Origin: Streptomyces flavochromogenes | GTDB lineage: Bacteria > Actinomycetota > Actinomycetes > Streptomycetales > Streptomycetaceae | Direction of reading: 5' to 3' | NCBI RefSeq assembly: GCF_000717595.1 | Contig: NZ_JNZO01000029.1 | Span: forward strand, 1 to 64,000 | Length of the DNA: 64,000 bases | Shown: positions 1-64,000 of the stretch, one piece after another | Layout: every line of letters begins with the position of its first letter | Position numbering within the stretch: the stretch's first letter is position 1 | Program-made: the position numbers and the translations under genes | The notes under the pieces: model-generated | Databases searched by the model: none | Told to the model about the DNA's origin: nothing | The model's input: only the letters and a program-made list of their open reading frames with translations

Positions 1-291
1 GTGCGGGGTGCCGCTGCGCGGAGCCTTCCCCCGCCCCGCCCCTTCCCGAAACCGGGGGCTCCGCCCCCCGATCCCGCGCCGGTGGTCCGGCCCGTCCGGC
101 TTTCGAGGGCCGGGGCCGGGGCCGGGGGCGGGGCCCCCGGTCCGGGAAGGGGCGGGGCGGTGGGCAGAGGCCCCGCGCAGCGCCCCCGACCGGCGGGCGG
201 CCGGGACCACCCCGGCGGTCGGGGCCGCCGCAGCGCCCCGGCGGCCGGTCGGCCCCCGGGGGCCGACCGGTGCGAGGGGCGCGGTGAGAAC
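1..291. other. GC-rich non-coding left edge
   Basis: I see no convincing gene here. Open frames across it lack a start with a ribosome binding site and have the composition of read-through frames in GC-rich DNA. It contains several C/G-run palindromes, including the strong one at 245-270 that probably ends the leftward purine nucleoside phosphorylase transcript. Confidence 0.5.
245..270 (-). terminator. Palindrome, probable terminator of the phosphorylase gene
   Basis: CCGGTCGGCCCCC is followed directly by its exact complement GGGGGCCGACCGG, a perfect 26-base palindrome 22 bases past the stop codon of the leftward gene. There is no U-tract, as is common for Streptomyces terminators. Confidence 0.6.
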
Positions 292-1095
292 TCAGATCCG
301 GTCGAGGACCCGCGTCAGCAGCTCGCCCATCCGCGCCGCCGAATCCCGTCCCGCCTGCAGCACTTCCTCGTGGTTCAGCGGCTCGCCCGAGAGCCCCGCC
401 GCCAGGTTGGTGACCAGCGAGATGCCGAGGACCTCCGCACCCGCCTCGCGCGCGGCGATGGCCTCGAGGACGGTGGACATGCCGACCAGGTCGCCGCCGA
501 GCACGCGGACCATGTTGATCTCGGCCGGGGTCTCGTAGTGCGGGCCGGGGAACTGCACGTAGACGCCCTCTTCGAGGGTCTCGTCGACCTCCTTGCACAG
601 CGCGCGCAGGCGCGGCGAGTACAGGTCGGTGAGGTCGACGAAGTTCGCGCCGACGATCGGGGAGGCGGCCGTCAGGTTGAGGTGATCGCTGATGAGGACC
701 GGCTGGCCGGGGCGCATGCCCTCGCGCAGGCCGCCGCAGCCGTTGGTCAGGATGACCGTCTTGCAGCCGGCGGCGACGGCGGTGCGGACGCCGTGGGCGA
801 CGGAGGCGACACCGCGGCCCTCGTAGAAGTGGGTGCGGCCGAGGAAGACGAGGGCGCGCTTCTCGCCGATCTTGTACGAGCGCACCTTTCCGCCGTGGCC
901 CTCGACGGCGGGGGGCGGGAAGCCGGGCAGGTCGGTCACCGGGAACTCGGCCTCGGGGGCACCGAGGGCGTCGACAGCGGGCGCCCAGCCCGAGCCCATG
1001 ACCAGGGCGACGTCGTGGTTCTCGACTCCGGTCAGCTCGCGAAGACGTGCGGCAGCGGCCTCGGCGGCCTCGTACGGGGTGGCAGTTGCGTTCAC
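292..1095 (-). CDS. Purine nucleoside phosphorylase
   Basis: This 267-residue protein is the trimeric (PNP/MTAP, PunA-like) type. It splits purine nucleosides with phosphate to the free base and (deoxy)ribose-1-phosphate in cytoplasmic purine salvage. The N-terminal phosphate-binding loop GSGW (in [15 protein letters not shown]), the GRTHFYEG segment, the NGCGGL stretch and the [18 protein letters not shown] base-binding region are all present in order. The length is normal for the family. ATG is the only sensible start. The gene stands alone, with about 210 bases of upstream DNA carrying a CTACGCGCGTAG palindrome that could be an operator. Confidence 0.93.
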
Positions 1096-1176
1096 TGACT
1101 CTCTCGCCTCGGGGAGGGGGGTCCGAGGCTGGCCCCGGACGGATTTGATACGCGCAGAAGCGTATCCGGAGTTTGC

Positions 1177-1188
1177 CTACGCGCGTAG
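1177..1188. promoter_or_regulatory. CTACGCGCGTAG palindrome upstream of the phosphorylase
   Basis: This is a perfect 12-base palindrome about 80 bases before the phosphorylase start. A looser repeat, TACGC-N6-GCGTA, lies just beside it at 1149-1164. The spacing and symmetry suit a repressor site. The regulator is unknown, although the DeoR-family gene at 3626 is a nearby candidate. Confidence 0.4.
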
Positions 1189-1306
1189 ATGACGATGCCG
1201 ACGGACATGCGATCGTTGTCTTGTCGTTTCCGACGAATCGCACAAGGGAGGAGTCACCTTCGTCCCTCGGTGGTTCCCACACCCCCGGACCGGCTTCGCG
1301 CCGGCC

Positions 1307-1744
1307 TCAGCAGGGGCGCTTGCGCAACTCCATCACGTAGTCGTGCGGCGCGCCCGCCGACTCGGCCGCGTCGGCGACCTCGCCCAGGTACCGCGCCGAC
1401 GGCAGCCCGCCCTCGTACGCGTTGAGGACGTACACCCAGGCCGGCTCCTCGCCGTCCAGGGTGTGCACCCGGACCCGCATCCGGCGGTAGATGTCGAGCC
1501 CGACGCCCTCCCAGCGGTCCATGGATTCCTCGTCCATCGGCGCGATGTCGTACAGCGCCACGAAGACCTGGGAGCGCGGGGCCTCCACGATGGTGGCCAG
1601 CGCGCCGTCCCAGCCCATCTGCTCGCCGCCGAAGGTGAGCCGCCAGCCGTTGAGCCAGCCGGTGCCGCGCAGCGGGGAGTGCGGTGCGCGGCGGCTCATC
1701 AGCCGCGCGTCGAGGTTGCCGGCGAAAGCGGCGTAGAGCGACAT
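1307..1744 (-). CDS. Gamma-glutamylcyclotransferase-like (GGCT/AIG2 fold) protein
   Basis: This 145-residue cytoplasmic protein starts MSLYAAFAGNLD. The family hallmark Y-x-x-(Y/F)-(G/A)-S/N-N phosphate-loop appears here as YAAFAGNLD. The central WDGALATIVEAP and FVALYDIAPMDEESMDRWEG segments carry the acidic residues typical of the fold, and VYVLNAYEGGLPSARYL is the usual C-terminal strand. A much longer open frame runs upstream, but this ATG fits the family length and N-terminus. The true substrate (gamma-glutamyl peptide or other) cannot be told from sequence. It lies head to head with the LpdA-type gene. Confidence 0.85.
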   Translation of the reverse strand: MSLYAAFAGNLDARLMSRRAPHSPLRGTGWLNGWRLTFGGEQMGWDGALATIVEAPRSQVFVALYDIAPMDEESMDRWEGVGLDIYRRMRVRVHTLDGEEPAWVYVLNAYEGGLPSARYLGEVADAAESAGAPHDYVMELRKRPC

Positions 1745-1862
1745 GGGACCGAGGGTACGGGAGGGGGCGGGGTGTCCGGGGAACTCAGGGGCGGGGGCCG
1801 AGGGGGGGGCGGCCACGGGGCGCGCGCACCCCTTCGGAGGCCCCGGCGTGAGGCCGCGCCGG

Positions 1863-1922
1863 GCGTGCGGGAGAATGGGGTACGCACTTGAAGCGTGCGG
1901 GACAATGGCGTACGCACTGCAT
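1863..1922. repeat. Two tandem 30-base repeats before the LpdA gene
   Basis: A unit reading GCGTGCGGGA-(G/C)-AATGG-(G/C)-GTACGCACT begins at 1863 and again at 1893, an exact 30-base period. Twenty-four of the first 26 positions are identical. Within each unit GTGCG and CGCAC form a short inverted repeat. The block ends 50 bases before the GTG of the flavoprotein gene, so it is a candidate double operator or activator site. Confidence 0.55.
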
Positions 1923-1972
1923 CCCAGCGGGGGGACCCCCCGGCAGAACGAGAGCGCGAGGCGTAGATCCCA

Positions 1973-3412
1973 GTGACCCGGATCGTGATCATCGGCGGCG
2001 GACCCGGCGGATACGAGGCGGCCCTGGTGGGCGCCCAACTCGGCGCGGAGGTGACCGTCGTCGACTGCGACGGCCTCGGCGGCGCGTCCGTCCTGACCGA
2101 CTGCGTCCCCTCCAAGACCCTGATCGCCACCGCCGAGGTGATGACCACCTTCGACTCCTCGTACGAGGAGCTCGGCATCATCGTCGCGGACGACACCCCG
2201 CACGTGGAGCAGGCCGCCCGTGTCGTGGGCGTGGACCTCGGCAAGGTCAACCGACGGGTGAAGCGCCTCGCGCTCGCCCAGTCGCACGACATCACCGCCT
2301 CCGTCACCCGGGCCGGCGCCCGGGTGCTGCGCGGCCGGGGCCGGCTCTCCGGCCGGCAGGCGATGGACGGCTCGCGTCAGGTGATCGTCACGGCCGCCGA
2401 CGGCACCGAGGAGACGCTGACCGCGGACGCCGTGCTGATCGCGACCGGCGGCCACCCGCGCGAGGTGCCGGACGCCAAGCCGGACGGCGAGCGCATCCTG
2501 AACTGGACGCAGGTGTACGACCTCAAGGAGCTCCCGGAGGAGCTCATCGTGGTCGGTTCCGGTGTGACGGGTGCCGAGTTCGCCGGCGCCTATCAGGCCC
2601 TCGGCTCCCGGGTCACCCTGGTCTCCTCCCGCGACCGCGTGCTGCCCGGCGAGGACCCGGACGCCGCCGCCGTCCTGGAGGACGTGTTCCGTCGCCGCGG
2701 CATGAACGTCATGGCCCGCTCGCGCGCCGAGTCGGCCAAGCGGGTCGGCGACCGCGTCGAGGTCACCCTCGCGGACGGCCGGGTCATCTCCGGCACGCAC
2801 TGCCTGATGGCGGTCGGCGCGATCCCGAATTCGGCCGGAATGGGTCTGGAGGAGGCGGGGGTCAAACTGAAGGACTCCGGTCACATCTGGACCGACAAGG
2901 TCTCGCGTACGACCGCCCCCGGCGTGTACGCGGCGGGTGACGTGACCGGTGTCTTCGCGCTCGCCTCGGTGGCCGCGATGCAGGGCCGTATCGCGATGTA
3001 CCACTTCCTCGGCGACGCGGTGGCCCCGCTCAATCTGAAGACGGTCTCGTCGAACGTCTTCACCGACCCCGAGATCGCCACGGTCGGCTACACGCAGGCC
3101 GACGTGGACGCGGGCAAGATCGACGCAAAGGTCGTCAAGCTGCCGCTGCTGCGCAACCCGCGCGCGAAGATGCAGGGCATCCGGGACGGCTTCGTCAAGA
3201 TCTTCTGCCGCCCGGGCACCGGGATCGTGGTCGGCGGCTGTGTCGTCGCGCCGAAGGCGAGCGAACTGATCCATCCGATCTCGATCGCGGTCGACAACAA
3301 TCTGACGGTCGAACAGATCGCAAATGCTTTCACCGTGTACCCCTCCCTGTCGGGTTCGATCGCGGAAGTGGCACGGCAGTTGCACACCCGGAAGGCCGCG
3401 GGCGAGGTCTGA
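1973..3412 (+). CDS. lpdA: LpdA-type NAD(P)H-quinone/disulfide-family flavoprotein
   Basis: This 479-residue member of the pyridine nucleotide-disulfide oxidoreductase family has an FAD-binding GGGPGGYEA at residues 8-16, an NAD(P)-binding VVGSGVTGAEFA near 180, FAD contact APGVYAAGDVTG near 320, and a C-terminal dimerisation domain ending in ELIHPISIAV and the TVYPSLSGS segment. The disulfide motif is altered: GGASVLTDCVPSK keeps Cys44 but has Ser39 where dihydrolipoamide dehydrogenases have the first cysteine. The same loss is known in mycobacterial LpdA, which acts as a quinone reductase rather than a lipoamide dehydrogenase, so that role is preferred. GTG start at 1973. Confidence 0.88.
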   Translation: MTRIVIIGGGPGGYEAALVGAQLGAEVTVVDCDGLGGASVLTDCVPSKTLIATAEVMTTFDSSYEELGIIVADDTPHVEQAARVVGVDLGKVNRRVKRLALAQSHDITASVTRAGARVLRGRGRLSGRQAMDGSRQVIVTAADGTEETLTADAVLIATGGHPREVPDAKPDGERILNWTQVYDLKELPEELIVVGSGVTGAEFAGAYQALGSRVTLVSSRDRVLPGEDPDAAAVLEDVFRRRGMNVMARSRAESAKRVGDRVEVTLADGRVISGTHCLMAVGAIPNSAGMGLEEAGVKLKDSGHIWTDKVSRTTAPGVYAAGDVTGVFALASVAAMQGRIAMYHFLGDAVAPLNLKTVSSNVFTDPEIATVGYTQADVDAGKIDAKVVKLPLLRNPRAKMQGIRDGFVKIFCRPGTGIVVGGCVVAPKASELIHPISIAVDNNLTVEQIANAFTVYPSLSGSIAEVARQLHTRKAAGEV

Positions 3413-3625
3413 CATCCCTCCGGGCGGCCCTCCGGCGCACGGCTCCCGCCTGCGGGAACGGTTCGCCGACTCGGACAACCCCCGGCAAGGCGGGGCATAG
3501 CCCTGGCGCACCACGGATCAACGGCGGGGTCTCCCATATCACTTGGAGGCCCCGTCTGTGCGCATCTTCTGCAATTCGGCGCATACTGCTGAAAACTATC
3601 GGCCGGTCACGTTACTGTCAGTTTC

Positions 3626-4588
3626 GTGTTCGCTGCAGAACGTCGCCAGTTGATCCTCGAAATGGTGCGAGCCAATGGGGCCGTGTCGCTCCGCGAGCTC
3701 GCCCGCGTCGTCCAGACCTCTGAAGTGACCGTACGGAGAGACGTACGGGCACTCGAGGCAGAAGGACTCCTCGACCGCCGGCACGGCGGTGCGGTGTTGC
3801 CGGGCGGATTCACGCGAGAATCCGGCTTCCCGCAGAAATCCCATCTCGCGACCGCGGAGAAGACGGCCATCGCCGACGTCGCCGCGAGCCTCGTCGAAGA
3901 AGGCGAGGCCATCGTCGTCGGCGCCGGGACGACCACGCAGGAGCTGGCCCGCCGGCTCGCCCGCGTGCCCGGTCTGACCGTGGTCACCAACTCGCTCCTG
4001 GTCGCCCAGGCCCTCGCCCACGCCAACCGGGTCGAGGTCGTGATGACCGGCGGCACCCTGCGCGGCTCCAACTACGCCCTGGTGGGCAGCGGCGCCGAGC
4101 AGTCGCTCCAGGGGCTCCGGGTCTCCCGCGCCTTCCTCTCCGGGAGCGGACTGACCGCCGAGCGCGGCCTCTCCACGTCCAACATGCTCTCCGCGAGCGT
4201 GGACCGGGCGCTGGTCCAGGCGGCGGCCGAGGTCGTGGTCCTCGCCGACCACACCAAGCTCGGCTCCGACACCATGTTCCAGACGGTGCCCACGGACGTC
4301 ATCACCCGCCTGGTGACCGACGAACCGCCCGCCCACGACGACCGGGCCGCCACCGAGCTCCAGGCCCTCGCCGACCAGGGTGTGCAGATCGCCGTCGCCG
4401 GTACGGGCGCCGCGGGTGGCCCCCCGGGCGGTGACCAGGTCCCCCCGGGCGCCCGGCCCCGCCGTGACATGCCGCTGCCGGTGCAGCGCGGCCGGATGGC
4501 GGCGGGTCAGTTCCGGGGACCGGGCGGAGGGATGGCCGCCGAGACGCTGGAGCGCACGGCGCGGGTCGCGGACATGCGTCGCCGCTGA
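3626..4588 (+). CDS. DeoR/GlpR-family transcriptional regulator
   Basis: This 320-residue protein has an N-terminal winged helix (residues about 3-58; RQLILEMVRANGAVSLREL then SEVTVRRDVRALEAEGLLDR, HGGAV), followed by a DeoRC sensor domain (about 75-235) with the GAGTTTQELARRL phosphate loop and the DHTKLGSDT motif near its end. Such proteins usually repress sugar or nucleoside catabolic genes and respond to a phosphorylated sugar. The last 70 residues are a Gly/Pro/Arg-rich tail beyond the family core. GTG start. It converges with the TetR gene. Its target is not known; the nearby nucleoside phosphorylase is a possibility only. Confidence 0.88.
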   Translation: MFAAERRQLILEMVRANGAVSLRELARVVQTSEVTVRRDVRALEAEGLLDRRHGGAVLPGGFTRESGFPQKSHLATAEKTAIADVAASLVEEGEAIVVGAGTTTQELARRLARVPGLTVVTNSLLVAQALAHANRVEVVMTGGTLRGSNYALVGSGAEQSLQGLRVSRAFLSGSGLTAERGLSTSNMLSASVDRALVQAAAEVVVLADHTKLGSDTMFQTVPTDVITRLVTDEPPAHDDRAATELQALADQGVQIAVAGTGAAGGPPGGDQVPPGARPRRDMPLPVQRGRMAAGQFRGPGGGMAAETLERTARVADMRRR

Positions 4589-4660
4589 GTCGGGGGGCCC
4601 TCCCCCAGGGGTCCCGCGCTCCATCGCCGAACCGACCCTGCCCCGACGGCAGCTGCCCTC

Positions 4661-5206
4661 TCAGTCCTTGATGCCCCGAAGCGTCAGCGCGAGCAGGCGG
4701 TCAGCCAACTCCGCGTCCTCCGGGCACTGTTCCGCCGCCAGCGCGATCGCGTTCGTCAGCTGCATCAGATCGCCGATCGACACGTCGGCGCGCACCTGAC
4801 CCGCCTCCCTGGCGTGCCCGAGCAGCCGCTCACCCGCCGCGCGCAGCGGCTCGCTGCACTGGGCGAGCGCGGAACTCCGGTCGTACGAGGCGGACATCAG
4901 CGCGTGCGCGAGCCCCCGGTACTCGCCCGCGTGGGCGATCAGCGCCCGCAGCCACTCCACGAGCGCCCGGCACGGTTCCTCGGCCTCGGCCAGCTCTCCC
5001 GAGCGGTGCAGGAGTTCCGCGAGGGCCTCCTGGAAGACGGCGTTGAGCAGCTCGGCCCGGGTGGGGAAGTGGCGGTAGAGGGTGCCGATGCCCACGCCCG
5101 CGCGCCGCGCGATCTCTTCGAGGGGCGCGTCTGCGCCCTGTTCGGCGAAGGTGGCGCGGGCTTCGGTGAGCAGCCGCTCGTGGTTGCGTCGTGCGTCGGC
5201 TCGCAT
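4661..5206 (-). CDS. TetR-family transcriptional regulator
   Basis: The 181-residue protein starts MRADARRNHERLLTEA. The helix-turn-helix is EEIARRAGVGIGTLYRHFPTRAELLNAVF (residues about 30-58). The rest is an all-helical ligand-binding domain without recognisable specificity. The open frame extends upstream, but this ATG fits the family. A 17-base-pair hairpin terminator lies just upstream, so the gene is transcribed apart from the carboxylase alpha-chain gene that precedes it on the same strand. Confidence 0.87.
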   Translation of the reverse strand: MRADARRNHERLLTEARATFAEQGADAPLEEIARRAGVGIGTLYRHFPTRAELLNAVFQEALAELLHRSGELAEAEEPCRALVEWLRALIAHAGEYRGLAHALMSASYDRSSALAQCSEPLRAAGERLLGHAREAGQVRADVSIGDLMQLTNAIALAAEQCPEDAELADRLLALTLRGIKD

Positions 5207-5230
5207 GGCTGGTGGGTCCCCCTCCCCTCG

Positions 5231-5268
5231 ACGAAGGGCCCGCAGGCGGCTGCCTGCGGGCCCTTCGT
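5231..5268 (-). terminator. Hairpin terminator after the acyl-CoA carboxylase alpha gene
   Basis: ACGAAGGGCCCGCAGGC, four loop bases, then the exact complement form a 17-base-pair stem. It sits 40 bases past the alpha-chain stop and 25 bases before the TetR start. Confidence 0.8.
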
Positions 5269-5307
5269 ACCGTACTCGGTGACCGTGGCCGGTCCCGGTG
5301 CCGTCGG

Positions 5308-7062
5308 TCAGTCCTTGATGTCGCAGATCGCGGCGCCGGACGTGATCGACGCGCCGACCTCGGCGGTCAGGCCCTTGACGGTGCCGGAGCGGTGCGCGTT
5401 GAGCGGCTGCTCCATCTTCATGGCCTCCAGGACGACGATCAGATCGCCCTCCTTGACCTCCTGGCCCTCCTCGACCGCGATCTTCACGATCGTGCCCTGC
5501 ATCGGGGAGGCGAGGGTGTCGCCGGAGGCGGCCGGGCCGGACTTCTTGGCTGCGCGGCGCTTCGGCTTCGCACCGGCCGCGAGACCCGTGCGGGCCAGCG
5601 TCATGCCGAGCGAGGAGGGCAGCGAGACCTCGAGACGCTTGCCGCCGACCTCGACCACGATCGTCTCGCGGCCGGACTCGTCCTCGTCGGCGTCGGCGCC
5701 GGCGGGGGCGAACGGCTTGATCTCGTTGACGAACTCGGTCTCGATCCACCGGGTGTGGACCCGGAACGGGTCGGCGGTGAACGCCGGGTCGACCACGACG
5801 GCCTGGTGGAACGGGATGGCCGTGGCCATGCCCTCGACCTTGAACTCGGCGAGCGCACGCGCGGCGCGCTGCAGGGCCTGCTCGCGGGTGGCGCCGGTGA
5901 CGACCAGCTTGGCCAGGAGCGAGTCCCAGGCCGGGCCGATGACGCTGCCGGACTCCACGCCCGCGTCCAGGCGGACGCCGGGGCCGGTCGGCGGGGCGAA
6001 GAGGGTGACGGTGCCGGGGGCGGGCAGGAAGCCGCGGCCCGGGTCCTCGCCGTTGATACGGAACTCGAAGGAGTGACCCCGGATCTCCGGGTCGCCGTAA
6101 CCGAGCTCCTCGCCGTCGGCGATCCGGAACATCTCGCGGACGAGGTCGATGCCGGTGACCTCTTCGGTGACCGGGTGCTCGACCTGCAGACGGGTGTTGA
6201 CCTCCAGGAAGGAGATCGTGCCGTCGGTGCCGACGAGGAACTCGACCGTGCCGGCGCCGACGTAGCCGGCCTCCTTCAGGATCGCCTTCGACGCCGCGTA
6301 CAGCTCGGCGTTCTGCGCCTCGGTGAGGAACGGCGCAGGGGCCTCCTCGACGAGCTTCTGGTGCCGGCGCTGGAGCGAGCAGTCACGCGTGGAGACCACG
6401 ACCACGTTGCCGTGGGAGTCGGCCAGGCACTGCGTCTCCACGTGCCGCGGCCTGTCCAGGTAGCGCTCCACGAAGCACTCGCCCCGGCCGAACGCGGCGA
6501 CGGCCTCGCGCACCGCGGAGTCGTACAGCTCCGGGACCTCTTCCAGCGTCCGCGCGACCTTCAGACCGCGACCGCCACCACCGAAGGCGGCCTTGATCGC
6601 GATCGGCAGCCCGTGCTGCTCGGCGAACGCGACGACCTCGTCGGCGCCGGAGACCGGGTCGGGCGTACCGGCGACGAGCGGGGCACCGGCGCGCTGCGCG
6701 ATGTGACGCGCCGCCACCTTGTCGCCCAGGTCGCGGATCGCCTGCGGCGGCGGGCCGATCCACGTCAGGCCGGCGTCCAGGACGGCCTGCGCGAACTCCG
6801 CGTTCTCGGAGAGGAACCCGTAGCCGGGGTGGACCGCGTCCGCGCCCGAGTCCTTCGCGGCCTGCAACACCTTCGCCATGTCCAGATAACTGGTCGCCGG
6901 AGTGTCACCGCCCAGAGCGAACGCCTCGTCAGCCGCCCGGACATGCAGGGCATCCCGGTCCGGCTCGGCGTACACGGCCACGCTGCCGATACCCGCGTCC
7001 CGGCACGCCCGGGCCACACGGACAGCGATTTCGCCACGGTTGGCGATGAGCACCTTGCGCAC
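5308..7062 (-). CDS. accA2: Acyl-CoA carboxylase alpha chain (biotin carboxylase plus BCCP)
   Basis: The 584-residue alpha chain carboxylates its own biotin and passes CO2 to a beta subunit that makes malonyl-, methylmalonyl- or related CoA. Residues 1-450 are biotin carboxylase: [14 protein letters not shown] at the N-terminus, [10 protein letters not shown], the glycine-rich ATP loop GGGGRGLKV, and [16 protein letters not shown]. Residues about 510-584 are the biotin carrier with EAMKM, the biotinylated lysine being near residue 549. The GTG start at 7062 has a strong GGAGGG site upstream; a longer frame upstream is not used. The partner subunits pccB/pccE lie at 11-12.8 kb. Symbol by analogy with the S. 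coelicolor shared alpha chain. Confidence 0.93.
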
Positions 7063-7435
7063 GATGGCTCCCTCCTTGAAACAAGCTGAGTTTAGGGACT
7101 GCCGACACGGCCTTTCGACCCGTCCCCAGTGGTGAGCTTGCCCACACGGAGCGTGACCCCGGGCCTGCTCGGGTCGTGAATTCCCTTGTCGCACCACGGT
7201 ACGCAGGGTTCCTTTACGGCACAGTAGCTCCGAGGTGTGGCGCAGGTCTCTGTTCGTGGGGCCAGTGGCCATTCGGGTTTCTTTGTCGAGTCCCTACGAA
7301 TGGCCCAACGATTCTTTGCCCTGCCGTCCGCCGTCGCCGGTCGTGCGCACACTCTTGTCCAGGGGTTTACCGGCCAGTAGCCTTCGCGCTGTCGATCGTA
7401 CTGTCGGTAACAGTCGTATCCAGGGGGTGGCCGAG
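7063..7435. other. Divergent intergenic region, carboxylase alpha / membrane protein
   Basis: This is 373 bases without a gene, noticeably less GC-rich than its surroundings. On the minus strand a TAAACT hexamer (7089-7094) lies about 27 bases before the alpha-chain GTG and is a candidate -10, but without a clear -35. On the plus strand an AGGGGG ribosome site lies at 7422-7427. No hairpin or repeat stands out. Confidence 0.4.
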
Positions 7436-7873
7436 GTGGCCCGCAGACCGATAGCTCTCGTGACGGCGGCGGTGCTGTTCCTCGAAGCGCCCGGGATCGT
7501 CGCGATCAACGCGGTGATGGCACGCTTCGTCAAGATCCAGACGATGTCCCTCGACGGCATGGACCCCGACGCGATGTACACCGGAACCTGGGCGCTCGGC
7601 ATCGCCTCCGGCGTCGCGCTCGCCCTGTGCGGCCTCGTCGCCCTCGTCGCCGGCATCCGTGACCGTCGGCCCGGACGCGCCGGCCGGGGCCTGCTCATCG
7701 GGTGCGCGGTCGTGCACGGCATCCTCGGCGCGGTCACCGTCGGCCTGATCGGGTGGGGCGCGTTCGCGTTCATGATGCTCGTGCTCGGCCTGATCGTGCT
7801 CACCCTCGTGGCGTACGGCAAGGGGTACGAGAAGGGCGCCGAGCCCCGCGAGGGAGCGCCGGCGCCCGCGTAG
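7436..7873 (+). CDS. Small integral membrane protein of unknown function
   Basis: The 145-residue protein has about four predicted membrane segments: roughly residues 6-25 (ALVTAAVLFLEAPGIVAI), 54-75 (ALGIASGVALALCGLVALVAG), 85-105 and 108-128 (GAFAFMMLVLGLIVLTLVAYG). A long extracytoplasmic or cytosolic loop lies between the first two. It ends in a charged tail. No catalytic or transport motif is visible. GTG at 7436 is preferred because AGGGGG lies 8 bases upstream; an in-frame GTG at 7427 is the alternative. It is divergent from the carboxylase alpha chain and convergent with maf. Confidence 0.7.
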   Translation: MARRPIALVTAAVLFLEAPGIVAINAVMARFVKIQTMSLDGMDPDAMYTGTWALGIASGVALALCGLVALVAGIRDRRPGRAGRGLLIGCAVVHGILGAVTVGLIGWGAFAFMMLVLGLIVLTLVAYGKGYEKGAEPREGAPAPA

Positions 7874-7890
7874 GGGCCGCGCGACGGCCC
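7874..7890. terminator. Short convergent hairpin
   Basis: GGGCCG-N5-CGGCCC lies exactly between the stops of the membrane protein gene and maf. The stem is short, so confidence is modest. Confidence 0.4.
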
Positions 7891-7891
7891 G

Positions 7892-8497
7892 TCAGGCCCA
7901 GAGGTCGGTGATCTGCACGCCCAGCTTCCCGAGCAGGGTGCGCAGCAGCGGCAGCGACAGGCCGATCACATTGCCCGGGTCGCCGTCGATGCCGTCGATG
8001 AACGGAGCCGAGCGCCCGTCCAGGGTGAACGCGCCCGCCACGTGCAGCGGCTCGCCGCTCGCCACGTACGCCGCGATCTCGGCGTCCGTCGGCTCGCCGA
8101 AGCGGACCACGGTGGAGGCGGTCGCCGACTCGTAGCGCTTGGCGGCCGTGTCGTACACGCAGTGGCCGGTCTGGAGGATGCCGACCCGGCCGCGCATCGC
8201 CTTCCAGCGCGCGGTGGCCTCCTCCGCGTCCGCCGGCTTGCCGAGGGCCTGCCCGTCGAGCTCCAGGACCGAGTCGCAGCCGATGACGAGTGCGCCGAAC
8301 ACGTCGGGGCGGGCGGCGACATGGGCGGCCTTCGCCTCCGCGAGGGCGAGCGCGAGCTCGGCCGGTGTCGGGGCGTGCGTCTTGTCCTCGTCGACGCCGC
8401 TCACGATCACCTCGGGGGCGAGCCCGGCCTGACGGAGCAGGTTGAGGCGGGCGGGGGAGGCGGAGGCGAGCACGACACGGCGCGGATCAGCAGTCAT
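7892..8497 (-). CDS. maf: Maf-family nucleoside triphosphate pyrophosphatase
   Basis: The 201-residue cytoplasmic Maf protein hydrolyses non-canonical or modified NTPs to NMP and pyrophosphate and is linked to septation control in other bacteria. The N-terminal [15 protein letters not shown] is the family phosphate-binding motif. [20 protein letters not shown] and the [14 protein letters not shown] segment follow in order. The length is typical. The gene is followed upstream, on the same strand, by the 42-codon membrane peptide gene, with 25 bases between them. Confidence 0.92.
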
Positions 8498-8522
8498 GGG
8501 GGCAGCGTAGCCAGTCGTGGGC

Positions 8523-8651
8523 TCAGCGGGCGCTGACCACGAACATCGCCACCACCATCGCCAGGGCCAGCAGCACGCCCGCGCGACGGAGCTTCGCCTG
8601 CATGTCGCGCATGAACTTCGGCGCCTGATTCTTCGGGTCGGACCACAGCAT
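8523..8651 (-). CDS. MmpB-like small morphogenic membrane protein (42 residues)
   Basis: A 42-codon gene reads [16 protein letters not shown] at its N-terminus, has a basic stretch (AKLRRA), and ends with a single membrane helix ([18 protein letters not shown]). The soluble N-terminus, short amphipathic stretch and one C-terminal helix match the small membrane proteins called MmpA/MmpB in Streptomyces, linked there to morphogenesis. That identification is from memory. It lies 25 bases upstream of maf on the same strand and may be co-transcribed with it. It is too short for most gene finders. Confidence 0.7.
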
Positions 8652-8678
8652 GCCTCCGATCCTGGGGGCGGGGCGGGC

Positions 8679-8710
8679 GGGGCGCCTGAGTACGGATACT
8701 CAGGCGCCCC
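8679..8710 (-). terminator. Hairpin terminator after the TetR gene
   Basis: GGGGCGCCTGAGTA, loop CGGA, then the exact complement form a perfect 14-base-pair stem. It lies between the end of the leftward TetR gene and the small membrane peptide gene. Confidence 0.75.
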
Positions 8711-8755
8711 GGTGCCGAGGGACTATTCGCGGACGAACGGGAGGTCGCCGGAGGG

Positions 8756-9424
8756 CTATGCCCGGATGAACACCCCGTCCCGCGCCGCCGCGAGCGCCGC
8801 CGTGACCGCCCGTTCCGCCACGTCCGCGGTGACCTCCTCGCGGGTGACCGCGAAGCGGTAGTAGAGCGGCGCGGAGACGGCGCGGAGCAGCTCGGTCGGG
8901 TCGGTCCCCGCCGGGATCTCGCCGCGGGCCTCGCCCTTGGCGACGACGGGGGCCCATTCGCCGAGCCGGGTCCGGTAGAAGTCGGCGAGCGCGCGGGCGC
9001 AGTCCTCGTCGCAGGCGGCCGCCGCGATGACCGCGCGGAAGACGGCGCCCATCCGCGCGTCGGTGAGGGTGGCGCGGACGAGTTCGGCGTTGGTCCGCAG
9101 GTCGCCGGCGAGGCTGCCGGTGTCGGAGGCGGGCAGGGACTGCTCGGCCATGTCGTGGAGGAGGTCGGTGACCAGGCCGACGGGGGAGCCCCAGCGGCGG
9201 TAGACGGTGGTCTTGCCGACGCCCGCGGTCGCGGCGATCCGGTCCATGTTCAGCGCGTGGAAGCCGGTGTCGGCGAGCGCGTCCTGGGTCGCGTCGAGGA
9301 CGGCCCTGCGGACCTTCGCGGTACGGCCGCCGGGGCGCAGGGTGCCGGGCGAGGCCGGCTGGCTCTCAGTCAAATGGGTCTCCTGTTCCATTAACTCCGT
9401 CGACTCTGCTACGGTACGGGACAT
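8756..9424 (-). CDS. TetR-family regulator of the adjacent efflux gene
   Basis: The 222-residue protein (211 if it begins at the in-frame ATG at 9391, MEQETHLTES) has the helix-turn-helix DRIAATAGVGKTTVYRRWGSP at about residues 60-82 and a TetR_C-type ligand domain ending in VTADVAERAVTAAL. It is divergent from the MFS exporter with only 37 bases between starts. An imperfect palindrome in that gap is the likely operator, so it probably represses both genes and is released by an exporter substrate. The start is uncertain: the ATG at 9391 has GGAG close by, while that at 9424 has GGGAGG about 14 bases away. Confidence 0.87.
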   Translation of the reverse strand: MSRTVAESTELMEQETHLTESQPASPGTLRPGGRTAKVRRAVLDATQDALADTGFHALNMDRIAATAGVGKTTVYRRWGSPVGLVTDLLHDMAEQSLPASDTGSLAGDLRTNAELVRATLTDARMGAVFRAVIAAAACDEDCARALADFYRTRLGEWAPVVAKGEARGEIPAGTDPTELLRAVSAPLYYRFAVTREEVTADVAERAVTAALAAARDGVFIRA

Positions 9425-9450
9425 CTTAACGGAACCAGCCTCCCATTAAG
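9425..9450. promoter_or_regulatory. Probable TetR operator
   Basis: CTTAACGGAA-N6-TCCCATTAAG is an inverted repeat with 8 of 10 positions matching. It fills most of the 37-base gap between the two divergent genes and overlaps the AAGGAG ribosome site of the exporter gene. Confidence 0.55.
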
Positions 9451-9461
9451 GAGTCGTACGC

Positions 9462-10880
9462 ATGGTTGCCCTGGATCACCCCAAGCCCGTCGAACAGCCC
9501 GCGGCCCCGACCGCCGGGACAGCGGACGCCCGTATGACCGGACGGATGCGGCTCGTCCTCGTCGTCCTCCTCCTCGCCCAGTTCATGCTCGCCGTCGACT
9601 TCTCGATCCTGAACGTCGCACTGCCCGTCATCGGTCAGGGACTCGGCTTCAGCCTCGGCGGCCTCCAGTGGATCGCCACCGCCTTCGCCCTCGCGGCGGC
9701 CGGATTCACCCTGCTCTTCGGGCGCGTCGCCGACCTCGTCGGCCGCCGCCGCCTCTTCCTCGGCGGCATGGCGCTCCTCGGGGTCTCCTCGCTCGTCGGC
9801 GGCCTCGCCACCGGCCCCGAGATGCTGATGGCCGCCCGCGTCGCCCAGGGCCTCGCCACCGCCGCCGTCACCCCCGCCGGGCTCTCCCTGCTCACCGCCT
9901 CCTTCCCCGAGGGCCCGCTGCGCGCCCGTGCGCTCGGACTCAACGGCGCCCTCATGTCCGCGGGCTTCACCACCGGCGCGATCCTCGGCGGCGTCCTCAC
10001 CGACCTGCTCTCCTGGCGCTGGGCGTTCCTCGTCAACGTGCCGGTGGCCCTCGCCGTCCTCCTCGTCGCCCCCGCCGTCCTCACCGAGAGCCGCCCGGCC
10101 GTCCGCCCCCGGCTCGACGTGCCCGGCGCCATCGCCGTCACCGGCGGACTCCTCGCCCTCGTCTACGGCCTCACCGTCAGCGGCGAGCACGGCTGGACCG
10201 ACCCGACCGCCCTCACCGCCCTCGCCGCCGGCGCCGCGCTCCTCGTCGCCTTCGTCCTCGTCGAACGCCGGGCCGCCGCCCCCCTCGTACCGCTCCACAT
10301 CCTCAAGCGCCGCACCGTCGTCTGGGGCAACCTCGCCGGACTCGTCGCCTTCGTCACCGAGACCTCACTGGTCTTCCTGATGACGCTCTACCTCCAGGAC
10401 GTCCTCGACTTCTCCCCGCTCGCCGCCGGCCTCTCCTTCGGTGTCCTCGGCGCGGGCACGGTCCTCGGCGGGGTGTTCGCCTCCCGCTTCATCGGCCGCT
10501 TCGGCGCCCGTACGGCCCTGCTCTCCGGCGGCCTCCTCCAGGCCGTCGCGACCCTCTCCCTGTACGGACTCGGCGAGGGCCCCGGGAGCCTCTGGCTGCT
10601 CCTCGCCGCGACCTTCGCCGGCGGCATCGGCAACATGCTCGCGATCGTCGGCTTCATGGTCACCGCCACCTCCGGGATCCCCGACCACGAGCAGGGCACG
10701 GCGACCGGGCTCGCGACCATGACCCAGCAGATCGGCATCACCATGGGCACCCCGATCATGAGCGCCGTCGTCGTCACCGCCCCCGTGCTCCTCGACGGCA
10801 TCGGCCTCGCGGTCCTCGTGAACGCGGCGATCGTCGCCGCCGGAGCCGTCCTGGCCGGCCTCTTCCTGCGCCGCACGTGA
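9462..10880 (+). CDS. MFS drug exporter, DHA2 (14-helix) family
   Basis: The 472-residue membrane protein of the EmrB/QacA type probably exports a toxic compound using the proton gradient. Conserved features are the first-helix motif DFSILNVALPVIGQGLG, motif A GRVADLVGRRRLFL, motif B-like MAARVAQGLATAAVTPAGLSLL, and motif C-like GPL..GLNGALMSAGFTTGAILGGVL. Hydrophobic segments number about 14. The ATG has AAGGAG 8 bases upstream. It ends with a strong terminator. Divergent control by the TetR gene suggests substrate-induced expression; the substrate cannot be read from sequence. Confidence 0.9.
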   Translation: MVALDHPKPVEQPAAPTAGTADARMTGRMRLVLVVLLLAQFMLAVDFSILNVALPVIGQGLGFSLGGLQWIATAFALAAAGFTLLFGRVADLVGRRRLFLGGMALLGVSSLVGGLATGPEMLMAARVAQGLATAAVTPAGLSLLTASFPEGPLRARALGLNGALMSAGFTTGAILGGVLTDLLSWRWAFLVNVPVALAVLLVAPAVLTESRPAVRPRLDVPGAIAVTGGLLALVYGLTVSGEHGWTDPTALTALAAGAALLVAFVLVERRAAAPLVPLHILKRRTVVWGNLAGLVAFVTETSLVFLMTLYLQDVLDFSPLAAGLSFGVLGAGTVLGGVFASRFIGRFGARTALLSGGLLQAVATLSLYGLGEGPGSLWLLLAATFAGGIGNMLAIVGFMVTATSGIPDHEQGTATGLATMTQQIGITMGTPIMSAVVVTAPVLLDGIGLAVLVNAAIVAAGAVLAGLFLRRT

Positions 10881-10911
10881 CGGGTGGCGGGACAGCACCC
10901 GAGCAGGACGT

Positions 10912-10952
10912 GAGAAGGGCCGGACCCCCACGGGGGGAGTCCGGCCCTTCTC
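10912..10952. terminator. Bidirectional hairpin terminator
   Basis: GAGAAGGGCCGGAC, a 13-base loop, then the exact complement form a 14-base-pair stem. It separates the rightward MFS gene from the leftward pccE. Confidence 0.8.
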
Positions 10953-10965
10953 GCCGTTCCGCCGG

Positions 10966-11178
10966 CTACACCGGCCAGTACGACCGCGCCCAGGCCCGCG
11001 GGCCGGGCCGGTGCCGCACCGACCGCGCGATCCGGGACGGGTCCGACCACCCCTCGGGGACCGCCGGGCCGCCGCTCTCGGCGGACGCCGCCGCCGTCGC
11101 CGCGGCCCGCGCCTGAACCACCGCCAGTGCGGCGGCCAACTCCTCCGGGGTCGGGTTTCCTCGTACGACCTTGATCAT
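10966..11178 (-). CDS. pccE: Acyl-CoA carboxylase epsilon subunit
   Basis: This 70-residue AccE/PccE-family protein is an actinobacterial subunit that stabilises the alpha-beta carboxylase complex and raises its activity. The N-terminus IKVVRGNPTPEELAAALAVV is the family signature and is followed by an Ala-rich linker and a WSDPSRIAR...PGPRAWARSYWP tail, also conserved. It lies 33 bases downstream of pccB on the same strand and is clearly in its operon. Confidence 0.9.
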   Translation of the reverse strand: MIKVVRGNPTPEELAAALAVVQARAAATAAASAESGGPAVPEGWSDPSRIARSVRHRPGPRAWARSYWPV

Positions 11179-11211
11179 GTCGACTCCTTGAAGGGCCAGG
11201 TCCGGGGAGGC

Positions 11212-12804
11212 CTAGAGCGGGATGTTGCCGTGCTTCTTCGGAGGCAGGGATTCCCGCTTCGTCCGCAGCTGACGCAGCCCCTTCACGATCTGCGGGCGGG
11301 TGTCCGACGGCATGACCACACCGTCGATGTAGCCGCGCTCGGCCGCCGTGTACGGGTTGAGCAGGGCGTCCTCGTACTCCCGCATCAGCCGCGCCCGCTC
11401 CGCCTCCTGGTCCTCGGCCTCCGCGATCGTGCGGCGGTGCAGGATGTTGACCGCGCCCTGCGCGCCCATCACCGCGATCTGCGCGGTCGGCCACGCCAGG
11501 TTCAGGTCCGCGCCCAGGTGCTTGGAGCCCATGACGTCGTACGCGCCGCCGAAGGCCTTCCGCGTGATGACCGTGATCAGCGGGACCGTGGCCTCCGCGT
11601 ACGCGTAGATCAGCTTCGCGCCGCGCCGGATGATGCCGCCGTACTCCTGGTCCACGCCCGGCAGGAAGCCCGGCACGTCCACGAAGGTGAGGACCGGGAT
11701 GTTGAAGGCGTCGCAGGTGCGGACGAACCGCGCGGCCTTCTCGGACGCGTCGATGTCGAGGCAACCCGCGAACTGCATCGGCTGGTTCGCCACCACGCCG
11801 ACGGGGAAGCCCTCGACACGGCCGAAGCCGGTCAGGATGTTCGGCGCGAACAGTGCCTGCGTCTCCAGGAACTCACCGTCGTCGAGGACGTGCTCGATGA
11901 CCTTGTGCATGTCGTACGGCTGGTTCGCCGAGTCCGGGATCAGTGCGTCCAGCTCGCGGTCCTCGTCCGTCACCTCGGTGTCCGCGACCTCGGGGAAGGT
12001 CGGCGGCTCGGAGAGGTTGTTCGACGGAAGGTAGGACAGCAGGGACTTCACGTACTCGATGGCGTCCTTCTCGTCCCCCGCCATGTGGTGCGCCACGCCC
12101 GAGGTCGCGTTGTGCGTCCGGGCGCCGCCCAGCTCCTCGAAACCGACGTCCTCGCCGGTCACCGTCTTGATGACGTCGGGACCCGTGATGAACATGTGCG
12201 AGGTCTGGTCCACCATCACCGTGAAGTCGGTGATCGCGGGGGAGTACACCGCGCCGCCCGCGCACGGGCCGACGACCAGCGAGATCTGCGGGATCACCCC
12301 GGAGGCGTGGGTGTTGCGGCGGAAGATCTCGCCGTACATGCCGAGCGCGCTCACACCCTCCTGGATACGGGCGCCGCCGGAGTCGTTGATGCCGATGACG
12401 GGGCAGCCCGTCTTCAGCGCGAAGTCCATCACCTTGATGATCTTCTGGCCGTACGTCTCGCCGAGCGCCCCGCCGAAGACCGTGAAGTCCTGCGAGAAGA
12501 CGGCGACCGGACGCCCGTCGACCGTGCCGTAGCCGGTGACGACACCGTCTCCGTACGGACGGTTCTTCTCCAGGCCGAAGTTGGTCGACCGGTGCCGGGC
12601 CAACTCGTCCAGCTCGACGAACGACCCCTCGTCGAGAAGCAGGGCGATCCGTTCGCGCGCGGTCAGCTTGCCCTTCGCGTGCTGCTTCTCCACCGCACGC
12701 TCCGAGCCGGCATGAGTGGCCTCGTCGATACGGCGCTTGAGGTCCGCGATCTTGCCTGCGGTCGTGTGAATGTCAATCTCGTACTGCTCTGCCGGCTCGG
12801 ACAT
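11212..12804 (-). CDS. pccB: Propionyl-CoA carboxylase beta subunit
   Basis: The 530-residue carboxyltransferase moves CO2 from biotin (on the alpha chain) to acyl-CoA, most likely propionyl-CoA to give methylmalonyl-CoA, a polyketide and odd-chain precursor. Two crotonase-like halves are present: an N-terminal half with [12 protein letters not shown] and [23 protein letters not shown] (acyl-CoA oxyanion glycines), and a C-terminal half with [23 protein letters not shown] and [21 protein letters not shown]. The residue after PGFLPG is Asp (GVDQE); specificity in this family depends on this neighbourhood, but I would not assign substrate from it alone. Operon: pccB then pccE. Confidence 0.93.
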
Positions 12805-12860
12805 CGGGATGCGGCTCCCTGCCTGGTCACGGGGGGTTCGTTGACTACGAATGGGCTACT

Positions 12861-12898
12861 GCTCAGCTACTGAGCCGTAGCGTATCGACGCCGATACG
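12861..12898. promoter_or_regulatory. Two inverted repeats between pccB and birA
   Basis: GCTCAG-CTA-CTGAGC (12861-12875) and CGTATCG-ACGC-CGATACG (12881-12898) are both perfect. They lie in the 134-base divergent promoter region, so one regulator could tie carboxylase and biotin ligase expression together. Confidence 0.45.
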
Positions 12899-12938
12899 GT
12901 TCGGCACTGCGGTCTTTGCCACACCTAGTCTGGCTTGC

Positions 12939-13790
12939 ATGACGTCCTCCCAAGGCTCCGGCGGACCCTGGTCCGACCTCGACCGGCCCCCGCTGAACGC
13001 CCCCGCACTGCGCCGCGCCCTCGTCCTTCCCGACAGCCTGTGGACCTCGCTCGACGTGGTCACGAGCACCGGATCCACCAACAGCGACCTCGCCGCCCGC
13101 GCCGACGAGCTGCCCGAGGGCGCCGTGCTCATCGCCGAGGAGCAGACCTCCGGCCGCGGCCGACTCGACCGCACCTGGACGGCGCCCGCCCGCTCCGGGC
13201 TCTTCCTCTCCGTCCTCCTCAAGCCCGAGGTGCCGGTCCACCGCTGGGGCTGGCTCCCGCTGCTCACCGGCGTCGCCGCGGCGACCGGCCTCGCGAAGTC
13301 CGCCGGGGTCGACATGTCCCTCAAGTGGCCCAACGACCTGCTGGTTTCCGTCGGAGGCGAGGAGCGCAAGACCGGCGGAATCCTCGCCGAGCGGGCCGGC
13401 GCGGACGGCATCGTCGTCGGACTCGGCATCAACGTCACCCTCCGTGAGGACGAACTCCCCGTCCCGGCGGCGGGTTCGCTGCTCCTCGCAGGCGCGGTCT
13501 CCACCGACCGCGACACCCTCCTGCGGGCCGTCCTGCGCTCCCTCGCCGAGTGGTACGACACCTGGGCACGCGCCGACGGCGACCCCGCGGAATCAGGCCT
13601 CCAGGCGGCCTACGCGGCCGGCTGCGCTACCCTCGGCCGCCGCGTCAGGGCCGAGCTGCCGGGCGAGCGGATGCTGGAGGGCGAAGCGGTGGCCCTCGAC
13701 GGCGACGGCCGTCTGGTGGTCGCCACAGAGGGCGGCGGCACGGAAGCGGTGGGCGCGGGCGACATCGTCCATCTGCGATCGGGCACCTGA
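12939..13790 (+). CDS. birA: Biotin-[acyl-CoA carboxylase] ligase
   Basis: The 283-residue enzyme activates biotin with ATP and attaches it to the EAMKM lysine of the carboxylase alpha chain. Catalytic-core motifs are STGSTNSDLAARA, EEQTSGRGRLDRTW (the biotin/AMP-binding GRGR loop), SLKWPNDLLVS with the conserved lysine, and GLGINV. There is no N-terminal winged helix, so this is a group I ligase and not a biotin repressor. It is divergent from pccB, which fits its substrate. Confidence 0.92.
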   Translation: MTSSQGSGGPWSDLDRPPLNAPALRRALVLPDSLWTSLDVVTSTGSTNSDLAARADELPEGAVLIAEEQTSGRGRLDRTWTAPARSGLFLSVLLKPEVPVHRWGWLPLLTGVAAATGLAKSAGVDMSLKWPNDLLVSVGGEERKTGGILAERAGADGIVVGLGINVTLREDELPVPAAGSLLLAGAVSTDRDTLLRAVLRSLAEWYDTWARADGDPAESGLQAAYAAGCATLGRRVRAELPGERMLEGEAVALDGDGRLVVATEGGGTEAVGAGDIVHLRSGT

Positions 13791-13993
13791 CCTCCACCCC
13801 ACCAGCGCGGCGCGCCCTCGTGGCCGTTCACCCCGGGGGCCCGCGCACCCCGGGGCCCCGCACAATCAAGGGCCCGAAACATGGGCGACAGCCGTAAGCG
13901 CGTGAGCCAAGCCACAGCTGTCGTATCGTGGACCGCGATCCAGGGCGACAGATCGGCAGGGCAAGTGGGCAGGGAACGGGCAGGAGGCGGCCG

Positions 13994-15136
13994 GTGACCG
14001 TCGACGACGAGAACGAGGGCGGCGCGCCCGAGCCTCCCGCGTACCCCACCCCCCATCACGAGGTCGACCACACGGCCGAACCGAGCGACGACCCGCTCGC
14101 CATCCGCCTCGAACAGCTCATCCTCGGCGCGGACCGTCGCTACACCCCGTTCCAGGCCGCCCGCACGGCCGGCGTCTCCATGGAGCTCGCCTCCCGTTTC
14201 TGGCGCGCCATGGGCTTCGCCGACATCGGCCAGGCCAAGGCACTCACCGAGGCCGACGTCCTCGCACTGCGCCGCCTGGCCGGTCTCGTCGAGGCCGGGC
14301 TGCTCAGCGAGCCGATGGCCGTGCAGGTCGCCCGCTCCACCGGACAGACCACCGCCCGGCTCGCCGAATGGCAGATCGACTCCTTCCTGGAAGGCCTCAC
14401 CGAGCCGCCCGAACCCGGCATGACCCGCACCGAGGTCACGTACCCGCTGGTCGAGCTGCTCCTGCCCGAGCTGGAGGAGTTCCTCATCTACGTCTGGCGG
14501 CGGCAGCTCGCCGCCGCGACCGGCCGGGTGCTCGTCCAGGCCGCCGACGACGAGGAGATGGTCGACAGGCGGCTCGCGGTCGGCTTCGCGGACCTGGTCG
14601 GCTTCACCCGGCTGACCCGGCGCCTGGAGGAGGAGGAGCTCGGCGAGCTGGTCGAGGCCTTCGAGACGACCTGCGCCGACCTGGTCGCCGCGCACGGCGG
14701 CCGGCTCATCAAGACCCTCGGCGACGAGGTGCTGTACGCGGCGGACGACGCCGGTACGGCCGCCGAGATCGCGCTGCGGCTGATCGAGACCCTCAGCCAC
14801 GACGAGACGATGCCCGCGCTGCGCGTCGGCATCGCCTTCGGCACGGTGACGACCCGGATGGGCGACGTCTTCGGCACGACCGTGAACCTGGCGAGCAGGC
14901 TCACCTCGATAGCGCCGAAGGACGCCGTCCTCGTCGACGGCGCGCTCGCGGAGGAGCTGTCCCGGACGGGTGAGGCGCCCGTCTCGGAGACGGAGGCCGC
15001 CGAGGAGGCCGCCCGCGCGGAGAAGGAGGGCCGCCAGGCCGCCAGGTACCGCTTCGCGCTGCAGCCGATGTGGCAGCGGCCCGTCCGCGGCCTCGGCGTC
15101 GTCGAACCCTGGCTCCTGACCCGCCGCCCGACCTAG
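13994..15136 (+). CDS. cya: Class III adenylate cyclase with N-terminal regulatory domain
   Basis: The 380-residue soluble cyclase makes cAMP from ATP. Residues about 35-170 form a helical regulatory domain like that of the pH-sensing mycobacterial cyclase Rv1264. Residues about 193-330 form the catalytic domain. All key residues are visible: metal-binding Asp200 in FADLVGFT, adenine-selecting Lys240 in RLIKTLGDE, metal Asp244, and transition-state Asn298/Arg302 in VNLASRL. The lysine favours ATP over GTP. GTG at 13994 has AGGAGG 8 bases upstream. cAMP is known to influence germination and development in S. coelicolor. The stop codon lies inside the left arm of a 168-base inverted-repeat element. 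Confidence 0.9.
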   Translation: MTVDDENEGGAPEPPAYPTPHHEVDHTAEPSDDPLAIRLEQLILGADRRYTPFQAARTAGVSMELASRFWRAMGFADIGQAKALTEADVLALRRLAGLVEAGLLSEPMAVQVARSTGQTTARLAEWQIDSFLEGLTEPPEPGMTRTEVTYPLVELLLPELEEFLIYVWRRQLAAATGRVLVQAADDEEMVDRRLAVGFADLVGFTRLTRRLEEEELGELVEAFETTCADLVAAHGGRLIKTLGDEVLYAADDAGTAAEIALRLIETLSHDETMPALRVGIAFGTVTTRMGDVFGTTVNLASRLTSIAPKDAVLVDGALAEELSRTGEAPVSETEAAEEAARAEKEGRQAARYRFALQPMWQRPVRGLGVVEPWLLTRRPT

Positions 15137-15299
15137 GGCCTGGCGGCCGGCTCCGGCAGGGCTCGCGGCGCCCGGCACGTGCATCTGCCGCGTTGTCGTC
15201 AGTCGGCATGGCTCCGCCATGCCTCCTTCCTCCGCCTTGCAGCTGCACGCACCAGGCGCCGCTCCCTGACCCTGCCGGAGCCGGCCGCCAGGCCCTAGG
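15132..15299. repeat. 168-base nested inverted-repeat element
   Basis: The outer arms are 30 bases long and perfectly complementary (15132-15161 and 15270-15299; the end sequence is CCTAGGGCCTGGCGGCCGG). Pairing continues inward with a few mismatches (GCGGCGCC, CGTGCA, CTGC blocks). A perfect inner hairpin GGCATGGC-TCC-GCCATGCC lies at 15205-15223. It looks like a small REP or MITE-type element or an unusually long RNA hairpin. Its end supplies the TAG stop of the adenylate cyclase. Confidence 0.75.
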
Positions 15300-15358
15300 A
15301 TCTCCCGTGAACGCCTGTTAACAGCCGTTAACAGGCCCTGAATCGGGAGGGTGCGGTC

Positions 15359-16153
15359 ATGTCCGAGCAGCGCTTCGGTGAGTTCGTGGTGGTCCGGAAG
15401 GACGGGAACGGGCACGTCGCCGAGCTGGTCCTCGACCGGCCCAAGGCGATGAACGCCGTCTCCTCCGAGATGGCCCGCTCCCTCGGCGCCGCCTGCGACG
15501 CCCTCGCCGCCGACCCCTCGGTCCGCGTCACCGTGCTGACCTCCTCGAACGACCGCGCCTTCTGCGTCGGCGCCGACCTCAAGGAGCGCAACTCCTTCAC
15601 CGACGCCGAGCTGGTCCGCCAGCGGCCGACCGCCCGCGCCGCCTACACGGGCGTCCTGGAGCTGCCCATGCCGACCGTCGCCGCCGTGCACGGCTTCGCC
15701 CTCGGCGGCGGCTTCGAGCTGGCGCTCGCCTGCGACGTGATCGTGGCCGACGCGACCGCCGTGGTCGGTCTCCCCGAGGTGTCCGTGGGCGTCATCCCGG
15801 GCGGTGGCGGTACGCAGCTGCTGCCGCGCCGGGTGGGCGCGTCGCGCGCCGCCGAGCTGGTCTTCACGGCCCGCCGGGTGGAGGCCGTGGAGGCCCGGGA
15901 GCTGGGTCTGGTCGACCTCCTGGAGGAGGACGCGCGGGCGGCGGCCCTGGAGCTGGCCGAGCGGATCGCGGCCAACTCGCCGGTCGGCCTGCGGGCCGCG
16001 AAGAAGGCCATGCGGCTGGGGCAGGGTCTGGACCTGCGAGCGGGGCTCGAGGTCGAGGACGCGGCCTGGCGTTCGGTGGCGTTCTCGGGGGACCGCGCGG
16101 AGGGTGTGGCGGCCTTCAACGAGAAGCGGAAGCCGAACTGGCCGGGCGAGTAA
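15359..16153 (+). CDS. Enoyl-CoA hydratase/isomerase family protein
   Basis: The 264-residue crotonase-fold enzyme probably hydrates or isomerises an enoyl-CoA in fatty-acid or amino-acid breakdown. The fold markers are in order: ELVLDRPKAMNAVSSEMARSL, the CoA loop FCVGADLKER, the oxyanion-hole FALGGGFELALACD, and GLPEVSVGVIPGGGGTQLLPRRVG with the general-acid Glu region. The exact substrate cannot be assigned. It sits between two second-messenger enzymes, but no functional link is evident. Confidence 0.88.
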   Translation: MSEQRFGEFVVVRKDGNGHVAELVLDRPKAMNAVSSEMARSLGAACDALAADPSVRVTVLTSSNDRAFCVGADLKERNSFTDAELVRQRPTARAAYTGVLELPMPTVAAVHGFALGGGFELALACDVIVADATAVVGLPEVSVGVIPGGGGTQLLPRRVGASRAAELVFTARRVEAVEARELGLVDLLEEDARAAALELAERIAANSPVGLRAAKKAMRLGQGLDLRAGLEVEDAAWRSVAFSGDRAEGVAAFNEKRKPNWPGE

Positions 16154-16174
16154 GTTCTACCGTTTTGTACCAAA

Positions 16175-16190
16175 TATCACTTACGGTGAC
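16175..16190. promoter_or_regulatory. BldD-like box before the diguanylate cyclase gene
   Basis: TATCACTTACGGTGAC contains TCAC-N5-GTGA and matches most positions of the published-style BldD consensus (TnACnCnGnGTnA pattern, two mismatches). It lies 44 bases upstream of the GGDEF gene in a relatively AT-rich patch. BldD, the c-di-GMP-responsive developmental repressor, is known to control several cdg genes. Confidence 0.5.
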
Positions 16191-16233
16191 GCCTCGGAGG
16201 GGAAAACGGATCAAACCTCCCTAAGCTGGAGGA

Positions 16234-17376
16234 ATGGGTGAGGACGGACGGCTGCGGGCCGTAGTGGCGCTGGCGCAGGGGATGGCGGCGGCGCACACTC
16301 CACGCGAGTTCTGGCGGGCGGCGGCGCTCGGGTCCTGCGACGGGCTCGACGGCACCTTCGCCGCCCTCTCCGTATGGCAGCGGGACCACGGACGCCTCAA
16401 GGTCCTGGTGAACGCCGGGGAGCGGGCCCTGGGCGAGGAGGAGTTCCCGGACTCGGAGACGTATCCGGTGCACCAGTTCCCCGAGATCACCGAGTTCCTG
16501 CACGAGCAGTGGGCGGGCGGCGGGGAGCCGGACGCCTGGGTGGAGACCGCCGACGACCCGGTCCCGACGGGCCGGGTGGCCGGCCTGCGGCGGCGGGGGC
16601 GCGGCTGCTGCGTGGTCGCCCCGATCGTGCTGCACGGACGCGCGTGGGGTGAGCTGTACGTGGCCCGCCCGCCGCAGGAGAAACCTTTCACCCGCGCGGA
16701 CGCCGACTTCGCCACCGTACTTGCGGCGGTGGTCGCGGCGGGCATCGCGCAGGCCGAACGCCTGGAGGAGGTCCGCAAGCTCGCGTTCACCGACCCCCTG
16801 ACGGGACTGGCCAACAGGCGGGCCGTCGACACCCGCCTGGACGAGGCCATCGAGCGCTACCGGGTGGACGGCTCCGTGGTCAGCCTGATGGTCTGCGACC
16901 TGAACGGCCTCAAGCGGGTCAACGACACCCACGGCCACGCGGTCGGCGACCGGCTCCTCGAACGCTTCGGCTCCGTCCTCTCCCGCTGCGGCGCCATGCT
17001 CCCCGGCGCCCTCGCGGCCCGACTCGGCGGCGACGAGTTCTGCCTCCTGACGGTCGGCCCGACGGCGGACGAGGTGGTGGCGGTCGCCGAGGAACTCTGC
17101 GTACGGGCGGCGGAACTGGAACTCGGCGAGGGCGTGGCCTGCGGGGTGGCGTCCACGGGCGATCCGATCGGCCCGCTCAGGTCGGCCCGCCGCCTCTTCC
17201 GTCTCGCGGACGCGGCCCAGTACCAGGCCAAGGCGGCCCGCTCGGCGAAGCCGGTGGTGGCGGGCCGCGACGGCACGGTCGTCCGCCTGGCCGACGCGCC
17301 ACCGGGAGCGCGGGACCGGCGGCGGTTCAGGGACGCGCCACCAGTGGAACCGCCGGCGCCGGAGGGGCGGGGGTGA
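16234..17376 (+). CDS. cdgE: GAF-GGDEF diguanylate cyclase
   Basis: The 380-residue cytoplasmic enzyme is predicted to make c-di-GMP from two GTP. Residues about 1-170 form a GAF-like sensor domain. Residues about 180-335 form the GGDEF domain, starting LAFTDPLTGLANRRA, with the intact active-site loop GGDEF at residues 265-269. No RxxD inhibitory site is seen five residues before it, and there is no EAL domain, so it should be a synthase without classic product inhibition. c-di-GMP holds BldD as a dimer and blocks sporulation in Streptomyces. The symbol follows the presumed orthologue and is tentative. A BldD-like box lies just upstream. Confidence 0.85.
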   Translation: MGEDGRLRAVVALAQGMAAAHTPREFWRAAALGSCDGLDGTFAALSVWQRDHGRLKVLVNAGERALGEEEFPDSETYPVHQFPEITEFLHEQWAGGGEPDAWVETADDPVPTGRVAGLRRRGRGCCVVAPIVLHGRAWGELYVARPPQEKPFTRADADFATVLAAVVAAGIAQAERLEEVRKLAFTDPLTGLANRRAVDTRLDEAIERYRVDGSVVSLMVCDLNGLKRVNDTHGHAVGDRLLERFGSVLSRCGAMLPGALAARLGGDEFCLLTVGPTADEVVAVAEELCVRAAELELGEGVACGVASTGDPIGPLRSARRLFRLADAAQYQAKAARSAKPVVAGRDGTVVRLADAPPGARDRRRFRDAPPVEPPAPEGRG

Positions 17377-17901
17377 GGTTTCTGGGGCGGGGGTGCCTGG
17401 TTGGTCTCGGGTGCGGCCGCCCTCTTTCCGAGTGTGGCGGCCTCCGCCTTTTCGCACTCGGAGGGCGGCCGGGGGCGGGGCCGCGCGGGCGGCCCGGGCA
17501 CTGGCGGGGGTCGGCGTGCGCGTGCCCGGCCGGTGGGTGGGGGCTGGGTTCGCGGTCGGGGCTGGTGGGCCTCCGGCGGCTGGTTCGTGGTGCGCGCACG
17601 CCGACCACCGCCACTGCCCTGGCCCTGCGCGTGGACCCGCCCCCGCGGTCCCACCCGGCACTCACGCACCCGGCCCACCCGGAGGACGCGGCCCTGAGCG
17701 CCACCCGGCAGCCGCCGGCATCCGTGAGTCGACGGTCTTCGACGCGCCGCCCCGGTGGCGTCCCGGCGCCGTCCCGGCGGCCGTCGAGCGGCAGACTGGG
17801 AGCCCGTCGGCGAGGATCGATCCGGTAAGGGGTCGTCCATGGTCGAGCCGGTGACCCTTCACCTAGTGACAGGTTGGTCTTCAGTCCGTAGGGTGCTGAA
17901 T
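17377..17901. other. Non-coding region before hutH
   Basis: This is 525 bases without a credible gene. It holds a large imperfect inverted repeat at 17414-17471 and further G/C-rich tracts. An open frame joins in frame to hutH from 17755, but family N-termini begin at the ATG at 17902. No clear promoter hexamers were found for hutH. Confidence 0.5.
17414..17471. repeat. Branched inverted repeat after the GGDEF gene
   Basis: The left arm CGGCCGCCCT-(CTTT)-CCGAGTG pairs with CACTCGG-AGGGCGGCCG on the right, leaving a 4-base bulge. The loop contains its own hairpin GGCGG-CCT-CCGCC. It begins 38 bases past the cyclase stop and may be its terminator. Confidence 0.5.
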
Positions 17902-19449
17902 ATGGATATGCAGACAGTCGTCCTCGGCACGTCCGGCACGACCCCGCAGGACGTCATCGACGTCGCCCGCCACGGCGCCCGCGTCGAGCTGTCGCCCGAG
18001 GCCGTGGAGGCCCTGGCCGCCGCCCGCAACATCGTCGACGCGCTCGCCGCCAAGCCCGAGCCCGTCTACGGGGTCTCCACCGGCTTCGGCGCGCTCGCCA
18101 CCCGGCACATCGGCCATGAGCTCCGCGCCCAGCTCCAGCGCAACATCGTCCGCTCGCACGCCGCCGGCATGGGCCCGCGCGTCGAGCGCGAGGTCGTCCG
18201 CGCCCTGATGTTCCTGCGGCTCAAGACCGTCGCCTCCGGTCACACCGGCGTCCGCCCCGAGGTCGCCCAGACCATGGCCGACGTCCTCAACGCCGGCATC
18301 ACCCCGGTCGTGCACGAGTACGGCTCCCTCGGCTGCTCCGGCGACCTCGCCCCGCTCTCCCACTGCGCCCTCGCGCTCATGGGCGAGGGCGACGCCGAGG
18401 GCCCCGACGGTGAGCTCCGGCCCGCCGGCGAGCTGCTCGCCGCCCATGGCATCGCCCCCGTCGAGCTGAAGGAGAAGGAGGGCCTCGCCCTCCTCAACGG
18501 CACCGACGGCATGCTCGGCATGCTGATCATGGCCCTCGCCGACCTCGACACCCTCTACAAGTCGGCCGACATCACCGCCGCGCTCTCCCTCGAAGCCCTC
18601 CTCGGCACCGAGAAGGTCCTCGAACCCGAGCTGCACGCCATCCGCCCGCACCCGGGCCAGTCCGCCTCCGCCGCCAACATGCTGGCCGTGCTCAAGGGAT
18701 CCGAGCTCACCGGTCACTTCCAGAGCGGCGAGGCCCCCCGCGTCCAGGACGCCTACTCGGTCCGCTGCGCCCCGCAGGTCGCCGGCGCCGGCCGCGACAC
18801 CATGGCCCACGCCCTGCTCGTCGCCGAGCGCGAGCTGGCCGCCGCCGTCGACAACCCGGTGGTCCTCGCCGACGGCCAGGTCCGCTCCAACGGCAACTTC
18901 CACGGCGCCCCCGTCGCGTACGTCCTCGACTTCCTCGCCATCGCCGCCGCCGACCTCGGCTCCATCGCCGAGCGCCGCACCGACCGGCTCCTCGACAAGA
19001 ACCGCTCGCACGGCCTGCCGCCCTTCCTCGCCGACGACGCCGGCGTCGACTCGGGCCTGATGATCGCCCAGTACACGCAGGCCGCCCTGGTCAGCGAGAT
19101 GAAGCGGCTCGCCGTCCCGGCCTCCGCCGACTCCATCCCGTCCTCGGCGATGCAGGAGGACCACGTCTCCATGGGCTGGTCCGCCGCCCGCAAGCTGCGT
19201 ACCGCGATCGGCAACCTCAACCGGATCATCGCCGTCGAGCTGTACGCCGCCACCCGCGGCATCGAGCTCCGCCACGGCCTGTCCCCGGCGCCCGCCTCCG
19301 CCGCCGCCATCGAGGCGCTGCGCGCGGCCGGTGTCCAGGGCCCCGGCCCGGACCGGTTCCTCGCCCCCGACCTGGCGGCCGCCGACACCTTCGTACGCGA
19401 AGGAAAGCTGCTCGCCGCTGTGGAGCCGGTCACCGGCCCGCTGGCGTAA
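17902..19449 (+). CDS. hutH: Histidine ammonia-lyase
   Basis: The 515-residue enzyme removes ammonia from L-histidine to give urocanate, the first step of histidine use. The start MDMQTVVLGTSG fits the Streptomyces HutH N-terminus. The catalytic MIO cofactor forms from the tripeptide at residues 145-147, which here is Cys-Ser-Gly (SLGCSGDLAPLSH) rather than the common Ala-Ser-Gly; Streptomyces HutH proteins share this. GNFHGAP, QYTQAALVSE and SSAMQEDHVSMG complete the active site. It stands alone, without other hut genes nearby, and ends with a strong hairpin. Confidence 0.95.
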   Translation: MDMQTVVLGTSGTTPQDVIDVARHGARVELSPEAVEALAAARNIVDALAAKPEPVYGVSTGFGALATRHIGHELRAQLQRNIVRSHAAGMGPRVEREVVRALMFLRLKTVASGHTGVRPEVAQTMADVLNAGITPVVHEYGSLGCSGDLAPLSHCALALMGEGDAEGPDGELRPAGELLAAHGIAPVELKEKEGLALLNGTDGMLGMLIMALADLDTLYKSADITAALSLEALLGTEKVLEPELHAIRPHPGQSASAANMLAVLKGSELTGHFQSGEAPRVQDAYSVRCAPQVAGAGRDTMAHALLVAERELAAAVDNPVVLADGQVRSNGNFHGAPVAYVLDFLAIAAADLGSIAERRTDRLLDKNRSHGLPPFLADDAGVDSGLMIAQYTQAALVSEMKRLAVPASADSIPSSAMQEDHVSMGWSAARKLRTAIGNLNRIIAVELYAATRGIELRHGLSPAPASAAAIEALRAAGVQGPGPDRFLAPDLAAADTFVREGKLLAAVEPVTGPLA

Positions 19450-19464
19450 GCACGAACAGAGGGC

Positions 19465-19501
19465 GAAGGGCCCGTCCCGGATCCTCCGGGGCGGGCCCTT
19501 C
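19465..19501 (+). terminator. Hairpin terminator after hutH
   Basis: GAAGGGCCCGTCCCGGA and TCCGGGGCGGGCCCTTC form a near-perfect long stem 16 bases past the hutH stop. Confidence 0.75.
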
Positions 19502-19549
19502 GGCGTCCGGCTCTGCGCGGCCGCTCAGGACGTCAGGTCTCCGCAGCGC

Positions 19550-19819
19550 TCAGGACGTCCGGTCGCGGCGCCGCATCGCCAGCGCCACGAATCCCGCCCC
19601 GACACCCAGGAAGCCCGTCCCGCCGAGCAGATACGGCGTGGTGTCGCGGCCGCCGGTCTCCGCCAGGCGCCCGTCGTCCGTGGCGGGGCCGTCCTGGATC
19701 ACCCCGATCCGTACCCCGCCCTGATCGTCGGTGGCATTGGCGGACGGTACGAACCACAGGGCGCACAGCAGCGTGCCCGCGGCGGTCGCGGTCAGCAGTG
19801 GGCGTCGGGCGGCGGACAC
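19550..19819 (-). CDS. Small sortase-anchored surface protein (LAETG)
   Basis: The 89-residue protein has a signal peptide (basic MSAARRP, hydrophobic core, cleavage near ANA-TD), a short exposed segment of only about 28 residues, the sorting motif LAETGG, a membrane helix (LLGGTGFLGVGAGFVALAM) and a basic tail RRRDRTS. LAxTG is the motif of class E sortases, which anchor long chaplins in Streptomyces. The exposed part is too short for an enzyme, so it may be a wall spacer or adaptor. It is divergent from the acidic protein gene that follows. Confidence 0.75.
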   Translation of the reverse strand: MSAARRPLLTATAAGTLLCALWFVPSANATDDQGGVRIGVIQDGPATDDGRLAETGGRDTTPYLLGGTGFLGVGAGFVALAMRRRDRTS

Positions 19820-19930
19820 GGAAATTTCGATCCCCCTTGCGGAAACCGCGAATTGGTCGGTGCGCCGATGCTAATGAACACAGCGGGTCGTGGGAAAGCC
19901 GGGAGCCCCGGGACGCCTACGCTCCGACCC

Positions 19931-20272
19931 ATGAGTACTTCTGACACACCGCGCTATGTACGCCTTCGGGTCGATGTGGTCCTGGAGATCGACGGGCCGG
20001 TCGAGCTGGCCTCCGCGGCCGAGGCCCGGATCGACGCCGACGAGTTCATGCCCGAGGAGGAGCGGGTGCCCGCCCGCGCCGCCGTGAACGAGGACAGCGC
20101 CGAGGCCCTCGCGTACCTCGTCGAGCCCTTCGACCTGATCCGCGACGTCCCCGGCATCGAGATGGTCCAGGCCTCCTGGAGCAGCGAGGAGATCGAGTAC
20201 GACCCCGATGCGTTGGAGTGGGACCTCGGCGAGGAAGATGGGGCGGAGGAAGACGACGACGACCGGTCGTAA
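19931..20272 (+). CDS. Acidic hypothetical protein
   Basis: The 113-residue soluble protein begins MSTSDTPRYVRLRVDVVLEIDG and ends in a run of Glu/Asp (EEDGAEEDDDDRS). It has no signal peptide or membrane segment. It looks like a compact alpha-beta domain of about 90 residues with an acidic tail. I do not recognise a functional family. ATG at 19931 is chosen over longer frames. A strong terminator follows directly. Confidence 0.7.
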   Translation: MSTSDTPRYVRLRVDVVLEIDGPVELASAAEARIDADEFMPEEERVPARAAVNEDSAEALAYLVEPFDLIRDVPGIEMVQASWSSEEIEYDPDALEWDLGEEDGAEEDDDDRS

Positions 20273-20291
20273 GGCTGGTATCCGACCTGTT

Positions 20292-20324
20292 CACAGGCCC
20301 CGGGACGCCGTCCCGGGGCCTGTG
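20292..20324 (+). terminator. Hairpin terminator
   Basis: CACAGGCCCCGGGA, loop CGCCG, then the exact complement form a perfect 14-base-pair stem 20 bases after the acidic protein gene. Confidence 0.8.
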
Positions 20325-20368
20325 GTGCGCCAGGGGTGCGACCGGTGACGGGGGCCACTGCGGCTCCG

Positions 20369-20459
20369 GGAACCGGACGGGACCGTACGAGCGTGTCGAT
20401 CAGTGGTGTTCCCCACAAACGCTCCGCTTCCGGAACCGGACGGGGTGTCATGGGCGTTC
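20369..20459 (+). promoter_or_regulatory. Duplicated ECF-like -35 element before the L,D-transpeptidase
   Basis: GGAACCGGACGGG occurs at 20369 and again at 20432. Each copy is followed after 18 bases by a CGT-containing hexamer (CGTGTC, CGTTCT). GGAAC -35 boxes are typical of the sigma-E envelope-stress factor, and L,D-transpeptidases are plausible targets. The spacing is slightly long, so this is tentative. Confidence 0.35.
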
Positions 20460-20505
20460 TCAACAAGAAGTTGGCAGGGAATCGGCGACGATGGAGATGC
20501 GTGTG

Positions 20506-21762
20506 ATGACGGACGGCAAGCGCCGCCGCAGGAGCCTGGCCGCCGCGGCCGTCGTGCTCAGCGGTGTGCTGGTGCTCTCGGCGTGCAGCGACGAGGACAA
20601 GGGCGCGGGCACCTCCGGTTCCGCGACGCCGCAGTCACAGGCCCAGGTCGACGAGGCGGCCGCGCAGAAGACCTCCAAGGCGAAGATCACGATCTCGCCG
20701 AAGAACGGCGCGCAGAACGCCTCCATCAACAAGGACGCCAAGGTCTCCGTCACCGAGGGCAAGCTCACCGAGGTCGTCATGACCTCCGCCGAGGGCGAGG
20801 CCGTCAAGGGCGAGATAGCCGCCGACGGCCTGAGCTGGAAGCCGACCGGCCAGCTCGAGCGCGCCACGGTCTACAAGATCGCCGCCACGGCCACGGACGC
20901 GGAGGGCCTGGAGGCGCACGAGAACTCCTCGTTCACCACGGTCTCCAAGGCCAACAGCTTCATCGGCAACTTCACGCCGGAGGACGGTTCGACCGTCGGC
21001 GTCGGCATGCCGGTCTCGATCAACTTCAACAAGGCCATCACCGACAAGAAGGCCGTCCAGGCCGGCATCACGGTCACGTCCAGCAGCGGCCAGGAGGTCG
21101 TGGGGCACTGGTTCGACGGCACGCGCCTCGACTTCCGTCCGGACGACTACTGGACCGAGGGCTCGACCGTCACCCTCAAGCTGGACCTCGACGGTGTCGA
21201 GGGCGCCGACGGTGTCTTCGGCGTCCAGCAGAAGACCGTCACCTTCAAGATCGGCCGCAACCAGGTCTCCACCGTCGACGTCGCCACCAAGACCATGACG
21301 GTCACCCAGGACGGCAAGACGATCAAGACCATCCCGATCTCCGCCGGCTCCCCGGAGAACCCGACCTACAACGGTCAGATGGTGATCTCCGAGAAGTTCA
21401 AGGAGACCCGGATGAACGGCGCGACCGTCGGCTTCACCGATGACGACGGCAAGGGCGAGTACGACATCAAGGACGTGCCGCACGCCATGCGCCTGTCCAC
21501 GTCGGGCACGTTCATCCACGGCAACTACTGGGGCCCGGACTCGATCTTCGGCTCGGCCAACACCAGCCACGGCTGCGTCGGTCTCAACGACGTCAAGGGC
21601 GCCGGCGACCCGAACCAGCAGGCCGCCTGGCTGTACGACCACTCGATCGTCGGCGACGTCGTGATCGTCAAGAACTCCAAGGACAAGACGATCGCCCCCA
21701 GCAACGGCCTCAACGGCTGGAACATGAGCTGGGCGGACTGGAAGGCCGGCTCGGAAGCCTGA
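20506..21762 (+). CDS. L,D-transpeptidase lipoprotein
   Basis: The 418-residue exported lipoprotein makes 3-3 cross-links in peptidoglycan. The signal MTDGKRRRRSLAAAAVVLSGVLVLSACS has lipobox LSAC. Two immunoglobulin-like domains follow (about 55-260), then the YkuD catalytic domain (about 270-395). Catalytic residues are visible in FIHGNYW and SHGCVGL, the nucleophile Cys being near residue 357. The ATG at 20506 has GGAG at the right distance; an in-frame ATG at 20491 would add five residues. A duplicated GGAACC element upstream hints at envelope-stress control. Confidence 0.9.
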   Translation: MTDGKRRRRSLAAAAVVLSGVLVLSACSDEDKGAGTSGSATPQSQAQVDEAAAQKTSKAKITISPKNGAQNASINKDAKVSVTEGKLTEVVMTSAEGEAVKGEIAADGLSWKPTGQLERATVYKIAATATDAEGLEAHENSSFTTVSKANSFIGNFTPEDGSTVGVGMPVSINFNKAITDKKAVQAGITVTSSSGQEVVGHWFDGTRLDFRPDDYWTEGSTVTLKLDLDGVEGADGVFGVQQKTVTFKIGRNQVSTVDVATKTMTVTQDGKTIKTIPISAGSPENPTYNGQMVISEKFKETRMNGATVGFTDDDGKGEYDIKDVPHAMRLSTSGTFIHGNYWGPDSIFGSANTSHGCVGLNDVKGAGDPNQQAAWLYDHSIVGDVVIVKNSKDKTIAPSNGLNGWNMSWADWKAGSEA

Positions 21763-21798
21763 TCCGCGCCGCGGAGACACCACCGCGCACACGCACGA

Positions 21799-21833
21799 GA
21801 ACGGCCCCCTCCCGCACCGGGAGGGGGCCGTTC
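21799..21833. terminator. Bidirectional hairpin terminator
   Basis: GAACGGCCCCCTCCCG and CGGGAGGGGGCCGTTC form a perfect 16-base-pair stem with a 3-base loop between two convergent genes. A degenerate second copy of the right arm follows. Confidence 0.8.
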
Positions 21834-21860
21834 CCGCACCGGGAGGGGCCGCTCCCGTCC

Positions 21861-22730
21861 CTACTTCCGTACGTCCACGCTCTCGTCCACACCCCACTGC
21901 GCGAGCAGCCGCAGCGCGTCCGCCGACGCCGACCCCGGCTCCGCCTGGTACGTGATGAGCACCAGGTCCGGATCCCCGCCCGCCACCTGCATGCTCTCGT
22001 ACGTCAGCGTCATCTCGCCCACCAGCGGATGCCGCAGCACCTTCGTCCCGTGCCCCTTGTCCGCGACGGTGTGCGCCGCCCACAACGAGCGGAACTCCTC
22101 GCTGCGCACCGACAGCTCGCCGACCAGCGCGAGCAGCGCCGGATCGTCCGGGTAGCAGCCCGCGTACAGCCGCAGCACGCTCACCACCTCGGTCGCCTTG
22201 CACTCCCAGTCCCGGTAGAGGTCACGCGAGTTGGGCCCGAGGAAGACCATTCTGGCCACATTGCGCTCGGCCGGCTCCATCGCCTCGAAGTCGCCCATCA
22301 GGGCCCGTGCCATCCGGTTCCAGGCGAGGACGTCGAGCCGCCGGCCCACGACGAACGCCGGGACGCCCTCCATCGCGTCCAGCAGATGCCGCAGACCCGG
22401 CCGCACCTGCTGGGGGCGGGCGATCGCCGCCCGGTGCTGCCTCTTCTTCGCCGTCGGCTTGGCCAGATGCGTCAGATGCGCCCGCTCGGTGTCGCTCAGC
22501 CGCAGGGCCCGTGCGATGGAGTCGAGGACCTCCATGGACACATTGCGGCCGTTGCCCTGTTCGAGCCGGGTGTAGTACGCCACCGACACCCCGGCCAGCT
22601 GCGCCAGCTCCTCCCGGCGCAGCCCGGGCACCCGGCGGTGGCGACCGAACTCCGGCAGACCCACGTCCTCCGGCTTCAGCCGGGCCCGGCGCGAGCGCAG
22701 GAATTCGCTGAGTTCGGCACTGAGATCCAT
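21861..22730 (-). CDS. XRE-family regulator with MmyB-like ligand domain
   Basis: The 289-residue protein has an N-terminal helix-turn-helix (about residues 25-85; [27 protein letters not shown]) and a MmyB-like PAS-type domain (about 105-275; [23 protein letters not shown]). This family in actinobacteria usually sits beside, and controls, an oxidoreductase gene. Here it is divergent from an alcohol dehydrogenase with 128 bases between them, which fits that pattern. A GATAAT -10-like hexamer lies close to its start. Confidence 0.88.
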
Positions 22731-22858
22731 GCGTCCCGATTATCCCAGGTCGCCCGTCCCGGCGGACGGCTGTTCCTGTCCCTGCCAGTGGTAGGCACGC
22801 TGGACGTAGGCAGCACAGGGGGCTGGGTGATGCCGGTGCCCTCGCGCAGGCTGAGGTC

Positions 22859-23911
22859 ATGACCACGAACGTGACCACCGTCCCCGCGTACGCCGCACCC
22901 GCCGCCAACGCCCCGCTGGAGCGCACCACCGTGCCGCGCCGGCCCGTCGGCGAGCACGACGTCCTCATCGAGATCAAGTACGCCGGCATCTGCCACTCCG
23001 ACATCCACCAGGCACGCGACGGCTGGGGCGAGGGCATCTTCCCGATGGTCCCGGGCCACGAGATCGCCGGAATCGTCGCCGAGGTCGGCCCCGGGGTCAG
23101 CAGGTTCCAGGTGGGCGACCGGGTCGGCGTCGGCTGCTTCGTCGACTCCTGCCGGGAGTGCGCGTACTGCCTCCAGGGTCTGGAGCAGTACTGCGTCCAG
23201 GGCGGAACCGGCACGTACAACGCCCTCGACAAGAACGGCGAGCCCACCTACGGCGGCTACTCCAGCCACATCGTCGTCGACGAGAACTACACGCTGCGCA
23301 TCCCCGAGGGCATCGGTCTCGACGAGGCCGCCCCGCTGCTCTGCGCCGGCATCACCCTCTACTCGCCGCTCGCCCACTGGCACGCGGGCCCCGGCAAGAA
23401 GGTCGCGATCGTCGGTCTCGGCGGCCTCGGCCACATGGGCGTCAAGATCGCCCACGCGCTCGGCGCCGAGGTGACCGTCCTCAGCCAGTCGCTGAAGAAG
23501 CAGGAGGACGGCCTGAAGCTGGGCGCCGACCACTACTACGCGACCAGCGACCCGGCGACCTTCACCGAACTGGCCGGCACCTTCGACCTGGTGATCTCCA
23601 CGGTCTCCGCGCCGCTGGACTTCAACGCCTACCTGAGCCTGGTCAAGACCGACGGCGCCCTGGTGAACGTCGGCGCCCCCGAGGAGCCCGTCTCCCTCAA
23701 CCTCTTCTCCCTCATCGGCGGCCGCAAGACCCTCGCGGGCTCGATGATCGGCAGCATCGCCGAGACGCAGGAGATGCTCGACTTCTGCGCGGAGCACGGC
23801 CTCGGCGCGGAGATCGAGCTGATCCGCGCCGAGCAGATCAACGAGGCGTACGAGCGGGTGGTCGCCAGCGACGTGCGCTACCGCTTCGTGATCGACGCGT
23901 CGACGATCTGA
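22859..23911 (+). CDS. Zinc-dependent alcohol dehydrogenase (CAD/YahK type)
   Basis: The 350-residue medium-chain dehydrogenase probably reduces aldehydes with NADPH. The catalytic-zinc ligands are in GICHSDIHQ (Cys) and GHEIAGIV (His-Glu). The structural-zinc cysteines are in [19 protein letters not shown], all four present. The nucleotide-binding [13 protein letters not shown] follows. Layout and length match cinnamyl-alcohol-dehydrogenase-like enzymes such as YahK. Probably controlled by the divergent XRE/MmyB regulator. Confidence 0.9.
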
Positions 23912-23997
23912 CGCCCGGCGCGACGCCCGCGCACGATGCCGGGGCATGACCTGTGGGGTAATCGACCCCGCAGGGCATGCCCCGGCAGTCTTGTCCC

Positions 23998-24354
23998 ATG
24001 ACCGCATACGCCATCGGAAACCTGCACCCGAAGCCCGTCCTCGACGAGGAGGTCTTCACCTACATGGAGCGCATCCAGGGCACCCTGGACCCCTTCGGCG
24101 GCCGCTTCCTCGTCCACGGCGCACCCGCCCGTGAGGTTCCCGAGGGGGACTGGCCGGGCGCCGTCGTGATCATCGGCTTCCCGTCGTACGAGAACGCCCG
24201 CGCCTGGTACGACTCCGCCGCCTACCAGGCCCTGATCCCGCTCCGCACCCGCCACATGGCCGGCGACATCCTCCTGATCGACGGCGTCGCCGACGGGTAC
24301 GACCCGGCGGCGACGGCCGCGGCGATGCGGGCCGCGTCAGGCGACCCGGCCTGA
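23998..24354 (+). CDS. DUF1330 family protein
   Basis: The 118-residue protein is a small ferredoxin-like (dimeric alpha-beta barrel) domain: MTAYAIGNLHPKP, GRFLVHGAPAREVPEGDWPGAVVIIGFPSYENARAWYDSAAYQALIPLR is the family core. Function unknown; the fold is shared with small monooxygenases and stress proteins. The ATG at 23998 is preferred to one 21 bases upstream by family N-terminus. Its 3' end overlaps the end of the convergent ABC-F gene by 18 bases. Confidence 0.85.
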   Translation: MTAYAIGNLHPKPVLDEEVFTYMERIQGTLDPFGGRFLVHGAPAREVPEGDWPGAVVIIGFPSYENARAWYDSAAYQALIPLRTRHMAGDILLIDGVADGYDPAATAAAMRAASGDPA

Positions 24355-25974
24355 GCGGAGCTCCAGCCGCCGACCACCGAAGCCCGCGCGGAAGCGTTCG
24401 TCGTGGGAGACCGCGACCACCGCGCCCGGGAAGGCGGCCAGGGCCGCCTCCAGGTCCTCCACCAGGGAGAGCGCCACATGGTTGGTCGGCTCGTCCAGGA
24501 CGAGCAGATCGGCCGGCCGGGTCACCAGCCGGGCCAGCTCCAGGCGGCGCTGCTGGCCCACCGAGAGCCGGGCCACCGGCACCGACAGGTCCTCCTCCCT
24601 GAAGAGCCCGAGGGCGAGCAGCTCCGCCGCGTACTCCTCGGACAGGCCGGGGCGTCCCGCCGCGTACTCCGTGAGCAGCGGGTTCGGGGACGGTACGGCG
24701 GGCAGCTCCTGGCGCAGCCGGCCGACCCGGCCCGCGCGGCGGACCGTCCCGCTGTCGGGGCGCAGGTCACCGGCGAGGACCCGGAGCAGGGTCGTCTTTC
24801 CGGCGCCGTTGGGCCCGGAGACGAGCAGCCGGTCCCCGGCCGAGATCCGCAGCTTGTCGATCCGCAGCCGCTCGCCGACGACGACGTCGACGAGCTCGGC
24901 GAGCACCCCGTCCTCGGGGTCCGCTTCCTTCCCCGGGGCCGCCGTCGCGATCCGGGCCGTGAAGCGCAGGGGTTCGGGTGGGGCCGGGACCGGGGACCTC
25001 CGCAGCTGCTCCAGCCTGACCCGGGCTGCCCTGACCTGGCCCGACAGCTTGTTCTCGTGCGAGCGGCGGTGCTTGCCGAAGCCCTGCCGGGGGTCCTTCC
25101 CCGCCCCTGCGAGCCGCTGCCCGGCAGCCGCCACCAGCTCCTCGGTACGGGCCACTTCCTCCCGCCATTCCTCGTGCTCCTGCACCCGGCGGCGGCGGGC
25201 CGCGGCCTTCGCCGCGCGGTAGCCGGGCCAGCCGTCGCCGTACCGGGTCACCGTGCGGGTGTCCCGGTCGACCTCCAGGATCGTGGTCGCCATGCCCTCC
25301 AGGAACGCCCGGTCGTGGGTGACCGCGACCACCGTGCCGCGGTGGCTGCGCAGCCGTTCCTCCAGCCAGTCGGCGGCGGCCCGGTCGAGGTGGTTCGTCG
25401 GTTCGTCGAGGAGCAGCAGCTCGGCGCCCGAGGCGAGGACGCAGGCGAGGGCGAGCCGCGACTGCTCGCCGCCGGAGAGCGTGCCGACGTGACGCTCGTA
25501 CGGGACATGGCCGAGGCCGAGGCCGTGCAGCGCGGCGTCCACGCGGGCGTCGGCCTGGTAGCCGCCCCGCTCCTCGTAGCGCGCGGCGAGTTCCCCGTAC
25601 GCGAGGAGTTGCTCGGGTGTCGAGGAGCCGAGTGTCTCCTCGGCGGCCCGCATCTCCCTTTCCATGGTGCGGAGTTCGGCGAGCGCCGCGTCGACGGCGT
25701 CCCGCACGGTGTGCCCGGGGCCGAGGCCGAGGGTCTCGGTGAGCGTCTGGGCGAGGCGCGCGACGCCACCGGGGAAGCGGACGGTCACGTCCCCGGTGTC
25801 GGGCGTCTCGGCCCCGGCCAGGAGCCGGAGCAGGGTCGATTTGCCGGAGCCGTTCTCGCCGATGACCGCGGCCTTCTCGGCGGGGCGGACGGTGAGCGTG
25901 AGCTGGTCGAGGACGGAGCGGTCCCCGTAGGACTTGGAGACGTCTTTCAGGGTCAACTGGGCGCGGTCGCACAT
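24337..25974 (-). CDS. ABC-F family ATPase (antibiotic-resistance/translation type)
   Basis: The 545-residue soluble protein has two ATP-binding domains and no membrane part. Walker A motifs are GENGSGKSTLLRLLAG (about 38-53) and GPNGAGKTTLLRVLAG; signatures are LSGGEQSRLALA and LSVGQQRRLELA; Walker B segments are ELLLLDEPTNHLD and DLLVLDEPTNHVA. The charged linker between domains reaches into the ribosome in this family. Members protect the ribosome from lincosamides, streptogramins, pleuromutilins or macrolides, or act as translation factors. An 8-codon leader peptide and a hairpin hiding the ribosome site lie upstream, favouring drug-induced control. Confidence 0.9.
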   Translation of the reverse strand: MCDRAQLTLKDVSKSYGDRSVLDQLTLTVRPAEKAAVIGENGSGKSTLLRLLAGAETPDTGDVTVRFPGGVARLAQTLTETLGLGPGHTVRDAVDAALAELRTMEREMRAAEETLGSSTPEQLLAYGELAARYEERGGYQADARVDAALHGLGLGHVPYERHVGTLSGGEQSRLALACVLASGAELLLLDEPTNHLDRAAADWLEERLRSHRGTVVAVTHDRAFLEGMATTILEVDRDTRTVTRYGDGWPGYRAAKAAARRRRVQEHEEWREEVARTEELVAAAGQRLAGAGKDPRQGFGKHRRSHENKLSGQVRAARVRLEQLRRSPVPAPPEPLRFTARIATAAPGKEADPEDGVLAELVDVVVGERLRIDKLRISAGDRLLVSGPNGAGKTTLLRVLAGDLRPDSGTVRRAGRVGRLRQELPAVPSPNPLLTEYAAGRPGLSEEYAAELLALGLFREEDLSVPVARLSVGQQRRLELARLVTRPADLLVLDEPTNHVALSLVEDLEAALAAFPGAVVAVSHDERFRAGFGGRRLELRSGRVA

Positions 25975-25986
25975 GGGATCTTTCCC
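25975..25986 (-). promoter_or_regulatory. Hairpin sequestering the ABC-F ribosome binding site
   Basis: On the minus strand GGGA-AAGA-TCCC directly precedes the ATG, so the AGGGA ribosome site is paired in the resting state. GTGTCC farther upstream could pair with GGACAC just after the leader peptide, giving alternative structures. Confidence 0.45.
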
Positions 25987-26087
25987 TGGGTGCTGGGGGC
26001 GTTCGGGCCGGGAAGGGACACCGGGACCACCACTGCCGCGCCCCGAGGGCGCCGGATCAGCGGGTCACACCGTGTCCGCGGCCGGAA

Positions 26088-26114
26088 TCAGAGAAAGAAG
26101 TAGAACGAACCCAT
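26088..26114 (-). CDS. Leader peptide MGSFYFFL upstream of the ABC-F gene
   Basis: An 8-codon frame reads Met-Gly-Ser-Phe-Tyr-Phe-Phe-Leu-stop, 113 bases before the ABC-F start. Aromatic-rich mini-leaders are typical of ribosome-mediated attenuation: a drug-stalled ribosome changes the fold of the downstream RNA. A TACACT hexamer (26122-26127, minus strand) sits at -10 distance to its ATG, so the transcript may be almost leaderless. Too short to prove by coding statistics; confidence rests on context. Confidence 0.55.
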   Translation of the reverse strand: MGSFYFFL

Positions 26115-26128
26115 GCGGTCGAGTGTAG

Positions 26129-26800
26129 CTACCGGGTGTGGGGGACCGCCGTCGCTTTTACGGCGTAGTCGAGGAGCTCCGCGAAGCGCAGCCACTGCAG
26201 GAGGGGAACGTTCAGCGGCCCGTATCCCGGGGTGAGGTGCCGGTGGATGCCGGCGGCGATCCCGGCGGGCTCGTCCCGGGCCGGGCCGTCGGGCCGCCCG
26301 AGCGCGGTGAGCCAGTCGGCCGCGCAGGCGTCGAGACGTCCGCGCAGGTCCGCGAGCCGGTGCCCGAGGCCGTCGGGGAGCAGCGACGGATCGGGGTGGG
26401 GGACCTCCAGGAACGCGGCGCGGCGGTTCGCCACGGCGGCGACGAGCCCCAGGCGCGAGGGGCCGCCCGGCCAGCGGGGCCGCCACGTCGGCGCCAGGGG
26501 GTCGCCGCCCCGGGGGGTACGGACGCCGGCGGCCTTCTCCACGCGGCGGCGGGCCGCGAAGGCCGCGGTCTCCTCGATCCTGACCGCGCGGCTCGCCTCC
26601 AGCGTGCCGATGGCGCGCAGCAGGGCGGCCGTGTCCCGCCGGAGGTCCGGCGCGGGCACGGCCGTCGCGGTCAGGTAGGCCCAGGTCGCGTGGAAGCCGA
26701 GCGGGCCGTACTCCGCGACGGCACACCGCAGCGCCCGGTGCCTGCGGGCGGGTGCCGCCCGCTCGTCGCGCACCCGCCGCGCGTGGGTCCCGAAGCTCAT
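26129..26800 (-). CDS. Hypothetical protein, helix-rich
   Basis: The 223-residue soluble protein is rich in Arg and Ala and looks all-helical (LRCAVAEYGPLGFHATWAYLTATAVPA at the start, NVPLLQWLRFAELLDYAV near the end). No signal peptide, membrane segment or catalytic motif is recognised. Its stop lies 15 bases before the leader peptide of the ABC-F gene, so the promoter for that leader must overlap its 3' end. Function unknown. Confidence 0.65.
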   Translation of the reverse strand: MSFGTHARRVRDERAAPARRHRALRCAVAEYGPLGFHATWAYLTATAVPAPDLRRDTAALLRAIGTLEASRAVRIEETAAFAARRRVEKAAGVRTPRGGDPLAPTWRPRWPGGPSRLGLVAAVANRRAAFLEVPHPDPSLLPDGLGHRLADLRGRLDACAADWLTALGRPDGPARDEPAGIAAGIHRHLTPGYGPLNVPLLQWLRFAELLDYAVKATAVPHTR

Positions 26801-26825
26801 CCGGCGAAGCCCGGCCCCCGGACCG

Positions 26826-27488
26826 TCAGCCCTCGGCCTTCGCGACGCCGATCGGGCAGGAGACTCCCGTACCGCCGATGCCGCAGTAGCCCGCCGGGTT
26901 CTTGTCCAGGTACTGCTGGTGGTATCCCTCGGCCGCGTAGAAGGTGCGGCCCTCCGCCGGGAGGATCTCGGTGCTGATCGTGCCGTAGCCGGAGCCCGTC
27001 AGGACCTTCTGGTAGGCCTCCCGGGAGGCGTCGACGGCCGCCGCCTGGGCGGGGGAGTGGGTGTAGACGGCCGAGCGGTACTGGGTGCCCACGTCGTTGC
27101 CCTGGCGGAAGCCCTGAGTCGGGTCGTGGGACTCCCAGAAGAGCTTCAGGAGGGACTCGTACGAGACCTTCGACGGGTCGAAGACGACCCGGACGGCCTC
27201 GGTGTGACCGGTCAGGCCCGAGCAGACCTCCTCGTACGCCGGGTTGGGCGTGTAGCCGCCCTGGTAGCCGACGAGGGTGGTCCACACGCCGTCGGTCTGC
27301 CAGAACTTGCGCTCGGCGCCCCAGAAACAGCCCAGTGCGAAGTCGGCGACCTCCAGGCCCTCCGGGTAGGGGCCGAGGAGCGGGTTGCCGAGGACCGTGT
27401 GGCGCTCGGGAACGGTGAACTCCGGCTCGGGACGGCCGCGCAGGGCCTGCTCGGGAGTGGGGAGGACGGGGGTGCGGGACAGGAACAT
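26826..27488 (-). CDS. msrA: Peptide-methionine (S)-S-oxide reductase
   Basis: The 220-residue enzyme repairs oxidised methionine in proteins using thioredoxin. The catalytic motif GCFWG is at residues 53-57 (Cys54 nucleophile). [54 protein letters not shown] and [10 protein letters not shown] are the family blocks. A cysteine close to the C-terminus ([15 protein letters not shown]) is available as resolving residue. The protein is complete. It is preceded upstream by a hairpin. Confidence 0.95.
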
Positions 27489-27531
27489 GCTGCATCTCTC
27501 CTCGACGGTCGGCAGTGGTCACAACGCAGAC

Positions 27532-27568
27532 GGGCGGGGAGGGATTCCCCGAGGGGCCCTCCCCGCCC
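27532..27568 (-). terminator. Hairpin terminator between the TPR-like gene and msrA
   Basis: GGGCGGGGAGGG and CCCTCCCCGCCC are exact complements separated by 13 bases. It lies 34 bases past the leftward upstream gene's stop. Confidence 0.65.
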
Positions 27569-27601
27569 GCCGCCCGCCGCTCGCCGCCGGCCGCCAGGCC
27601 G

Positions 27602-28708
27602 TCAGTGCGGCAGCGTCGCCGGGTTGCCGCCGTTCGCCTCGTACCCCGCCACCGCCAGGTTCCGGAAGACCGTGAACTCGGCCGCCGGGTCACCGCTCAG
27701 CGTCCACGGCACCGCGCCCACGTGCCCGTCGACCTTCACCAGCTGGTGCATGGCCTCGGCCCAGCGCTCGCCGCGCACCAGGAACCAGACGAGCAGATGC
27801 CGGACGTGTGCCAGCATCGGGTCGTCGGGCCGGGCCGAGTGCACCGCGTACAGCGCGCCGTCCATCGCCTTCGACACCACGGCCGTACGGAAGAAGTCCT
27901 GCACGAGCACCACGTCCGGCACGTGCTCGTACACCGCGAACAGCGGGAGCGCCGCGAGCAGCGAACCCCGAGGGGCGCGCGCCGCGGCCGTCGTCGCGAA
28001 GTGGTCGGCCTCCTCTCGGGAGCCGTGCCACTTCTCGCACCAGTAGTGCAGGGCCGCGAGATGGGCGCCCATGTGCTGCGGCGCCCGGTCGATGACCCGC
28101 GCCCACACCTGGTCGAACTCCTCGTGGCTGTAGCCGAGGCCGCGGGCGACGGCCAGCTGCGTGATGTACGGGACCGGGTCGCCCGGAGCGAGCAGCGCCG
28201 CCTCGTCGGTGACCTTCCGCGCCTCCTCCAGGATGATCCGGAAGTCGTCGGTCCCCGCCGCCGAGGAACGCCAGGCCTGCTGCACCAGGAACTCGCCGTG
28301 CACCGCGGCGCCGCCCGCGTCCTTCGGGGCCTCCGCCCGCCAGGTCCGCAGCCACGCCCCGCCGACGCCCGGCCGCTCCTGGAGCTCCAGGGACGCGGCG
28401 CCCGCGAAGGCCTGGACGCGCTGCCAGCGCACCTCGCCCTCCTTGTCGGTGGCGGCGAGCAGCCGCGACGCGGCCCGCCAGTCCTGGGTGGCCTGGACGA
28501 CGTCGAGGACGTGCAGGAGTTCGTCGTCCGCGCCCGGGAGCCGGACGTCCTGGTCCTCCTGACGTACGAATCCGTACGCCTCCGGGTCCGCCGCGTCCGG
28601 GGCGCCCGGAGCGACCTGACGGATCCCGCCACCGCGGCGGCGCAGCAGGTAGGGGCCGAGGACGCCGAACAGCAGGCCCAGCGCGATCAGGAACCAGAGA
28701 ATCTCCAT
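27602..28708 (-). CDS. Membrane-anchored alpha-helical repeat protein, hypothetical
   Basis: The 368-residue protein has one N-terminal membrane segment (MEILWFLIALGLLFGVLGPYLLRRR) then a helical domain with TPR-like character (WRAASRLLAATDKEGEVRW, LEEARKVTDEAALLAPGDPVPYITQLAVARGLGYSHEEFDQVW, HMGAHLAALHYWCEKWHGSREEADHFA). Such proteins are common in Streptomyces and of unknown role, possibly scaffolds. ATG 28708 is used; ATG 28717 would add three residues. It is divergent from metB. Confidence 0.75.
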   Translation of the reverse strand: MEILWFLIALGLLFGVLGPYLLRRRGGGIRQVAPGAPDAADPEAYGFVRQEDQDVRLPGADDELLHVLDVVQATQDWRAASRLLAATDKEGEVRWQRVQAFAGAASLELQERPGVGGAWLRTWRAEAPKDAGGAAVHGEFLVQQAWRSSAAGTDDFRIILEEARKVTDEAALLAPGDPVPYITQLAVARGLGYSHEEFDQVWARVIDRAPQHMGAHLAALHYWCEKWHGSREEADHFATTAAARAPRGSLLAALPLFAVYEHVPDVVLVQDFFRTAVVSKAMDGALYAVHSARPDDPMLAHVRHLLVWFLVRGERWAEAMHQLVKVDGHVGAVPWTLSGDPAAEFTVFRNLAVAGYEANGGNPATLPH

Positions 28709-28781
28709 GGTGTCCATTGTCCAGGACGCGTGATGAGACGATCGCGGCGCCGGGGGCCGCTCGGGACTACGCTCCTGACAC

Positions 28782-29936
28782 ATGAGCGACCAGCACTCTC
28801 ACCAGAGCTTCGAGACCCGCGCGATCCACGCGGGCAACACCGCCGACCCGCTGACCGGCGCGGTCGTCCCGCCCATCTACCAGGTGTCCACCTACAAGCA
28901 GGACGGCGTGGGCGGGCTGCGCGGCGGTTACGAGTACAGCCGCAGCGCCAACCCCACCCGTACGGCCCTTGAGGAGAACCTGGCGGCCCTCGAGGGCGGT
29001 CGGCGCGGTCTCGCCTTCGCCTCGGGCCTGGCCGCCGAGGACTGCCTGCTGCGCACGCTCCTCGCGCCCGGCGACCACGTGGTCATCCCGAACGACGCCT
29101 ACGGCGGCACCTTCCGGCTCTTCGCCAAGGTCGTGGAGCGCTGGGGTGTCGACTTCTCCGTCGCGAACACCTCCGACGTCGAAGAAGTGCGCGCCGCCGT
29201 CAACGACCGTACGAAGCTGATCTGGGTCGAGACCCCGTCGAACCCGCTGCTCGGCATCACCGACATCGAGGCGATCGCGGGCGTCGCCCGCCAGGCCGGC
29301 GTGAAGCTCGTCGTCGACAACACCTTCGCCTCGCCGTACCTCCAGCAGCCGCTGGCGCTCGGTGCGGACGTCGTCGTGCACTCCCTCACCAAGTACATGG
29401 GCGGCCACTCCGACGTCGTCGGCGGCGCGCTGGTGACGGCCGACGAGGCGCTCGGCGAGGAGCTCGCGTACCACCAGAACGCGATGGGCGCGGTCGCCGG
29501 TCCCTTCGACTCGTGGATCGTGCTGCGCGGCATCAAGACCCTGGCGGTCCGGATGGACCGGCACAGCGAGAACGCCGAGAAGATCGTCGAGATGCTGACC
29601 CAGCACCCGAAGGTGACCCAGGTCCTCTACCCGGGGCTTCCGGAGCACCCGGGGCACGAGATCGCCGCCAAGCAGATGCGTTCCTTCGGCGGCATGATCT
29701 CCTTCCGCGTGGAGGGTGGCGAGGAGGCGGCCGTCGAGGTCTGCAACCGCGCGCAGCTCTTCACCCTCGGTGAGTCCCTCGGCGGTGTCGAGTCGCTCAT
29801 CGAGCACCCGGGCCGGATGACGCACGCGAGCGTCGCCGGTTCCGCCCTGGAGGTCCCGGCCGACCTCGTCCGTCTCTCGGTGGGCATCGAGAACGTCGAC
29901 GACCTGCTCGCCGACCTGCGGCAGGCGCTGGGCTAG
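28782..29936 (+). CDS. metB: Cystathionine gamma-synthase (or gamma-lyase)
   Basis: The 384-residue PLP enzyme of the Cys/Met metabolism family joins cysteine with an activated homoserine to cystathionine (MetB), though the same fold includes gamma-lyases. Features: YQVSTYKQDG, YEYSRSANPTR (PLP phosphate), GLAAEDCLL, VETPSNPLLGI, DNTFASPYLQQPL, and the PLP lysine Lys204 in HSLTKYMGGHSDVVGG. SLGGVESLIEHPGRMTHAS is the substrate-carboxylate region. It stands alone, ending in a bulged long hairpin. Confidence 0.92.
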   Translation: MSDQHSHQSFETRAIHAGNTADPLTGAVVPPIYQVSTYKQDGVGGLRGGYEYSRSANPTRTALEENLAALEGGRRGLAFASGLAAEDCLLRTLLAPGDHVVIPNDAYGGTFRLFAKVVERWGVDFSVANTSDVEEVRAAVNDRTKLIWVETPSNPLLGITDIEAIAGVARQAGVKLVVDNTFASPYLQQPLALGADVVVHSLTKYMGGHSDVVGGALVTADEALGEELAYHQNAMGAVAGPFDSWIVLRGIKTLAVRMDRHSENAEKIVEMLTQHPKVTQVLYPGLPEHPGHEIAAKQMRSFGGMISFRVEGGEEAAVEVCNRAQLFTLGESLGGVESLIEHPGRMTHASVAGSALEVPADLVRLSVGIENVDDLLADLRQALG

Positions 29937-29943
29937 TCGCCAC

Positions 29944-29987
29944 GGGTCGGGCGGGTGCCTCCGTCGTACGGAGCGCCCGCCCGGCCC
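29944..29987. terminator. Hairpin terminator between metB and the DUF1059 gene
   Basis: Stem blocks GGG/CCC, CGGGCGGG/CCCGCCCG and CTCCG/CGGAG with single-base bulges and a 5-base loop. The genes are convergent. Confidence 0.65.
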
Positions 29988-29995
29988 GCCGTGTG

Positions 29996-30187
29996 TCAGG
30001 TGCCGGGCAGCGGGTCCTTCAGCGAGGCCCGGACCTCTTCGCGGAGCTCGGGGGTGTCCGTGTGCTCGTGGACGGAGACCGCGTGTGCGACGGCCGCCCG
30101 GACGAGTTCCTCCTCCTCGCCCGACATGTAGAGCGAGCAGCCGGAGACACTCGGGGTGTCCCGGCAGTCGGCTGCTTTCCTGGCCAT
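29996..30187 (-). CDS. DUF1059 family small protein
   Basis: The 63-residue protein reads MARKAADCRDTPSVSGCSLYMSG then EEELVRAAVAHAVSVHEHTDTPELREEVRASL. The two spaced cysteines and the VxHAxxxHxHxDxPEL stretch are the family core. It is small, soluble and probably a metal- or stress-related domain. Function not established. Confidence 0.85.
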   Translation of the reverse strand: MARKAADCRDTPSVSGCSLYMSGEEEELVRAAVAHAVSVHEHTDTPELREEVRASLKDPLPGT

Positions 30188-30242
30188 GACGACCTCCTGA
30201 CGGGCCTGCGGGCAGGCTCCTCCTTCCAGGCTAGGGCCGTCC

Positions 30243-30494
30243 TCACAAGCCGTCGAACGGCGGTGTGGTCTCCGCCGCCGGGGCCTCCCAGGGCTGTGCC
30301 ACCGATGCCCAGAGGACGAAGGCGAGCAACGCGAGCGCGAACAGTGTCCACGCGGCCCGGCGCACTGCCCGGTGCCGCCGGAGCAGCCGGGAGCCGCGTT
30401 CCGCGGCTGTTCCGGCGAGGTGGCCGGGGACCGGCGGGTGCGGGGTGTCGAGCAGCCGTCGGACGGCCGCCTCCTTGTCCTCGTACCGGCTCAC
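30243..30494 (-). CDS. Small membrane protein coupled to the sigma-like factor
   Basis: The 83-residue protein has a basic cytosolic N-terminal half (VSRYEDKEAAVRRLLDTPHPPVPGHLAGTAAERGSRLLRRHRAVRR) and one membrane helix (WTLFALALLAFVLWASVAQPW). GTG at 30494 overlaps the TGA of the upstream sigma-like gene by four bases (GTGA), so translation is coupled. Position and layout suggest an anti-sigma factor, but no zinc-binding HxxxCxxC motif is present. Other roles are possible. Confidence 0.75.
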   Translation of the reverse strand: MSRYEDKEAAVRRLLDTPHPPVPGHLAGTAAERGSRLLRRHRAVRRAAWTLFALALLAFVLWASVAQPWEAPAAETTPPFDGL

Positions 30495-30973
30495 GCGGCG
30501 GTCCTCCCGGCAGGCTTCCCCGTGCTGTCCCGGCCCGCCCTCAGGGTGGCCACCGCCCGGGCGTGGACCGCCCTGACACGGGCCTCCGGCAGTCCGAGGA
30601 GTGCCGCGACCTGCTCCTCGGCGACTCCCTCGTACAGCCGGAGGACGACGACGAGCCGTTCCTGCGGAAGGAGGGCGGAGAGCACCCCGCCCCGGCCTCC
30701 GTGGTGCCGCCAGGCGGTGCGTGCGAAGCGGGCGGCGAGATCGCGCCGGGTGAGCTCGTACGGGTCCTCGTCCCGCAGCCGCTCCCACACCGCGTAGGTG
30801 TGTGCCAGGGCGGCGGTCAGCAGGGTCTGGGCGTACGGGTTGCGGGTGCGGGTCTCGGCGGTGAGCAGGGTCGCGGTGTGCAGCAGCCGGCCCGCCGCCA
30901 CGGCCACGAACGCGTCGAACTCCCGGGTGCGGTGGGCGCGTTCGGCACGGGGTCCGTTCCGCTGCTCTGCCAC
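30491..30973 (-). CDS. Sigma-70-like (ECF-type) factor, atypical
   Basis: The 160-residue protein has a weak region-2-like N-terminal half (EFDAFVAVAAGRLLHTATLLT, AALAHTYAVWERLRDEDP) and a good region-4 helix-turn-helix (SALLPQERLVVVLRLYEGVAEEQVAALLGLPEARVRAVHARAVATLR). This resembles SigE/SigM-type ECF factors of Streptomyces but the core-binding part is diverged. Its stop overlaps the start of the small membrane protein, its likely partner. Confidence 0.8.
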   Translation of the reverse strand: MAEQRNGPRAERAHRTREFDAFVAVAAGRLLHTATLLTAETRTRNPYAQTLLTAALAHTYAVWERLRDEDPYELTRRDLAARFARTAWRHHGGRGGVLSALLPQERLVVVLRLYEGVAEEQVAALLGLPEARVRAVHARAVATLRAGRDSTGKPAGRTAA

Positions 30974-31013
30974 GTCCTCATCTGAGGACAGCGCGGGGGT
31001 GGGGTCAAGAGGT

Positions 31014-31580
31014 CTACGCGGACTCGCTCGACCCCTCGGCCGGGCCCTCGGTCGCGGCCGCGGTCGCCGACGGGGCCGCGGAGTCCGTCGCCGGTCCGCC
31101 CGTGTGCGCCGACTGCCGTGCGGACAGGGCGGTGTTGAAGCGGGTGAGCAGGGTGCAGAAGGACTCCCGCTCGTCCGGCGTCCAGCCCTCCGTGACCTCC
31201 ACCATCAGCTGGCGGCGCGAGGAGCGGACCTCCTCCAGCCGGGCGAGCCCGCGTGGCGACAGCTGGAGCACGACCGCGCGTCCGTCCTCCGGGTGCGAGG
31301 TGCGCTTCACCAGGCCGGTGTCGACGAGCGGGGCGACCTGGCGGGTGACCGTCGACGAGTCGATGCCCATGCCCGCCGCCAAGGCCTTCACGCCCATCGG
31401 GCCTTCCTGGTCAAGACGGTTGAGGAGCAGGTACGCGGCGCGGTCCATCGAGTTGCGGAGCTGTCCGGTGCCACCGAGGCGCGTCTGCTCGGCCCGGCGG
31501 GCGAAGACGGCCACCTGGTGCTGGAGGGCATCGAGGAGACCGGGGTCGAACTCAGTCGTCATGTCCTGAGATGTGGGCAT
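31014..31580 (-). CDS. MarR-family transcriptional regulator
   Basis: The 188-residue protein has a winged helix-turn-helix at about residues 60-115 (GPMGVKALAAGMGIDSSTVTRQVAPLVDTGLVKRTSHPEDGRAVVLQLSPRG), flanked by dimerisation helices. The last 30 residues are an Ala/Ser/Glu-rich tail. ATG 31580 is chosen; an internal ATG at 31562 has a poorly placed ribosome site. It is divergent from threonine ammonia-lyase with 150 bases between, but regulation of that gene is only a guess. Confidence 0.88.
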   Translation of the reverse strand: MPTSQDMTTEFDPGLLDALQHQVAVFARRAEQTRLGGTGQLRNSMDRAAYLLLNRLDQEGPMGVKALAAGMGIDSSTVTRQVAPLVDTGLVKRTSHPEDGRAVVLQLSPRGLARLEEVRSSRRQLMVEVTEGWTPDERESFCTLLTRFNTALSARQSAHTGGPATDSAAPSATAAATEGPAEGSSESA

Positions 31581-31729
31581 GGCTGTGGGTCTCTCTCGTG
31601 CGGGGGTGGTCGGTTGGTGGGGGACAGAGTACGCGGCCCCGGGGAGGTCCGTACCGGGGCTGCGCAAACCCGCTGGAGCACCCGGTCGCCGGGCGGCCAC
31701 CAGGGCCGTGAGCTGCGAGACTTGCTGTC

Positions 31730-32959
31730 ATGAGCTTCCGTACGCCAGACCCCTTGCACCGGCTGATGCTCGACGACGTACGGGGGGCGCAGAAGATGCT
31801 GTCCGGGGTGGCACGGACGACCGCGATGGAGGGCAGCCGTCATCTGTCGTCGCTGGTGGGAGCGCCCGTACACCTCAAGTGCGAGAACCTGCAGCGGACC
31901 GGTTCGTTCAAGCTGCGCGGGGCGTACGTGCGGATCGCCGGGCTGCGGCCCGAGGAGCGGGCGGCCGGGGTCGTCGCCGCCTCGGCGGGAAATCACGCGC
32001 AGGGTGTGGCGCTCGCCTCGCGTCTGCTCGGCGTGCACGCGACGGTCTTCATGCCGGTCGGGGCGCCGCTGCCGAAGGTCGCGGCGACCCGGGAGTACGG
32101 CGCCGACGTCAGGCTGCACGGTCATGTCGTGGACGAGACGCTGGCGGCGGCGGAGCGGTACGCGCGGGAGACCGGGGCCGTCTTCATCCATCCCTTCGAC
32201 CACCCCGACATCATCGTCGGGCAGGGCACGGTGGGCCTGGAGATCCTGGAGCAGTGCCCGGAGGTCCGGACGATCCTGGTGGGCATCGGCGGCGGCGGTC
32301 TCGCCGCCGGTATCGGGCTCGCGGTGAAGTCGCTGCGCCCGGACGTGAAGGTGATCGGCGTGCAGGCCGAGGGCGCGGCCGCCTACCCGCCCTCGCTGGC
32401 CGCCGGGCATCCCGTGGTGATCGAGTCGCCGGTGACGATGGCGGACGGGATCAAGGTGGGACGGCCGGGCGACGTGCCGTTCGCGCTGATCCAGGAGTAC
32501 GTCGACGAGGTCCGTACGGTCTCCGAGGACGCGCTCTCCTCGGCGCTGCTGCTCTGTCTGGAGCGGGCCAAGCTGGTCGTCGAACCGGCCGGCGCCAGCC
32601 CGGTCGCGGCCCTGCTCAGCGACCCGAAGTCGGTCGAGGGTCCGGTGGTGGCGGTGCTGTCCGGCGGGAACGTCGACCCGCTGCTGCTCCAGCGCATCCT
32701 GCGGCACGGCATGGCCGCCGGGGGCCGCTACCTGAGTCTGCGGCTGCGGGTCACGGACCGGCCGGGGGCCCTGGCGACCCTGCTCGCGGTGCTCACGGTC
32801 GCCGACGCGAACGTCCTGGACGTGAGCCATGTGCGGACCGATCCGCGGCTCGGCCTGACCGAGGCGGAGGTCGAGCTGCACCTGGAGACGAAGGGGCCGG
32901 AGCACTGCCGCGAGGTGGCGGACGCCCTGCGGGACGCGGGGTACACGGTGCTGGGCTGA
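31730..32959 (+). CDS. Threonine ammonia-lyase (threonine dehydratase)
   Basis: The 409-residue PLP enzyme deaminates threonine to 2-oxobutanoate. PLP lysine Lys61 lies in NLQRTGSFKLRGAY; the phosphate-binding glycine loop is GIGGGGLAAGIG; SAGNHAQGVA is also present. A single C-terminal ACT domain (about 330-405; YLSLRLRVTDRPGALATLLAVL) indicates the short, catabolic-type enzyme (TdcB/IlvA2), with amino-acid feedback. In Streptomyces 2-oxobutanoate also feeds propionyl-CoA, the substrate of the carboxylase in this window. Confidence 0.92.
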   Translation: MSFRTPDPLHRLMLDDVRGAQKMLSGVARTTAMEGSRHLSSLVGAPVHLKCENLQRTGSFKLRGAYVRIAGLRPEERAAGVVAASAGNHAQGVALASRLLGVHATVFMPVGAPLPKVAATREYGADVRLHGHVVDETLAAAERYARETGAVFIHPFDHPDIIVGQGTVGLEILEQCPEVRTILVGIGGGGLAAGIGLAVKSLRPDVKVIGVQAEGAAAYPPSLAAGHPVVIESPVTMADGIKVGRPGDVPFALIQEYVDEVRTVSEDALSSALLLCLERAKLVVEPAGASPVAALLSDPKSVEGPVVAVLSGGNVDPLLLQRILRHGMAAGGRYLSLRLRVTDRPGALATLLAVLTVADANVLDVSHVRTDPRLGLTEAEVELHLETKGPEHCREVADALRDAGYTVLG

Positions 32960-32983
32960 GCCGCGCCCCGCACCCGCCCGTCG

Positions 32984-33018
32984 CATGATCATGTGTCCCA
33001 GGTCACAAATTCACTGGG
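32984..33018. promoter_or_regulatory. Palindromes upstream of the DrrA-type ATPase gene
   Basis: CATGATCATG (32984-32993) is a perfect palindrome. CCCAG-N12-CTGGG (32997-33018) follows at once. They lie 80-110 bases before the ATPase start, in its promoter region, and no regulator gene is adjacent. Confidence 0.35.
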
Positions 33019-33095
33019 CGGGGCGGCTGGGACGAACCTAGGATCGGGTGGGAAACGCCCGAATTCAACGTCCGTATCTCCCTGGGAGTACCCAC

Positions 33096-34136
33096 ATGCC
33101 AGGCGCGATCTACGCCGAGGGTCTGGTGAAGACCTTCGGTGACGTACGAGCTCTGGACGGCGTGGACCTCGACGTCCCCGAGGGCACCGTCCTGGGTCTG
33201 CTCGGCCCGAACGGCGCGGGGAAGACGACCGCCGTGCGCGTGCTGACCACCCTCCTCCAGCCCGACAGCGGCCGGGCCGTGGTCGCCGGGATCGACGTCC
33301 TCGAGGATCCCGACGAGGTGCGCCGCAGAATCGGGCTCTCCGGCCAGTTCGCGGCCGTCGACGAGTACCTCACCGGCCGCGAGAACCTCCAGATGGTCGG
33401 GCAGCTCTACCAGATGAAGGCGAAGGACGCGAAGGTGCGGGCCGACGAGCTCCTGGAGCGCTTCAACCTCGCCGACGCCGCCGACCGCACCGCGAAGACG
33501 TACTCCGGAGGCATGCGCCGCCGCCTCGACCTCGCGGCCGCCCTCGTCGTGTCCCCGCCCGTCATGTTCATGGACGAGCCGACCACCGGCCTCGACCCCC
33601 GCAACCGGCAGGGCCTGTGGGAGGTCATCAAGGAACTCGTCGCGGGCGGTACGACCCTGCTGCTCACCACGCAGTACCTGGAGGAGGCCGATCACCTCGC
33701 CCACGACATCTGCGTGGTCGACCGCGGCAAGGTCATCGCGCGCGGCACCTCCGACCAGCTCAAGGCCCAGACGGGCGGCGAGCGCGTCGAGGTCGTCGTC
33801 CACGAGTCGGGGATGATCGGCGAAGCCCGGGGGGTCCTCGCGCGCTACGGCATCGAGGGCATCGGCCACGGCGAGGTGTCCGTCGAGGACCACACCCGCA
33901 AGCTCACGGTCCCCGTCGCGGGCGGCGCGAAGCTGCTCGCCGAGGTCATCCGAGACCTGGACGCGGTCGGTGTGGAGATCGACGACATCGGGCTGCGCCG
34001 CCCCACCCTCGACGACGTCTTCATCTCCCTCACCGGCCACGCGGCCGAGCGGGAGGCGGAGGAGAGCGGGGGGTCGGACGGAGAGTCCCGACCGGGCGGC
34101 CGCGACGGCACGCGCGTGAAGGAGGCGGCCGAGTGA
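33096..34136 (+). CDS. DrrA-type ABC exporter ATP-binding protein
   Basis: The 346-residue ATPase of the daunorubicin-resistance family powers export by the membrane partner that follows. Walker A GPNGAGKTTAVRVLTTLL (about 37-54), Q-loop GLSGQFAAVDEYLTGRENL, signature YSGGMRRRLDLAAALV, Walker B PPVMFMDEPTTGLDPRNR, and switch histidine region LLLTTQYLEEADHLAHD are all intact. A DUF4162-like C-terminal domain follows. Its TGA overlaps the GTG of the permease by four bases. Confidence 0.92.
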   Translation: MPGAIYAEGLVKTFGDVRALDGVDLDVPEGTVLGLLGPNGAGKTTAVRVLTTLLQPDSGRAVVAGIDVLEDPDEVRRRIGLSGQFAAVDEYLTGRENLQMVGQLYQMKAKDAKVRADELLERFNLADAADRTAKTYSGGMRRRLDLAAALVVSPPVMFMDEPTTGLDPRNRQGLWEVIKELVAGGTTLLLTTQYLEEADHLAHDICVVDRGKVIARGTSDQLKAQTGGERVEVVVHESGMIGEARGVLARYGIEGIGHGEVSVEDHTRKLTVPVAGGAKLLAEVIRDLDAVGVEIDDIGLRRPTLDDVFISLTGHAAEREAEESGGSDGESRPGGRDGTRVKEAAE

Positions 34137-34939
34137 GCACCATGAACGACTCCCTGGTGATCGCCCGCAGGAACCTGATCAGGATGTCCCGGATTCCGGA
34201 GATGATCCTGTTCGGCCTGATCCAGCCGGTGATGTTCGTGATCCTCTTCACGTACGTCTTCGGCGGCTCGATGAGCGTCGGCGGCAGCACCGACCCGGAC
34301 GTCTACAAGAACTTCCTGATGGCCGGCATCTTCGCCCAGACGGTCACCTTCGCCACGGCGGGCGCGGGCGCGGGCATCGCCGACGACATGCACAAGGGCC
34401 TCATCGACCGGTTCCGTTCGCTGCCGATGGCCCGCGGCGCGGTCCTCACCGGCCGCACCCTGGCCGACCTCGTGCAGACCGCGCTGACGCTCTTCGTGCT
34501 CGCGATCGTCGCGCTGATCATCGGCTGGCGTCCCGGCTACGCGGCGCCGACCAACTTCGGGAAGGTCATGGCCGGCTTCGCCCTGCTGCTCCTCCTCGGC
34601 TACGCCTTCACCTGGATCGGCGCCCTGATCGGCCTCTCGGTCCGCACCCCGGAGGCGGCCACGTCGGGCGGACTGATCTGGCTCTTCCCGGTGACGTTCA
34701 TCTCGAACGCCTTCGTGGACTCCAGCAACCTGCCGGGCTGGCTCCAGCCCGTCGCGGAGTGGAACCCCTTCAGCGCCACCGTCCAGGCCTGCCGCAAACT
34801 CTTCGGCGATCCGGGTCTGTCACCGTCGGACGCCTGGCCGATGCAGTATCCGGTGTGGGCGTCACTGATCTACTCCGTTCTGATCGTCGCCGTCTTCCGG
34901 ACCCTGTCCGTCCGTAAGTACCGGCGCGCGAACGGCTGA
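34133..34939 (+). CDS. DrrB-type ABC-2 exporter permease
   Basis: The 268-residue permease has six predicted membrane segments, beginning with MILFGLIQPVMFVILFTYVFGG and including the ABC-2 motif LADLVQTALTLFVLAIVALIIGW and SGGLIWLFPVTFISNAFVDSSNLPGWLQPVAEWNPFS. GTG at 34133 overlaps the upstream stop (GTGA) and has AGGAGG at 8 bases. With the ATPase it forms a drug or lipid-type exporter; substrate unknown. Confidence 0.9.
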   Translation: MSTMNDSLVIARRNLIRMSRIPEMILFGLIQPVMFVILFTYVFGGSMSVGGSTDPDVYKNFLMAGIFAQTVTFATAGAGAGIADDMHKGLIDRFRSLPMARGAVLTGRTLADLVQTALTLFVLAIVALIIGWRPGYAAPTNFGKVMAGFALLLLLGYAFTWIGALIGLSVRTPEAATSGGLIWLFPVTFISNAFVDSSNLPGWLQPVAEWNPFSATVQACRKLFGDPGLSPSDAWPMQYPVWASLIYSVLIVAVFRTLSVRKYRRANG

Positions 34940-35009
34940 CGCTCCACCCCGCTTGTGGCGCGATGCCGGGCCGCACCTGCCTCATCGGCACAGGACGCGC
35001 GCGTGCGGC

Positions 35010-35045
35010 ACGAAGGGCCGGCCCCGGGTGGGGCCGGCCCTTCGT
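35010..35045. terminator. Bidirectional hairpin terminator
   Basis: ACGAAGGGCCGGCCCC, loop GGGT, then the exact complement form a 16-base-pair stem between the permease and the convergent greA. Confidence 0.8.
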
Positions 35046-35059
35046 GGAGATCAGGTGCC

Positions 35060-35557
35060 TCAGCCGGTGTACGGCTTCGCGCTGAGGATCTTGACCGTGG
35101 CCTTCTTGCCGTTCGGCAGCTCGTACTCGGCGTCGTCACCGGCCTTCTTGCCGTTGACGCCGACGCCGAGCGGCGACTGCGGCGAGTAGGTCTCGATGTC
35201 GCCGCTCGCGTACTCGCGGGAGGCGAGCAGGAAGGTCATCGTGTCGTTCTCGTCGCCGTCGAAGGCGATGGTGACGACCATGCCCGGCTCGACGACGCCG
35301 TCGTCCGCCGGTGCCTCGCCGACCTTGGCGTGCTCGAGGAGCTGGGTCAGCTGCCGGATGCGGAGCTCCTGCTTGCCCTGCTCCTCCTTGGCCGCGTGGT
35401 ACCCGCCGTTCTCGCGCAGGTCCCCCTCTTCGCGGGCGGCGGCGATCTTGATGGTGATCTCCGTGCGCGCGGGACCAGACAGGTACTCAAGCTCGTCCTT
35501 GAGCTTGTTGTACGCCTCCTGGGTGAGCCAGGTGACGTTGTCGCTGGTCTGGGTCAC
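35060..35557 (-). CDS. greA: Transcription elongation factor GreA
   Basis: The 165-residue factor rescues backtracked RNA polymerase by stimulating transcript cleavage. The N-terminal coiled coil carries the basic/acidic tip (EEGDLRENGGYHAAKEEQGKQELRIRQL); Asp and Glu of GDLREN-type tip are the catalytic acids. The C-terminal domain ends with SPLGVGVNGKKAGDDAEYELPNGKKATVKIL. GTG 35557 has GAGGAG upstream; the longer frame is not needed. Confidence 0.95.
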   Translation of the reverse strand: MTQTSDNVTWLTQEAYNKLKDELEYLSGPARTEITIKIAAAREEGDLRENGGYHAAKEEQGKQELRIRQLTQLLEHAKVGEAPADDGVVEPGMVVTIAFDGDENDTMTFLLASREYASGDIETYSPQSPLGVGVNGKKAGDDAEYELPNGKKATVKILSAKPYTG

Positions 35558-35746
35558 AGGTGCTCCTCGTAGGTACTGGGAATACAAAGCATCGCCCTAC
35601 ACGGGAAAGCTCTGCTGTCCCGGGTGGGCGAAACCACGAGCCTAACAATGAGTGGCGGAAAGCGGGAGGACATAACCATCGGGATGGCGTCACCCCAGGT
35701 CACCGGGGTGACTCGCCGGGACTCGACACCCGGTCCCTACCCACCG

Positions 35747-36148
35747 CTACCGAGCCGTACACCCCATGAGCTCCGCGCTGGTCGCGCGGGCGGTCGTGCG
35801 CAGCGAGTAGACGCGGTCGACCCGGGTCGCGGGGTCGTCGACCCGGACGTCCTTGCGGGCCACCTCGGCGCCGTCCTCGGAGCGGGAGCGCAGGGTGCAG
35901 ACGCCCTTGACGTCCTCGTCCTTGCGGATCTCCAGGTGCACCTGCACCTCGGTGGAGCTCACCACGTCGAACTTGATCATCTCGGCGCTGATCTTGCTGT
36001 CGACGACGTAGTGCCAGCCGAACCAGCCCATCAGGCCGAGGAAGAGGACGCCGAGCACCGCGCCCGTGATCTTGAGCTTGCGGTCGGCCGCCTCGTCCGC
36101 GGAGCGACCGTAACGCCCCTCGGGCAGCTGCTCTCGCACCGCGCTCAT
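35747..36148 (-). CDS. DUF4307 family membrane protein
   Basis: The 133-residue protein has a short cytosolic N-terminus (LPEGRYGRSADEAADRKLK, family hallmark GRYGR), one membrane helix (ITGAVLGVLFLGLMGWFGWHYV) and an extracytoplasmic domain with two cysteines (KGVCTLRSR, ELMGCTAR). It is conserved next to mca in actinobacteria, from memory. Function unknown. Confidence 0.85.
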   Translation of the reverse strand: MSAVREQLPEGRYGRSADEAADRKLKITGAVLGVLFLGLMGWFGWHYVVDSKISAEMIKFDVVSSTEVQVHLEIRKDEDVKGVCTLRSRSEDGAEVARKDVRVDDPATRVDRVYSLRTTARATSAELMGCTAR

Positions 36149-36181
36149 GATCGATCCTCTCGAAGCCGGGGGTGGCGGAAT

Positions 36182-36210
36182 TTTCACTCCCCCGATTCCG
36201 TCACTATAGA
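36182..36210 (+). promoter_or_regulatory. Candidate promoter of mca
   Basis: TATAGA (36205-36210) is preceded after 17 bases by TTTCAC (36182-36187) in an AT-richer patch, 36 bases before the TTG start of mca. Confidence 0.4.
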
Positions 36211-36246
36211 GACCACCCTCCGCGTCGAATCACTGAGGATCGAGTC

Positions 36247-37128
36247 TTGACTGAGCAGCTGCGACTGATGGCCGTTCACGCCCACCCCGACGACGAGTCG
36301 AGCAAGGGTGCGGCCACGATGGCCAAGTACGTGTCCGAGGGGGTGGACGTCATGGTCGTGACGTGCACGGGCGGCGAGCGCGGCTCGGTCCTGAACCCCC
36401 AGCTCCAGGGTGACGCCTATGTCGAGGCGAACATCCACGAGGTGCGCCGCAAGGAGATGGACGAGGCCCGCGAGATCCTCGGCGTCTCCCAGGAATGGCT
36501 GGGCTTCGTCGACTCGGGCCTGCCCGAGGGCGACCCGCTGCCGCCGCTCCCCGAGGGCTGCTTCGCCCTGGAGGACGTCGACACCGCGGCCGGGGAACTG
36601 GTCCGCAAGATCCGCTCCTTCCGTCCGCAGGTCGTCACGACCTACGACGAGAACGGCGGGTACCCGCACCCCGACCACATCATGACCCACAAGATCACGA
36701 TGGTGGCCTTCGACGGCGCGACCGACACCGAGAAGTACCCGGAGGCCGAGTTCGGCCCGGTCTGGCAGCCCCTGAAGCTCTACTACAACCAGGGCTTCAA
36801 CCGGCCCAGGACCGTCGCCCTGCACGAGGCGCTCCTCGCGCGCGGCCTGGAGTCCCCGTACGGCGAGTGGCTGGAGCGCTGGAAGGAGTTCGGCGGCAAG
36901 GAGCGGACGCTGACCACGCACGTCCCCTGCGCGGACTTCTTCGAGATCCGCGACAAGGCCCTGATCGCCCACCGCACCCAGATCGACCCCGACGGCGGCT
37001 GGTTCCGCGTCCCGATGGACATCCAGAAGGAGGTCTGGCCGACGGAGGAGTACGAGCTCAGCAAGGCGCTGGTGCCGACCTCCCTCCCCGAGGAAGATCT
37101 CTTCGCGGGCATCCGCGACAATGCCTGA
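36247..37128 (+). CDS. mca: Mycothiol S-conjugate amidase
   Basis: The 293-residue zinc hydrolase cleaves mycothiol-drug conjugates to a mercapturic acid, which is exported, and GlcN-Ins, which is recycled. The LmbE-fold zinc motif HAHPDDES is at residues 11-18, with the third ligand in GGYPHPDH. The KEMDEAREILG and TYDENGGYPHPDHIMTH segments match Mca rather than MshB. The start is TTG at 36247 with GAGGA 8 bases before it, giving an N-terminus LTEQLRLMAVHAHP that fits homologues. Confidence 0.93.
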   Translation: MTEQLRLMAVHAHPDDESSKGAATMAKYVSEGVDVMVVTCTGGERGSVLNPQLQGDAYVEANIHEVRRKEMDEAREILGVSQEWLGFVDSGLPEGDPLPPLPEGCFALEDVDTAAGELVRKIRSFRPQVVTTYDENGGYPHPDHIMTHKITMVAFDGATDTEKYPEAEFGPVWQPLKLYYNQGFNRPRTVALHEALLARGLESPYGEWLERWKEFGGKERTLTTHVPCADFFEIRDKALIAHRTQIDPDGGWFRVPMDIQKEVWPTEEYELSKALVPTSLPEEDLFAGIRDNA

Positions 37129-37129
37129 C

Positions 37130-37366
37130 ATGAGCGCACACCTGGCACTGACCCAGCTTGTCCCCTTCGCCGCCGAAGAGCTGGACGAGAACAAGGTGAC
37201 CCCCGGCGTCCTCGGCTTCGTCGTCTTCGCGGTGCTGGCCGTCGCGGTCTGGCAGCTGATGAAGTCGATGAACCGCCACATGGGCAAGGTCACCTTCGAG
37301 GAGGCCCCCGACCCGGCCGTCGCCTCGGAGACCCCGGCCCCCTCGGCCGGTCCCGCCGGCAAGTAG
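37130..37366 (+). CDS. Small membrane protein downstream of mca
   Basis: The 78-residue protein has one membrane helix (VTPGVLGFVVFAVLAVAVWQLMKSMNRHM) after a 27-residue N-terminus and ends in a Pro/Ala-rich tail. It starts one base after the mca stop (or overlaps it if ATG 37121 is used), so the two are co-translated. Role unknown; a link to mycothiol recycling or conjugate export is only suggested by position. Confidence 0.8.
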   Translation: MSAHLALTQLVPFAAEELDENKVTPGVLGFVVFAVLAVAVWQLMKSMNRHMGKVTFEEAPDPAVASETPAPSAGPAGK

Positions 37367-37372
37367 CCGACC

Positions 37373-37413
37373 CGCCCCCGGGCCCGTACCCCAGCGGTAC
37401 GGGCCCGGGGGCG
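37373..37413. terminator. Bidirectional hairpin terminator
   Basis: An 18-base-pair perfect stem, CGCCCCCGGGCCCGTACC and its complement, with a 5-base loop between the mca operon and the convergent STAND gene. Confidence 0.8.
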
Positions 37414-37477
37414 CCGTCGTGCGACGGCGGGCCACTCCCGTGGCACGGCCCGGGGCCGCCGCCCCGGAACGGCGGGG

Positions 37478-40400
37478 CTACCCCACCGGCACCCCCAGGA
37501 CCTCCCGGGCGTGCCGGTTCGGCACCATGCCCAGGTCCCAGGCCTGCCAGGGCGTCGACGGGTGGATGCCCCGGCCCAGGATCACCGTGTACGCCTCCGC
37601 GCAGTCGTCGAGCCGCGGGTCCCGCGCCGGATGCCGGTCCGCGATCAGCGCGGCGAGCTCCTCGCGCGCCGTGACCGTCCCCGGCTCCGGGCTCCCCGGG
37701 ACCGCGTGCGGGAGCAGCGTGCAGCGCAGGAAGCGCGCCCAGTCCGCGCCCCGCAGGTCGCCGTACGAGCCGAACAGCGCGCGGGCCTCGTCGCACAGCC
37801 CGAGCGCCTGCGGCACCCGGGCGTTGCCGGCGTCGATGATCGCCAGCTCCAGGGAGGTCCAGGCCTCCCCGTGCGGCAGCCCGATCCGTTGGAAGTCGGC
37901 CCGCGCGTCCACGAGCAGCTGCCGGGCGAAGCCCGAATTGCGCAGACCGCCGGTGCGGGCCGCGAGCTGGTCACGAGTGACCCTCCCCGAATGGTGCCGG
38001 GCACTGGCCAGCCCGTACACGTCCCGCATCCGCGAGAACATCGTCCGCGCCCGGCCCAGCTCCCGCACCGCGTCGTCCCGGTCGCCGCGCTCCTCCAGCG
38101 CATGGGCCAGGTGGAACAGCGTCCACGCCTCCCCGCGCGCGTCCTCCTGCTCCCGGTGCCGGGCGAGCGCCCCGCGCAGCCCCTCGACGGCCGGCTCCGC
38201 GTCCCCGGCGGCGAGCCGCGCCCGGGCCAGCTGGGTCAGCGCCCAGGCCTCGCCGCGCCCGTCATGGATCCGCCCGTAGCCGTCGAGGGCCTCCCGCAGC
38301 CCGGCCTCCGCGCCCGGCACGTCACCCCGCAGCAGCAGCACCTGACCCCGCTGGAAGTGCGCCCACGCCTGGCCGTGCGGGGACTCGTGCTCCCGGTGCA
38401 GCGCGAGCGACCGGTCGAGCAGCGCCGTCGCCTCCGCCAGGTTCCCCCGGTCCCGCTCCACGGCCGCGAGCGCGTGCAGCGTCCAGCCCCGGTCGGCGGC
38501 GAGCGCCGCCGGCTCCTGGAGCGCGAGCGCCTCCCGCAGCCGGGCCGCCGCGTCCGTGAGCCGGCCCTGGTGGTGCAGGGTGATGCCGAGCGAGCAGAGC
38601 GCGAGCGCCGCCCCCGGGTCCTGGTGGGCCTCCTGGTAGAGCGACACCACGGACGTCAGGGTCGTCCGTGCCTTGTCGAGCTCGCCCAGCTGCCGGGCCG
38701 CGATGCCGGTCCGCCACTGCACCGAGCGGGACAGCTGGCCCTGCCCGACGGACTCGGCCAGTTCGTTGATCTCGCCGAGCCGGTAGAGGTCGCCGCGCAG
38801 CAGGCAGTAGTCGCAGAGCGCGCCCAGCAGATCGAGCACGGTCTGCTGGTCGACGCCCTCCGTGTGCCGCAGGGCCGCCGTGATGAAGCTGGACTCCTCG
38901 TCGAGCCAGCTCAAGGCCGCCTCCAGGGAACCGAACCCGTGCCCGTCGAAACGGTCGGCGCGGGTCGACATCTTGCCGTCGACCATCCGGATCACCGCGT
39001 CCGCGAGCTCCGCGTAGTTCCGTATCAACCGCTCCTGCGCCGCCGCGATCTCCGCAGTGTCCTCCTCGTCGAGGAGCCGTACCGCCGCGAAGCCGCGGAC
39101 CGCGTCGTGCAGCCGGTAACGCTCCCCACGCACCGGGGCGAGCAGCCCCGCCGCGGCCAGCTCCCGCAGCAGCCGGGCGCCCTCGGCGCCGCTCCCGTCG
39201 AGCAGCGCGGCGGCGGCCGCGGCGCCGAGGGAGGCACGTCCGGCGAGCGACAGCCGCCGGAGCAGCCGTCTCGCCTCGTCGTCGAGATCGACGAAGTACC
39301 GTGCCCACAGGGCGCGTTCGACCGGGGCATCGCCCCACCCCGGCCGGCCCAGCACCTCCGCGAGATCGTCCATGGACCGCCGTCCCAACAGGGAACCCGC
39401 CGCCCGCAGCGCCAGCGGAAGCCCGCCGCACAGCTCCCGGATACGGTCGAGCGCCTCCGCGTCGTACGGCTCGGGGGCCATAGCCCCGCCCGCCGCCCGC
39501 AACAGCTCCTCCGCCCCGGCCGCGTCGAGCGCCGCGACCGGCAGGACGTGCGCGACCACGTCCCCCAGGTCCAGCGGCTCCCGGCAGGTCACCAGGATTA
39601 GGCTCTCCGAGCGCTCCGGGAGCAGCGCCCGCACCTGGGCCGCGTCCACGGCGTCGTCCAGGATCACCGTCACCGGCACCCCGGTCAGCTGCCGCTGGTA
39701 CAACTCCGTGAGCCGCGCCACCTGCCGGTCGGCCGTGGCGCCCTCCCGGAAGAGGAGCCGCTCGCGCGGGGCCCCGAGCCGGTTGAGCAGGTGGAGCAGC
39801 GCCTCCCTGGTCGCGAGTGGCCGCTCGCCGCTCGCGCCGCCGCGCAGGTCCACCACGCACGCGCCGCGGAACTGGTCGCGGAGCGCGTGCGCCGCCCGTA
39901 CCGCGAGCGCCGTCCGCCCGGACCCGGGCTCGCCGTGCAGCAGGACCACCGTCGGCCGGGTCTCCGCCGAGGCGCGCCCCGTCTGCACCCACCGGGTGAT
40001 CCGTGCCAGCTCCTCCCGCCGGCCCGCGAAATCCCCACCGGGGTCGGGCAGATGCCCGAAGGAACGCTCCAGTACGGCCCGTCGCCGGGCCGCCGCGCTC
40101 CGATCGGCCCCGCGCAGCCGCTCGGGCCGCGACGCCGCCGCCCGTCGGTCCCAGGAGGACCTGTTCTCGGGGTCGTCCGGCAGCGGGCCCCGCCCGCTCC
40201 CGACGCCGACCCCGCCGACCCCACCGGCCCCGCCGGACCGGTCTCCCGCCTCCGCCGGGGGTACGTCCCCGTTCCCGCCGGCCTGCGACACCCGCTCGCG
40301 CTCCAGGAACGGGCGCATGCCCCGTAGCTCCAGAGCCGTCATCCAGCGGACCCGCGCCGCCTCGACGGCACCGTCCGGCACCGCCGTTGCCGTGGCCGCC

Positions 40401-40807
40401 GTCGGCGCGACCGGCCCGGGCCGTCCCGCGGTCGCCCTGAGCACCGTCGCCGCCGCGCCCGCCACCGCCACCACCGCGCCCGCGCCGAGCGCGGTCCCGG
40501 CCGTCGTGCCGAGCGCCAGGTCCGCGCCGACCGCGGCGACGGCCGCGACTCCGGCGACGAGCGCGGGACCGCCGAACACCGGCCCGGAGGAACGGTTCGC
40601 CGCGGTCCGGGCGCCGGCCTCCCCCTCCTCCACGGCCCGTACGTACGCGGCGTACTCCTCGCCCGCGCCCGCCGCCATCGAGTCCAGCGCGGCCCGGCCC
40701 CGGGCGAGCAGGGCCTCCGCGCCCGCCCGGCTCCCGGAGTTCCGCAACTCCTCCTCCACAGCCCGTTCCCACAGCCGCTCAGCCTCGGCCCGATGGCTGT
40801 CCCGCAT
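37478..40807 (-). CDS. STAND-family (NB-ARC-like) ATPase with TPR array
   Basis: The 1,109-residue protein looks like a signal-transducing ATPase. Residues about 1-250 form a leader domain with a hydrophobic pair of helices near 75-125, then a Gly/Pro linker. The nucleotide-binding domain begins near 280 with VVLLHGEPGSGRTALAVRAA; the invariant Walker A lysine is replaced by Arg. VTVILDDAVDAAQV is the Walker B strand, and CGGLPLALRAAGSLLG is the GLPL motif. From about 640 on there are at least ten TPR-type helical repeats. Family members sense ligands and switch on partners; the target here is unknown. Confidence 0.85.
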   Translation of the reverse strand: MRDSHRAEAERLWERAVEEELRNSGSRAGAEALLARGRAALDSMAAGAGEEYAAYVRAVEEGEAGARTAANRSSGPVFGGPALVAGVAAVAAVGADLALGTTAGTALGAGAVVAVAGAAATVLRATAGRPGPVAPTAATATAVPDGAVEAARVRWMTALELRGMRPFLERERVSQAGGNGDVPPAEAGDRSGGAGGVGGVGVGSGRGPLPDDPENRSSWDRRAAASRPERLRGADRSAAARRRAVLERSFGHLPDPGGDFAGRREELARITRWVQTGRASAETRPTVVLLHGEPGSGRTALAVRAAHALRDQFRGACVVDLRGGASGERPLATREALLHLLNRLGAPRERLLFREGATADRQVARLTELYQRQLTGVPVTVILDDAVDAAQVRALLPERSESLILVTCREPLDLGDVVAHVLPVAALDAAGAEELLRAAGGAMAPEPYDAEALDRIRELCGGLPLALRAAGSLLGRRSMDDLAEVLGRPGWGDAPVERALWARYFVDLDDEARRLLRRLSLAGRASLGAAAAAALLDGSGAEGARLLRELAAAGLLAPVRGERYRLHDAVRGFAAVRLLDEEDTAEIAAAQERLIRNYAELADAVIRMVDGKMSTRADRFDGHGFGSLEAALSWLDEESSFITAALRHTEGVDQQTVLDLLGALCDYCLLRGDLYRLGEINELAESVGQGQLSRSVQWRTGIAARQLGELDKARTTLTSVVSLYQEAHQDPGAALALCSLGITLHHQGRLTDAAARLREALALQEPAALAADRGWTLHALAAVERDRGNLAEATALLDRSLALHREHESPHGQAWAHFQRGQVLLLRGDVPGAEAGLREALDGYGRIHDGRGEAWALTQLARARLAAGDAEPAVEGLRGALARHREQEDARGEAWTLFHLAHALEERGDRDDAVRELGRARTMFSRMRDVYGLASARHHSGRVTRDQLAARTGGLRNSGFARQLLVDARADFQRIGLPHGEAWTSLELAIIDAGNARVPQALGLCDEARALFGSYGDLRGADWARFLRCTLLPHAVPGSPEPGTVTAREELAALIADRHPARDPRLDDCAEAYTVILGRGIHPSTPWQAWDLGMVPNRHAREVLGVPVG

Positions 40808-41108
40808 CTGCGTCCCCCTCCGCGCGTGCCCGACCGTCCGTCCCTGAGGCCCTGTCAGACCCCGGTCCGTGCGCGTCCAGTGTGCTGTGCGGGGCGTGAT
40901 GGCGCGAGAGCGGAGTACGGAGGGGAGGGCTGCGGTGGGCCGGTCGGCAGGGCGCACTCACCGTGTTCCACGACCGCCTGGGCTACGCCGGCGGAGATCC
41001 GGCTGACGGCACGGATCGCGGTTCTGGAGGTGACGGGCGTCGACGGGTCGTACGGGGGAGAGCCCGCACCACGCGCTCCCGGGAGATGCCGGTCGTTCCG
41101 GAGCGGCG
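40808..41108. other. Intergenic region before the ABC transporter remnant
   Basis: About 300 bases divergent between the STAND gene and the transporter remnant. No gene with a proper start and ribosome site is seen, and no strong hairpin. It probably holds the promoter of the STAND gene. Confidence 0.4.
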
Positions 41109-42054
41109 GTGAGCGACGTGCCGGCGATCGCCGCCGAGGACGCCACGGTCGTCCTCGACGGGACCACCCTCCTCGCGCCGACGACGTTCGAGGTGATGCC
41201 CGGCGCTTTCTGGTGCCTCACCGGAAGCAACGGCTCCGGGAAGACGACCCTCCTGCGGGCCTTCCTGGGCAGCCGCAGGCTGACGGACGGCGCCGTCCTC
41301 GTGCGCGGCGAGAGCGTCGACATGGCCAGGCCCCGGCACCGGCGCCTGATCGCCTCGCTCGTCGAACCGATCCCCGTCGCCCGTGACATCACGCTCCGCG
41401 AGCAGGTGACCCTGGTCGCCGCCTCCTGGTACGGCAACACCACGGAGACCGCCGAACGCGCCGACGAGGCGCGGCCACCTCGCCCAGGGTGCGGTCCGCG
41501 CGGCCCGCACCCGGGGGCGCGCGATCGCTGCCGCGGTGTTCCTGCCGGCCGGCGGCGCCCTGCTGACGCTCGGCGTCGCCGAGCCGGACGCCCGCCTCGC
41601 GACCCTGTCCTGGACGGCCGGCGCGGTCGGCGTGCACCTGGGGTCCGGGTGGGTCGGCGAGAGCCGGCGCGGACTGCGTGACGAACCGACCCTTGCCCCG
41701 CTGCTCGGGGAGGGGTGGGGCGGGATGCTCGCCCGCACCCTGGCCTGGCCCGCCGTCGCCGTGGTGCTCGCGCTGGGCGCCAGGTTCCTGCGCGAGATGA
41801 AGACGAACCTGCCCGTCGCACTGCTCCTTCCCGTCGTCACGCCGCTGGGCGACCTCTCCGCCCTCCGCGTCTTCGTGTGGCAGTTCGACGGACTCGTCGT
41901 CGTCCTGGCCGGCGTCCTCGTGATGAACGGGACGCCGTCCGCGTCCGGCGCCGCGCTGGTCGCGCTCGGTGCGGCCGCCTGCTGCGTCTGGGCGGGCCTG
42001 CGCCGCACCGGGTGGTCCCTCCGGCCCTTCGTCACCCGTCTCGGCCGGGTGTAG
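41109..42054 (+). pseudogene. ABC transporter remnant: ATPase N-terminus fused out of frame to permease C-terminus
   Basis: From the GTG at 41109 the first 120 codons are a good ABC ATPase start (TTLLAPTTFEVMPGAFWCLTGSNGSGKTTLLRAFLGS, Walker A intact). The signature motif, Walker B and switch region are absent. Near 41470 the sense of the sequence moves to the next frame, where HLAQGAVRAARTRGRAIAAAVFLP and three or more membrane segments (LARTLAWPAVAVVLALGARFL, LPVALLLPVVTPLGDL) look like the end of a membrane subunit. The simplest reading is one internal deletion of over 1 kb that fused two neighbouring genes with a frameshift. Confidence 0.65.
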
Positions 42055-42136
42055 CGACGCCCCACGGGAGTGGCCCCCGGTCCGCCGGGGGCACGGGTCG
42101 CGCGCGACTCCGGGGCGGCAGGGCAGGATGGACTCC

Positions 42137-44158
<2,022 letters not shown>

Positions 44159-44175
44159 GGCCTCCGGAACGGGGA

Positions 44176-44213
44176 CGGCCCCGCGACCCCTCCGAGGAGG
44201 GGCGGCGGGGCCG
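44176..44213. terminator. Convergent hairpin terminator
   Basis: CGGCCCCGC-CCCCTCC pairs with the downstream AGGGG-GCGGGGCCG blocks around a GAGG loop, between the SSP20 gene and the leftward rodlin. Confidence 0.6.
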
Positions 44214-44234
44214 CACCGTGCCGGGCGTCGTCGC

Positions 44235-44642
44235 TCAGCTGTTGCCGGCGCCGTTGCCGGACAGCACGGGGATGTCGCTGAGGATGTGCGACAGCGGCTC
44301 GTCACCCTTGGCCTGGGTGGAGTTCTCGGTGCACTGCTGGTTCTGCGGGGAGGACAGGACGTTGACGTCCTGGACCGCGATCGGGATGAGGCCGATGAGC
44401 GAACCGGCGTTGACCTTGGCCGGCAGGCCGACGCACGGCTTGTTCAGGGAGCCCTGAACGAGCGCGAACTGCGGGCTCATGTTGCCGTGGGTGGCCGAGT
44501 TGCCGAACTCCTGGTGGGCGCCGTTGCCGCTGAGCGACGTGGTGCCGCCGTCGTCGGCGATGGCGAGCGCCTGTCCGGCACCCGCCGCCGTCGCGCCGAG
44601 CACCGACGCGGCCACAGCAGCCGTAGCCAACAGCTTCTTCAT
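44235..44642 (-). CDS. rdl: Rodlin 1
   Basis: The 135-residue secreted rodlin is one of the proteins that arrange chaplin fibrils into the rodlet layer on aerial hyphae and spores. The signal peptide MKKLLATAAVAASVLGATAAGAGQALA is followed by [43 protein letters not shown] and the highly conserved [32 protein letters not shown] core. The two cysteines (about residues 75 and 107) are kept. A CGGAAC-N17-GTTGA promoter lies about 50 bases upstream. Confidence 0.95.
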   Translation of the reverse strand: MKKLLATAAVAASVLGATAAGAGQALAIADDGGTTSLSGNGAHQEFGNSATHGNMSPQFALVQGSLNKPCVGLPAKVNAGSLIGLIPIAVQDVNVLSSPQNQQCTENSTQAKGDEPLSHILSDIPVLSGNGAGNS

Positions 44643-44690
44643 TGTTCAGGCCTTTCGGATCGTGGCCCGCTGAGTGCCGAGCCGTGCTGA

Positions 44691-44718
44691 TCAACTGGTC
44701 AGCGGTGCGGAGGTTCCG
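44691..44718 (-). promoter_or_regulatory. Rodlin 1 promoter, CGGAAC-N17-GTTGA
   Basis: On the minus strand CGGAAC (44713-44718) and GTTGA (44691-44695) are 17 bases apart, about 50 bases before the rodlin ATG. The same arrangement precedes the two other rodlins. Rodlin and chaplin genes are known sigma-BldN targets. Confidence 0.65.
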
Positions 44719-44736
44719 CGAAGTCCACCGGACGGA

Positions 44737-45777
44737 CTACGGGCAGATGAGCGAAGCGCCAGGCGTCGGCCGGTAGGTGCCGACGGAGATCTGGCTGGGC
44801 GCGACCTCGTCGGCCGCCGGCAGTGGCCGGTCCTCGCGCAGCCGCAGGAAGACCTCGGCCGCCCCCTCCTCGTCCCAGGCGAGGGTGGACCCGACACCGG
44901 CGATGTCCGGGTTGAAGCCGCGTACGGGCACGGTGGCGAACTCCGTACGGTCCGGGGGCAGGTCCCGCAGCCGCCCGGCGAGCGCGAGCAGCTCGGTCGC
45001 GGAGATCCCTCGTTCGGCGGCGCCCGTCCCGCGGAGGGTCTCCGCGAAGTCCCGCAGCCGGCCGGGATCGTCGAGGATGCCCTCGCGGAGCCGCTCCAGG
45101 GTGTTCACCACGAACTTCTGCTGCTTCTGGATGCGGCCGAAGTCCATCTGCCCGTCGGCCTTCCGCGACCGCACGTACTGGAGGGCCTCGCCACCGCCGA
45201 CCGGTTTGGTCCCGGGCTGCAGGTCGATGCCGGTGGCCGGGTCCTTGAGGGCCTTCTCCGTACAGATGGGGACCCCGCCGTCGACGCGGTCCACGGTGTC
45301 CATGAAGCGCCGGAAGTCGATCTCCAGGTAGCGGTGGACGGGCAGTCCCGTCATCGACTCGACGGTCTCCACGGCGAAGGAGGAACCGCCTTCCGCCCAG
45401 GCTCCGTTGATCTTGGCCTGGTGGGCGGCGTGCAGCTTTCCGGTGCGCCGGTCGCGGTGTTGGTCGGGGAAGGAGGTGAGCGAGTCGCGGGGCAGGCTCA
45501 CCACGTCGACCCGGTCGTTCTCGGCCGAGACGTGCACGAGCATCATCACGTCCGTGCAGTCGCACTCCTTCCCGCCGAGCCGGAAACGTTCCTTCTCCTC
45601 CTCGGTGACTCCCTTGCGGCTGTCGATGCCGACCACCAGGAGGTTCAGCCCCTTGTCGGGGGCGGGGAGACCGGTGGGGACGGCGGCGAAGGCGGCGGGA
45701 GCGAGGGCGGCGAGGGCGGCGAGCGCCGCCGGGACGAGCAGCGGACGTCGGGGGCGCCGTGTTCGTGGGAATTTCAT
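44737..45777 (-). CDS. LytR-CpsA-Psr (LCP) family glycopolymer transferase
   Basis: The 346-residue exported protein starts MKFPRTRRPRRPLLVPAALAALAALAPAAFA (signal or anchor). The LCP domain follows: LLVVGIDSRKG, DVMMLVHVSAENDRVDVVSLPRDSL, KINGAWAEGGSSFAVETVESMTGLPVHRYLEIDFRRFMDTVDRVDGGVPIC and ALQYVRSRK...DFGRIQKQQKFV, including the arginines that hold the polyprenyl pyrophosphate. LCP enzymes attach teichoic acids, capsules or other glycans to the wall. Next to rodlins and an exopolysaccharide operon, it may anchor that polymer; this is inference. Confidence 0.9.
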   Translation of the reverse strand: MKFPRTRRPRRPLLVPAALAALAALAPAAFAAVPTGLPAPDKGLNLLVVGIDSRKGVTEEEKERFRLGGKECDCTDVMMLVHVSAENDRVDVVSLPRDSLTSFPDQHRDRRTGKLHAAHQAKINGAWAEGGSSFAVETVESMTGLPVHRYLEIDFRRFMDTVDRVDGGVPICTEKALKDPATGIDLQPGTKPVGGGEALQYVRSRKADGQMDFGRIQKQQKFVVNTLERLREGILDDPGRLRDFAETLRGTGAAERGISATELLALAGRLRDLPPDRTEFATVPVRGFNPDIAGVGSTLAWDEEGAAEVFLRLREDRPLPAADEVAPSQISVGTYRPTPGASLICP

Positions 45778-45895
45778 GCCCGCACGGTAATTCGATCGCT
45801 CTCGCACACAGATACACGACGCGACATGAACAGGACGAATCACTCTCCTGCGGCGCCTGTGGAATGATGCGGGAATCGCAGCGGAAGGAGCGAAG

Positions 45896-46102
45896 ATGGC
45901 GCCGGATCCCGGGAAATGGGAACGGATGGCCTTCATTCCGAAGAGCCGATATGTGAGCGACCCGCCCCCAGTCGACCGCACACCATTCCCCCTCTATTCC
46001 TCACTCGTGACCCAGTGGGTGCAGGCGGGCCGGACGGTACCGGGGATGCCCGATCGTGAATGGGAACGCCTGATGGCCACGCCGGTCTGGCCGACCTGGT
46101 AG
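45896..46102 (+). CDS. Small hypothetical protein (68 residues)
   Basis: The frame MAPDPGKWERMAFIPKSRYVSDPPPVDRTPFPLYSSLVTQWVQ continues to DREWERLMATPVWPTW. A good AAGGAG ribosome site lies 6 bases upstream. It has no signal peptide or membrane segment and is rich in Trp and Pro. I recall similar small proteins in other Streptomyces, without known function. A hairpin terminator follows at 46136. Confidence 0.6.
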   Translation: MAPDPGKWERMAFIPKSRYVSDPPPVDRTPFPLYSSLVTQWVQAGRTVPGMPDREWERLMATPVWPTW

Positions 46103-46135
46103 CGACGGGCCGGGCCGGCACGGAGCAGACGCGGA

Positions 46136-46161
46136 AGGGGCCGCCCCGGAGGGCGGCCCCT
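46136..46161. terminator. Convergent hairpin terminator
   Basis: AGGGGCCGCCC and GGGCGGCCCCT pair around a CGGA loop between the small protein gene and rodlin 2. Confidence 0.75.
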
Positions 46162-46194
46162 GACGTGTGAACGTCGTCGCGCGAAGGCGGAACG

Positions 46195-46605
46195 TCAGTT
46201 GTTGCCGACGCCGTTGCCCGACAGGACCGGGATGTCGTCCAGGATGTGCGAGAGCGCCTCGTCACCCTTGGCCTGGGTGGAGTTCTCGGTGCACTGCTGG
46301 TTCTGCGGGGAGGACAGGACGTTGACGTCCTGGACCGCGATCGGGATGGCCCCGAGGAGCGAACCGGCGTTGACCTTGGCCGGCAGACCCACGCACGGCT
46401 TGTTCAGGGAGCCCTGGACCAGCGCGAACTGGGGGCTCATGTGGCCGTACGTGGCGGAGTTGCCGTACTCCTGGTGGGCGCCGTTGCCGCTGAGCGACGT
46501 GGTGCCGCCGTCGTTGGCGATGGCGAGCGCGGGCGAGGCAACGGCGGCGGTGGCGCCGACGATGGAGACGGCTGCGGCCGCAGTGGCCATAACCTTCTTG
46601 ATCAC
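46195..46605 (-). CDS. rdl: Rodlin 2
   Basis: The 136-residue secreted rodlin is nearly identical to rodlin 1 in its mature part ([79 protein letters not shown]). The signal peptide is [28 protein letters not shown]. It is divergent from rodlin 3 and has the shared CGGAAC-N17-GTTGA promoter. High identity to rodlin 1 over both protein and promoter indicates a fairly recent duplication or gene conversion. Confidence 0.95.
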
Positions 46606-46649
46606 GGGAGTTCCCTTCTAGAACCGGCTCCGTGCAGGGAGCGACCTGG

Positions 46650-46677
46650 TCAACTGGCCACGGACGCGGGGGTTCCG
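46650..46677 (-). promoter_or_regulatory. Rodlin 2 promoter, CGGAAC-N17-GTTGA
   Basis: Minus-strand CGGAAC (46672-46677) and GTTGA (46650-46654) are 17 bases apart and about 45 bases before the start codon. Confidence 0.65.
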
Positions 46678-46746
46678 CTGTGTCACTCCCTTGGCGGAGC
46701 GCACTCGGCAGCGCCAAACGGAGGGCCAGTCGAACGGGTGAAGCGC

Positions 46747-46774
46747 CGGAACCTCAGCCCCCGCGCGCAGTTGA
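46747..46774 (+). promoter_or_regulatory. Rodlin 3 promoter, CGGAAC-N17-GTTGA
   Basis: Plus-strand CGGAAC (46747-46752) and GTTGA (46770-46774) are 17 bases apart, 49 bases before the GTG. The 17-base spacer differs from those of rodlins 1 and 2, so conservation of both boxes is meaningful. Confidence 0.65.
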
Positions 46775-46823
46775 TCCCGTCGCATCAATCAGGTCGATTG
46801 GTGGGAACAGGAACGGAATCACC

Positions 46824-47237
46824 GTGATCAAGAAGATTATGGCGGCTGCGGCTGTTACGGCCTCTGTTGTCGGCGCTTCTGCTGCGGCGGCCTCCCCGGC
46901 GCTCGCCATCGCCGACGACGGCGGCACGACCTCGCTCAGCGGCAACGGCGCGCACCAGTCGTTCGGCAACTCCAAGACCGCGGGCGACATGAGCCCCCAG
47001 TTCTCGGCCGTCCAGGGCTCGCTGAACAAGCTCTGCCTCGGTGCCCCGGTCAAGGGCAACGTCGGCTCGGTCGTCGGCGTCCTCGTCCCGGTCGCGGTCC
47101 AGGACATCAACGTCCTGTCCAACCCGCAGAACCAGCAGTGCACCGAGAACTCCACCCAGGCCAAGGGTGACGAGCCGCTGTCGCACATCCTGGAGGACAT
47201 CCCGGTCCTCTCCGGGAACGGTGCCTACAACGGCTGA
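46824..47237 (+). CDS. rdl: Rodlin 3 (diverged)
   Basis: The 137-residue secreted rodlin starts with GTG ([28 protein letters not shown] signal). The core [46 protein letters not shown] is kept, but the middle differs: [26 protein letters not shown] replaces [18 protein letters not shown]. Both cysteines remain. It is divergent from rodlin 2. The division into two similar and one diverged rodlin suggests different partners or positions in the rodlet layer. Confidence 0.95.
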
Positions 47238-47251
47238 TCCGTCTCGCGCGG

Positions 47252-47293
47252 GACAGGGCCGGAGGGAACGATCGCGTTCCCTCCGGCCCTGTC
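47252..47293 (+). terminator. Hairpin terminator after rodlin 3
   Basis: A 19-base-pair perfect stem starting GACAGGGCCGGAGGGAACG with loop ATCG, 15 bases past the stop. Confidence 0.85.
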
Positions 47294-47405
47294 GTGCGCG
47301 CAATGGAGTGAAAGAACGAAAGTCGTCGTTTTCGCGGTTTCCTTTGTGCGGCATGTTCGTTGTGTTGCGTGAAAGTGTTCCGCCACCGAAAGGATGCAGA
47401 CGAAA

Positions 47406-47639
47406 ATGAACTGTAAGAAGGCTGCTGCCGTCGTCGCCGGAATCATCATGGCCATGGGTGCGGCGACCCCCGCCTTCGCCGACGCGGGCGCCGAGGGTCT
47501 CGCGATCGGCTCGCCGGGCGTCCTCTCCGGCAACGTCGTCCAGATCCCGATCCACGCGCCGATCAACGTCTGCGGCAACAGCGTGAACGTCATCGGTGTG
47601 CTCAACCCGGCCGCGTTCAACACCTGCGCCAACTTCTGA
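47406..47639 (+). CDS. chp: Short chaplin
   Basis: The 77-residue protein has a signal peptide (MNCKKAAAVVAGIIMAMGAATPAFA) and a single chaplin domain: DAGAEGLAIGSPGVLSGNVVQIPIHAPINVCGNSVNVIGVLNPAAFNTCANF. The two cysteines form the usual intramolecular disulfide. Short chaplins assemble into amyloid fibrils that make aerial hyphae hydrophobic. ATG 47406 is used; an upstream in-frame ATG at 47394 sits on top of the only ribosome site. No CGGAAC/GTTGA promoter was seen here. Confidence 0.95.
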   Translation: MNCKKAAAVVAGIIMAMGAATPAFADAGAEGLAIGSPGVLSGNVVQIPIHAPINVCGNSVNVIGVLNPAAFNTCANF

Positions 47640-47663
47640 GCCCCGAGCGGCTCGCAGGCACAG

Positions 47664-47705
47664 GGGCCGGCCCCCGGGAGCGCACCCGCTCCCGGGGGCC
47701 GGCCC
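47664..47705. terminator. Bidirectional hairpin terminator
   Basis: GGGCCGGCCCCCGGGAGCG and its exact complement form a 19-base-pair stem with a 4-base loop between the chaplin and the convergent flavoprotein gene. Confidence 0.85.
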
Positions 47706-47709
47706 TCCC

Positions 47710-48996
47710 TCATGCCGAGACGGGCGCCTTGCGGCCCGTACGCGGCCGGCCCACCGTTCCGCCCCGGGCACCCGCGCGCAGCCGCTGCCGCACACCCCGC
47801 ACGAGACGCCCCGCCGTGTACTCGGCGCCGAGGACGAACCGCATCGAGGGACCGTACGAAGGAGCGGTGAGCAGTCCCGCGAGGAACAGGCCCGGCCACG
47901 AGGACTCGAAGAGACCGCCGACCTCGGGGGCGCCGCCCACGCCGACCGTCCGCAACGCGCCGCGCAGCTCCGGGGAGAGCATGCCCGCCCGGTCCAGGCT
48001 CGGTGTGAAACCGGTGGCCGCGACGACATGGTCGGTCTCCAGGACCGTCGCCCCCTCCGGCCCGGTCACGTCGAGCCGCAGCCGCTCGTCCCCGGTCACG
48101 GTCGCCGCGGTGATCCGCTGCCCGAGGCGTACGTCCGCGACCGCCGTGAACCGCTCACGCAGCCACCAGGCCCCTGCCGGGCCGAGCGCCGAGTCGAAGA
48201 GCCGCTCCCGGGTCGCGGCCGGCAGCCGCCGGAAGACCCCCGGCGTGTCCGCGTACAGCTTGTTCCGCCAGCCGCAGCCGAGCCCCGTGTGCGGGGCGCA
48301 CACGCTCGGCCACAGGCCCCGGTCGAGGGCCGGGGGCAGGGTGTTCCAGCTCAGCCGGTCCGCGCGGGCGAGGATCCGCACCGTCGCGGCACCCTCCTCG
48401 ACCAGGAGTGCGGCCGTCTCCAGGGCGGCCTGCCCGGCCCCGACGACGGTCACGTCCCGGCCCGCGAAGCGGTCCAGGTCGCCGTGGTGGCTGGAGTGGG
48501 TCGCATACCGCCGGGGCAGGCCCCGCAGCGGCCCCGGCATCTCCCTGAACGGCAGGACGCCGACCGCCAGCGCCACCGTCCTGGTCCGCAGCGCCTCGCC
48601 GTCCTCGGTACGCAGCTCGAACCCGTCCGCGCAGGGCGCGACCGAGTCGATCAGACGCTCGTCGAGCGCCGGCACCGCCCGCCGGGCGAACCAGTCGCCG
48701 TACGCGGCGAAGAAGCCCACGGGCAGCGGAACCCCGTGCGTGGCGCGCACGCCCCGCGTGGCGGCGTAGGCGTCGAGCCCGTACGCCCGCTCCGGGTCGG
48801 AGAGATGTGAGGCCCAGGGCTCCGACTTCAGGAACATGCCCGAGGGCATCGCGTGCCAGGACCCCATCGAGCGGCCGAAGGTCCGCAGGCGCAACCCGTG
48901 GGCGGCCGCGTGCGCGGCGACGGACAGACCGTACGGTCCCGCCCCGACGACCACCAGGTCGTACATCGACTTCGACATCGTGCCTTCCGCCTTCAT
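47710..48996 (-). CDS. FAD/NAD(P)-dependent oxidoreductase (monooxygenase-like)
   Basis: The 428-residue flavoprotein has FAD motif YDLVVVGAGPYGLSVAAHAAA near the N-terminus, NAD(P) motif VTVVGAGQAALETAALL near 180, and the ATG-type motif HVVAATGFTP near 345. This is the layout of flavin-containing monooxygenases and N-hydroxylases. The ATG at 48996 overlaps the TGA of the ATP-grasp gene (ATGA), so the two are coupled; an ATG at 48978 with GGAAGG before it would remove six residues. It may oxidise a small molecule made or joined by the ATP-grasp enzyme. Substrate unknown. Confidence 0.85.
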   Translation of the reverse strand: MKAEGTMSKSMYDLVVVGAGPYGLSVAAHAAAHGLRLRTFGRSMGSWHAMPSGMFLKSEPWASHLSDPERAYGLDAYAATRGVRATHGVPLPVGFFAAYGDWFARRAVPALDERLIDSVAPCADGFELRTEDGEALRTRTVALAVGVLPFREMPGPLRGLPRRYATHSSHHGDLDRFAGRDVTVVGAGQAALETAALLVEEGAATVRILARADRLSWNTLPPALDRGLWPSVCAPHTGLGCGWRNKLYADTPGVFRRLPAATRERLFDSALGPAGAWWLRERFTAVADVRLGQRITAATVTGDERLRLDVTGPEGATVLETDHVVAATGFTPSLDRAGMLSPELRGALRTVGVGGAPEVGGLFESSWPGLFLAGLLTAPSYGPSMRFVLGAEYTAGRLVRGVRQRLRAGARGGTVGRPRTGRKAPVSA

Positions 48997-50336
48997 CGTG
49001 GGGTGAGCTGGTGGGAGGAACTGCGGGCCGGCGGCGCCGACGGGGAGATCGCCGGACCCGCCCGCCGGGACCCGAGGAACCGGCGCGCCGACGCCACCGC
49101 CCTGCGCAGCAGGTGCCCGAGCCAGACGAGGCCCATCGCGAGCGCCGGTGCCGGGTCGTCCGCCGCGCACCAGGCGTACTCGGTCCGCCGCGACATGCCC
49201 TCCACCCCGGCACCGTCCCGGTCCGCGGGGCGGCGCCGCGGGGAGGTGAGGAGCGACAGCGCCGCGTAGTTCTCGACCACGAACCGGCGCCCGTACGCGG
49301 GGGAGTGCGGGGGTACGGGACGCCCGGTGAGGTCCAGATGGAGCGCCCGGACCACGTCCAGACCGTTCGCGTCGGCGAAGAGCCGGAACTGCGCGCCGGG
49401 CCGGGGATTGAAGTCGAGCAGGTGGTACGCCCCCGTCGCCCGGTTCATCCGGAAGTCCAGGTCGCACACCCCCCGGAAGCCGAGCGCGCCGCACAGCTCG
49501 CGGGCCGCGCGCTCCACGGCCGGGTTCGCCGTCCAGCGGCCCACGGCGGTGAGCCCGGCCCCGTCCGGCCAGGACCGCTCCTTGCACCCCGTCGCCCCCG
49601 TCGAGCAGCCGCCGTTCGCGTCCACGTACCCGTGGAAGAACCAGTCCAGGTCACGGCCCGCCGGGAGGAGTTCCTGGAGCAGCAGCCGGCTGCCGGCCTC
49701 CGGGGCCCGGGCGTACAGCTCCCGCACCTCCGCGAGGGACCGCACGATCGAGGTGCTGCGCAGCCCGCCGCCGGCCGGAAGCAGCCAGGGACGGCTCCAC
49801 TTGGCGACCACCGGCAGGCCGAGCGACCACGCCATCGCGGCGGCCTCGTCGGCACCGGTGGGGAGTTCGGTACGGGGGTGGGGCAGGCCAAGGGACGCAC
49901 AGGTCTCGGCGAGCTCCGCCTTGTCCGCGACCCGCAGCAGCTGCTCCTCGGTCTGCTCGGGCAGCAGGAAGCGCGGGGACAGCTCGGCGCGGCGGCGCGC
50001 CAGGCCGAGGGCGCTCACGTCGTCCAGGGGAAGGACGAGGAGGGGAGTTGACGCATCGTCGGGTGCCGGGCTCGTCCCGTTCACGATCTCGTCCGCGTAC
50101 CGGTGGAGAAGCGCGGCCAGCTCGGTGTCGGAGGTCTCCCCGGGGCTCGCCCGGGCCGACCGGAGATAACGGGAACGGGTGACCGGGCTGGTCCCCGATT
50201 CGATGACCGCGTGGACCGGAATTCCCGCCCGGCCCAGGGAACGCGCGGCGCCGAGCGTGCCGTGATGGAAGGGATTCCGGTCGAGCCGCACAAGGATGGT
50301 GGGGACGCGGGTGTCGAAACTCTGACGACGCGGCAC
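48993..50336 (-). CDS. ATP-grasp ligase (carboxylate-amine ligase-like)
   Basis: The 447-residue protein is cytoplasmic. Residues about 12-110 form a pre-ATP-grasp fold (PTILVRLDRNPFHHGTLGAARSLGRAGIPVHAV). The ATP-grasp domain follows with KAELAETCASLGLPHPRTELP, LGLPVVAKWSRPW, LLLQELLPAGRDLDWFFHGYVD and the metal-binding FRGVCDLDFRMNRATGAYHLLDFNPRPGAQFRLF. Such enzymes join a carboxylate to an amine through an acyl-phosphate. The C-terminal 90 residues include a hydrophobic segment (PALAMGLVWLGHLLRR). It is divergent from the GH26-like gene and may modify a surface glycan. Confidence 0.85.
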   Translation of the reverse strand: MPRRQSFDTRVPTILVRLDRNPFHHGTLGAARSLGRAGIPVHAVIESGTSPVTRSRYLRSARASPGETSDTELAALLHRYADEIVNGTSPAPDDASTPLLVLPLDDVSALGLARRRAELSPRFLLPEQTEEQLLRVADKAELAETCASLGLPHPRTELPTGADEAAAMAWSLGLPVVAKWSRPWLLPAGGGLRSTSIVRSLAEVRELYARAPEAGSRLLLQELLPAGRDLDWFFHGYVDANGGCSTGATGCKERSWPDGAGLTAVGRWTANPAVERAARELCGALGFRGVCDLDFRMNRATGAYHLLDFNPRPGAQFRLFADANGLDVVRALHLDLTGRPVPPHSPAYGRRFVVENYAALSLLTSPRRRPADRDGAGVEGMSRRTEYAWCAADDPAPALAMGLVWLGHLLRRAVASARRFLGSRRAGPAISPSAPPARSSSHQLTPR

Positions 50337-50439
50337 GGCATGCCCTTCATCTCGGGTGCCCCAACTGGGCGATCAAATCCTCTAATGGACTACTGATCAG
50401 GGGAAGCGGAGTTCACGGTCGGCTCATTAGGAATACTTT

Positions 50440-50464
50440 CGGAGCATCGGATTGACGGAGCATC
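50440..50464. repeat. Direct repeats CGGAGCATC before the GH26-like gene
   Basis: CGGAGCATC occurs at 50440 and 50456, a 16-base period, about 30 bases before the start codon. TTGACG lies between them. It may be a regulator site. Confidence 0.35.
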
Positions 50465-50492
50465 AAAACGCGTACGACGCGAAGGAGCGGCC

Positions 50493-52163
50493 ATGGCGGC
50501 TACACATCGGCGACCATCGAGAGTGTGGCTGGGGGTGTTCACCGCCGGTCTCCTCGCCTCGGGCTCAGTCGTGCTCGCGTCCCCCGCGCACGCCTCCGCA
50601 TCGGTAACGACGAGAGACCCCGGACCGACTCTCTCCAGCGCCATGGGAGCCTTCCTCGACTCGGGCGCGCTCGGGGTCGCCCGCATCGAGCAGCTGGAGC
50701 AGTGGCTCGGCGGACGGGAACTCCGCGTCGGCCACACCTACCTCCCCGGCGACCTCTGGAAGAACATCGAGGGCCCGCCCGGCTTCCTCGACGCCTGGGC
50801 GGACTGGCGCAACGAGAAGGCCGACCGCCTGTTCGTCCTCAACGTCCCCATGCTGGAGCGCAACGAGGCCGGCGTCTCCGACGCCGAGGTCCGCCGCCAG
50901 CTCCAGCTCGGTGCCGCCGGGTACTACGACCACCACTTCACGGTCCTCGCCGAGCGGCTCGTCCGGCTGCGGGCGGTCGACACGGTCGTCAACCTCGGCT
51001 GGGAGATGAACGGGACGACGTACACCCACCGCTGTGCGCCCGACCCGACCGCGTGGAAGAAGTACTGGAACCGGATCGTCACCGCGATGCGTTCCGTTCC
51101 CGGCCAGGAGTTCCGCTTCGACTTCAACCCGAGCCGCGGCCGCGACGCCGTTCCGTGGACCGAGTGCTACCCGGGCGACGACGTCGTCGACATCATCGGG
51201 ATGGATTCGTACGACCAGCCCCCGGGCTCGAATTTCGACCAGCACGTCAGCGAACCCTACGGACTGCAGAAGCAGGTCGATTTCGCCGCCGAGCACGGAA
51301 AGCAGATCTCGTATCCCGAATGGGGGCTCTTCCGTAACGGCGACAACCCCGAATACATGCGGCGCATGCTGGAGTGGATGAAGCAGCACAAGCCGCTGTA
51401 TCACACGATCACCGATTACTGTCCGCACGGCGTCTGGCAGTGCGACGACAATCCGCGGTCGTCACAGACGTTCCGGCAGATGCTGTACGGCACCGAGCCG
51501 GAACTCCCGACCCAGCCGACGGATCCCACGGAGCCGACGGATCCCACGGAGCCGACGGATCCCACGGAGCCGGTGGACCCGACGGAGCCGGTGGACCCGA
51601 CCGACCCGACGTGGCCGACGGACCCGACGGACCCGACGGAACCCACGGACCCGGTGGATCCGGTGGACCCGACGGTTCCGGAACCGAAGCCGGAACCGAA
51701 GCCTGAGCCCAAGCCGGAGCCCAAGCCGGAACCGAAGCCTGAGCCCAAGCCGGAACCGAAGCCTGAGCCCAAGCCGGAGCCGAAGCCTGAGCCCAAGCCG
51801 GAGCCGAAGCCTGAGCCCAAGCCGGAACCGAAGCCTGAGCCCAAGCCGGAACCGAAGCCTGAGCCCAAGCCGGAGCCGAAGCCTGAGCCGAAGCCTGAGC
51901 CCAAGCCGGAGCCGAAGCCGGAGCCGAAGCCGGAGCCGAAGCCTGAGCCGAAGCCTGAGCCGAAGCCTGAGCCCAAGCCGGAACCGCAGCCCGAGCCCAA
52001 GCCCGAGCCGCAGCCCGAGCCCAAGCCCGGCTGCTGGACCGTGAACCTCGGTTCATGGGTCGAGAGCTGGATCGGTGGGCCGGTCTGCGTCCCGAAGGAC
52101 TCCTGGAAGGACGAGGTCGACCTCGACTGGAAGGACGCGCTGAAGGGCGTCTGGCCCTTCTGA
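50493..52163 (+). CDS. Secreted GH26-like glycoside hydrolase with PTDPTEP/PEPK repeat tail
   Basis: The 556-residue secreted protein has a signal peptide (residues 1-34, cleavage after AHA), then a GH26-type TIM barrel (about 45-335). [11 protein letters not shown] holds the likely acid/base glutamate and ISYPEWGLF the likely nucleophile glutamate. GH26 enzymes cut beta-mannans and related glycans. Next come about nine PTDPTEP units (340-395), about 115 residues of PEPK repeats (396-512), and a 44-residue C-terminal module with two cysteines ([26 protein letters not shown]). The tail may span or bind the wall. It converges with the exopolysaccharide operon and may trim or release that polymer. 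Confidence 0.88.
51511..52028 (+). repeat. Tandem repeats coding PTDPTEP and PEPK
   Basis: First come 18-base units (CCGACGGATCCCACGGAG and variants), then 12/24-base units coding PEPKPEPK. Third positions vary between units (CCGGAA/CCGGAG, AAGCCT/AAGCCC), showing selection on protein sequence rather than only recent slippage. Confidence 0.9.
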
Positions 52164-52172
52164 TCCCCGCGG

Positions 52173-52197
52173 CGGCGGCGGAGATCATCCGCCGCCG
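52173..52197. terminator. Convergent hairpin at the end of the exopolysaccharide operon
   Basis: CGGCGGCGG-N7-CCGCCGCCG overlaps the last codons of the CelD-like gene and follows the GH26-like stop by ten bases. Confidence 0.55.
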
Positions 52198-53345
52198 TCG
52201 TTCGGCGTGCGTCCCGGGAGCCGGCCGAGCGCACGGCCCACCCAGGCGCGTTCCCGCGCCTGCCGGGCCGCCCAGCGGCGCGCGTCGGCGGCGGCCGCGC
52301 GGAGCCAGAGCAGCGGGGCCGTACCCCGGCCGGTCAGCATGAGCCGCTGGTTGCCGACGGTCTCGGGCCGCCAGTGGTGCTTGTACGCCTCGGTGCCCCG
52401 CAGCATGCTCAGCGTGGCCCGGCCGTCCGTGCTCGTCTCCCCGGCGCCGTGCCGGAGCAGCATCGTCGCGACGTCGACCTTGCGGGCCCGCAGGGCCGGG
52501 TCGGCGCCGTACAGATAGCCGCCGGCGAGCCGCGGCGACATCAGGGTCAGGTCGGCGGCCACCACGTCCCCGGCCAGCCGGAACTCGGTCACCATCGCGT
52601 CCCCGCGGTCCACCATCGGCCGTACGGCCCGGGTGAGGTGCTGGGCGAACCGCTCGCTGGTGTGCTCGGCGGTGACGCCCCGCCCCTGCCACTGGAGCTG
52701 ATGGAGCCTCAGGAGCCGGTCGAGGGCGGCGGGCACCTCGGGCCCGGTGACCACGTGGGCGTCGATGCCGAGGGCGTCGAGCTTGCGCAGCTTGGCGCGG
52801 ACCCGCTGGGCCTTCCCGGACGGGATGCGGGCGAGGAGCCCTTCCATGGGTACGGCGGGCAGTTCGAGGCACAGCGAGTCGGGCATCCGCCGGCGTGGAC
52901 CCCGCCAGTGGACGAGGACCCGTTCGCTCGCCGCCCCCGGCCGCACCTCGCGCAGGTCGATCACCGCGCCCCGGGCGGTCCGGGCGAGCGCCCCGGCCAG
53001 CGCGGGGGCCGCCTCGGGGCAGCCGTCGTCGAGGAGCACGTCCGTGAAGTCGGTGATCGAGCCGCCGAGCTGGGTGAGGACGGGCAGCGGCCCCCGGGCG
53101 CGCATCAGGGCCGCGGCGGCGACGAGTTCGCCGTCCTCCCGTCGTACGAGCACCAGCCGCAGCGCACCGGGCCTGCCGTACGAGAGCCACCAGGAGTGCA
53201 GCCAGGCGTGGGACTGGAAGGGGGTGGCGGAGGAACAGCGCCCGTACAGCGCCGTCCACTCGGCCGCCAGCCGCCCGAAGCCCTCCTCGTCACGGCAGAT
53301 CTCCGTCCGCAGGGCCGCAGCGGCGCCCGTCGCTCTCGGACTCAC
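52185..53345 (-). CDS. CelD/BcsL-like GNAT acyltransferase
   Basis: The 386-residue cytoplasmic protein has a duplicated GNAT fold: [20 protein letters not shown] with [18 protein letters not shown] in the first half, and [13 protein letters not shown] with [47 protein letters not shown] in the second. The CelD/BcsL family acylates sugars or lipid precursors in exopolysaccharide (for example cellulose) loci. GTG at 53345 overlaps the Wzz stop by four bases. Last gene of the nine-gene operon. Confidence 0.85.
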
Positions 53346-54025
53346 ACCGCCTCCGGCTGGTGCGCGGCGGCGGCCGGCGCGGGCACGGCGGCGGAGGAGA
53401 CGGCTCCGGACGGGGACGCCTGCCGGGAGTGCCGGGCCTCGCCGCGCGCGGCGGCGCGCTTCGGCCGGACCAGGAGGGCGAGGCCGCCGAGGAGCCCGCC
53501 CGCACAGCCGCCGACGAGCGCGGAGAGCGGCGCGGAGGGCGAGACGGGCGCGACCGGCTTGGTCGCGCGGGAGAACTGCACGACCTTCACGCCGGTGCTG
53601 CCCGCGACGTGGGTGCTGTTGAGGATGAGCGCGCGGGCCACCCCGTCGGCCATGGACACGGCCTTCGCGGGCTTATCGGCGGTGGCGGTGATCGAGATCA
53701 TCGGCGCGTCCGGGGAGGTCGCGGCCTGCACGTTCCTGCGCAGGGTGTCGGCGGTGACCCCCGCCCACACCTGGGCGTCGCCGGTCACCGCGATGTCGGT
53801 GGCGACCCGCCCGTAGGCCTGGGCGAAGCCGAGCGCGGCGGCGGGGTCGGACTTCTCGGCCGGTACGACGATCACGTAGCTGGTCGCCGCGTACTGCGGG
53901 GCCTTGAGGGCACCGTAACCGCCGCCGAGGACGGCTCCGGCGAGGACGGCGGCGGGCAGGACCGCCCAGCGGCCCGGTGCGCGAAGGCCGGCGGGGAGGT
54001 GGGTGCGGCGTGGGCTGGTGTTCAT
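53342..54025 (-). CDS. Wzz-like chain-length determinant
   Basis: The 227-residue membrane protein has two membrane segments (about 20-40 and 168-187) flanking a periplasm-side domain (YAATSYVIVVPAEKSDPAAALGFAQAYGRVATDI, PMISITATADKPAKAVSMADGVARALI). This is the polysaccharide co-polymerase layout that sets polymer length. The C-terminal 40 residues are a basic, Ala-rich tail without a tyrosine-kinase domain. Coupled to the CelD-like gene by a GTGA overlap. Confidence 0.85.
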   Translation of the reverse strand: MNTSPRRTHLPAGLRAPGRWAVLPAAVLAGAVLGGGYGALKAPQYAATSYVIVVPAEKSDPAAALGFAQAYGRVATDIAVTGDAQVWAGVTADTLRRNVQAATSPDAPMISITATADKPAKAVSMADGVARALILNSTHVAGSTGVKVVQFSRATKPVAPVSPSAPLSALVGGCAGGLLGGLALLVRPKRAAARGEARHSRQASPSGAVSSAAVPAPAAAAHQPEAV

Positions 54026-54038
54026 GGGACGGGCTCTC

Positions 54039-55172
54039 TCACTTCGCGGGGGAGGGGGTGCCGTGGACGGCCTGGTCGTAGAGGGACATCAACTGCTGTG
54101 CGCTGTGCGCGATGTCGTAGCGACGGGCGGCGGCCGGCAGCGGGAACCTGGCCGGCCGGGCGTCGTGGATGCCGCGCAGCGCGGAGATCAGCTCGGGTAC
54201 GGACTCGCCGATCCGGCGGGCCCCCGGGGCCGCCTCAGGAGTCAGGTCGTCGATGGCCGGGCACGCCACGTACAGCACGGGGAGTCCGGCGGCGAGGGCC
54301 TCGACGACGGCGAGTCCGAAGGTCTCGTCGGGGGAGGTGGACACGAAGACGTCCATGGCGGCGAGGAGTTCGGGCAGCGAGGGTCCGGGCCGGACGGCGC
54401 TCGGCGGGTCCTCGCAGGCGCCGGCGAGCAGGACCCGGTCGGCGGCCCCGCACTCGCGGGCCACCCGGAGGAGCTCCGCGCGCTGTTCGCCCTCGCCGAC
54501 GAGGAGCAGCCGGACGTCCGGGATCGAGGCCACGGCCCGGACGAGCCGCTCGAACCGCTTCCCTGGCGTGAGCCGCCCCACCCCGCCGACGACATAGGCG
54601 TCCTCGGGGAGCCCGAGGACTCCCCGGGCGAGGCGGCGGGCGCGGGCGTCGAAGGCGAAGCGGCCGGTCTCGATGCCGTTGGGGACGATCCGGATGCGGT
54701 CCGGCGGCACCCCCCAGTCGGCGAGCCGGCGGGCGACGCTGGGGGAGACGGCGACCGTGGAGGTGCCGAGCCGCTCGGACGCGAGGTAGAGCGCGCGGGT
54801 GCCCGCCGAGAGCGGCCGCCCCTCGATCTGGGTCTCGCCGAGGGAGTGTTCGGTGGCGATGACGCGCCGCACGCCGGCGAGCCGGGCCGCGGGCCTGCCG
54901 TACACGCAGGCCCGGTAGAGGTGGGTGTGGACGAGGTCGTAGCGGCCCTGCCGGACGATCCGGGCGAGGCGGGGGAGGGCGCCGACGTCACGGTTGCCGG
55001 CCATGCCCAGATGGGTGACGGGGGTGCCGTCGGACTCGATGCCGGCGGCGACCACGCCGGGGTTGGTGAGCGTGACCACGCCGCTCCGCACCGGAAGATG
55101 GCGGAGCAGGAGCCGCAGCTGCTGCTCGGCGCCTCCGATGCCGAGCCCGGTGATGACGTGCAGGACCTTCAT
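54039..55172 (-). CDS. Glycosyltransferase, GT4 type
   Basis: The 377-residue GT-B enzyme starts MKVLHVITGLGIGGAEQQLRLLLRHL (acceptor side). Donor-binding motifs: VPNGIETGRF, VGGVGRLTPGKRFERLV, LLLVGEGEQRAELL and the E-x7-E segment SPDETFGLAVVEALAAGLPVL. ATG overlaps the deacetylase stop (ATGA). Probably adds one sugar of the lipid-linked repeat unit. Some of this family are written as exporting-signal GTs, but here operon position fits repeat-unit assembly. Confidence 0.9.
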   Translation of the reverse strand: MKVLHVITGLGIGGAEQQLRLLLRHLPVRSGVVTLTNPGVVAAGIESDGTPVTHLGMAGNRDVGALPRLARIVRQGRYDLVHTHLYRACVYGRPAARLAGVRRVIATEHSLGETQIEGRPLSAGTRALYLASERLGTSTVAVSPSVARRLADWGVPPDRIRIVPNGIETGRFAFDARARRLARGVLGLPEDAYVVGGVGRLTPGKRFERLVRAVASIPDVRLLLVGEGEQRAELLRVARECGAADRVLLAGACEDPPSAVRPGPSLPELLAAMDVFVSTSPDETFGLAVVEALAAGLPVLYVACPAIDDLTPEAAPGARRIGESVPELISALRGIHDARPARFPLPAAARRYDIAHSAQQLMSLYDQAVHGTPSPAK

Positions 55173-55972
55173 GACGCACCGACCACGGCGGGGCGGTACC
55201 GGGCGGGGAGCAGGTCGGCCGGGTGGCGGCGGCGCAGCGGGTGCAGGAGGCGCTTGGCGGTGAGCCGCCACGAGGTGTCGTCCTCGCCGATGTGGACCCG
55301 GGGCAGCGCGTACGTGCCGGTGTGCGGGCCCGGGTCGATCGCGCAGCCGTAGCGGTAGCCGGCCTTGCGCACGGCGTGGATCACGCGCGGGTCGACCTTC
55401 CCGTACGGGTAGCAGAAGCCCTCGACGGTGGTGCCGGTCATCTCCTCCAGGAGCTCGCGGCTCTGCCGGGTCTGTGCCGCGAGCTCCGTGTCGTCGGCCT
55501 CGGTGAGCGAGACGTGCGTGAGCCCGTGCGAGCCGACCTCCATGCCGGCCTCGGCGATCCGCCGGATGCCGTCCTCGGTGAGCAGCCGCTTGCGCGGACC
55601 CTCCGTGTCCCAGGTGTTCTCGCCGCCGAGCCGCCCCGGCAGGACGTACACCGTCGCCGTGAAGCCGTGCCGGCGGAGCAGCGGCAGCGCCGAGTCGAAG
55701 AAGTCCGCGTAACCGTCGTCGAAGGTCAGGCCCACGAGCCCTTTGGCGCGCCCCTCCGCGGTGGCGGCGAGCAGTTCCCGGACCGACACCCCGCGCAGTC
55801 CCCGGTCGCCCAGCCAGTGCAGCTGCCGTGCGAAGCGCACGGGGGAGACGGTCACCCGGTACGGATCGTCAGCGGTGTCCGTGATCGAGTGGTACATCGC
55901 CACCCACGGGGGAGGCTTCATCCACAGGGGCGGCTTCGGCAGCAGACGGCTCAGCGCGGTGGCGGCGGGCAT
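55169..55972 (-). CDS. Polysaccharide deacetylase
   Basis: The 267-residue NodB-fold (CE4) protein keeps the metal triad: LTFDDGYADFFDSALPLL (Asp-Asp) and GSHGLTHVSL (two His). YPYGKVDPR is the third motif. It would remove N-acetyl groups from an amino-sugar polymer or precursor. No clear signal peptide is present. The start at 55972 has a strong GGAGG seven bases before it even though this makes a 104-base overlap with the flippase gene. A de-N-acetylated product would carry positive charge. Confidence 0.9.
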   Translation of the reverse strand: MPAATALSRLLPKPPLWMKPPPWVAMYHSITDTADDPYRVTVSPVRFARQLHWLGDRGLRGVSVRELLAATAEGRAKGLVGLTFDDGYADFFDSALPLLRRHGFTATVYVLPGRLGGENTWDTEGPRKRLLTEDGIRRIAEAGMEVGSHGLTHVSLTEADDTELAAQTRQSRELLEEMTGTTVEGFCYPYGKVDPRVIHAVRKAGYRYGCAIDPGPHTGTYALPRVHIGEDDTSWRLTAKRLLHPLRRRHPADLLPARYRPAVVGAS

Positions 55973-57875
55973 GGGGGGTCCTCCGGGAGGCGGAGCGGGG
56001 CAGGGGCGGAATCTCGGGCGCCTTGGCGGCGCAGGCGATGAAGATCAGGAAGACGCCGGTCACGACCAGTCCCGCCACCGCGACGGCGAGGGCTGCGGGG
56101 CCGATCGCGAGCTGGCACAGCCAGCCGGCGCCGGTGGCCCACGCGCCCGCGGTGGCGAGCCGGAGCAGACCCTCGCCGAGCCGTTCGACGTGGACCGGTA
56201 CGGCCTGCCGGTGCGCTCCGCGCAGCAGCAGGACCGCGGTCAGGGTGATGCCGAGGGCGTTGGCGGCGGCGATGCCGACGGCGCCCCAGTAGTGGGCGCC
56301 GGGGACTCCGGCGGCGGCGGTGGTGACGAGCCCGGCGGCCATCGCGGCGGCCGGGTACCAGAGCGGGCGCGCGGCGGAGAAGTAGCAGCGGACCAGGGCG
56401 CCCACCATCGTCTGGCCGAGCAGCCCGAGGGCGTAGACCCGCATGACGGCGGCGGTCGCGACGGTGTCGCCACGGGTGAACTCGCCGCGCTCGAAGAGGA
56501 GCTCGACGATCCGGGGCGCGGACGCGATCACCGTCGAGGCGCCGACGAGGACGACGACGGCGGCGAGCAGCAGGTCCCGCTCGACGCGACGGCGGGCCGC
56601 CTCCGTCTCGCCCGCCGCGAGGGCGCGGGCGACCACGGGGAAGCTGACCGTGCACAGCATCAGGGAGAGGATCATGGGCATCTGCGCCACCTTCTGCGCG
56701 TAGTTCAGATGCGAGATGGCGCCGGCGGGCAGCGGCGAGGCGAGGAAGCGTTCGATCAGCGTCTGGGACTGGCGGGACAGCGAGAACGCGACGACGGGCG
56801 CGATCAGACCGAGGACCAGGATGCGGCCCTCACCGGTGGAGGGCGGCGTGAGCGTCTCGGGCTCCCCCAGGGGGACGGGGCGGGCGCGCAGCTCCCGGAT
56901 GAGCGAGGGGGCCTGGACGAGGACCATCAGGATTCCGCCGACGGCGACCCCGGCGGCGGCCGAGCGCACGCCCCACGGATCGCGGAGCAGCAGGATGGTG
57001 CCGATGATGCCGGCGTTGTAGGCCACGTAGATGGTGGCCGGTGGCAGGAACGAGCCGTGCGCGCGGAGCGCCGCCGAGCAGTAGCCGACCAGGGCGAAGG
57101 TCAGGACGCAGGTCCCGGTCAGCCGCGTGCAGTCGATCGCGAGCCCGGGGTCGGGCAGTCCGGGCGCGAGCGCCCCGACGATCAGCGGGGCGGCGGCGAT
57201 CAGGATCGCGGCGATGACACCGACGGCGAGGGTGAGCCGGGGGAGGGTGCCGCGCACGAGGGCGCGCACGGGGTCGCCGGACAGCCGGCCGGAACGGCGG
57301 GCCAGGGCGCGGGAGAAGGCGGGCACCAGGATCAGCGCCATCGCGTCCTCGATGAGCAGCGTCGAGGCGAACTCCGGCACCGTCCACGCCACCAGGAACG
57401 CGTCCGTCTCGGCGCCGGCCCCGAAGTACCCGGCCAGGATCTGGTCCCGTACGAGCCCGAGCAGCGCCCCGACCGCGGTGAGCCCGGCGGTCACGGCGGT
57501 GGCCTTCGCGAGGAACCCCCGGCCCTCGGGCGCGCCGGTCCTGGCCTTTCGGCCCCGCGCGTGGGCACGGCGGCCGGAGGGCCGGGGGGAAGGGGCGCGG
57601 GAGGGGACGGCGCGGGACGGGGCGGTGCGGGGGGCGGCCGTACGGAGGGGGGCGGTACGGGGCACGGGCGGCGGCACGGCTCCCGTACCCGCGCTCGGAC
57701 CCGTCCCCGGCAGCACGACGGCCTCCGGGGGCCACGGGGAGTCCGTGGGGCCCGGAGGCGCGGTCGGCCAGGGGTCGGTCAGCGGGATGCCGCAGGGCGG
57801 TGGGCCCGTGGGGCGCGGTTCACCGGCCCGCGGGGTGTCCGTGGGCTCCGGTTGCCCGGCCCACGGGTCACGCAC
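55869..57875 (-). CDS. MurJ/Wzx-type lipid-linked oligosaccharide flippase
   Basis: The 668-residue protein belongs to the MOP superfamily. Residues 1-115 are a Pro/Arg-rich cytosolic extension absent from most relatives. The 14-helix flippase follows, with GALLGLVRDQILAGYFGAGAETDAFLVAWTVPEF typical of MurJ, LNYAQKVAQMPM and ELLFERGEFTRGDTVAT. In this operon it most likely flips the exopolysaccharide repeat unit, as Wzx does, rather than lipid II. GTG start overlaps the Wzy stop by 8 bases. Confidence 0.88.
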   Translation of the reverse strand: MRDPWAGQPEPTDTPRAGEPRPTGPPPCGIPLTDPWPTAPPGPTDSPWPPEAVVLPGTGPSAGTGAVPPPVPRTAPLRTAAPRTAPSRAVPSRAPSPRPSGRRAHARGRKARTGAPEGRGFLAKATAVTAGLTAVGALLGLVRDQILAGYFGAGAETDAFLVAWTVPEFASTLLIEDAMALILVPAFSRALARRSGRLSGDPVRALVRGTLPRLTLAVGVIAAILIAAAPLIVGALAPGLPDPGLAIDCTRLTGTCVLTFALVGYCSAALRAHGSFLPPATIYVAYNAGIIGTILLLRDPWGVRSAAAGVAVGGILMVLVQAPSLIRELRARPVPLGEPETLTPPSTGEGRILVLGLIAPVVAFSLSRQSQTLIERFLASPLPAGAISHLNYAQKVAQMPMILSLMLCTVSFPVVARALAAGETEAARRRVERDLLLAAVVVLVGASTVIASAPRIVELLFERGEFTRGDTVATAAVMRVYALGLLGQTMVGALVRCYFSAARPLWYPAAAMAAGLVTTAAAGVPGAHYWGAVGIAAANALGITLTAVLLLRGAHRQAVPVHVERLGEGLLRLATAGAWATGAGWLCQLAIGPAALAVAVAGLVVTGVFLIFIACAAKAPEIPPLPRSASRRTPHARRHRAEPSAAEAAPVDEASPVGGDVPLDHGHR

Positions 57876-59181
57876 GCCGGACCTCCGCGAGGGCCCACCA
57901 GGCCGCGAGGCCCAGCACGACCGACATCAGGACCGTCGAGGGGCCGCCGATGTCCGCGTAGAAGAAGTCGATGAGCTGCCAGCCGAGCAGGCCCGTCGCG
58001 ACGAGCGCGCAGTCGGCGCCGAGGCGGCGGCGCCGCAGCGCGCCGACGAGCAGCGCCACCCAGCTGCCCGTGAGGGCGAGCAGGCCGAACAGGCCCTGCT
58101 CGCTGAGGACCAGCAGGTACATGTTGTGCGGGGACAGCAGCGGCTGACGCGCGAAGGCGGCGCCCGCGCCGGCCGTGTCGCTGCCGGAGGACAGGGCGAG
58201 GGAGGCGTTCGAGTCGCGGTACTGCGGGAAGCCCTTGAGGCCGACGCCGGTGACGGGCTCTGATGCCCACATCCGCCCGGCCGCCGCCCACATCGTGTAC
58301 CGGTCCGTCACCGACTGGTCCGGCGCGGCCGTCACCTGGGTGATGCTGGCGACCCGCTCCTTCACCATCGCAGAGCCGATGCCGAGGCCGCCGACCAGGA
58401 CCACCCCGAGCGCGCCGGCGGCGAGGGCCACGCGCGCGGCCCGCCGGGGCCCCGAGAGCAGCAGCTGGATCCCGCAGGCGAGCACGGTCGCGATCCACGC
58501 CCCCCGGCTGAACGACAGCACGAGCGGCAGGAAGAGCAGTCCGGCGCAGACCAGCGCGGCCGTCCGGGTCCGGCCCGGCCCGCTGCCGAGGGCGATCCCG
58601 GTGACGACGACGAGCCCGTACGACACGACGGTCGCCATGCCCATCACATCGGTCGGCCCGAAGGTGCCGACGGCCCGGATGTCCTCACCCATGTACGAGG
58701 CGCCGGTGCCGGTCAGGTACTGGGCGACGCCGACCGCGCCCTGGAGCAGCGCGAGCCCGACAAGACCCCAGGCGACCACGGCGAAGTCCCGCCGGTCACG
58801 GATCATCAGAAGCACGGCGGCCGGGACGAGCACGAAGATCTGCACGTACCGGGCGACGCCCGGCAGGCTGGCCGCCGGGTCGTTCGAGGTGATCGCCGCG
58901 AGACAGATCCCGAGGACCGGCAGGCCGAGGACGACGGCCGCCGTCCGGGTCAGCGGCCGGGCGCCGCCGCGCAGCACCCGGACGAGACAGATCAGGACGA
59001 GCAGCCCGGAGGCCGCGTCGGCGACCGTCCCCGTACCGCCGGTGCCGCCCTGCGCGCCGCCGCCGCCCGGGACGACCAGCAGGGCGATCACGGCGAGGAC
59101 CGGGGAGAGCGCCCCGGCCCTGCGCGCCCAGTCCCGTACGTCGTCCGGGGCGAGCGCCGGCACCGTCACGGCCGTGGCCAT
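57868..59181 (-). CDS. O-antigen ligase/polymerase-like protein (Wzy)
   Basis: The 437-residue membrane protein has about 11-12 hydrophobic segments and one large external loop with the Wzy_C-type GVGLKGFPQYRDS and SPHNMYLLVLSEQGLFGLLAL motifs. It would join flipped repeat units into polymer. It follows the sugar transferase by two bases and overlaps the flippase. Confidence 0.88.
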   Translation of the reverse strand: MATAVTVPALAPDDVRDWARRAGALSPVLAVIALLVVPGGGGAQGGTGGTGTVADAASGLLVLICLVRVLRGGARPLTRTAAVVLGLPVLGICLAAITSNDPAASLPGVARYVQIFVLVPAAVLLMIRDRRDFAVVAWGLVGLALLQGAVGVAQYLTGTGASYMGEDIRAVGTFGPTDVMGMATVVSYGLVVVTGIALGSGPGRTRTAALVCAGLLFLPLVLSFSRGAWIATVLACGIQLLLSGPRRAARVALAAGALGVVLVGGLGIGSAMVKERVASITQVTAAPDQSVTDRYTMWAAAGRMWASEPVTGVGLKGFPQYRDSNASLALSSGSDTAGAGAAFARQPLLSPHNMYLLVLSEQGLFGLLALTGSWVALLVGALRRRRLGADCALVATGLLGWQLIDFFYADIGGPSTVLMSVVLGLAAWWALAEVRRA

Positions 59182-59183
59182 CC

Positions 59184-60632
59184 TCAGCTCCCTGTGGGTC
59201 GGACGAGGCCGGCCGCCGTACGCAGCAGGATGCAGACGTCCTGCCAGAGCGACCAGTGGTCGATGTAGTGGTTGTCGAAGCGGCAGCGGTCCTCGATCGA
59301 GGTGTCGCCGCGCAGCCCGTGCACCTGCGCCAGACCGGTCAGCCCCACGGGCATCCGGTGCCGGGCCGCGTAACCGGCGTGGATCTTGCTGAACTGGGTG
59401 ACGAAGTAAGGGCGTTCGGGCCGCGGCCCGACCAGGCTCATGTCACCGCGCAGCACGTTCCACAGCTGCGGCAGCTCGTCGAGCGAGCTCTTCCGCAGGA
59501 AGCTCCCGGCCGCGCTCATCCGCCGGTCGCCCGCCACGTTCCAGCGGGTCGCCGACTCGGTGTCGTCGGATGGGCGGAGCGTACGGAACTTGAGCAGCGT
59601 GAAGTGCCGCCCGTGCTGGCCCACCCGCTCCTGCCGGAACAGCACCCCGGGACCGTCCGCGAGACGCACGGCGAGCGCGCAGAGCAGCAGCACCGGCAGC
59701 GCGAGGGCCAGCGCGGGCGCGGCGAGCACGATGTCGAGGGCGCGCTTGGCGGGCAGACGGCGCCGCTCGACCGGCGGCACGATGCGCTGCCAGGCGTACC
59801 CCCACATGTGCGCGCCCATCGGACCGTCCTGGTGCCGTCCGCCGACCCGCCAGGTCGTGCAGCCGTAGTGCTGGAAGAGGGTCACGAGCGCCGGGTCGTC
59901 GTGGAGGAACACCGCGTCGCGCACGGTGTTCTGGATGACGGCCCGGTGGATCTCCTCGGTCGTGGTGAGCACCGGAAGACCGGACTCGCCGGCCGACCGG
60001 GGCGCGCCACCCTGCTCGGGCACGCCGACGATGCCCACCGCCCGTACCCCGTACTCGGGATGCTGGGCGGCCGCGGAGGCGAACCGGCGCGCGGCCCCCG
60101 CCCCGCCGACGACCAGCGCCGACCGGGGATGGGCGCGGGCGATCAGACGCCGCCGGCTGAGCAGCAGCGCCCGGACCAGGATCACGACGCCGACGTGTGC
60201 GGCGTACGCGGCGCAGAGCCGCAGCGGTCCGATCGCCAGGGTCGGGGAGTACGCGGCCACTCCTGCCGCCGCCAGACACCAGGCGACGCCGGCACGGGAG
60301 GCGAGCGCCGGCAGTTCGTCGAGGGCCCGGGTGTGCGGGGCAGGGCGGTGGAGCCCCGCGTGCCCGTCGAGGGCGAGGACGAGCGCCACGACCGGCAGTA
60401 GCAGCCGGGCGTCGTGGTGCGCCGCGCTCAGCAGCGTGGCGGCGGACAGAACGGCCAGGCAGTCGACCGCGACGAGCGGCAGCACGCCGGACCGCGGCCG
60501 CGCGGGGCGGTACGGGAGGGCGAGCCGGTCGGTCCTGCGGCGGCTCGGTGCGAGGGAGGCGAGGCCGTAGGCCTGGCCCGCCGTGGGCCACGGGCCCGGT
60601 GAGGGAGGGACGCTGGTGCTTTCGGTGGTCAC
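59184..60632 (-). CDS. Polyprenyl-phosphate sugar transferase (initiating)
   Basis: The 482-residue membrane enzyme starts repeat-unit synthesis by moving a sugar phosphate to undecaprenyl phosphate. Four N-terminal membrane helices (about 48-150) are followed by a Rossmann-like domain (SALVVGGAGAARRFASAA), then the C-terminal bacterial-sugar-transferase domain: KRALDIVLAAPALALALPVLLL, FRQERVGQHGRHFTLLKFRTL, KSSLDELPQLWNVLRGDMSLVGPRPE. GTG overlaps the upstream GT stop (GTGA). WbaP/ExoY family; the sugar is probably a hexose but not provable. Confidence 0.92.
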   Translation of the reverse strand: MTTESTSVPPSPGPWPTAGQAYGLASLAPSRRRTDRLALPYRPARPRSGVLPLVAVDCLAVLSAATLLSAAHHDARLLLPVVALVLALDGHAGLHRPAPHTRALDELPALASRAGVAWCLAAAGVAAYSPTLAIGPLRLCAAYAAHVGVVILVRALLLSRRRLIARAHPRSALVVGGAGAARRFASAAAQHPEYGVRAVGIVGVPEQGGAPRSAGESGLPVLTTTEEIHRAVIQNTVRDAVFLHDDPALVTLFQHYGCTTWRVGGRHQDGPMGAHMWGYAWQRIVPPVERRRLPAKRALDIVLAAPALALALPVLLLCALAVRLADGPGVLFRQERVGQHGRHFTLLKFRTLRPSDDTESATRWNVAGDRRMSAAGSFLRKSSLDELPQLWNVLRGDMSLVGPRPERPYFVTQFSKIHAGYAARHRMPVGLTGLAQVHGLRGDTSIEDRCRFDNHYIDHWSLWQDVCILLRTAAGLVRPTGS

Positions 60633-61765
60633 TGCGCAATCGGCTCTCTGTGCTCGGTGCCTCGCACTCCGGCCAGTTCGCGGTAGACGTCCGCGACGGC
60701 CGCGCCGGTGCGCCGGACATCGAATCTGCTGAGTACGTGCTCGTGGGCCTCGCGGCCCAGGCGGTGCCGGAGCTCTTGCCTGCCGAGGAGGCGGCCGAGA
60801 GCGGTGGCGAGCGAGGCCGGGTCCTCGGGCGGGACCAGGCACAGGGGTTCATGGGCGGGTGGCAGGCTCTCGCGGGCCCCGTCGACATCGCTGACGACGA
60901 CCGGCCGGCCGGCGGCCATGGCCTCCAGGGGCGCGAGCGCCATGCCCTCCCAGCGGGACGGCAGGACGACCACGTCGGCGGCCCGGTACCAGGGGACGGT
61001 GTCGTCGACGGCTCCGGTGAACCGCACCGAGGGGCCGGCGGCGGCGCGCAGCCGGTCGCCGTCGGGGCCGTCGCCGACCAGGACGAGACGGGCCGTCGGC
61101 ACCTCCGCGAGAACGGCGGGCCAGGCGGCGAGCAGCACGTCCTGCCCCTTCTGGCGGCAGAGCCGGCCCACGCAGACGAGGGTGGGCGCGGGGTTGCCGG
61201 GCGGTCCGTCGGTCGCGAACCGGGCCACGTCCACACCGTTGTGGACGACGGACCAGTCGGCCGTGACCCCGGCGGCCTCGCCGGTACGCCGCTCGGCCTC
61301 GCTGACGCAGAGGATCCGGTCGGTCCAGCGGGCGCCGAAGCGCTCCCAGCGGCGGGCCAGCGAGGCGGTCGTTCCCTCGACCGCCTCGAAGGACCAGGCG
61401 TGCGGCTGGTACACCGTCGGAATCCGTCCGCGCAGGACGAGTCGGGCGCACAGCCCGGCCTTCGCGCTGTGCGCGTGGACGAGTCCGGGGCGGACGGCAC
61501 GGATCACCCGGGCGAGGCCTCGGGTCTCGCGGACGAGCTCGGGCCCTGGGTTCCGGCCGGCCCGCCAGACATGGGTGTCGGCCCCCTCGGCACGTACGGC
61601 GGCGGCGAGGGCGGTGTCGGGTGGGCAGGCGACCGCGACCCGCAGACCAGCGGCGAGTTGGGCGCGGACGAGGTCGATGACGACACGGGCGACCCCGCCG
61701 TCGCCGGGCTGGACCGCGTGCAGGACGGTGACGGACCCGGGGTCCGTGTCTCGTGGAGGCAGCAC
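60629..61765 (-). CDS. Glycosyltransferase, GT4 type
   Basis: The 378-residue GT-B enzyme has VTVLHAVQPGDGGVARVVIDLVRAQLAAGL at the start, VHAHSAKAGLCARL, ILCVSEAE, VVHNGVDVARF, TLVCVGRLCRQKGQDVLL, LVLVGDGPDGDRL and PSRWEGMALAPLEAMAAGRPVVVSD (donor E-x7-E). GTG at 61765 starts one base after the upstream stop; a longer frame reaches 61918 but would overlap the secreted-protein gene. Second sugar-adding enzyme of the pathway. Confidence 0.87.
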   Translation of the reverse strand: MLPPRDTDPGSVTVLHAVQPGDGGVARVVIDLVRAQLAAGLRVAVACPPDTALAAAVRAEGADTHVWRAGRNPGPELVRETRGLARVIRAVRPGLVHAHSAKAGLCARLVLRGRIPTVYQPHAWSFEAVEGTTASLARRWERFGARWTDRILCVSEAERRTGEAAGVTADWSVVHNGVDVARFATDGPPGNPAPTLVCVGRLCRQKGQDVLLAAWPAVLAEVPTARLVLVGDGPDGDRLRAAAGPSVRFTGAVDDTVPWYRAADVVVLPSRWEGMALAPLEAMAAGRPVVVSDVDGARESLPPAHEPLCLVPPEDPASLATALGRLLGRQELRHRLGREAHEHVLSRFDVRRTGAAVADVYRELAGVRGTEHREPIAQ

Positions 61766-61766
61766 G

Positions 61767-62825
61767 TCAGCGCCGGACGTCCGCCTGGAAGAAGAGCGCA
61801 CCGAGCCAGACGGTGTCCTTCCGGCTCCCCGACCGGACGTGGACACGGTCGGCCCCATCGCGCAGTGCCCCCCGCAGGTCGAAGACGTCGGAGTCGTACC
61901 CGAGAGTTTTCGTACCATCGGGTGAGCGGACCGTGCGACCGGTGCCGAATTCGGTGATGCTGGAGTTCATCACGTCGTCCGCGGAATTGGCGGAATCGGA
62001 GAGCCGGATGCTCTTCGAGCGGCTCGTTTCCACCGCCAGGTAATCACCGGAAGTACCCCGGTCACCGTCATAGGCGATCACTCCGAGAGTGCCGTTCGTG
62101 GCCTTGCCGTAACGGTTTGCGTCGAGCGGTACGCGAAGCTCGCCGGAGCGCGGTCCGACCGTTTCGAATCCGTCCCAGACGCCGATCCTGCGGAGTGGTT
62201 CCGAGGCCTTCTCGTACGCGGCGACGAGCGTCCAGCCACCCCAGCCGCCGACCGCCGACCGGCCCATGGCGACGTTGACCTGAGCGACCGTCCACTGCCC
62301 CGAACGGGAGGAACGGACCAGCTCGGTGACATCGGCGGAGGCCTGGAACGCATCGGCGCCGTCGGCCGTCCGGTGGCCGATCAGAGTGTCCGCGAGCAGC
62401 GCCTTGTACGCGCCGCCGGGCTCGGCGATCAGCACCCGGCCGTTGTCCCTGGGCGGCTTCTGCTCGCCCACCCGCAGGTTGCCGCCCCAGTAGAGACGGG
62501 CCCAGCTGATCCGGGCGCCCGCGGGGACGGCGAGTTCCGCACGGCTGGAGTTGTACGTGTTGGGGTCGCTGTCCACGTCGACGTAGGCGATCGTGGCGTC
62601 GTCGTTGACCGACTCGGTGCCCTTCGCGCCCTTCGCCGAGGAGTTGGCCGCGCGCACGACCCCACCGTGCTGCACGGACTGGTAGCGCGCGGCGAACGGG
62701 ACGCGGCTCGCCTCCCGGGGCTGGGGGGCTGAGGCGGAGGCGACCGGCAGCGCGGCCGACAGCGCCGCACACGACAGGGCGCACAACACGCTGCGACGCA
62801 CAGCAAGAACCGCTGAATTCCGCAT
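61767..62825 (-). CDS. Secreted DUF3344-like surface protein, first gene of the exopolysaccharide operon
   Basis: The 352-residue protein has a signal peptide (MRNSAVLAVRRSVLCALSCAALSAALPVASASA). The mature part is beta-rich: DDATIAYVDVDSDPNTYNSSRAELAVPAGARISWARLYWGGNLRVG, WTVAQVNVAMGRSAVGGWGGWTLVAAYEK, GVIAYDGDRGTSGDYLAV. This looks like the module seen in large adhesin-like proteins (DUF3344 type, from memory). No anchor follows, so it is released or bound to glycan. Leading a polysaccharide operon, it could be a matrix protein. Confidence 0.75.
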   Translation of the reverse strand: MRNSAVLAVRRSVLCALSCAALSAALPVASASAPQPREASRVPFAARYQSVQHGGVVRAANSSAKGAKGTESVNDDATIAYVDVDSDPNTYNSSRAELAVPAGARISWARLYWGGNLRVGEQKPPRDNGRVLIAEPGGAYKALLADTLIGHRTADGADAFQASADVTELVRSSRSGQWTVAQVNVAMGRSAVGGWGGWTLVAAYEKASEPLRRIGVWDGFETVGPRSGELRVPLDANRYGKATNGTLGVIAYDGDRGTSGDYLAVETSRSKSIRLSDSANSADDVMNSSITEFGTGRTVRSPDGTKTLGYDSDVFDLRGALRDGADRVHVRSGSRKDTVWLGALFFQADVRR

Positions 62826-62932
62826 ACAGGTTCTCCGCTTAGATGAGAGAAGGAAGGGAAGACCCGTGAAGGCCGGGAGGGGGGAAGGTGTCGTCCGCAC
62901 GAAATGGGTGAACGCGCGGCGGGCCCGGAAGC

Positions 62933-62948
62933 AACGTTCGGGAACGTT
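62933..62948. promoter_or_regulatory. Palindrome AACGTTC-GG-GAACGTT
   Basis: A perfect inverted repeat overlaps the last three bases of the -10 hexamer of the leftward operon. That position would let a bound protein block transcription start. Confidence 0.6.
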
Positions 62949-62974
62949 ATAACCCCGACGCGGGGCGATAGTAA
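62946..62974 (-). promoter_or_regulatory. Probable promoter of the exopolysaccharide operon
   Basis: Minus-strand TTACTA (62969-62974) and TATAAC (62946-62951) are 17 bases apart, a housekeeping-type arrangement, 120 bases before the first gene. Confidence 0.5.
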
Positions 62975-63085
62975 GCATTAGATGCCTGGAAACGCTAACT
63001 CCCGTATCCACGGGGCAGGTTCCTCGTTGAGCGTGTTGCGCCATTCCACGCCCACTCCCTCCAATGGCCCTCCTATGGCCCAAAG

Positions 63086-63122
63086 ATCGGTTGAACGTCA
63101 CCCGTTCGGGAGAGCAACCGAT
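63086..63122. promoter_or_regulatory. Nested inverted repeat upstream of the chaplin
   Basis: Outer arms ATCGGTTG and CAACCGAT (8 bases, perfect) enclose an inner repeat GAACG-N5-CGTTC. It lies 32 bases upstream of the chaplin -35 box. Confidence 0.5.
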
Positions 63123-63153
63123 GAAAAGCCGGGGCGTTGTTGAGAGAGCCGGG

Positions 63154-63180
63154 CCGAACAGTCCGCGCAGTCCACGTTGA
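63154..63180 (+). promoter_or_regulatory. Chaplin promoter, CCGAAC-N16-GTTGA
   Basis: CCGAAC (63154-63159) and GTTGA (63176-63180) resemble the rodlin promoters, with one -35 difference and a spacer one base shorter, 24 bases before the ATG. Confidence 0.5.
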
Positions 63181-63204
63181 ATTTCGATCGAGGAGCACTT
63201 CCCC

Positions 63205-63444
63205 ATGTCCCGTATCGCCAAGGCCGTTGTCCTGACCGTGGGTGCCGCTGCCGCGGTCGCCGGTGCCGCCGGTGCCGCCACCGCCGACGCCGGCGCCGAG
63301 GGCGCGGCCGTGAAGTCCCCCGGTGTCGGCTCCGGCAACGTCGTCCAGGTCCCGGTGCACATCCCGGTCAACCTCTGCGGCAACACGGTCAGCGTCATCG
63401 GCGCGCTGAACCCGACCTTCGGCAACACCTGCGTCAACGCCTGA
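63205..63444 (+). CDS. chp: Short chaplin
   Basis: The 79-residue protein has signal MSRIAKAVVLTVGAAAAVAGAAGAATA and one chaplin domain, DAGAEGAAVKSPGVGSGNVVQVPVHIPVNLCGNTVSVIGALNPTFGNTCVNA, with both cysteines. It is a second, distinct chaplin of the island, divergent from the exopolysaccharide operon. GAGGAG precedes the ATG. A strong terminator follows. Confidence 0.95.
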   Translation: MSRIAKAVVLTVGAAAAVAGAAGAATADAGAEGAAVKSPGVGSGNVVQVPVHIPVNLCGNTVSVIGALNPTFGNTCVNA

Positions 63445-63470
63445 TCCGGCACGCCTGATCAGTCCTTCCG

Positions 63471-63512
63471 AAGCCGGTGTGCCCACTCCCGACGGGGTGG
63501 GCACACCGGCTT
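63471..63512 (+). terminator. Hairpin terminator after the chaplin
   Basis: AAGCCGGTGTGCCCAC and its complement GTGGGCACACCGGCTT flank a 10-base loop and are followed by TCTCCTTG. Confidence 0.8.
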
Positions 63513-63721
63513 TCTCCTTGTCGTCATGGGGGTGGTACTCGTTCGTCGGCACCGTCGTGCGCCGGTCGGTGCAACGGCGTACGCCCCTTCGGGGGGCATG
63601 TTCGAGGGGTGGATTCACTCGAACGGAGGCGTGGCGCTCAGTAGTTCTGCGGTTGCGGAGCGCTATACCCGCAGGCACGGTGAGAGGGAAGTTGTCCGAC
63701 GCATAAGGAAAAGGAACACAT

Positions 63722-64000
63722 ATGCGTCCCCTGGCTACACGCCGCATCACCGCCCTGGCGATATCCGCCGTCATCACCCTCGGCACGGCGGGACCCGCCT
63801 TCGCCGACGAACACCATCCGTCCACCGCGGCCGAACGGGCCGCCCGCGCACCTCTCCCCGACGCCGCCGCCCTGCTGACCCAGGCCGAGGCGCTCGGAGA
63901 CCTCGGCTCGGTGACCACCCCCGTGACCGAACTCGTCACGGCCGCGCTCAAGGCCGACTCCGGTCAGCTCCCCGCCGCCGACGCCGAGGCCCTCAAGGCC
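63722..64000 (+). CDS. Secreted protein, partial (runs off the window)
   Basis: At least 93 codons are visible. The signal peptide MRPLATRRITALAISAVITLGTAGPAFA is followed by an Ala-rich helical stretch (TAAERAARAPLPDAAALLTQAEALGDLGSVTTPVTELVTAALK). AAGGAA ribosome sites precede the ATG. No family is recognised from this part. It lies behind the chaplin and its terminator, with a weak CGAAC-N16-GTAGTT element upstream. Confidence 0.7.
   Translation, partial: MRPLATRRITALAISAVITLGTAGPAFADEHHPSTAAERAARAPLPDAAALLTQAEALGDLGSVTTPVTELVTAALKADSGQLPAADAEALKA

Follow-up and report, generated by a model that had tools for sequence, protein, structure and literature searches.

A probable exopolysaccharide module with holdfast-like modification enzymes beside the chaplin genes of Streptomyces

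Introduction

What keeps short chaplins and rodlets attached to aerial hyphae and spores is a persistent question of Streptomyces biology. The locus described here, from Streptomyces flavochromogenes (GCF_000717595.1, contig NZ_JNZO01000029.1, positions 1-64,000 of the forward strand; these 64,000 nt are referred to as the window), poses it in a particular form, as a nine-gene Wzx/Wzy operon is found there among rodlin and chaplin genes, which encode the hydrophobic coat of the hyphae. Does such an operon serve the rodlets, the chaplins, or neither? A sequence-only reading had proposed that a dedicated polymer is made together with the rodlin/chaplin sheath and may anchor or order it. From the comparative sequence analysis we favor, with a probability of roughly 60%, a different answer: that the operon is a dedicated Wzx/Wzy exopolysaccharide (EPS) module whose modification enzymes are holdfast-like, that it has long been a neighbor of the chaplins and that it is independent of the rodlins.

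Gene Content of the Window

All the gene classes named at first sight are present, as judged by profile matches. The features are the following (coordinates, strand, description):

44235-44642, minus, rodlin 1 (NF041022, 218.9 bits, cut-off 75)
44691-44718, minus, rodlin-type promoter CGGAAC-N16-AGTTGA, 5' of rodlin 1 (motif)
44737-45981, minus, LCP (LytR-CpsA-Psr) glycopolymer transferase (PF03816, 128.7 bits)
46195-46605, minus, rodlin 2 (NF041022, 217.4 bits, cut-off 75)
46650-46677, minus, rodlin-type promoter of rodlin 2 (motif)
46747-46774, plus, rodlin-type promoter of rodlin 3 (motif)
46824-47237, plus, rodlin 3 (NF041022, 215.1 bits, cut-off 75)
47394-47639, plus, first short chaplin (PF03777, 91.9 bits, cut-off 21)
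47710-48978, minus, flavoprotein: FAD-dependent oxidoreductase, lysine/ornithine N-monooxygenase-like (PF07992, PF13434)
48993-50336, minus, ATP-grasp protein (PF02786, weak: 22.7 bits, cut-off 19.8)
50493-52163, plus, secreted GH26-like glycosidase, long Pro-Glu-Pro-Lys tail (PF02156, 24.7 bits, cut-off 20.2)
52185-53345, minus, tandem-GNAT acyl/aminoacyltransferase, FemX-like (PF13480, 85.8 bits)
53342-54025, minus, Wzz-like chain-length protein (TIGR01006, weak: 25.3 bits, cut-off 296)
54039-55172, minus, GT4 glycosyltransferase b, GTb (PF13439, PF00534)
55169-55972, start uncertain, minus, polysaccharide deacetylase (PF01522, 101.6 bits)
55869-57494, start possibly up to 57875, minus, MurJ-family flippase, presumed Wzx (PF03023, 200.1 bits)
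57868-59181, minus, Wzy_C polymerase (PF04932, 62.5 bits)
59184-60632, scanned as 59184-60842, minus, initiating polyprenyl glycosylphosphotransferase, PGT (TIGR03025, 309.3 bits, cut-off 295.55)
60629-61765, scanned as 60629-61918, minus, GT4 glycosyltransferase a, GTa (PF13692, 136 bits)
61767-62825, minus, secreted beta-rich protein, encoded first in this operon (PF11824, DUF3344, 30.4 bits, cut-off 27.2)
62933-62948, conserved palindrome AACGTTCGGGAACGTT between the operon and the second chaplin
63113-63140, plus, rodlin-type promoter-like site of the second chaplin (score 17.47, just below the threshold of 17.59)
63205-63444, plus, second short chaplin, divergent from the operon (PF03777, 96.7 bits, cut-off 21)
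Contig 69943-70926, beyond the window, second GH26-like gene

The coat-gene stretch goes on past the end of the window, with a further chaplin at contig position 67011 and a tyrosinase gene. By their coordinates, most adjacent operon genes overlap or lie a few bases apart.

The Wzx/Wzy gene set appears complete, with a weakly assigned Wzz, and the expectation of a probably de-N-acetylated and acylated polymer agrees with the predicted enzymes. The D/H/H metal ligands of the deacetylase are kept in 98-99 of 99 relatives, and a signal peptide is not evident in this protein, the start of which is uncertain. The structural model of the acyltransferase (pLDDT 91) has its best fold matches among FemX/FemA-type proteins with tandem GNAT domains. 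Some assignments are to be read within limits: the PF04932 match of the Wzy gene does not separate a polymerase from a ligase, the flippase is of the MurJ family and not a classical Wzx (TIGR01695, 226.2 bits, below the cut-off of 235.55), and the Wzz-like protein had no Pfam match. A structure search gave no reliable fold match for the secreted beta-rich protein. The GH26-like protein has a signal-peptide-like N-terminal start and keeps the glutamates of WEMNG (94 of 94 relatives) and PEWG (92 of 94), which we take to be the two catalytic ones.

Conservation of the Module

We surveyed 150 Streptomyces genomes, in which the operon was found in 110 and could be followed as a full locus in 88, together with 100 genomes from another family of the same class, 11 of which carried the module. 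Neighbors of each genus locus were counted within a fetched stretch of ca. 20 kb, and absences of operon and rodlins among the 150 genomes were rechecked with profiles. That 80 of the 88 full loci share an eight-gene core with identical gene order and strand is far beyond chance. GTb was found in all 88 and the Wzz-like gene, whose family assignment is weak, in 87; the secreted beta-rich first gene, present in 42, is thus not a conserved part. Outside the core, the GH26-like gene lies within the stretch in 85 of 88 loci, the flavoprotein in 42 (and in 10 of the 11 loci of the other family) and the weakly assigned ATP-grasp gene in 52 (again 10 of 11). In other words, the module consists of the eight-gene core plus the GH26-like glycosidase, often with the flavoprotein/ATP-grasp pair. 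The acyltransferase gene was missing or undetected in 6/88 genus loci and 7/11 loci of the other family, so acylation may not be a step common to all loci.

In the other family a single layout was found at 10 of the 11 loci (the eleventh is cut by a contig end), with flavoprotein, ATP-grasp, GH26 and a GTa-like gene next to the run Wzz-GTb-deacetylase-MurJ-Wzy-PGT, GTa standing between GH26 and Wzz and not before PGT. Within the genus we distinguish three layouts (I, II, and III). At the three layout III loci that were read, the GH26-like gene lies beyond a chaplin and tyrosinase-like genes, and it may for that reason correspond to the second GH26 gene.

A Neighborhood of Chaplins

That the operon sits among chaplins is borne out by the survey. 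A chaplin is near the operon in 71 of the 88 full genus loci (17 are without), compared with the ca. 1% expected by simple arithmetic for a random 20 kb, and this proximity is kept across all three layouts. The palindrome AACGTTCGGGAACGTT is identical in the window and in 15 aligned relative loci, two of them from duplicate genomes already in the set. Chaplins do not need the operon, since they were present in all 150 genomes.

Could this be nothing but history, a general EPS or capsule operon that settled in a chaplin-tyrosinase region and has been passed on by vertical descent without a role in the coat? On the Wzy tree the arrangement classes form strong clusters (13 changes, compared with an average of 51.6 after shuffling), chaplin proximity is itself phylogenetically clustered (seven fewest changes of state), and inheritance alone may therefore account for much of it. 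Along the same lines, no chaplin lies nearby at 9 of the 11 loci of the other family or at several genus loci that branch deeply. Nor was a shared promoter seen: a rodlin-type promoter (presumably of the sigma-BldN type) was found upstream of 0/100 operons and 0/90 GH26 genes, a weak test because just 5 of 81 chaplins pass it. However, chaplin proximity has survived the change between layouts, and chaplins appear again at two of the 11 loci of the other family, beyond the flavoprotein, which is their side in layout I. A purely historical neighborhood is a possibility to be taken seriously, although we consider it rather doubtful.

Other regulatory sites were looked for with the BldD box consensus TNAC-N5-GTNA, as it is given in PMC4151990. 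Similar sites are concentrated between the ATP-grasp and GH26 genes (35 of 90 GH26 upstream regions against 2.0 expected); upstream of the operon there is no excess (3/100 against 2.9 expected), and the window has no match across 44-64 kb.

The LCP Gene and the Rodlins

The LCP gene of the window suggests another reading, in which the neighboring LCP protein would ligate the product to peptidoglycan, making it a secondary cell-wall polymer and not a free EPS. However, such a gene is near the operon in only 12 of the 88 full loci, 13 once the stretches of 20 among the 22 rodlin-side loci lacking it had been extended, and no LCP match was found at any of the 11 loci of the other family. We therefore regard this reading as unlikely, and the LCP gene, initially counted as part of the system, is a poorly conserved neighbor and no conserved part of the module. 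LCP paralogues at other sites of the genome could act on the polymer.

The proposed tie between operon and rodlins did not hold up. Rodlins were found in 112 of the 150 genomes, and the two occur independently: 80 genomes have both, 30 the operon only (of 110 with operon), 32 rodlins only (of 112) and eight neither (Fisher p = 0.40). The sequence-only reading was to be given up if the operon lay mostly in rodlin-free genomes or away from rodlins, and the survey came out halfway. Rodlins are within ca. 20 kb of 44 of the 88 full loci (45 if G094, whose rodlins are just outside the fetched stretch, is included), that is, 44 of the 67 in rodlin-bearing genomes, and on either side of the operon; they are absent from the vicinity of the rest, 21 of which belong to rodlin-free genomes. 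In 17 operon-less genomes, chaplins stand alongside the rodlins in 16. That the operon makes a rodlet-specific polymer, serving rodlins and chaplins together and ordering the rodlet layer, is very improbable in spite of this frequent closeness, given the lone cases on both sides, the lack of a rodlin match at all 11 loci of the other family and, for what the insensitive scan is worth, the missing rodlin-type promoters. The operon neither needs rodlins nor is needed by them, and the rodlins are coat-gene neighbors outside the EPS module. Because gain and loss are independent of rodlins, the operon is probably a separate surface-glue pathway and not rodlet machinery.

A Possible Role in the Coat

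If the operon is the dedicated EPS module that we favor, the initiating transferase would place a sugar-1-phosphate onto undecaprenyl phosphate and the two GT4 enzymes would lengthen the lipid-linked sugar. A cytosolic deacetylase would expose an amine, to be (re)acylated or aminoacylated by the FemX-fold enzyme, after which the MurJ-type flippase would export the unit, Wzy and Wzz would polymerize it, and the secreted GH26-like enzyme might trim or release the polymer. Aerial hyphae or spores could carry this product as a cohesive, partly cationic glue similar to the Caulobacter holdfast; it is the gene neighborhood, and only that, which suggests the same layer as the chaplins.

More speculatively, and as an idea that we put forward only tentatively, the operon might provide the missing glycan partner of the chaplins, a cationic, N-acylated, holdfast-like polymer that keeps the fibrils of short (sortase-less) chaplins attached to aerial hyphae and spores. 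The arrangement would then have been in place before Streptomyces and the other family diverged, rodlins would have been added later in Streptomyces, and GH26-like enzymes would remodel the polymer. In any case, this glycan pathway, which is present in 110 of the 150 genomes, has a chaplin near it at 71 of the 88 full loci and includes modification enzymes of the adhesive-polymer type, offers a concrete set of genes for deletion, for which rodlin-free genomes with the operon and rodlin genomes without it are natural controls.

Comparison with Known Systems

Both GTs, Wzy, the initiating transferase and the deacetylase match the corresponding NCBIfam models of XrtA/PEP-CTERM exosortase EPS clusters, all below cut-off, but no exosortase is found among the nine operon genes. 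Streptomyces has a cellulose-like surface glycan system tied to adhesion, CslA/GlxA, which like MatAB is synthase-dependent and not of the Wzx/Wzy type. MatAB (PNAG) is, according to PMC5972031, likewise a surface glycan system of the genus tied to adhesion; both use genes other than those of the operon. The Ebosin (ste) cluster of Streptomyces sp. 139 is described as an EPS cluster with a glycosyl-1-phosphate transferase and polymerization/export genes (PMC11078827). As described, it differs in its regulators and sugar-nucleotide genes (PMC11078827) and DasABC-like genes (PMC8902715).

The imp and wps-1 clusters of Actinoplanes missouriensis are reported as Wzx/Wzy clusters of a developing actinomycete, connected with the sporangium, and imp adjoins gimB, which codes for a glycoside hydrolase that degrades the matrix (PMC12691653, PMC13390465). 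However, a figure legend names a GH5 for imp, an Alg6/8-like ImpE is the presumed Wzy, the seven imp genes described there include no deacetylase, the product of wps-1 is presumed to be a sulfated polymer, and chaplins go unmentioned in the main text of both papers.

The Caulobacter holdfast (hfs) system, as described in PMC5362036 and PMC8449245, offers a likeness: there, GTs, a deacetylase and a tandem-GNAT modifier of the FemX type work on a lipid-linked oligosaccharide that is flipped and polymerized. Operon matches to the NCBIfam models are below cut-off (HfsE 160 against 750, HfsH 49 against 400), hfsK is reported outside the core hfs locus in two holdfast species whereas the acyltransferase lies inside the Streptomyces operon, and the neighbors of the latter are chaplins and a GH26-like enzyme. 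HfsK is reported to contain a pair of GNAT domains in tandem, its closest homologue of solved structure being FemX, and the hfsK mutant to resemble that of the deacetylase HfsH (PMC5362036); HfsH and HfsK affect the cohesion and anchoring of the holdfast (PMC5362036, PMC8449245). As in the holdfast system, a FemX-like tandem-GNAT modifier and a deacetylase are found together in the Streptomyces operon.

Gene content of the window

Family models recovered every gene class listed by the sequence-only reading, namely rodlins, chaplins, a LytR-CpsA-Psr (LCP) protein and the genes of a Wzx/Wzy exopolysaccharide (EPS) operon. The rodlins scored 215-219 bits with the curated rodlin model (cut-off 75), and in a profile search the chaplins matched PF03777 and the LCP protein PF03816. 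The operon, and a stretch of coat genes past the window edge, are located as follows.

52185-62825, minus strand: operon of nine genes, most of them overlapping or with few bases between, from a secreted protein (61767-62825) through an acyltransferase (52185-53345)
Contig 66945-70926 (locus L009): another chaplin, a PF00264 tyrosinase accompanied by a small gene, and a second gene of the GH26-like type

By profiles, the operon encodes an initiating transferase (exceeding the TIGR03025 cut-off), two GT4 glycosyltransferases, Wzy_C, a MurJ-family flippase, a polysaccharide deacetylase, a Wzz-like protein and a PF13480 acyltransferase; the Wzz-like assignment is weak, as is that of the adjoining ATP-grasp gene, and where precisely flippase and deacetylase start is uncertain. 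The fold predicted for the secreted protein (mean pLDDT 70) found no credible match in a structure search, and an Rfam scan gave no match reaching the gathering score. To the left of the coat and EPS region lies a gene for a TPR/NB-ARC-like ATPase of 1159 aa (37478-40957).

The TFDDG motif of the deacetylase was present in 102 of 102 sequences, and both of its histidine ligands in 98 of the 99 relatives aligned; as the protein has no evident signal peptide, it probably works on the lipid-linked unit. The acyltransferase model (pLDDT 91) had its best structural matches in FemX, FemA and related aminoacyl-tRNA-dependent enzymes (TM ca. 0.5-0.6 by query length), and because matches of this type lead, an aminoacyl donor would be as possible as acetyl-CoA. 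PDB sequence searches with the acyltransferase and with the rodlin profile found nothing useful. In the GH26-like enzyme the glutamate motifs were kept in 94/94 and 92/94 sequences; the second GH26-like gene, beside the tyrosinase gene, is 62% identical to that of the window.

Operon and rodlins occur independently in the genus

Using the polymerase gene Wzy as operon marker, we found it in 110 of 150 Streptomyces genomes (in pieces in some), and rodlins in 112. Both were present in 80 genomes, the operon alone in 30, rodlins alone in 32 and neither in 8 (Fisher odds ratio 0.67, p = 0.40). When the negatives were rechecked with profiles, the 40 Wzy-negative genomes gave just three matches of about 50 residues each (20-24 bits), and the 38 rodlin-negative ones no rodlin match. 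The co-occurrence across Streptomyces that would go with a polymer made together with the rodlin sheath, as the sequence-only reading had it, is not seen, and on these counts a dependence of the operon on rodlins was rejected. Chaplins were found in all 150 genomes, with a mean number of matches of 9.95 where operon and rodlins are both present, 8.28 with rodlins but no operon, 7.0 with the operon but no rodlins and 7.62 with neither. Among rodlin-bearing genomes the matches were more numerous where the operon is present (p = 0.007, kinship ignored). This is a hint at best, and no rise with the operon was seen in genomes lacking rodlins.

Neighbourhoods of the operon

Of the Wzy-positive genomes 101 were usable (the window plus 100 fetched), nine with fragmentary or contig-end matches being omitted. 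Counts refer to 88 full stretches reaching ca. 6 kb upstream and ca. 14 kb downstream of Wzy, 12 incomplete loci of the 100 having been excluded. The order and strand of the core genes were identical in 80 of them. A GH26-like gene was carried by 85, ATP-grasp by 52, the flavoprotein by 42 and the secreted first gene also by 42, and the latter was rejected as a core part. The LCP gene was near the operon in 12 loci at first count, a number biased low since it lies ca. 13 kb from Wzy, close to the stretch ends; therefore, of the 22 rodlin-side loci without LCP, 20 were extended by ca. 8 kb (two were left as they were), yielding one more. With 13 of 88 even after extension, the LCP protein was rejected as a core part of the EPS module.

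A chaplin match fell within the stretch in 71 of the 88 loci and a rodlin match in 44, although rodlins just beyond the stretch end (as in genome G094) escape this count. These 44 are among 67 full loci of rodlin-bearing genomes; in rodlin-free genomes a chaplin was within the stretch in 10 of 21.

Layouts of coat genes around the operon (88 full loci)
Layout I, the window's arrangement, with rodlins past GH26: 33
Layout II, rodlins on the opposite side: 11
Layout III, chaplin co-directional with the acyltransferase gene and immediately following it, stretch free of rodlins: 15
Chaplin only: 13
Neither chaplin nor rodlin: 16

Placed on a Wzy tree, the five states required 13 changes against a shuffled mean of 51.6, the tree being a quick one with weak support at its base, where several loci have neither chaplin nor rodlin. 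In the three layout III loci that were read, tyrosinase-like genes (named by eye) come after the chaplin; 13 of the 15 GH26 proteins of this layout are nearer to the window's gene and two to the second GH26, by small margins where shown.

We also sampled rodlin loci lacking the operon (17 of the 32 rodlin-only genomes, those with coordinates listed). A chaplin adjoins the rodlins at 16 of the 17; one locus retains flavoprotein, ATP-grasp and GH26, and another a lone GT4 match. Since rodlins stay with chaplins where there is no operon, the operon and the rodlin cluster are units that can occur apart.

Upstream regions

A strong motif precedes rodlin genes: GNAAC-N16/17-NGTTG, at a distance of 71-76 bases from the start in 24 of the 25 listed and presumably a sigma-BldN promoter; PMC4125116 names chaplin and rodlin genes as targets of this sigma factor. 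The plain pattern GNAAC-N15-18-NGTT, a measure that involves no training on these sequences, occurs in 79 of 86 rodlin upstreams vs. 1.5 of 86 in shuffles. All three window rodlins have CGGAAC-N16-AGTTGA (44691-44718, 46650-46677 and 46747-46774), 72-77 bases upstream of the start. A weight matrix trained on the rodlin upstreams, so that its 74 of 86 there holds by construction, passed 0 of 100 operon, 0 of 90 GH26 and 0 of 55 ATP-grasp upstreams; it is insensitive, and because only 5 of 81 chaplins pass, the negative for the operon is weak. A rodlin-type promoter in front of the operon is unsupported.

With the published BldD-box pattern TNAC-N5-GTNA, 35 of 90 GH26 upstream regions had a BldD-box-like palindrome lying between the GH26 gene and ATP-grasp, vs. 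2.0 expected; a narrower pattern had no exact match there. Operon upstreams had no excess (3 of 100 vs. 2.9 expected), and between 44 and 64 kb the window had no match. Counting words and dyads in the sequences preceding operon and GH26 served solely to find the GH26 dyad, and the words may reflect shared ancestry. The region between operon and chaplin is strongly conserved when the window is aligned with 15 relative loci (13 distinct genomes; five of 20 loci were dropped for want of a usable intergenic stretch), and contains the palindrome AACGTTCGGGAACGTT.

The module outside Streptomyces

In a class-wide sample of 296 genomes, Wzy matches at E<1e-100 outside the genus came solely from five genomes of one other family (f17), the remaining ones being weak (best 3.6e-13); 15 genomes of other families in an order-level sample gave none. 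Within f17, 11 of 100 genomes matched at E<1e-100. Ten of these loci have flavoprotein, ATP-grasp, GH26, a GTa-like glycosyltransferase gene and the run from Wzz to the initiating transferase in one layout, with GTa placed differently than in Streptomyces (the two GT4 genes being distinguished by best match alone); the eleventh is interrupted by a contig end. The acyltransferase was matched at four of the 11.

None of the 11 loci had a rodlin match. In two, L236 and L237, there is a multi-domain chaplin protein after the flavoprotein (PF03777, 57 and 79 bits), in L237 with a sortase gene after it, directly beyond the EPS module (16340-18189); at the other nine, chaplin matches are on other contigs or >1 Mb away. 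It is mainly because two of 11 loci, which may or may not be independent cases, adjoin a chaplin and none a rodlin that we weigh the chaplin link above the rodlin link. Upstream of the module, L237 also has a tandem trio of small, similar secreted proteins (1976-3077). Apart from these 11, locus L141, in a record titled Microtetraspora glauca NRRL B-3735, combines an 86% identical Wzy with the rodlin/chaplin/EPS arrangement of Streptomyces; the record may be misnamed.

Comparison with known systems

The rodlin-based reading of the operon is not supported, and a chaplin-based one would be, from gene neighbourhoods, a testable candidate. As far as could be seen the operon is unstudied: we found no experimental account of it in the open-licence literature, which is not proof of absence, and the locus tags of the presumed S. 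coelicolor orthologues led to chpF and, once and in passing, to SCO2713. PMC3610822 identifies SCO2705 as chpF, SCO2717 as chpD and SCO2718 as rdlA, and we infer that the genes between SCO2705 and SCO2717/SCO2718 are the putative counterpart. The rodlin distribution found here agrees with a review which describes rodlins as apparently lost readily and obvious ones as found in streptomycetes only (PMC4255298). The operon is of an ordinary kind, that of Wzx/Wzy EPS operons, and is widespread among Streptomyces.
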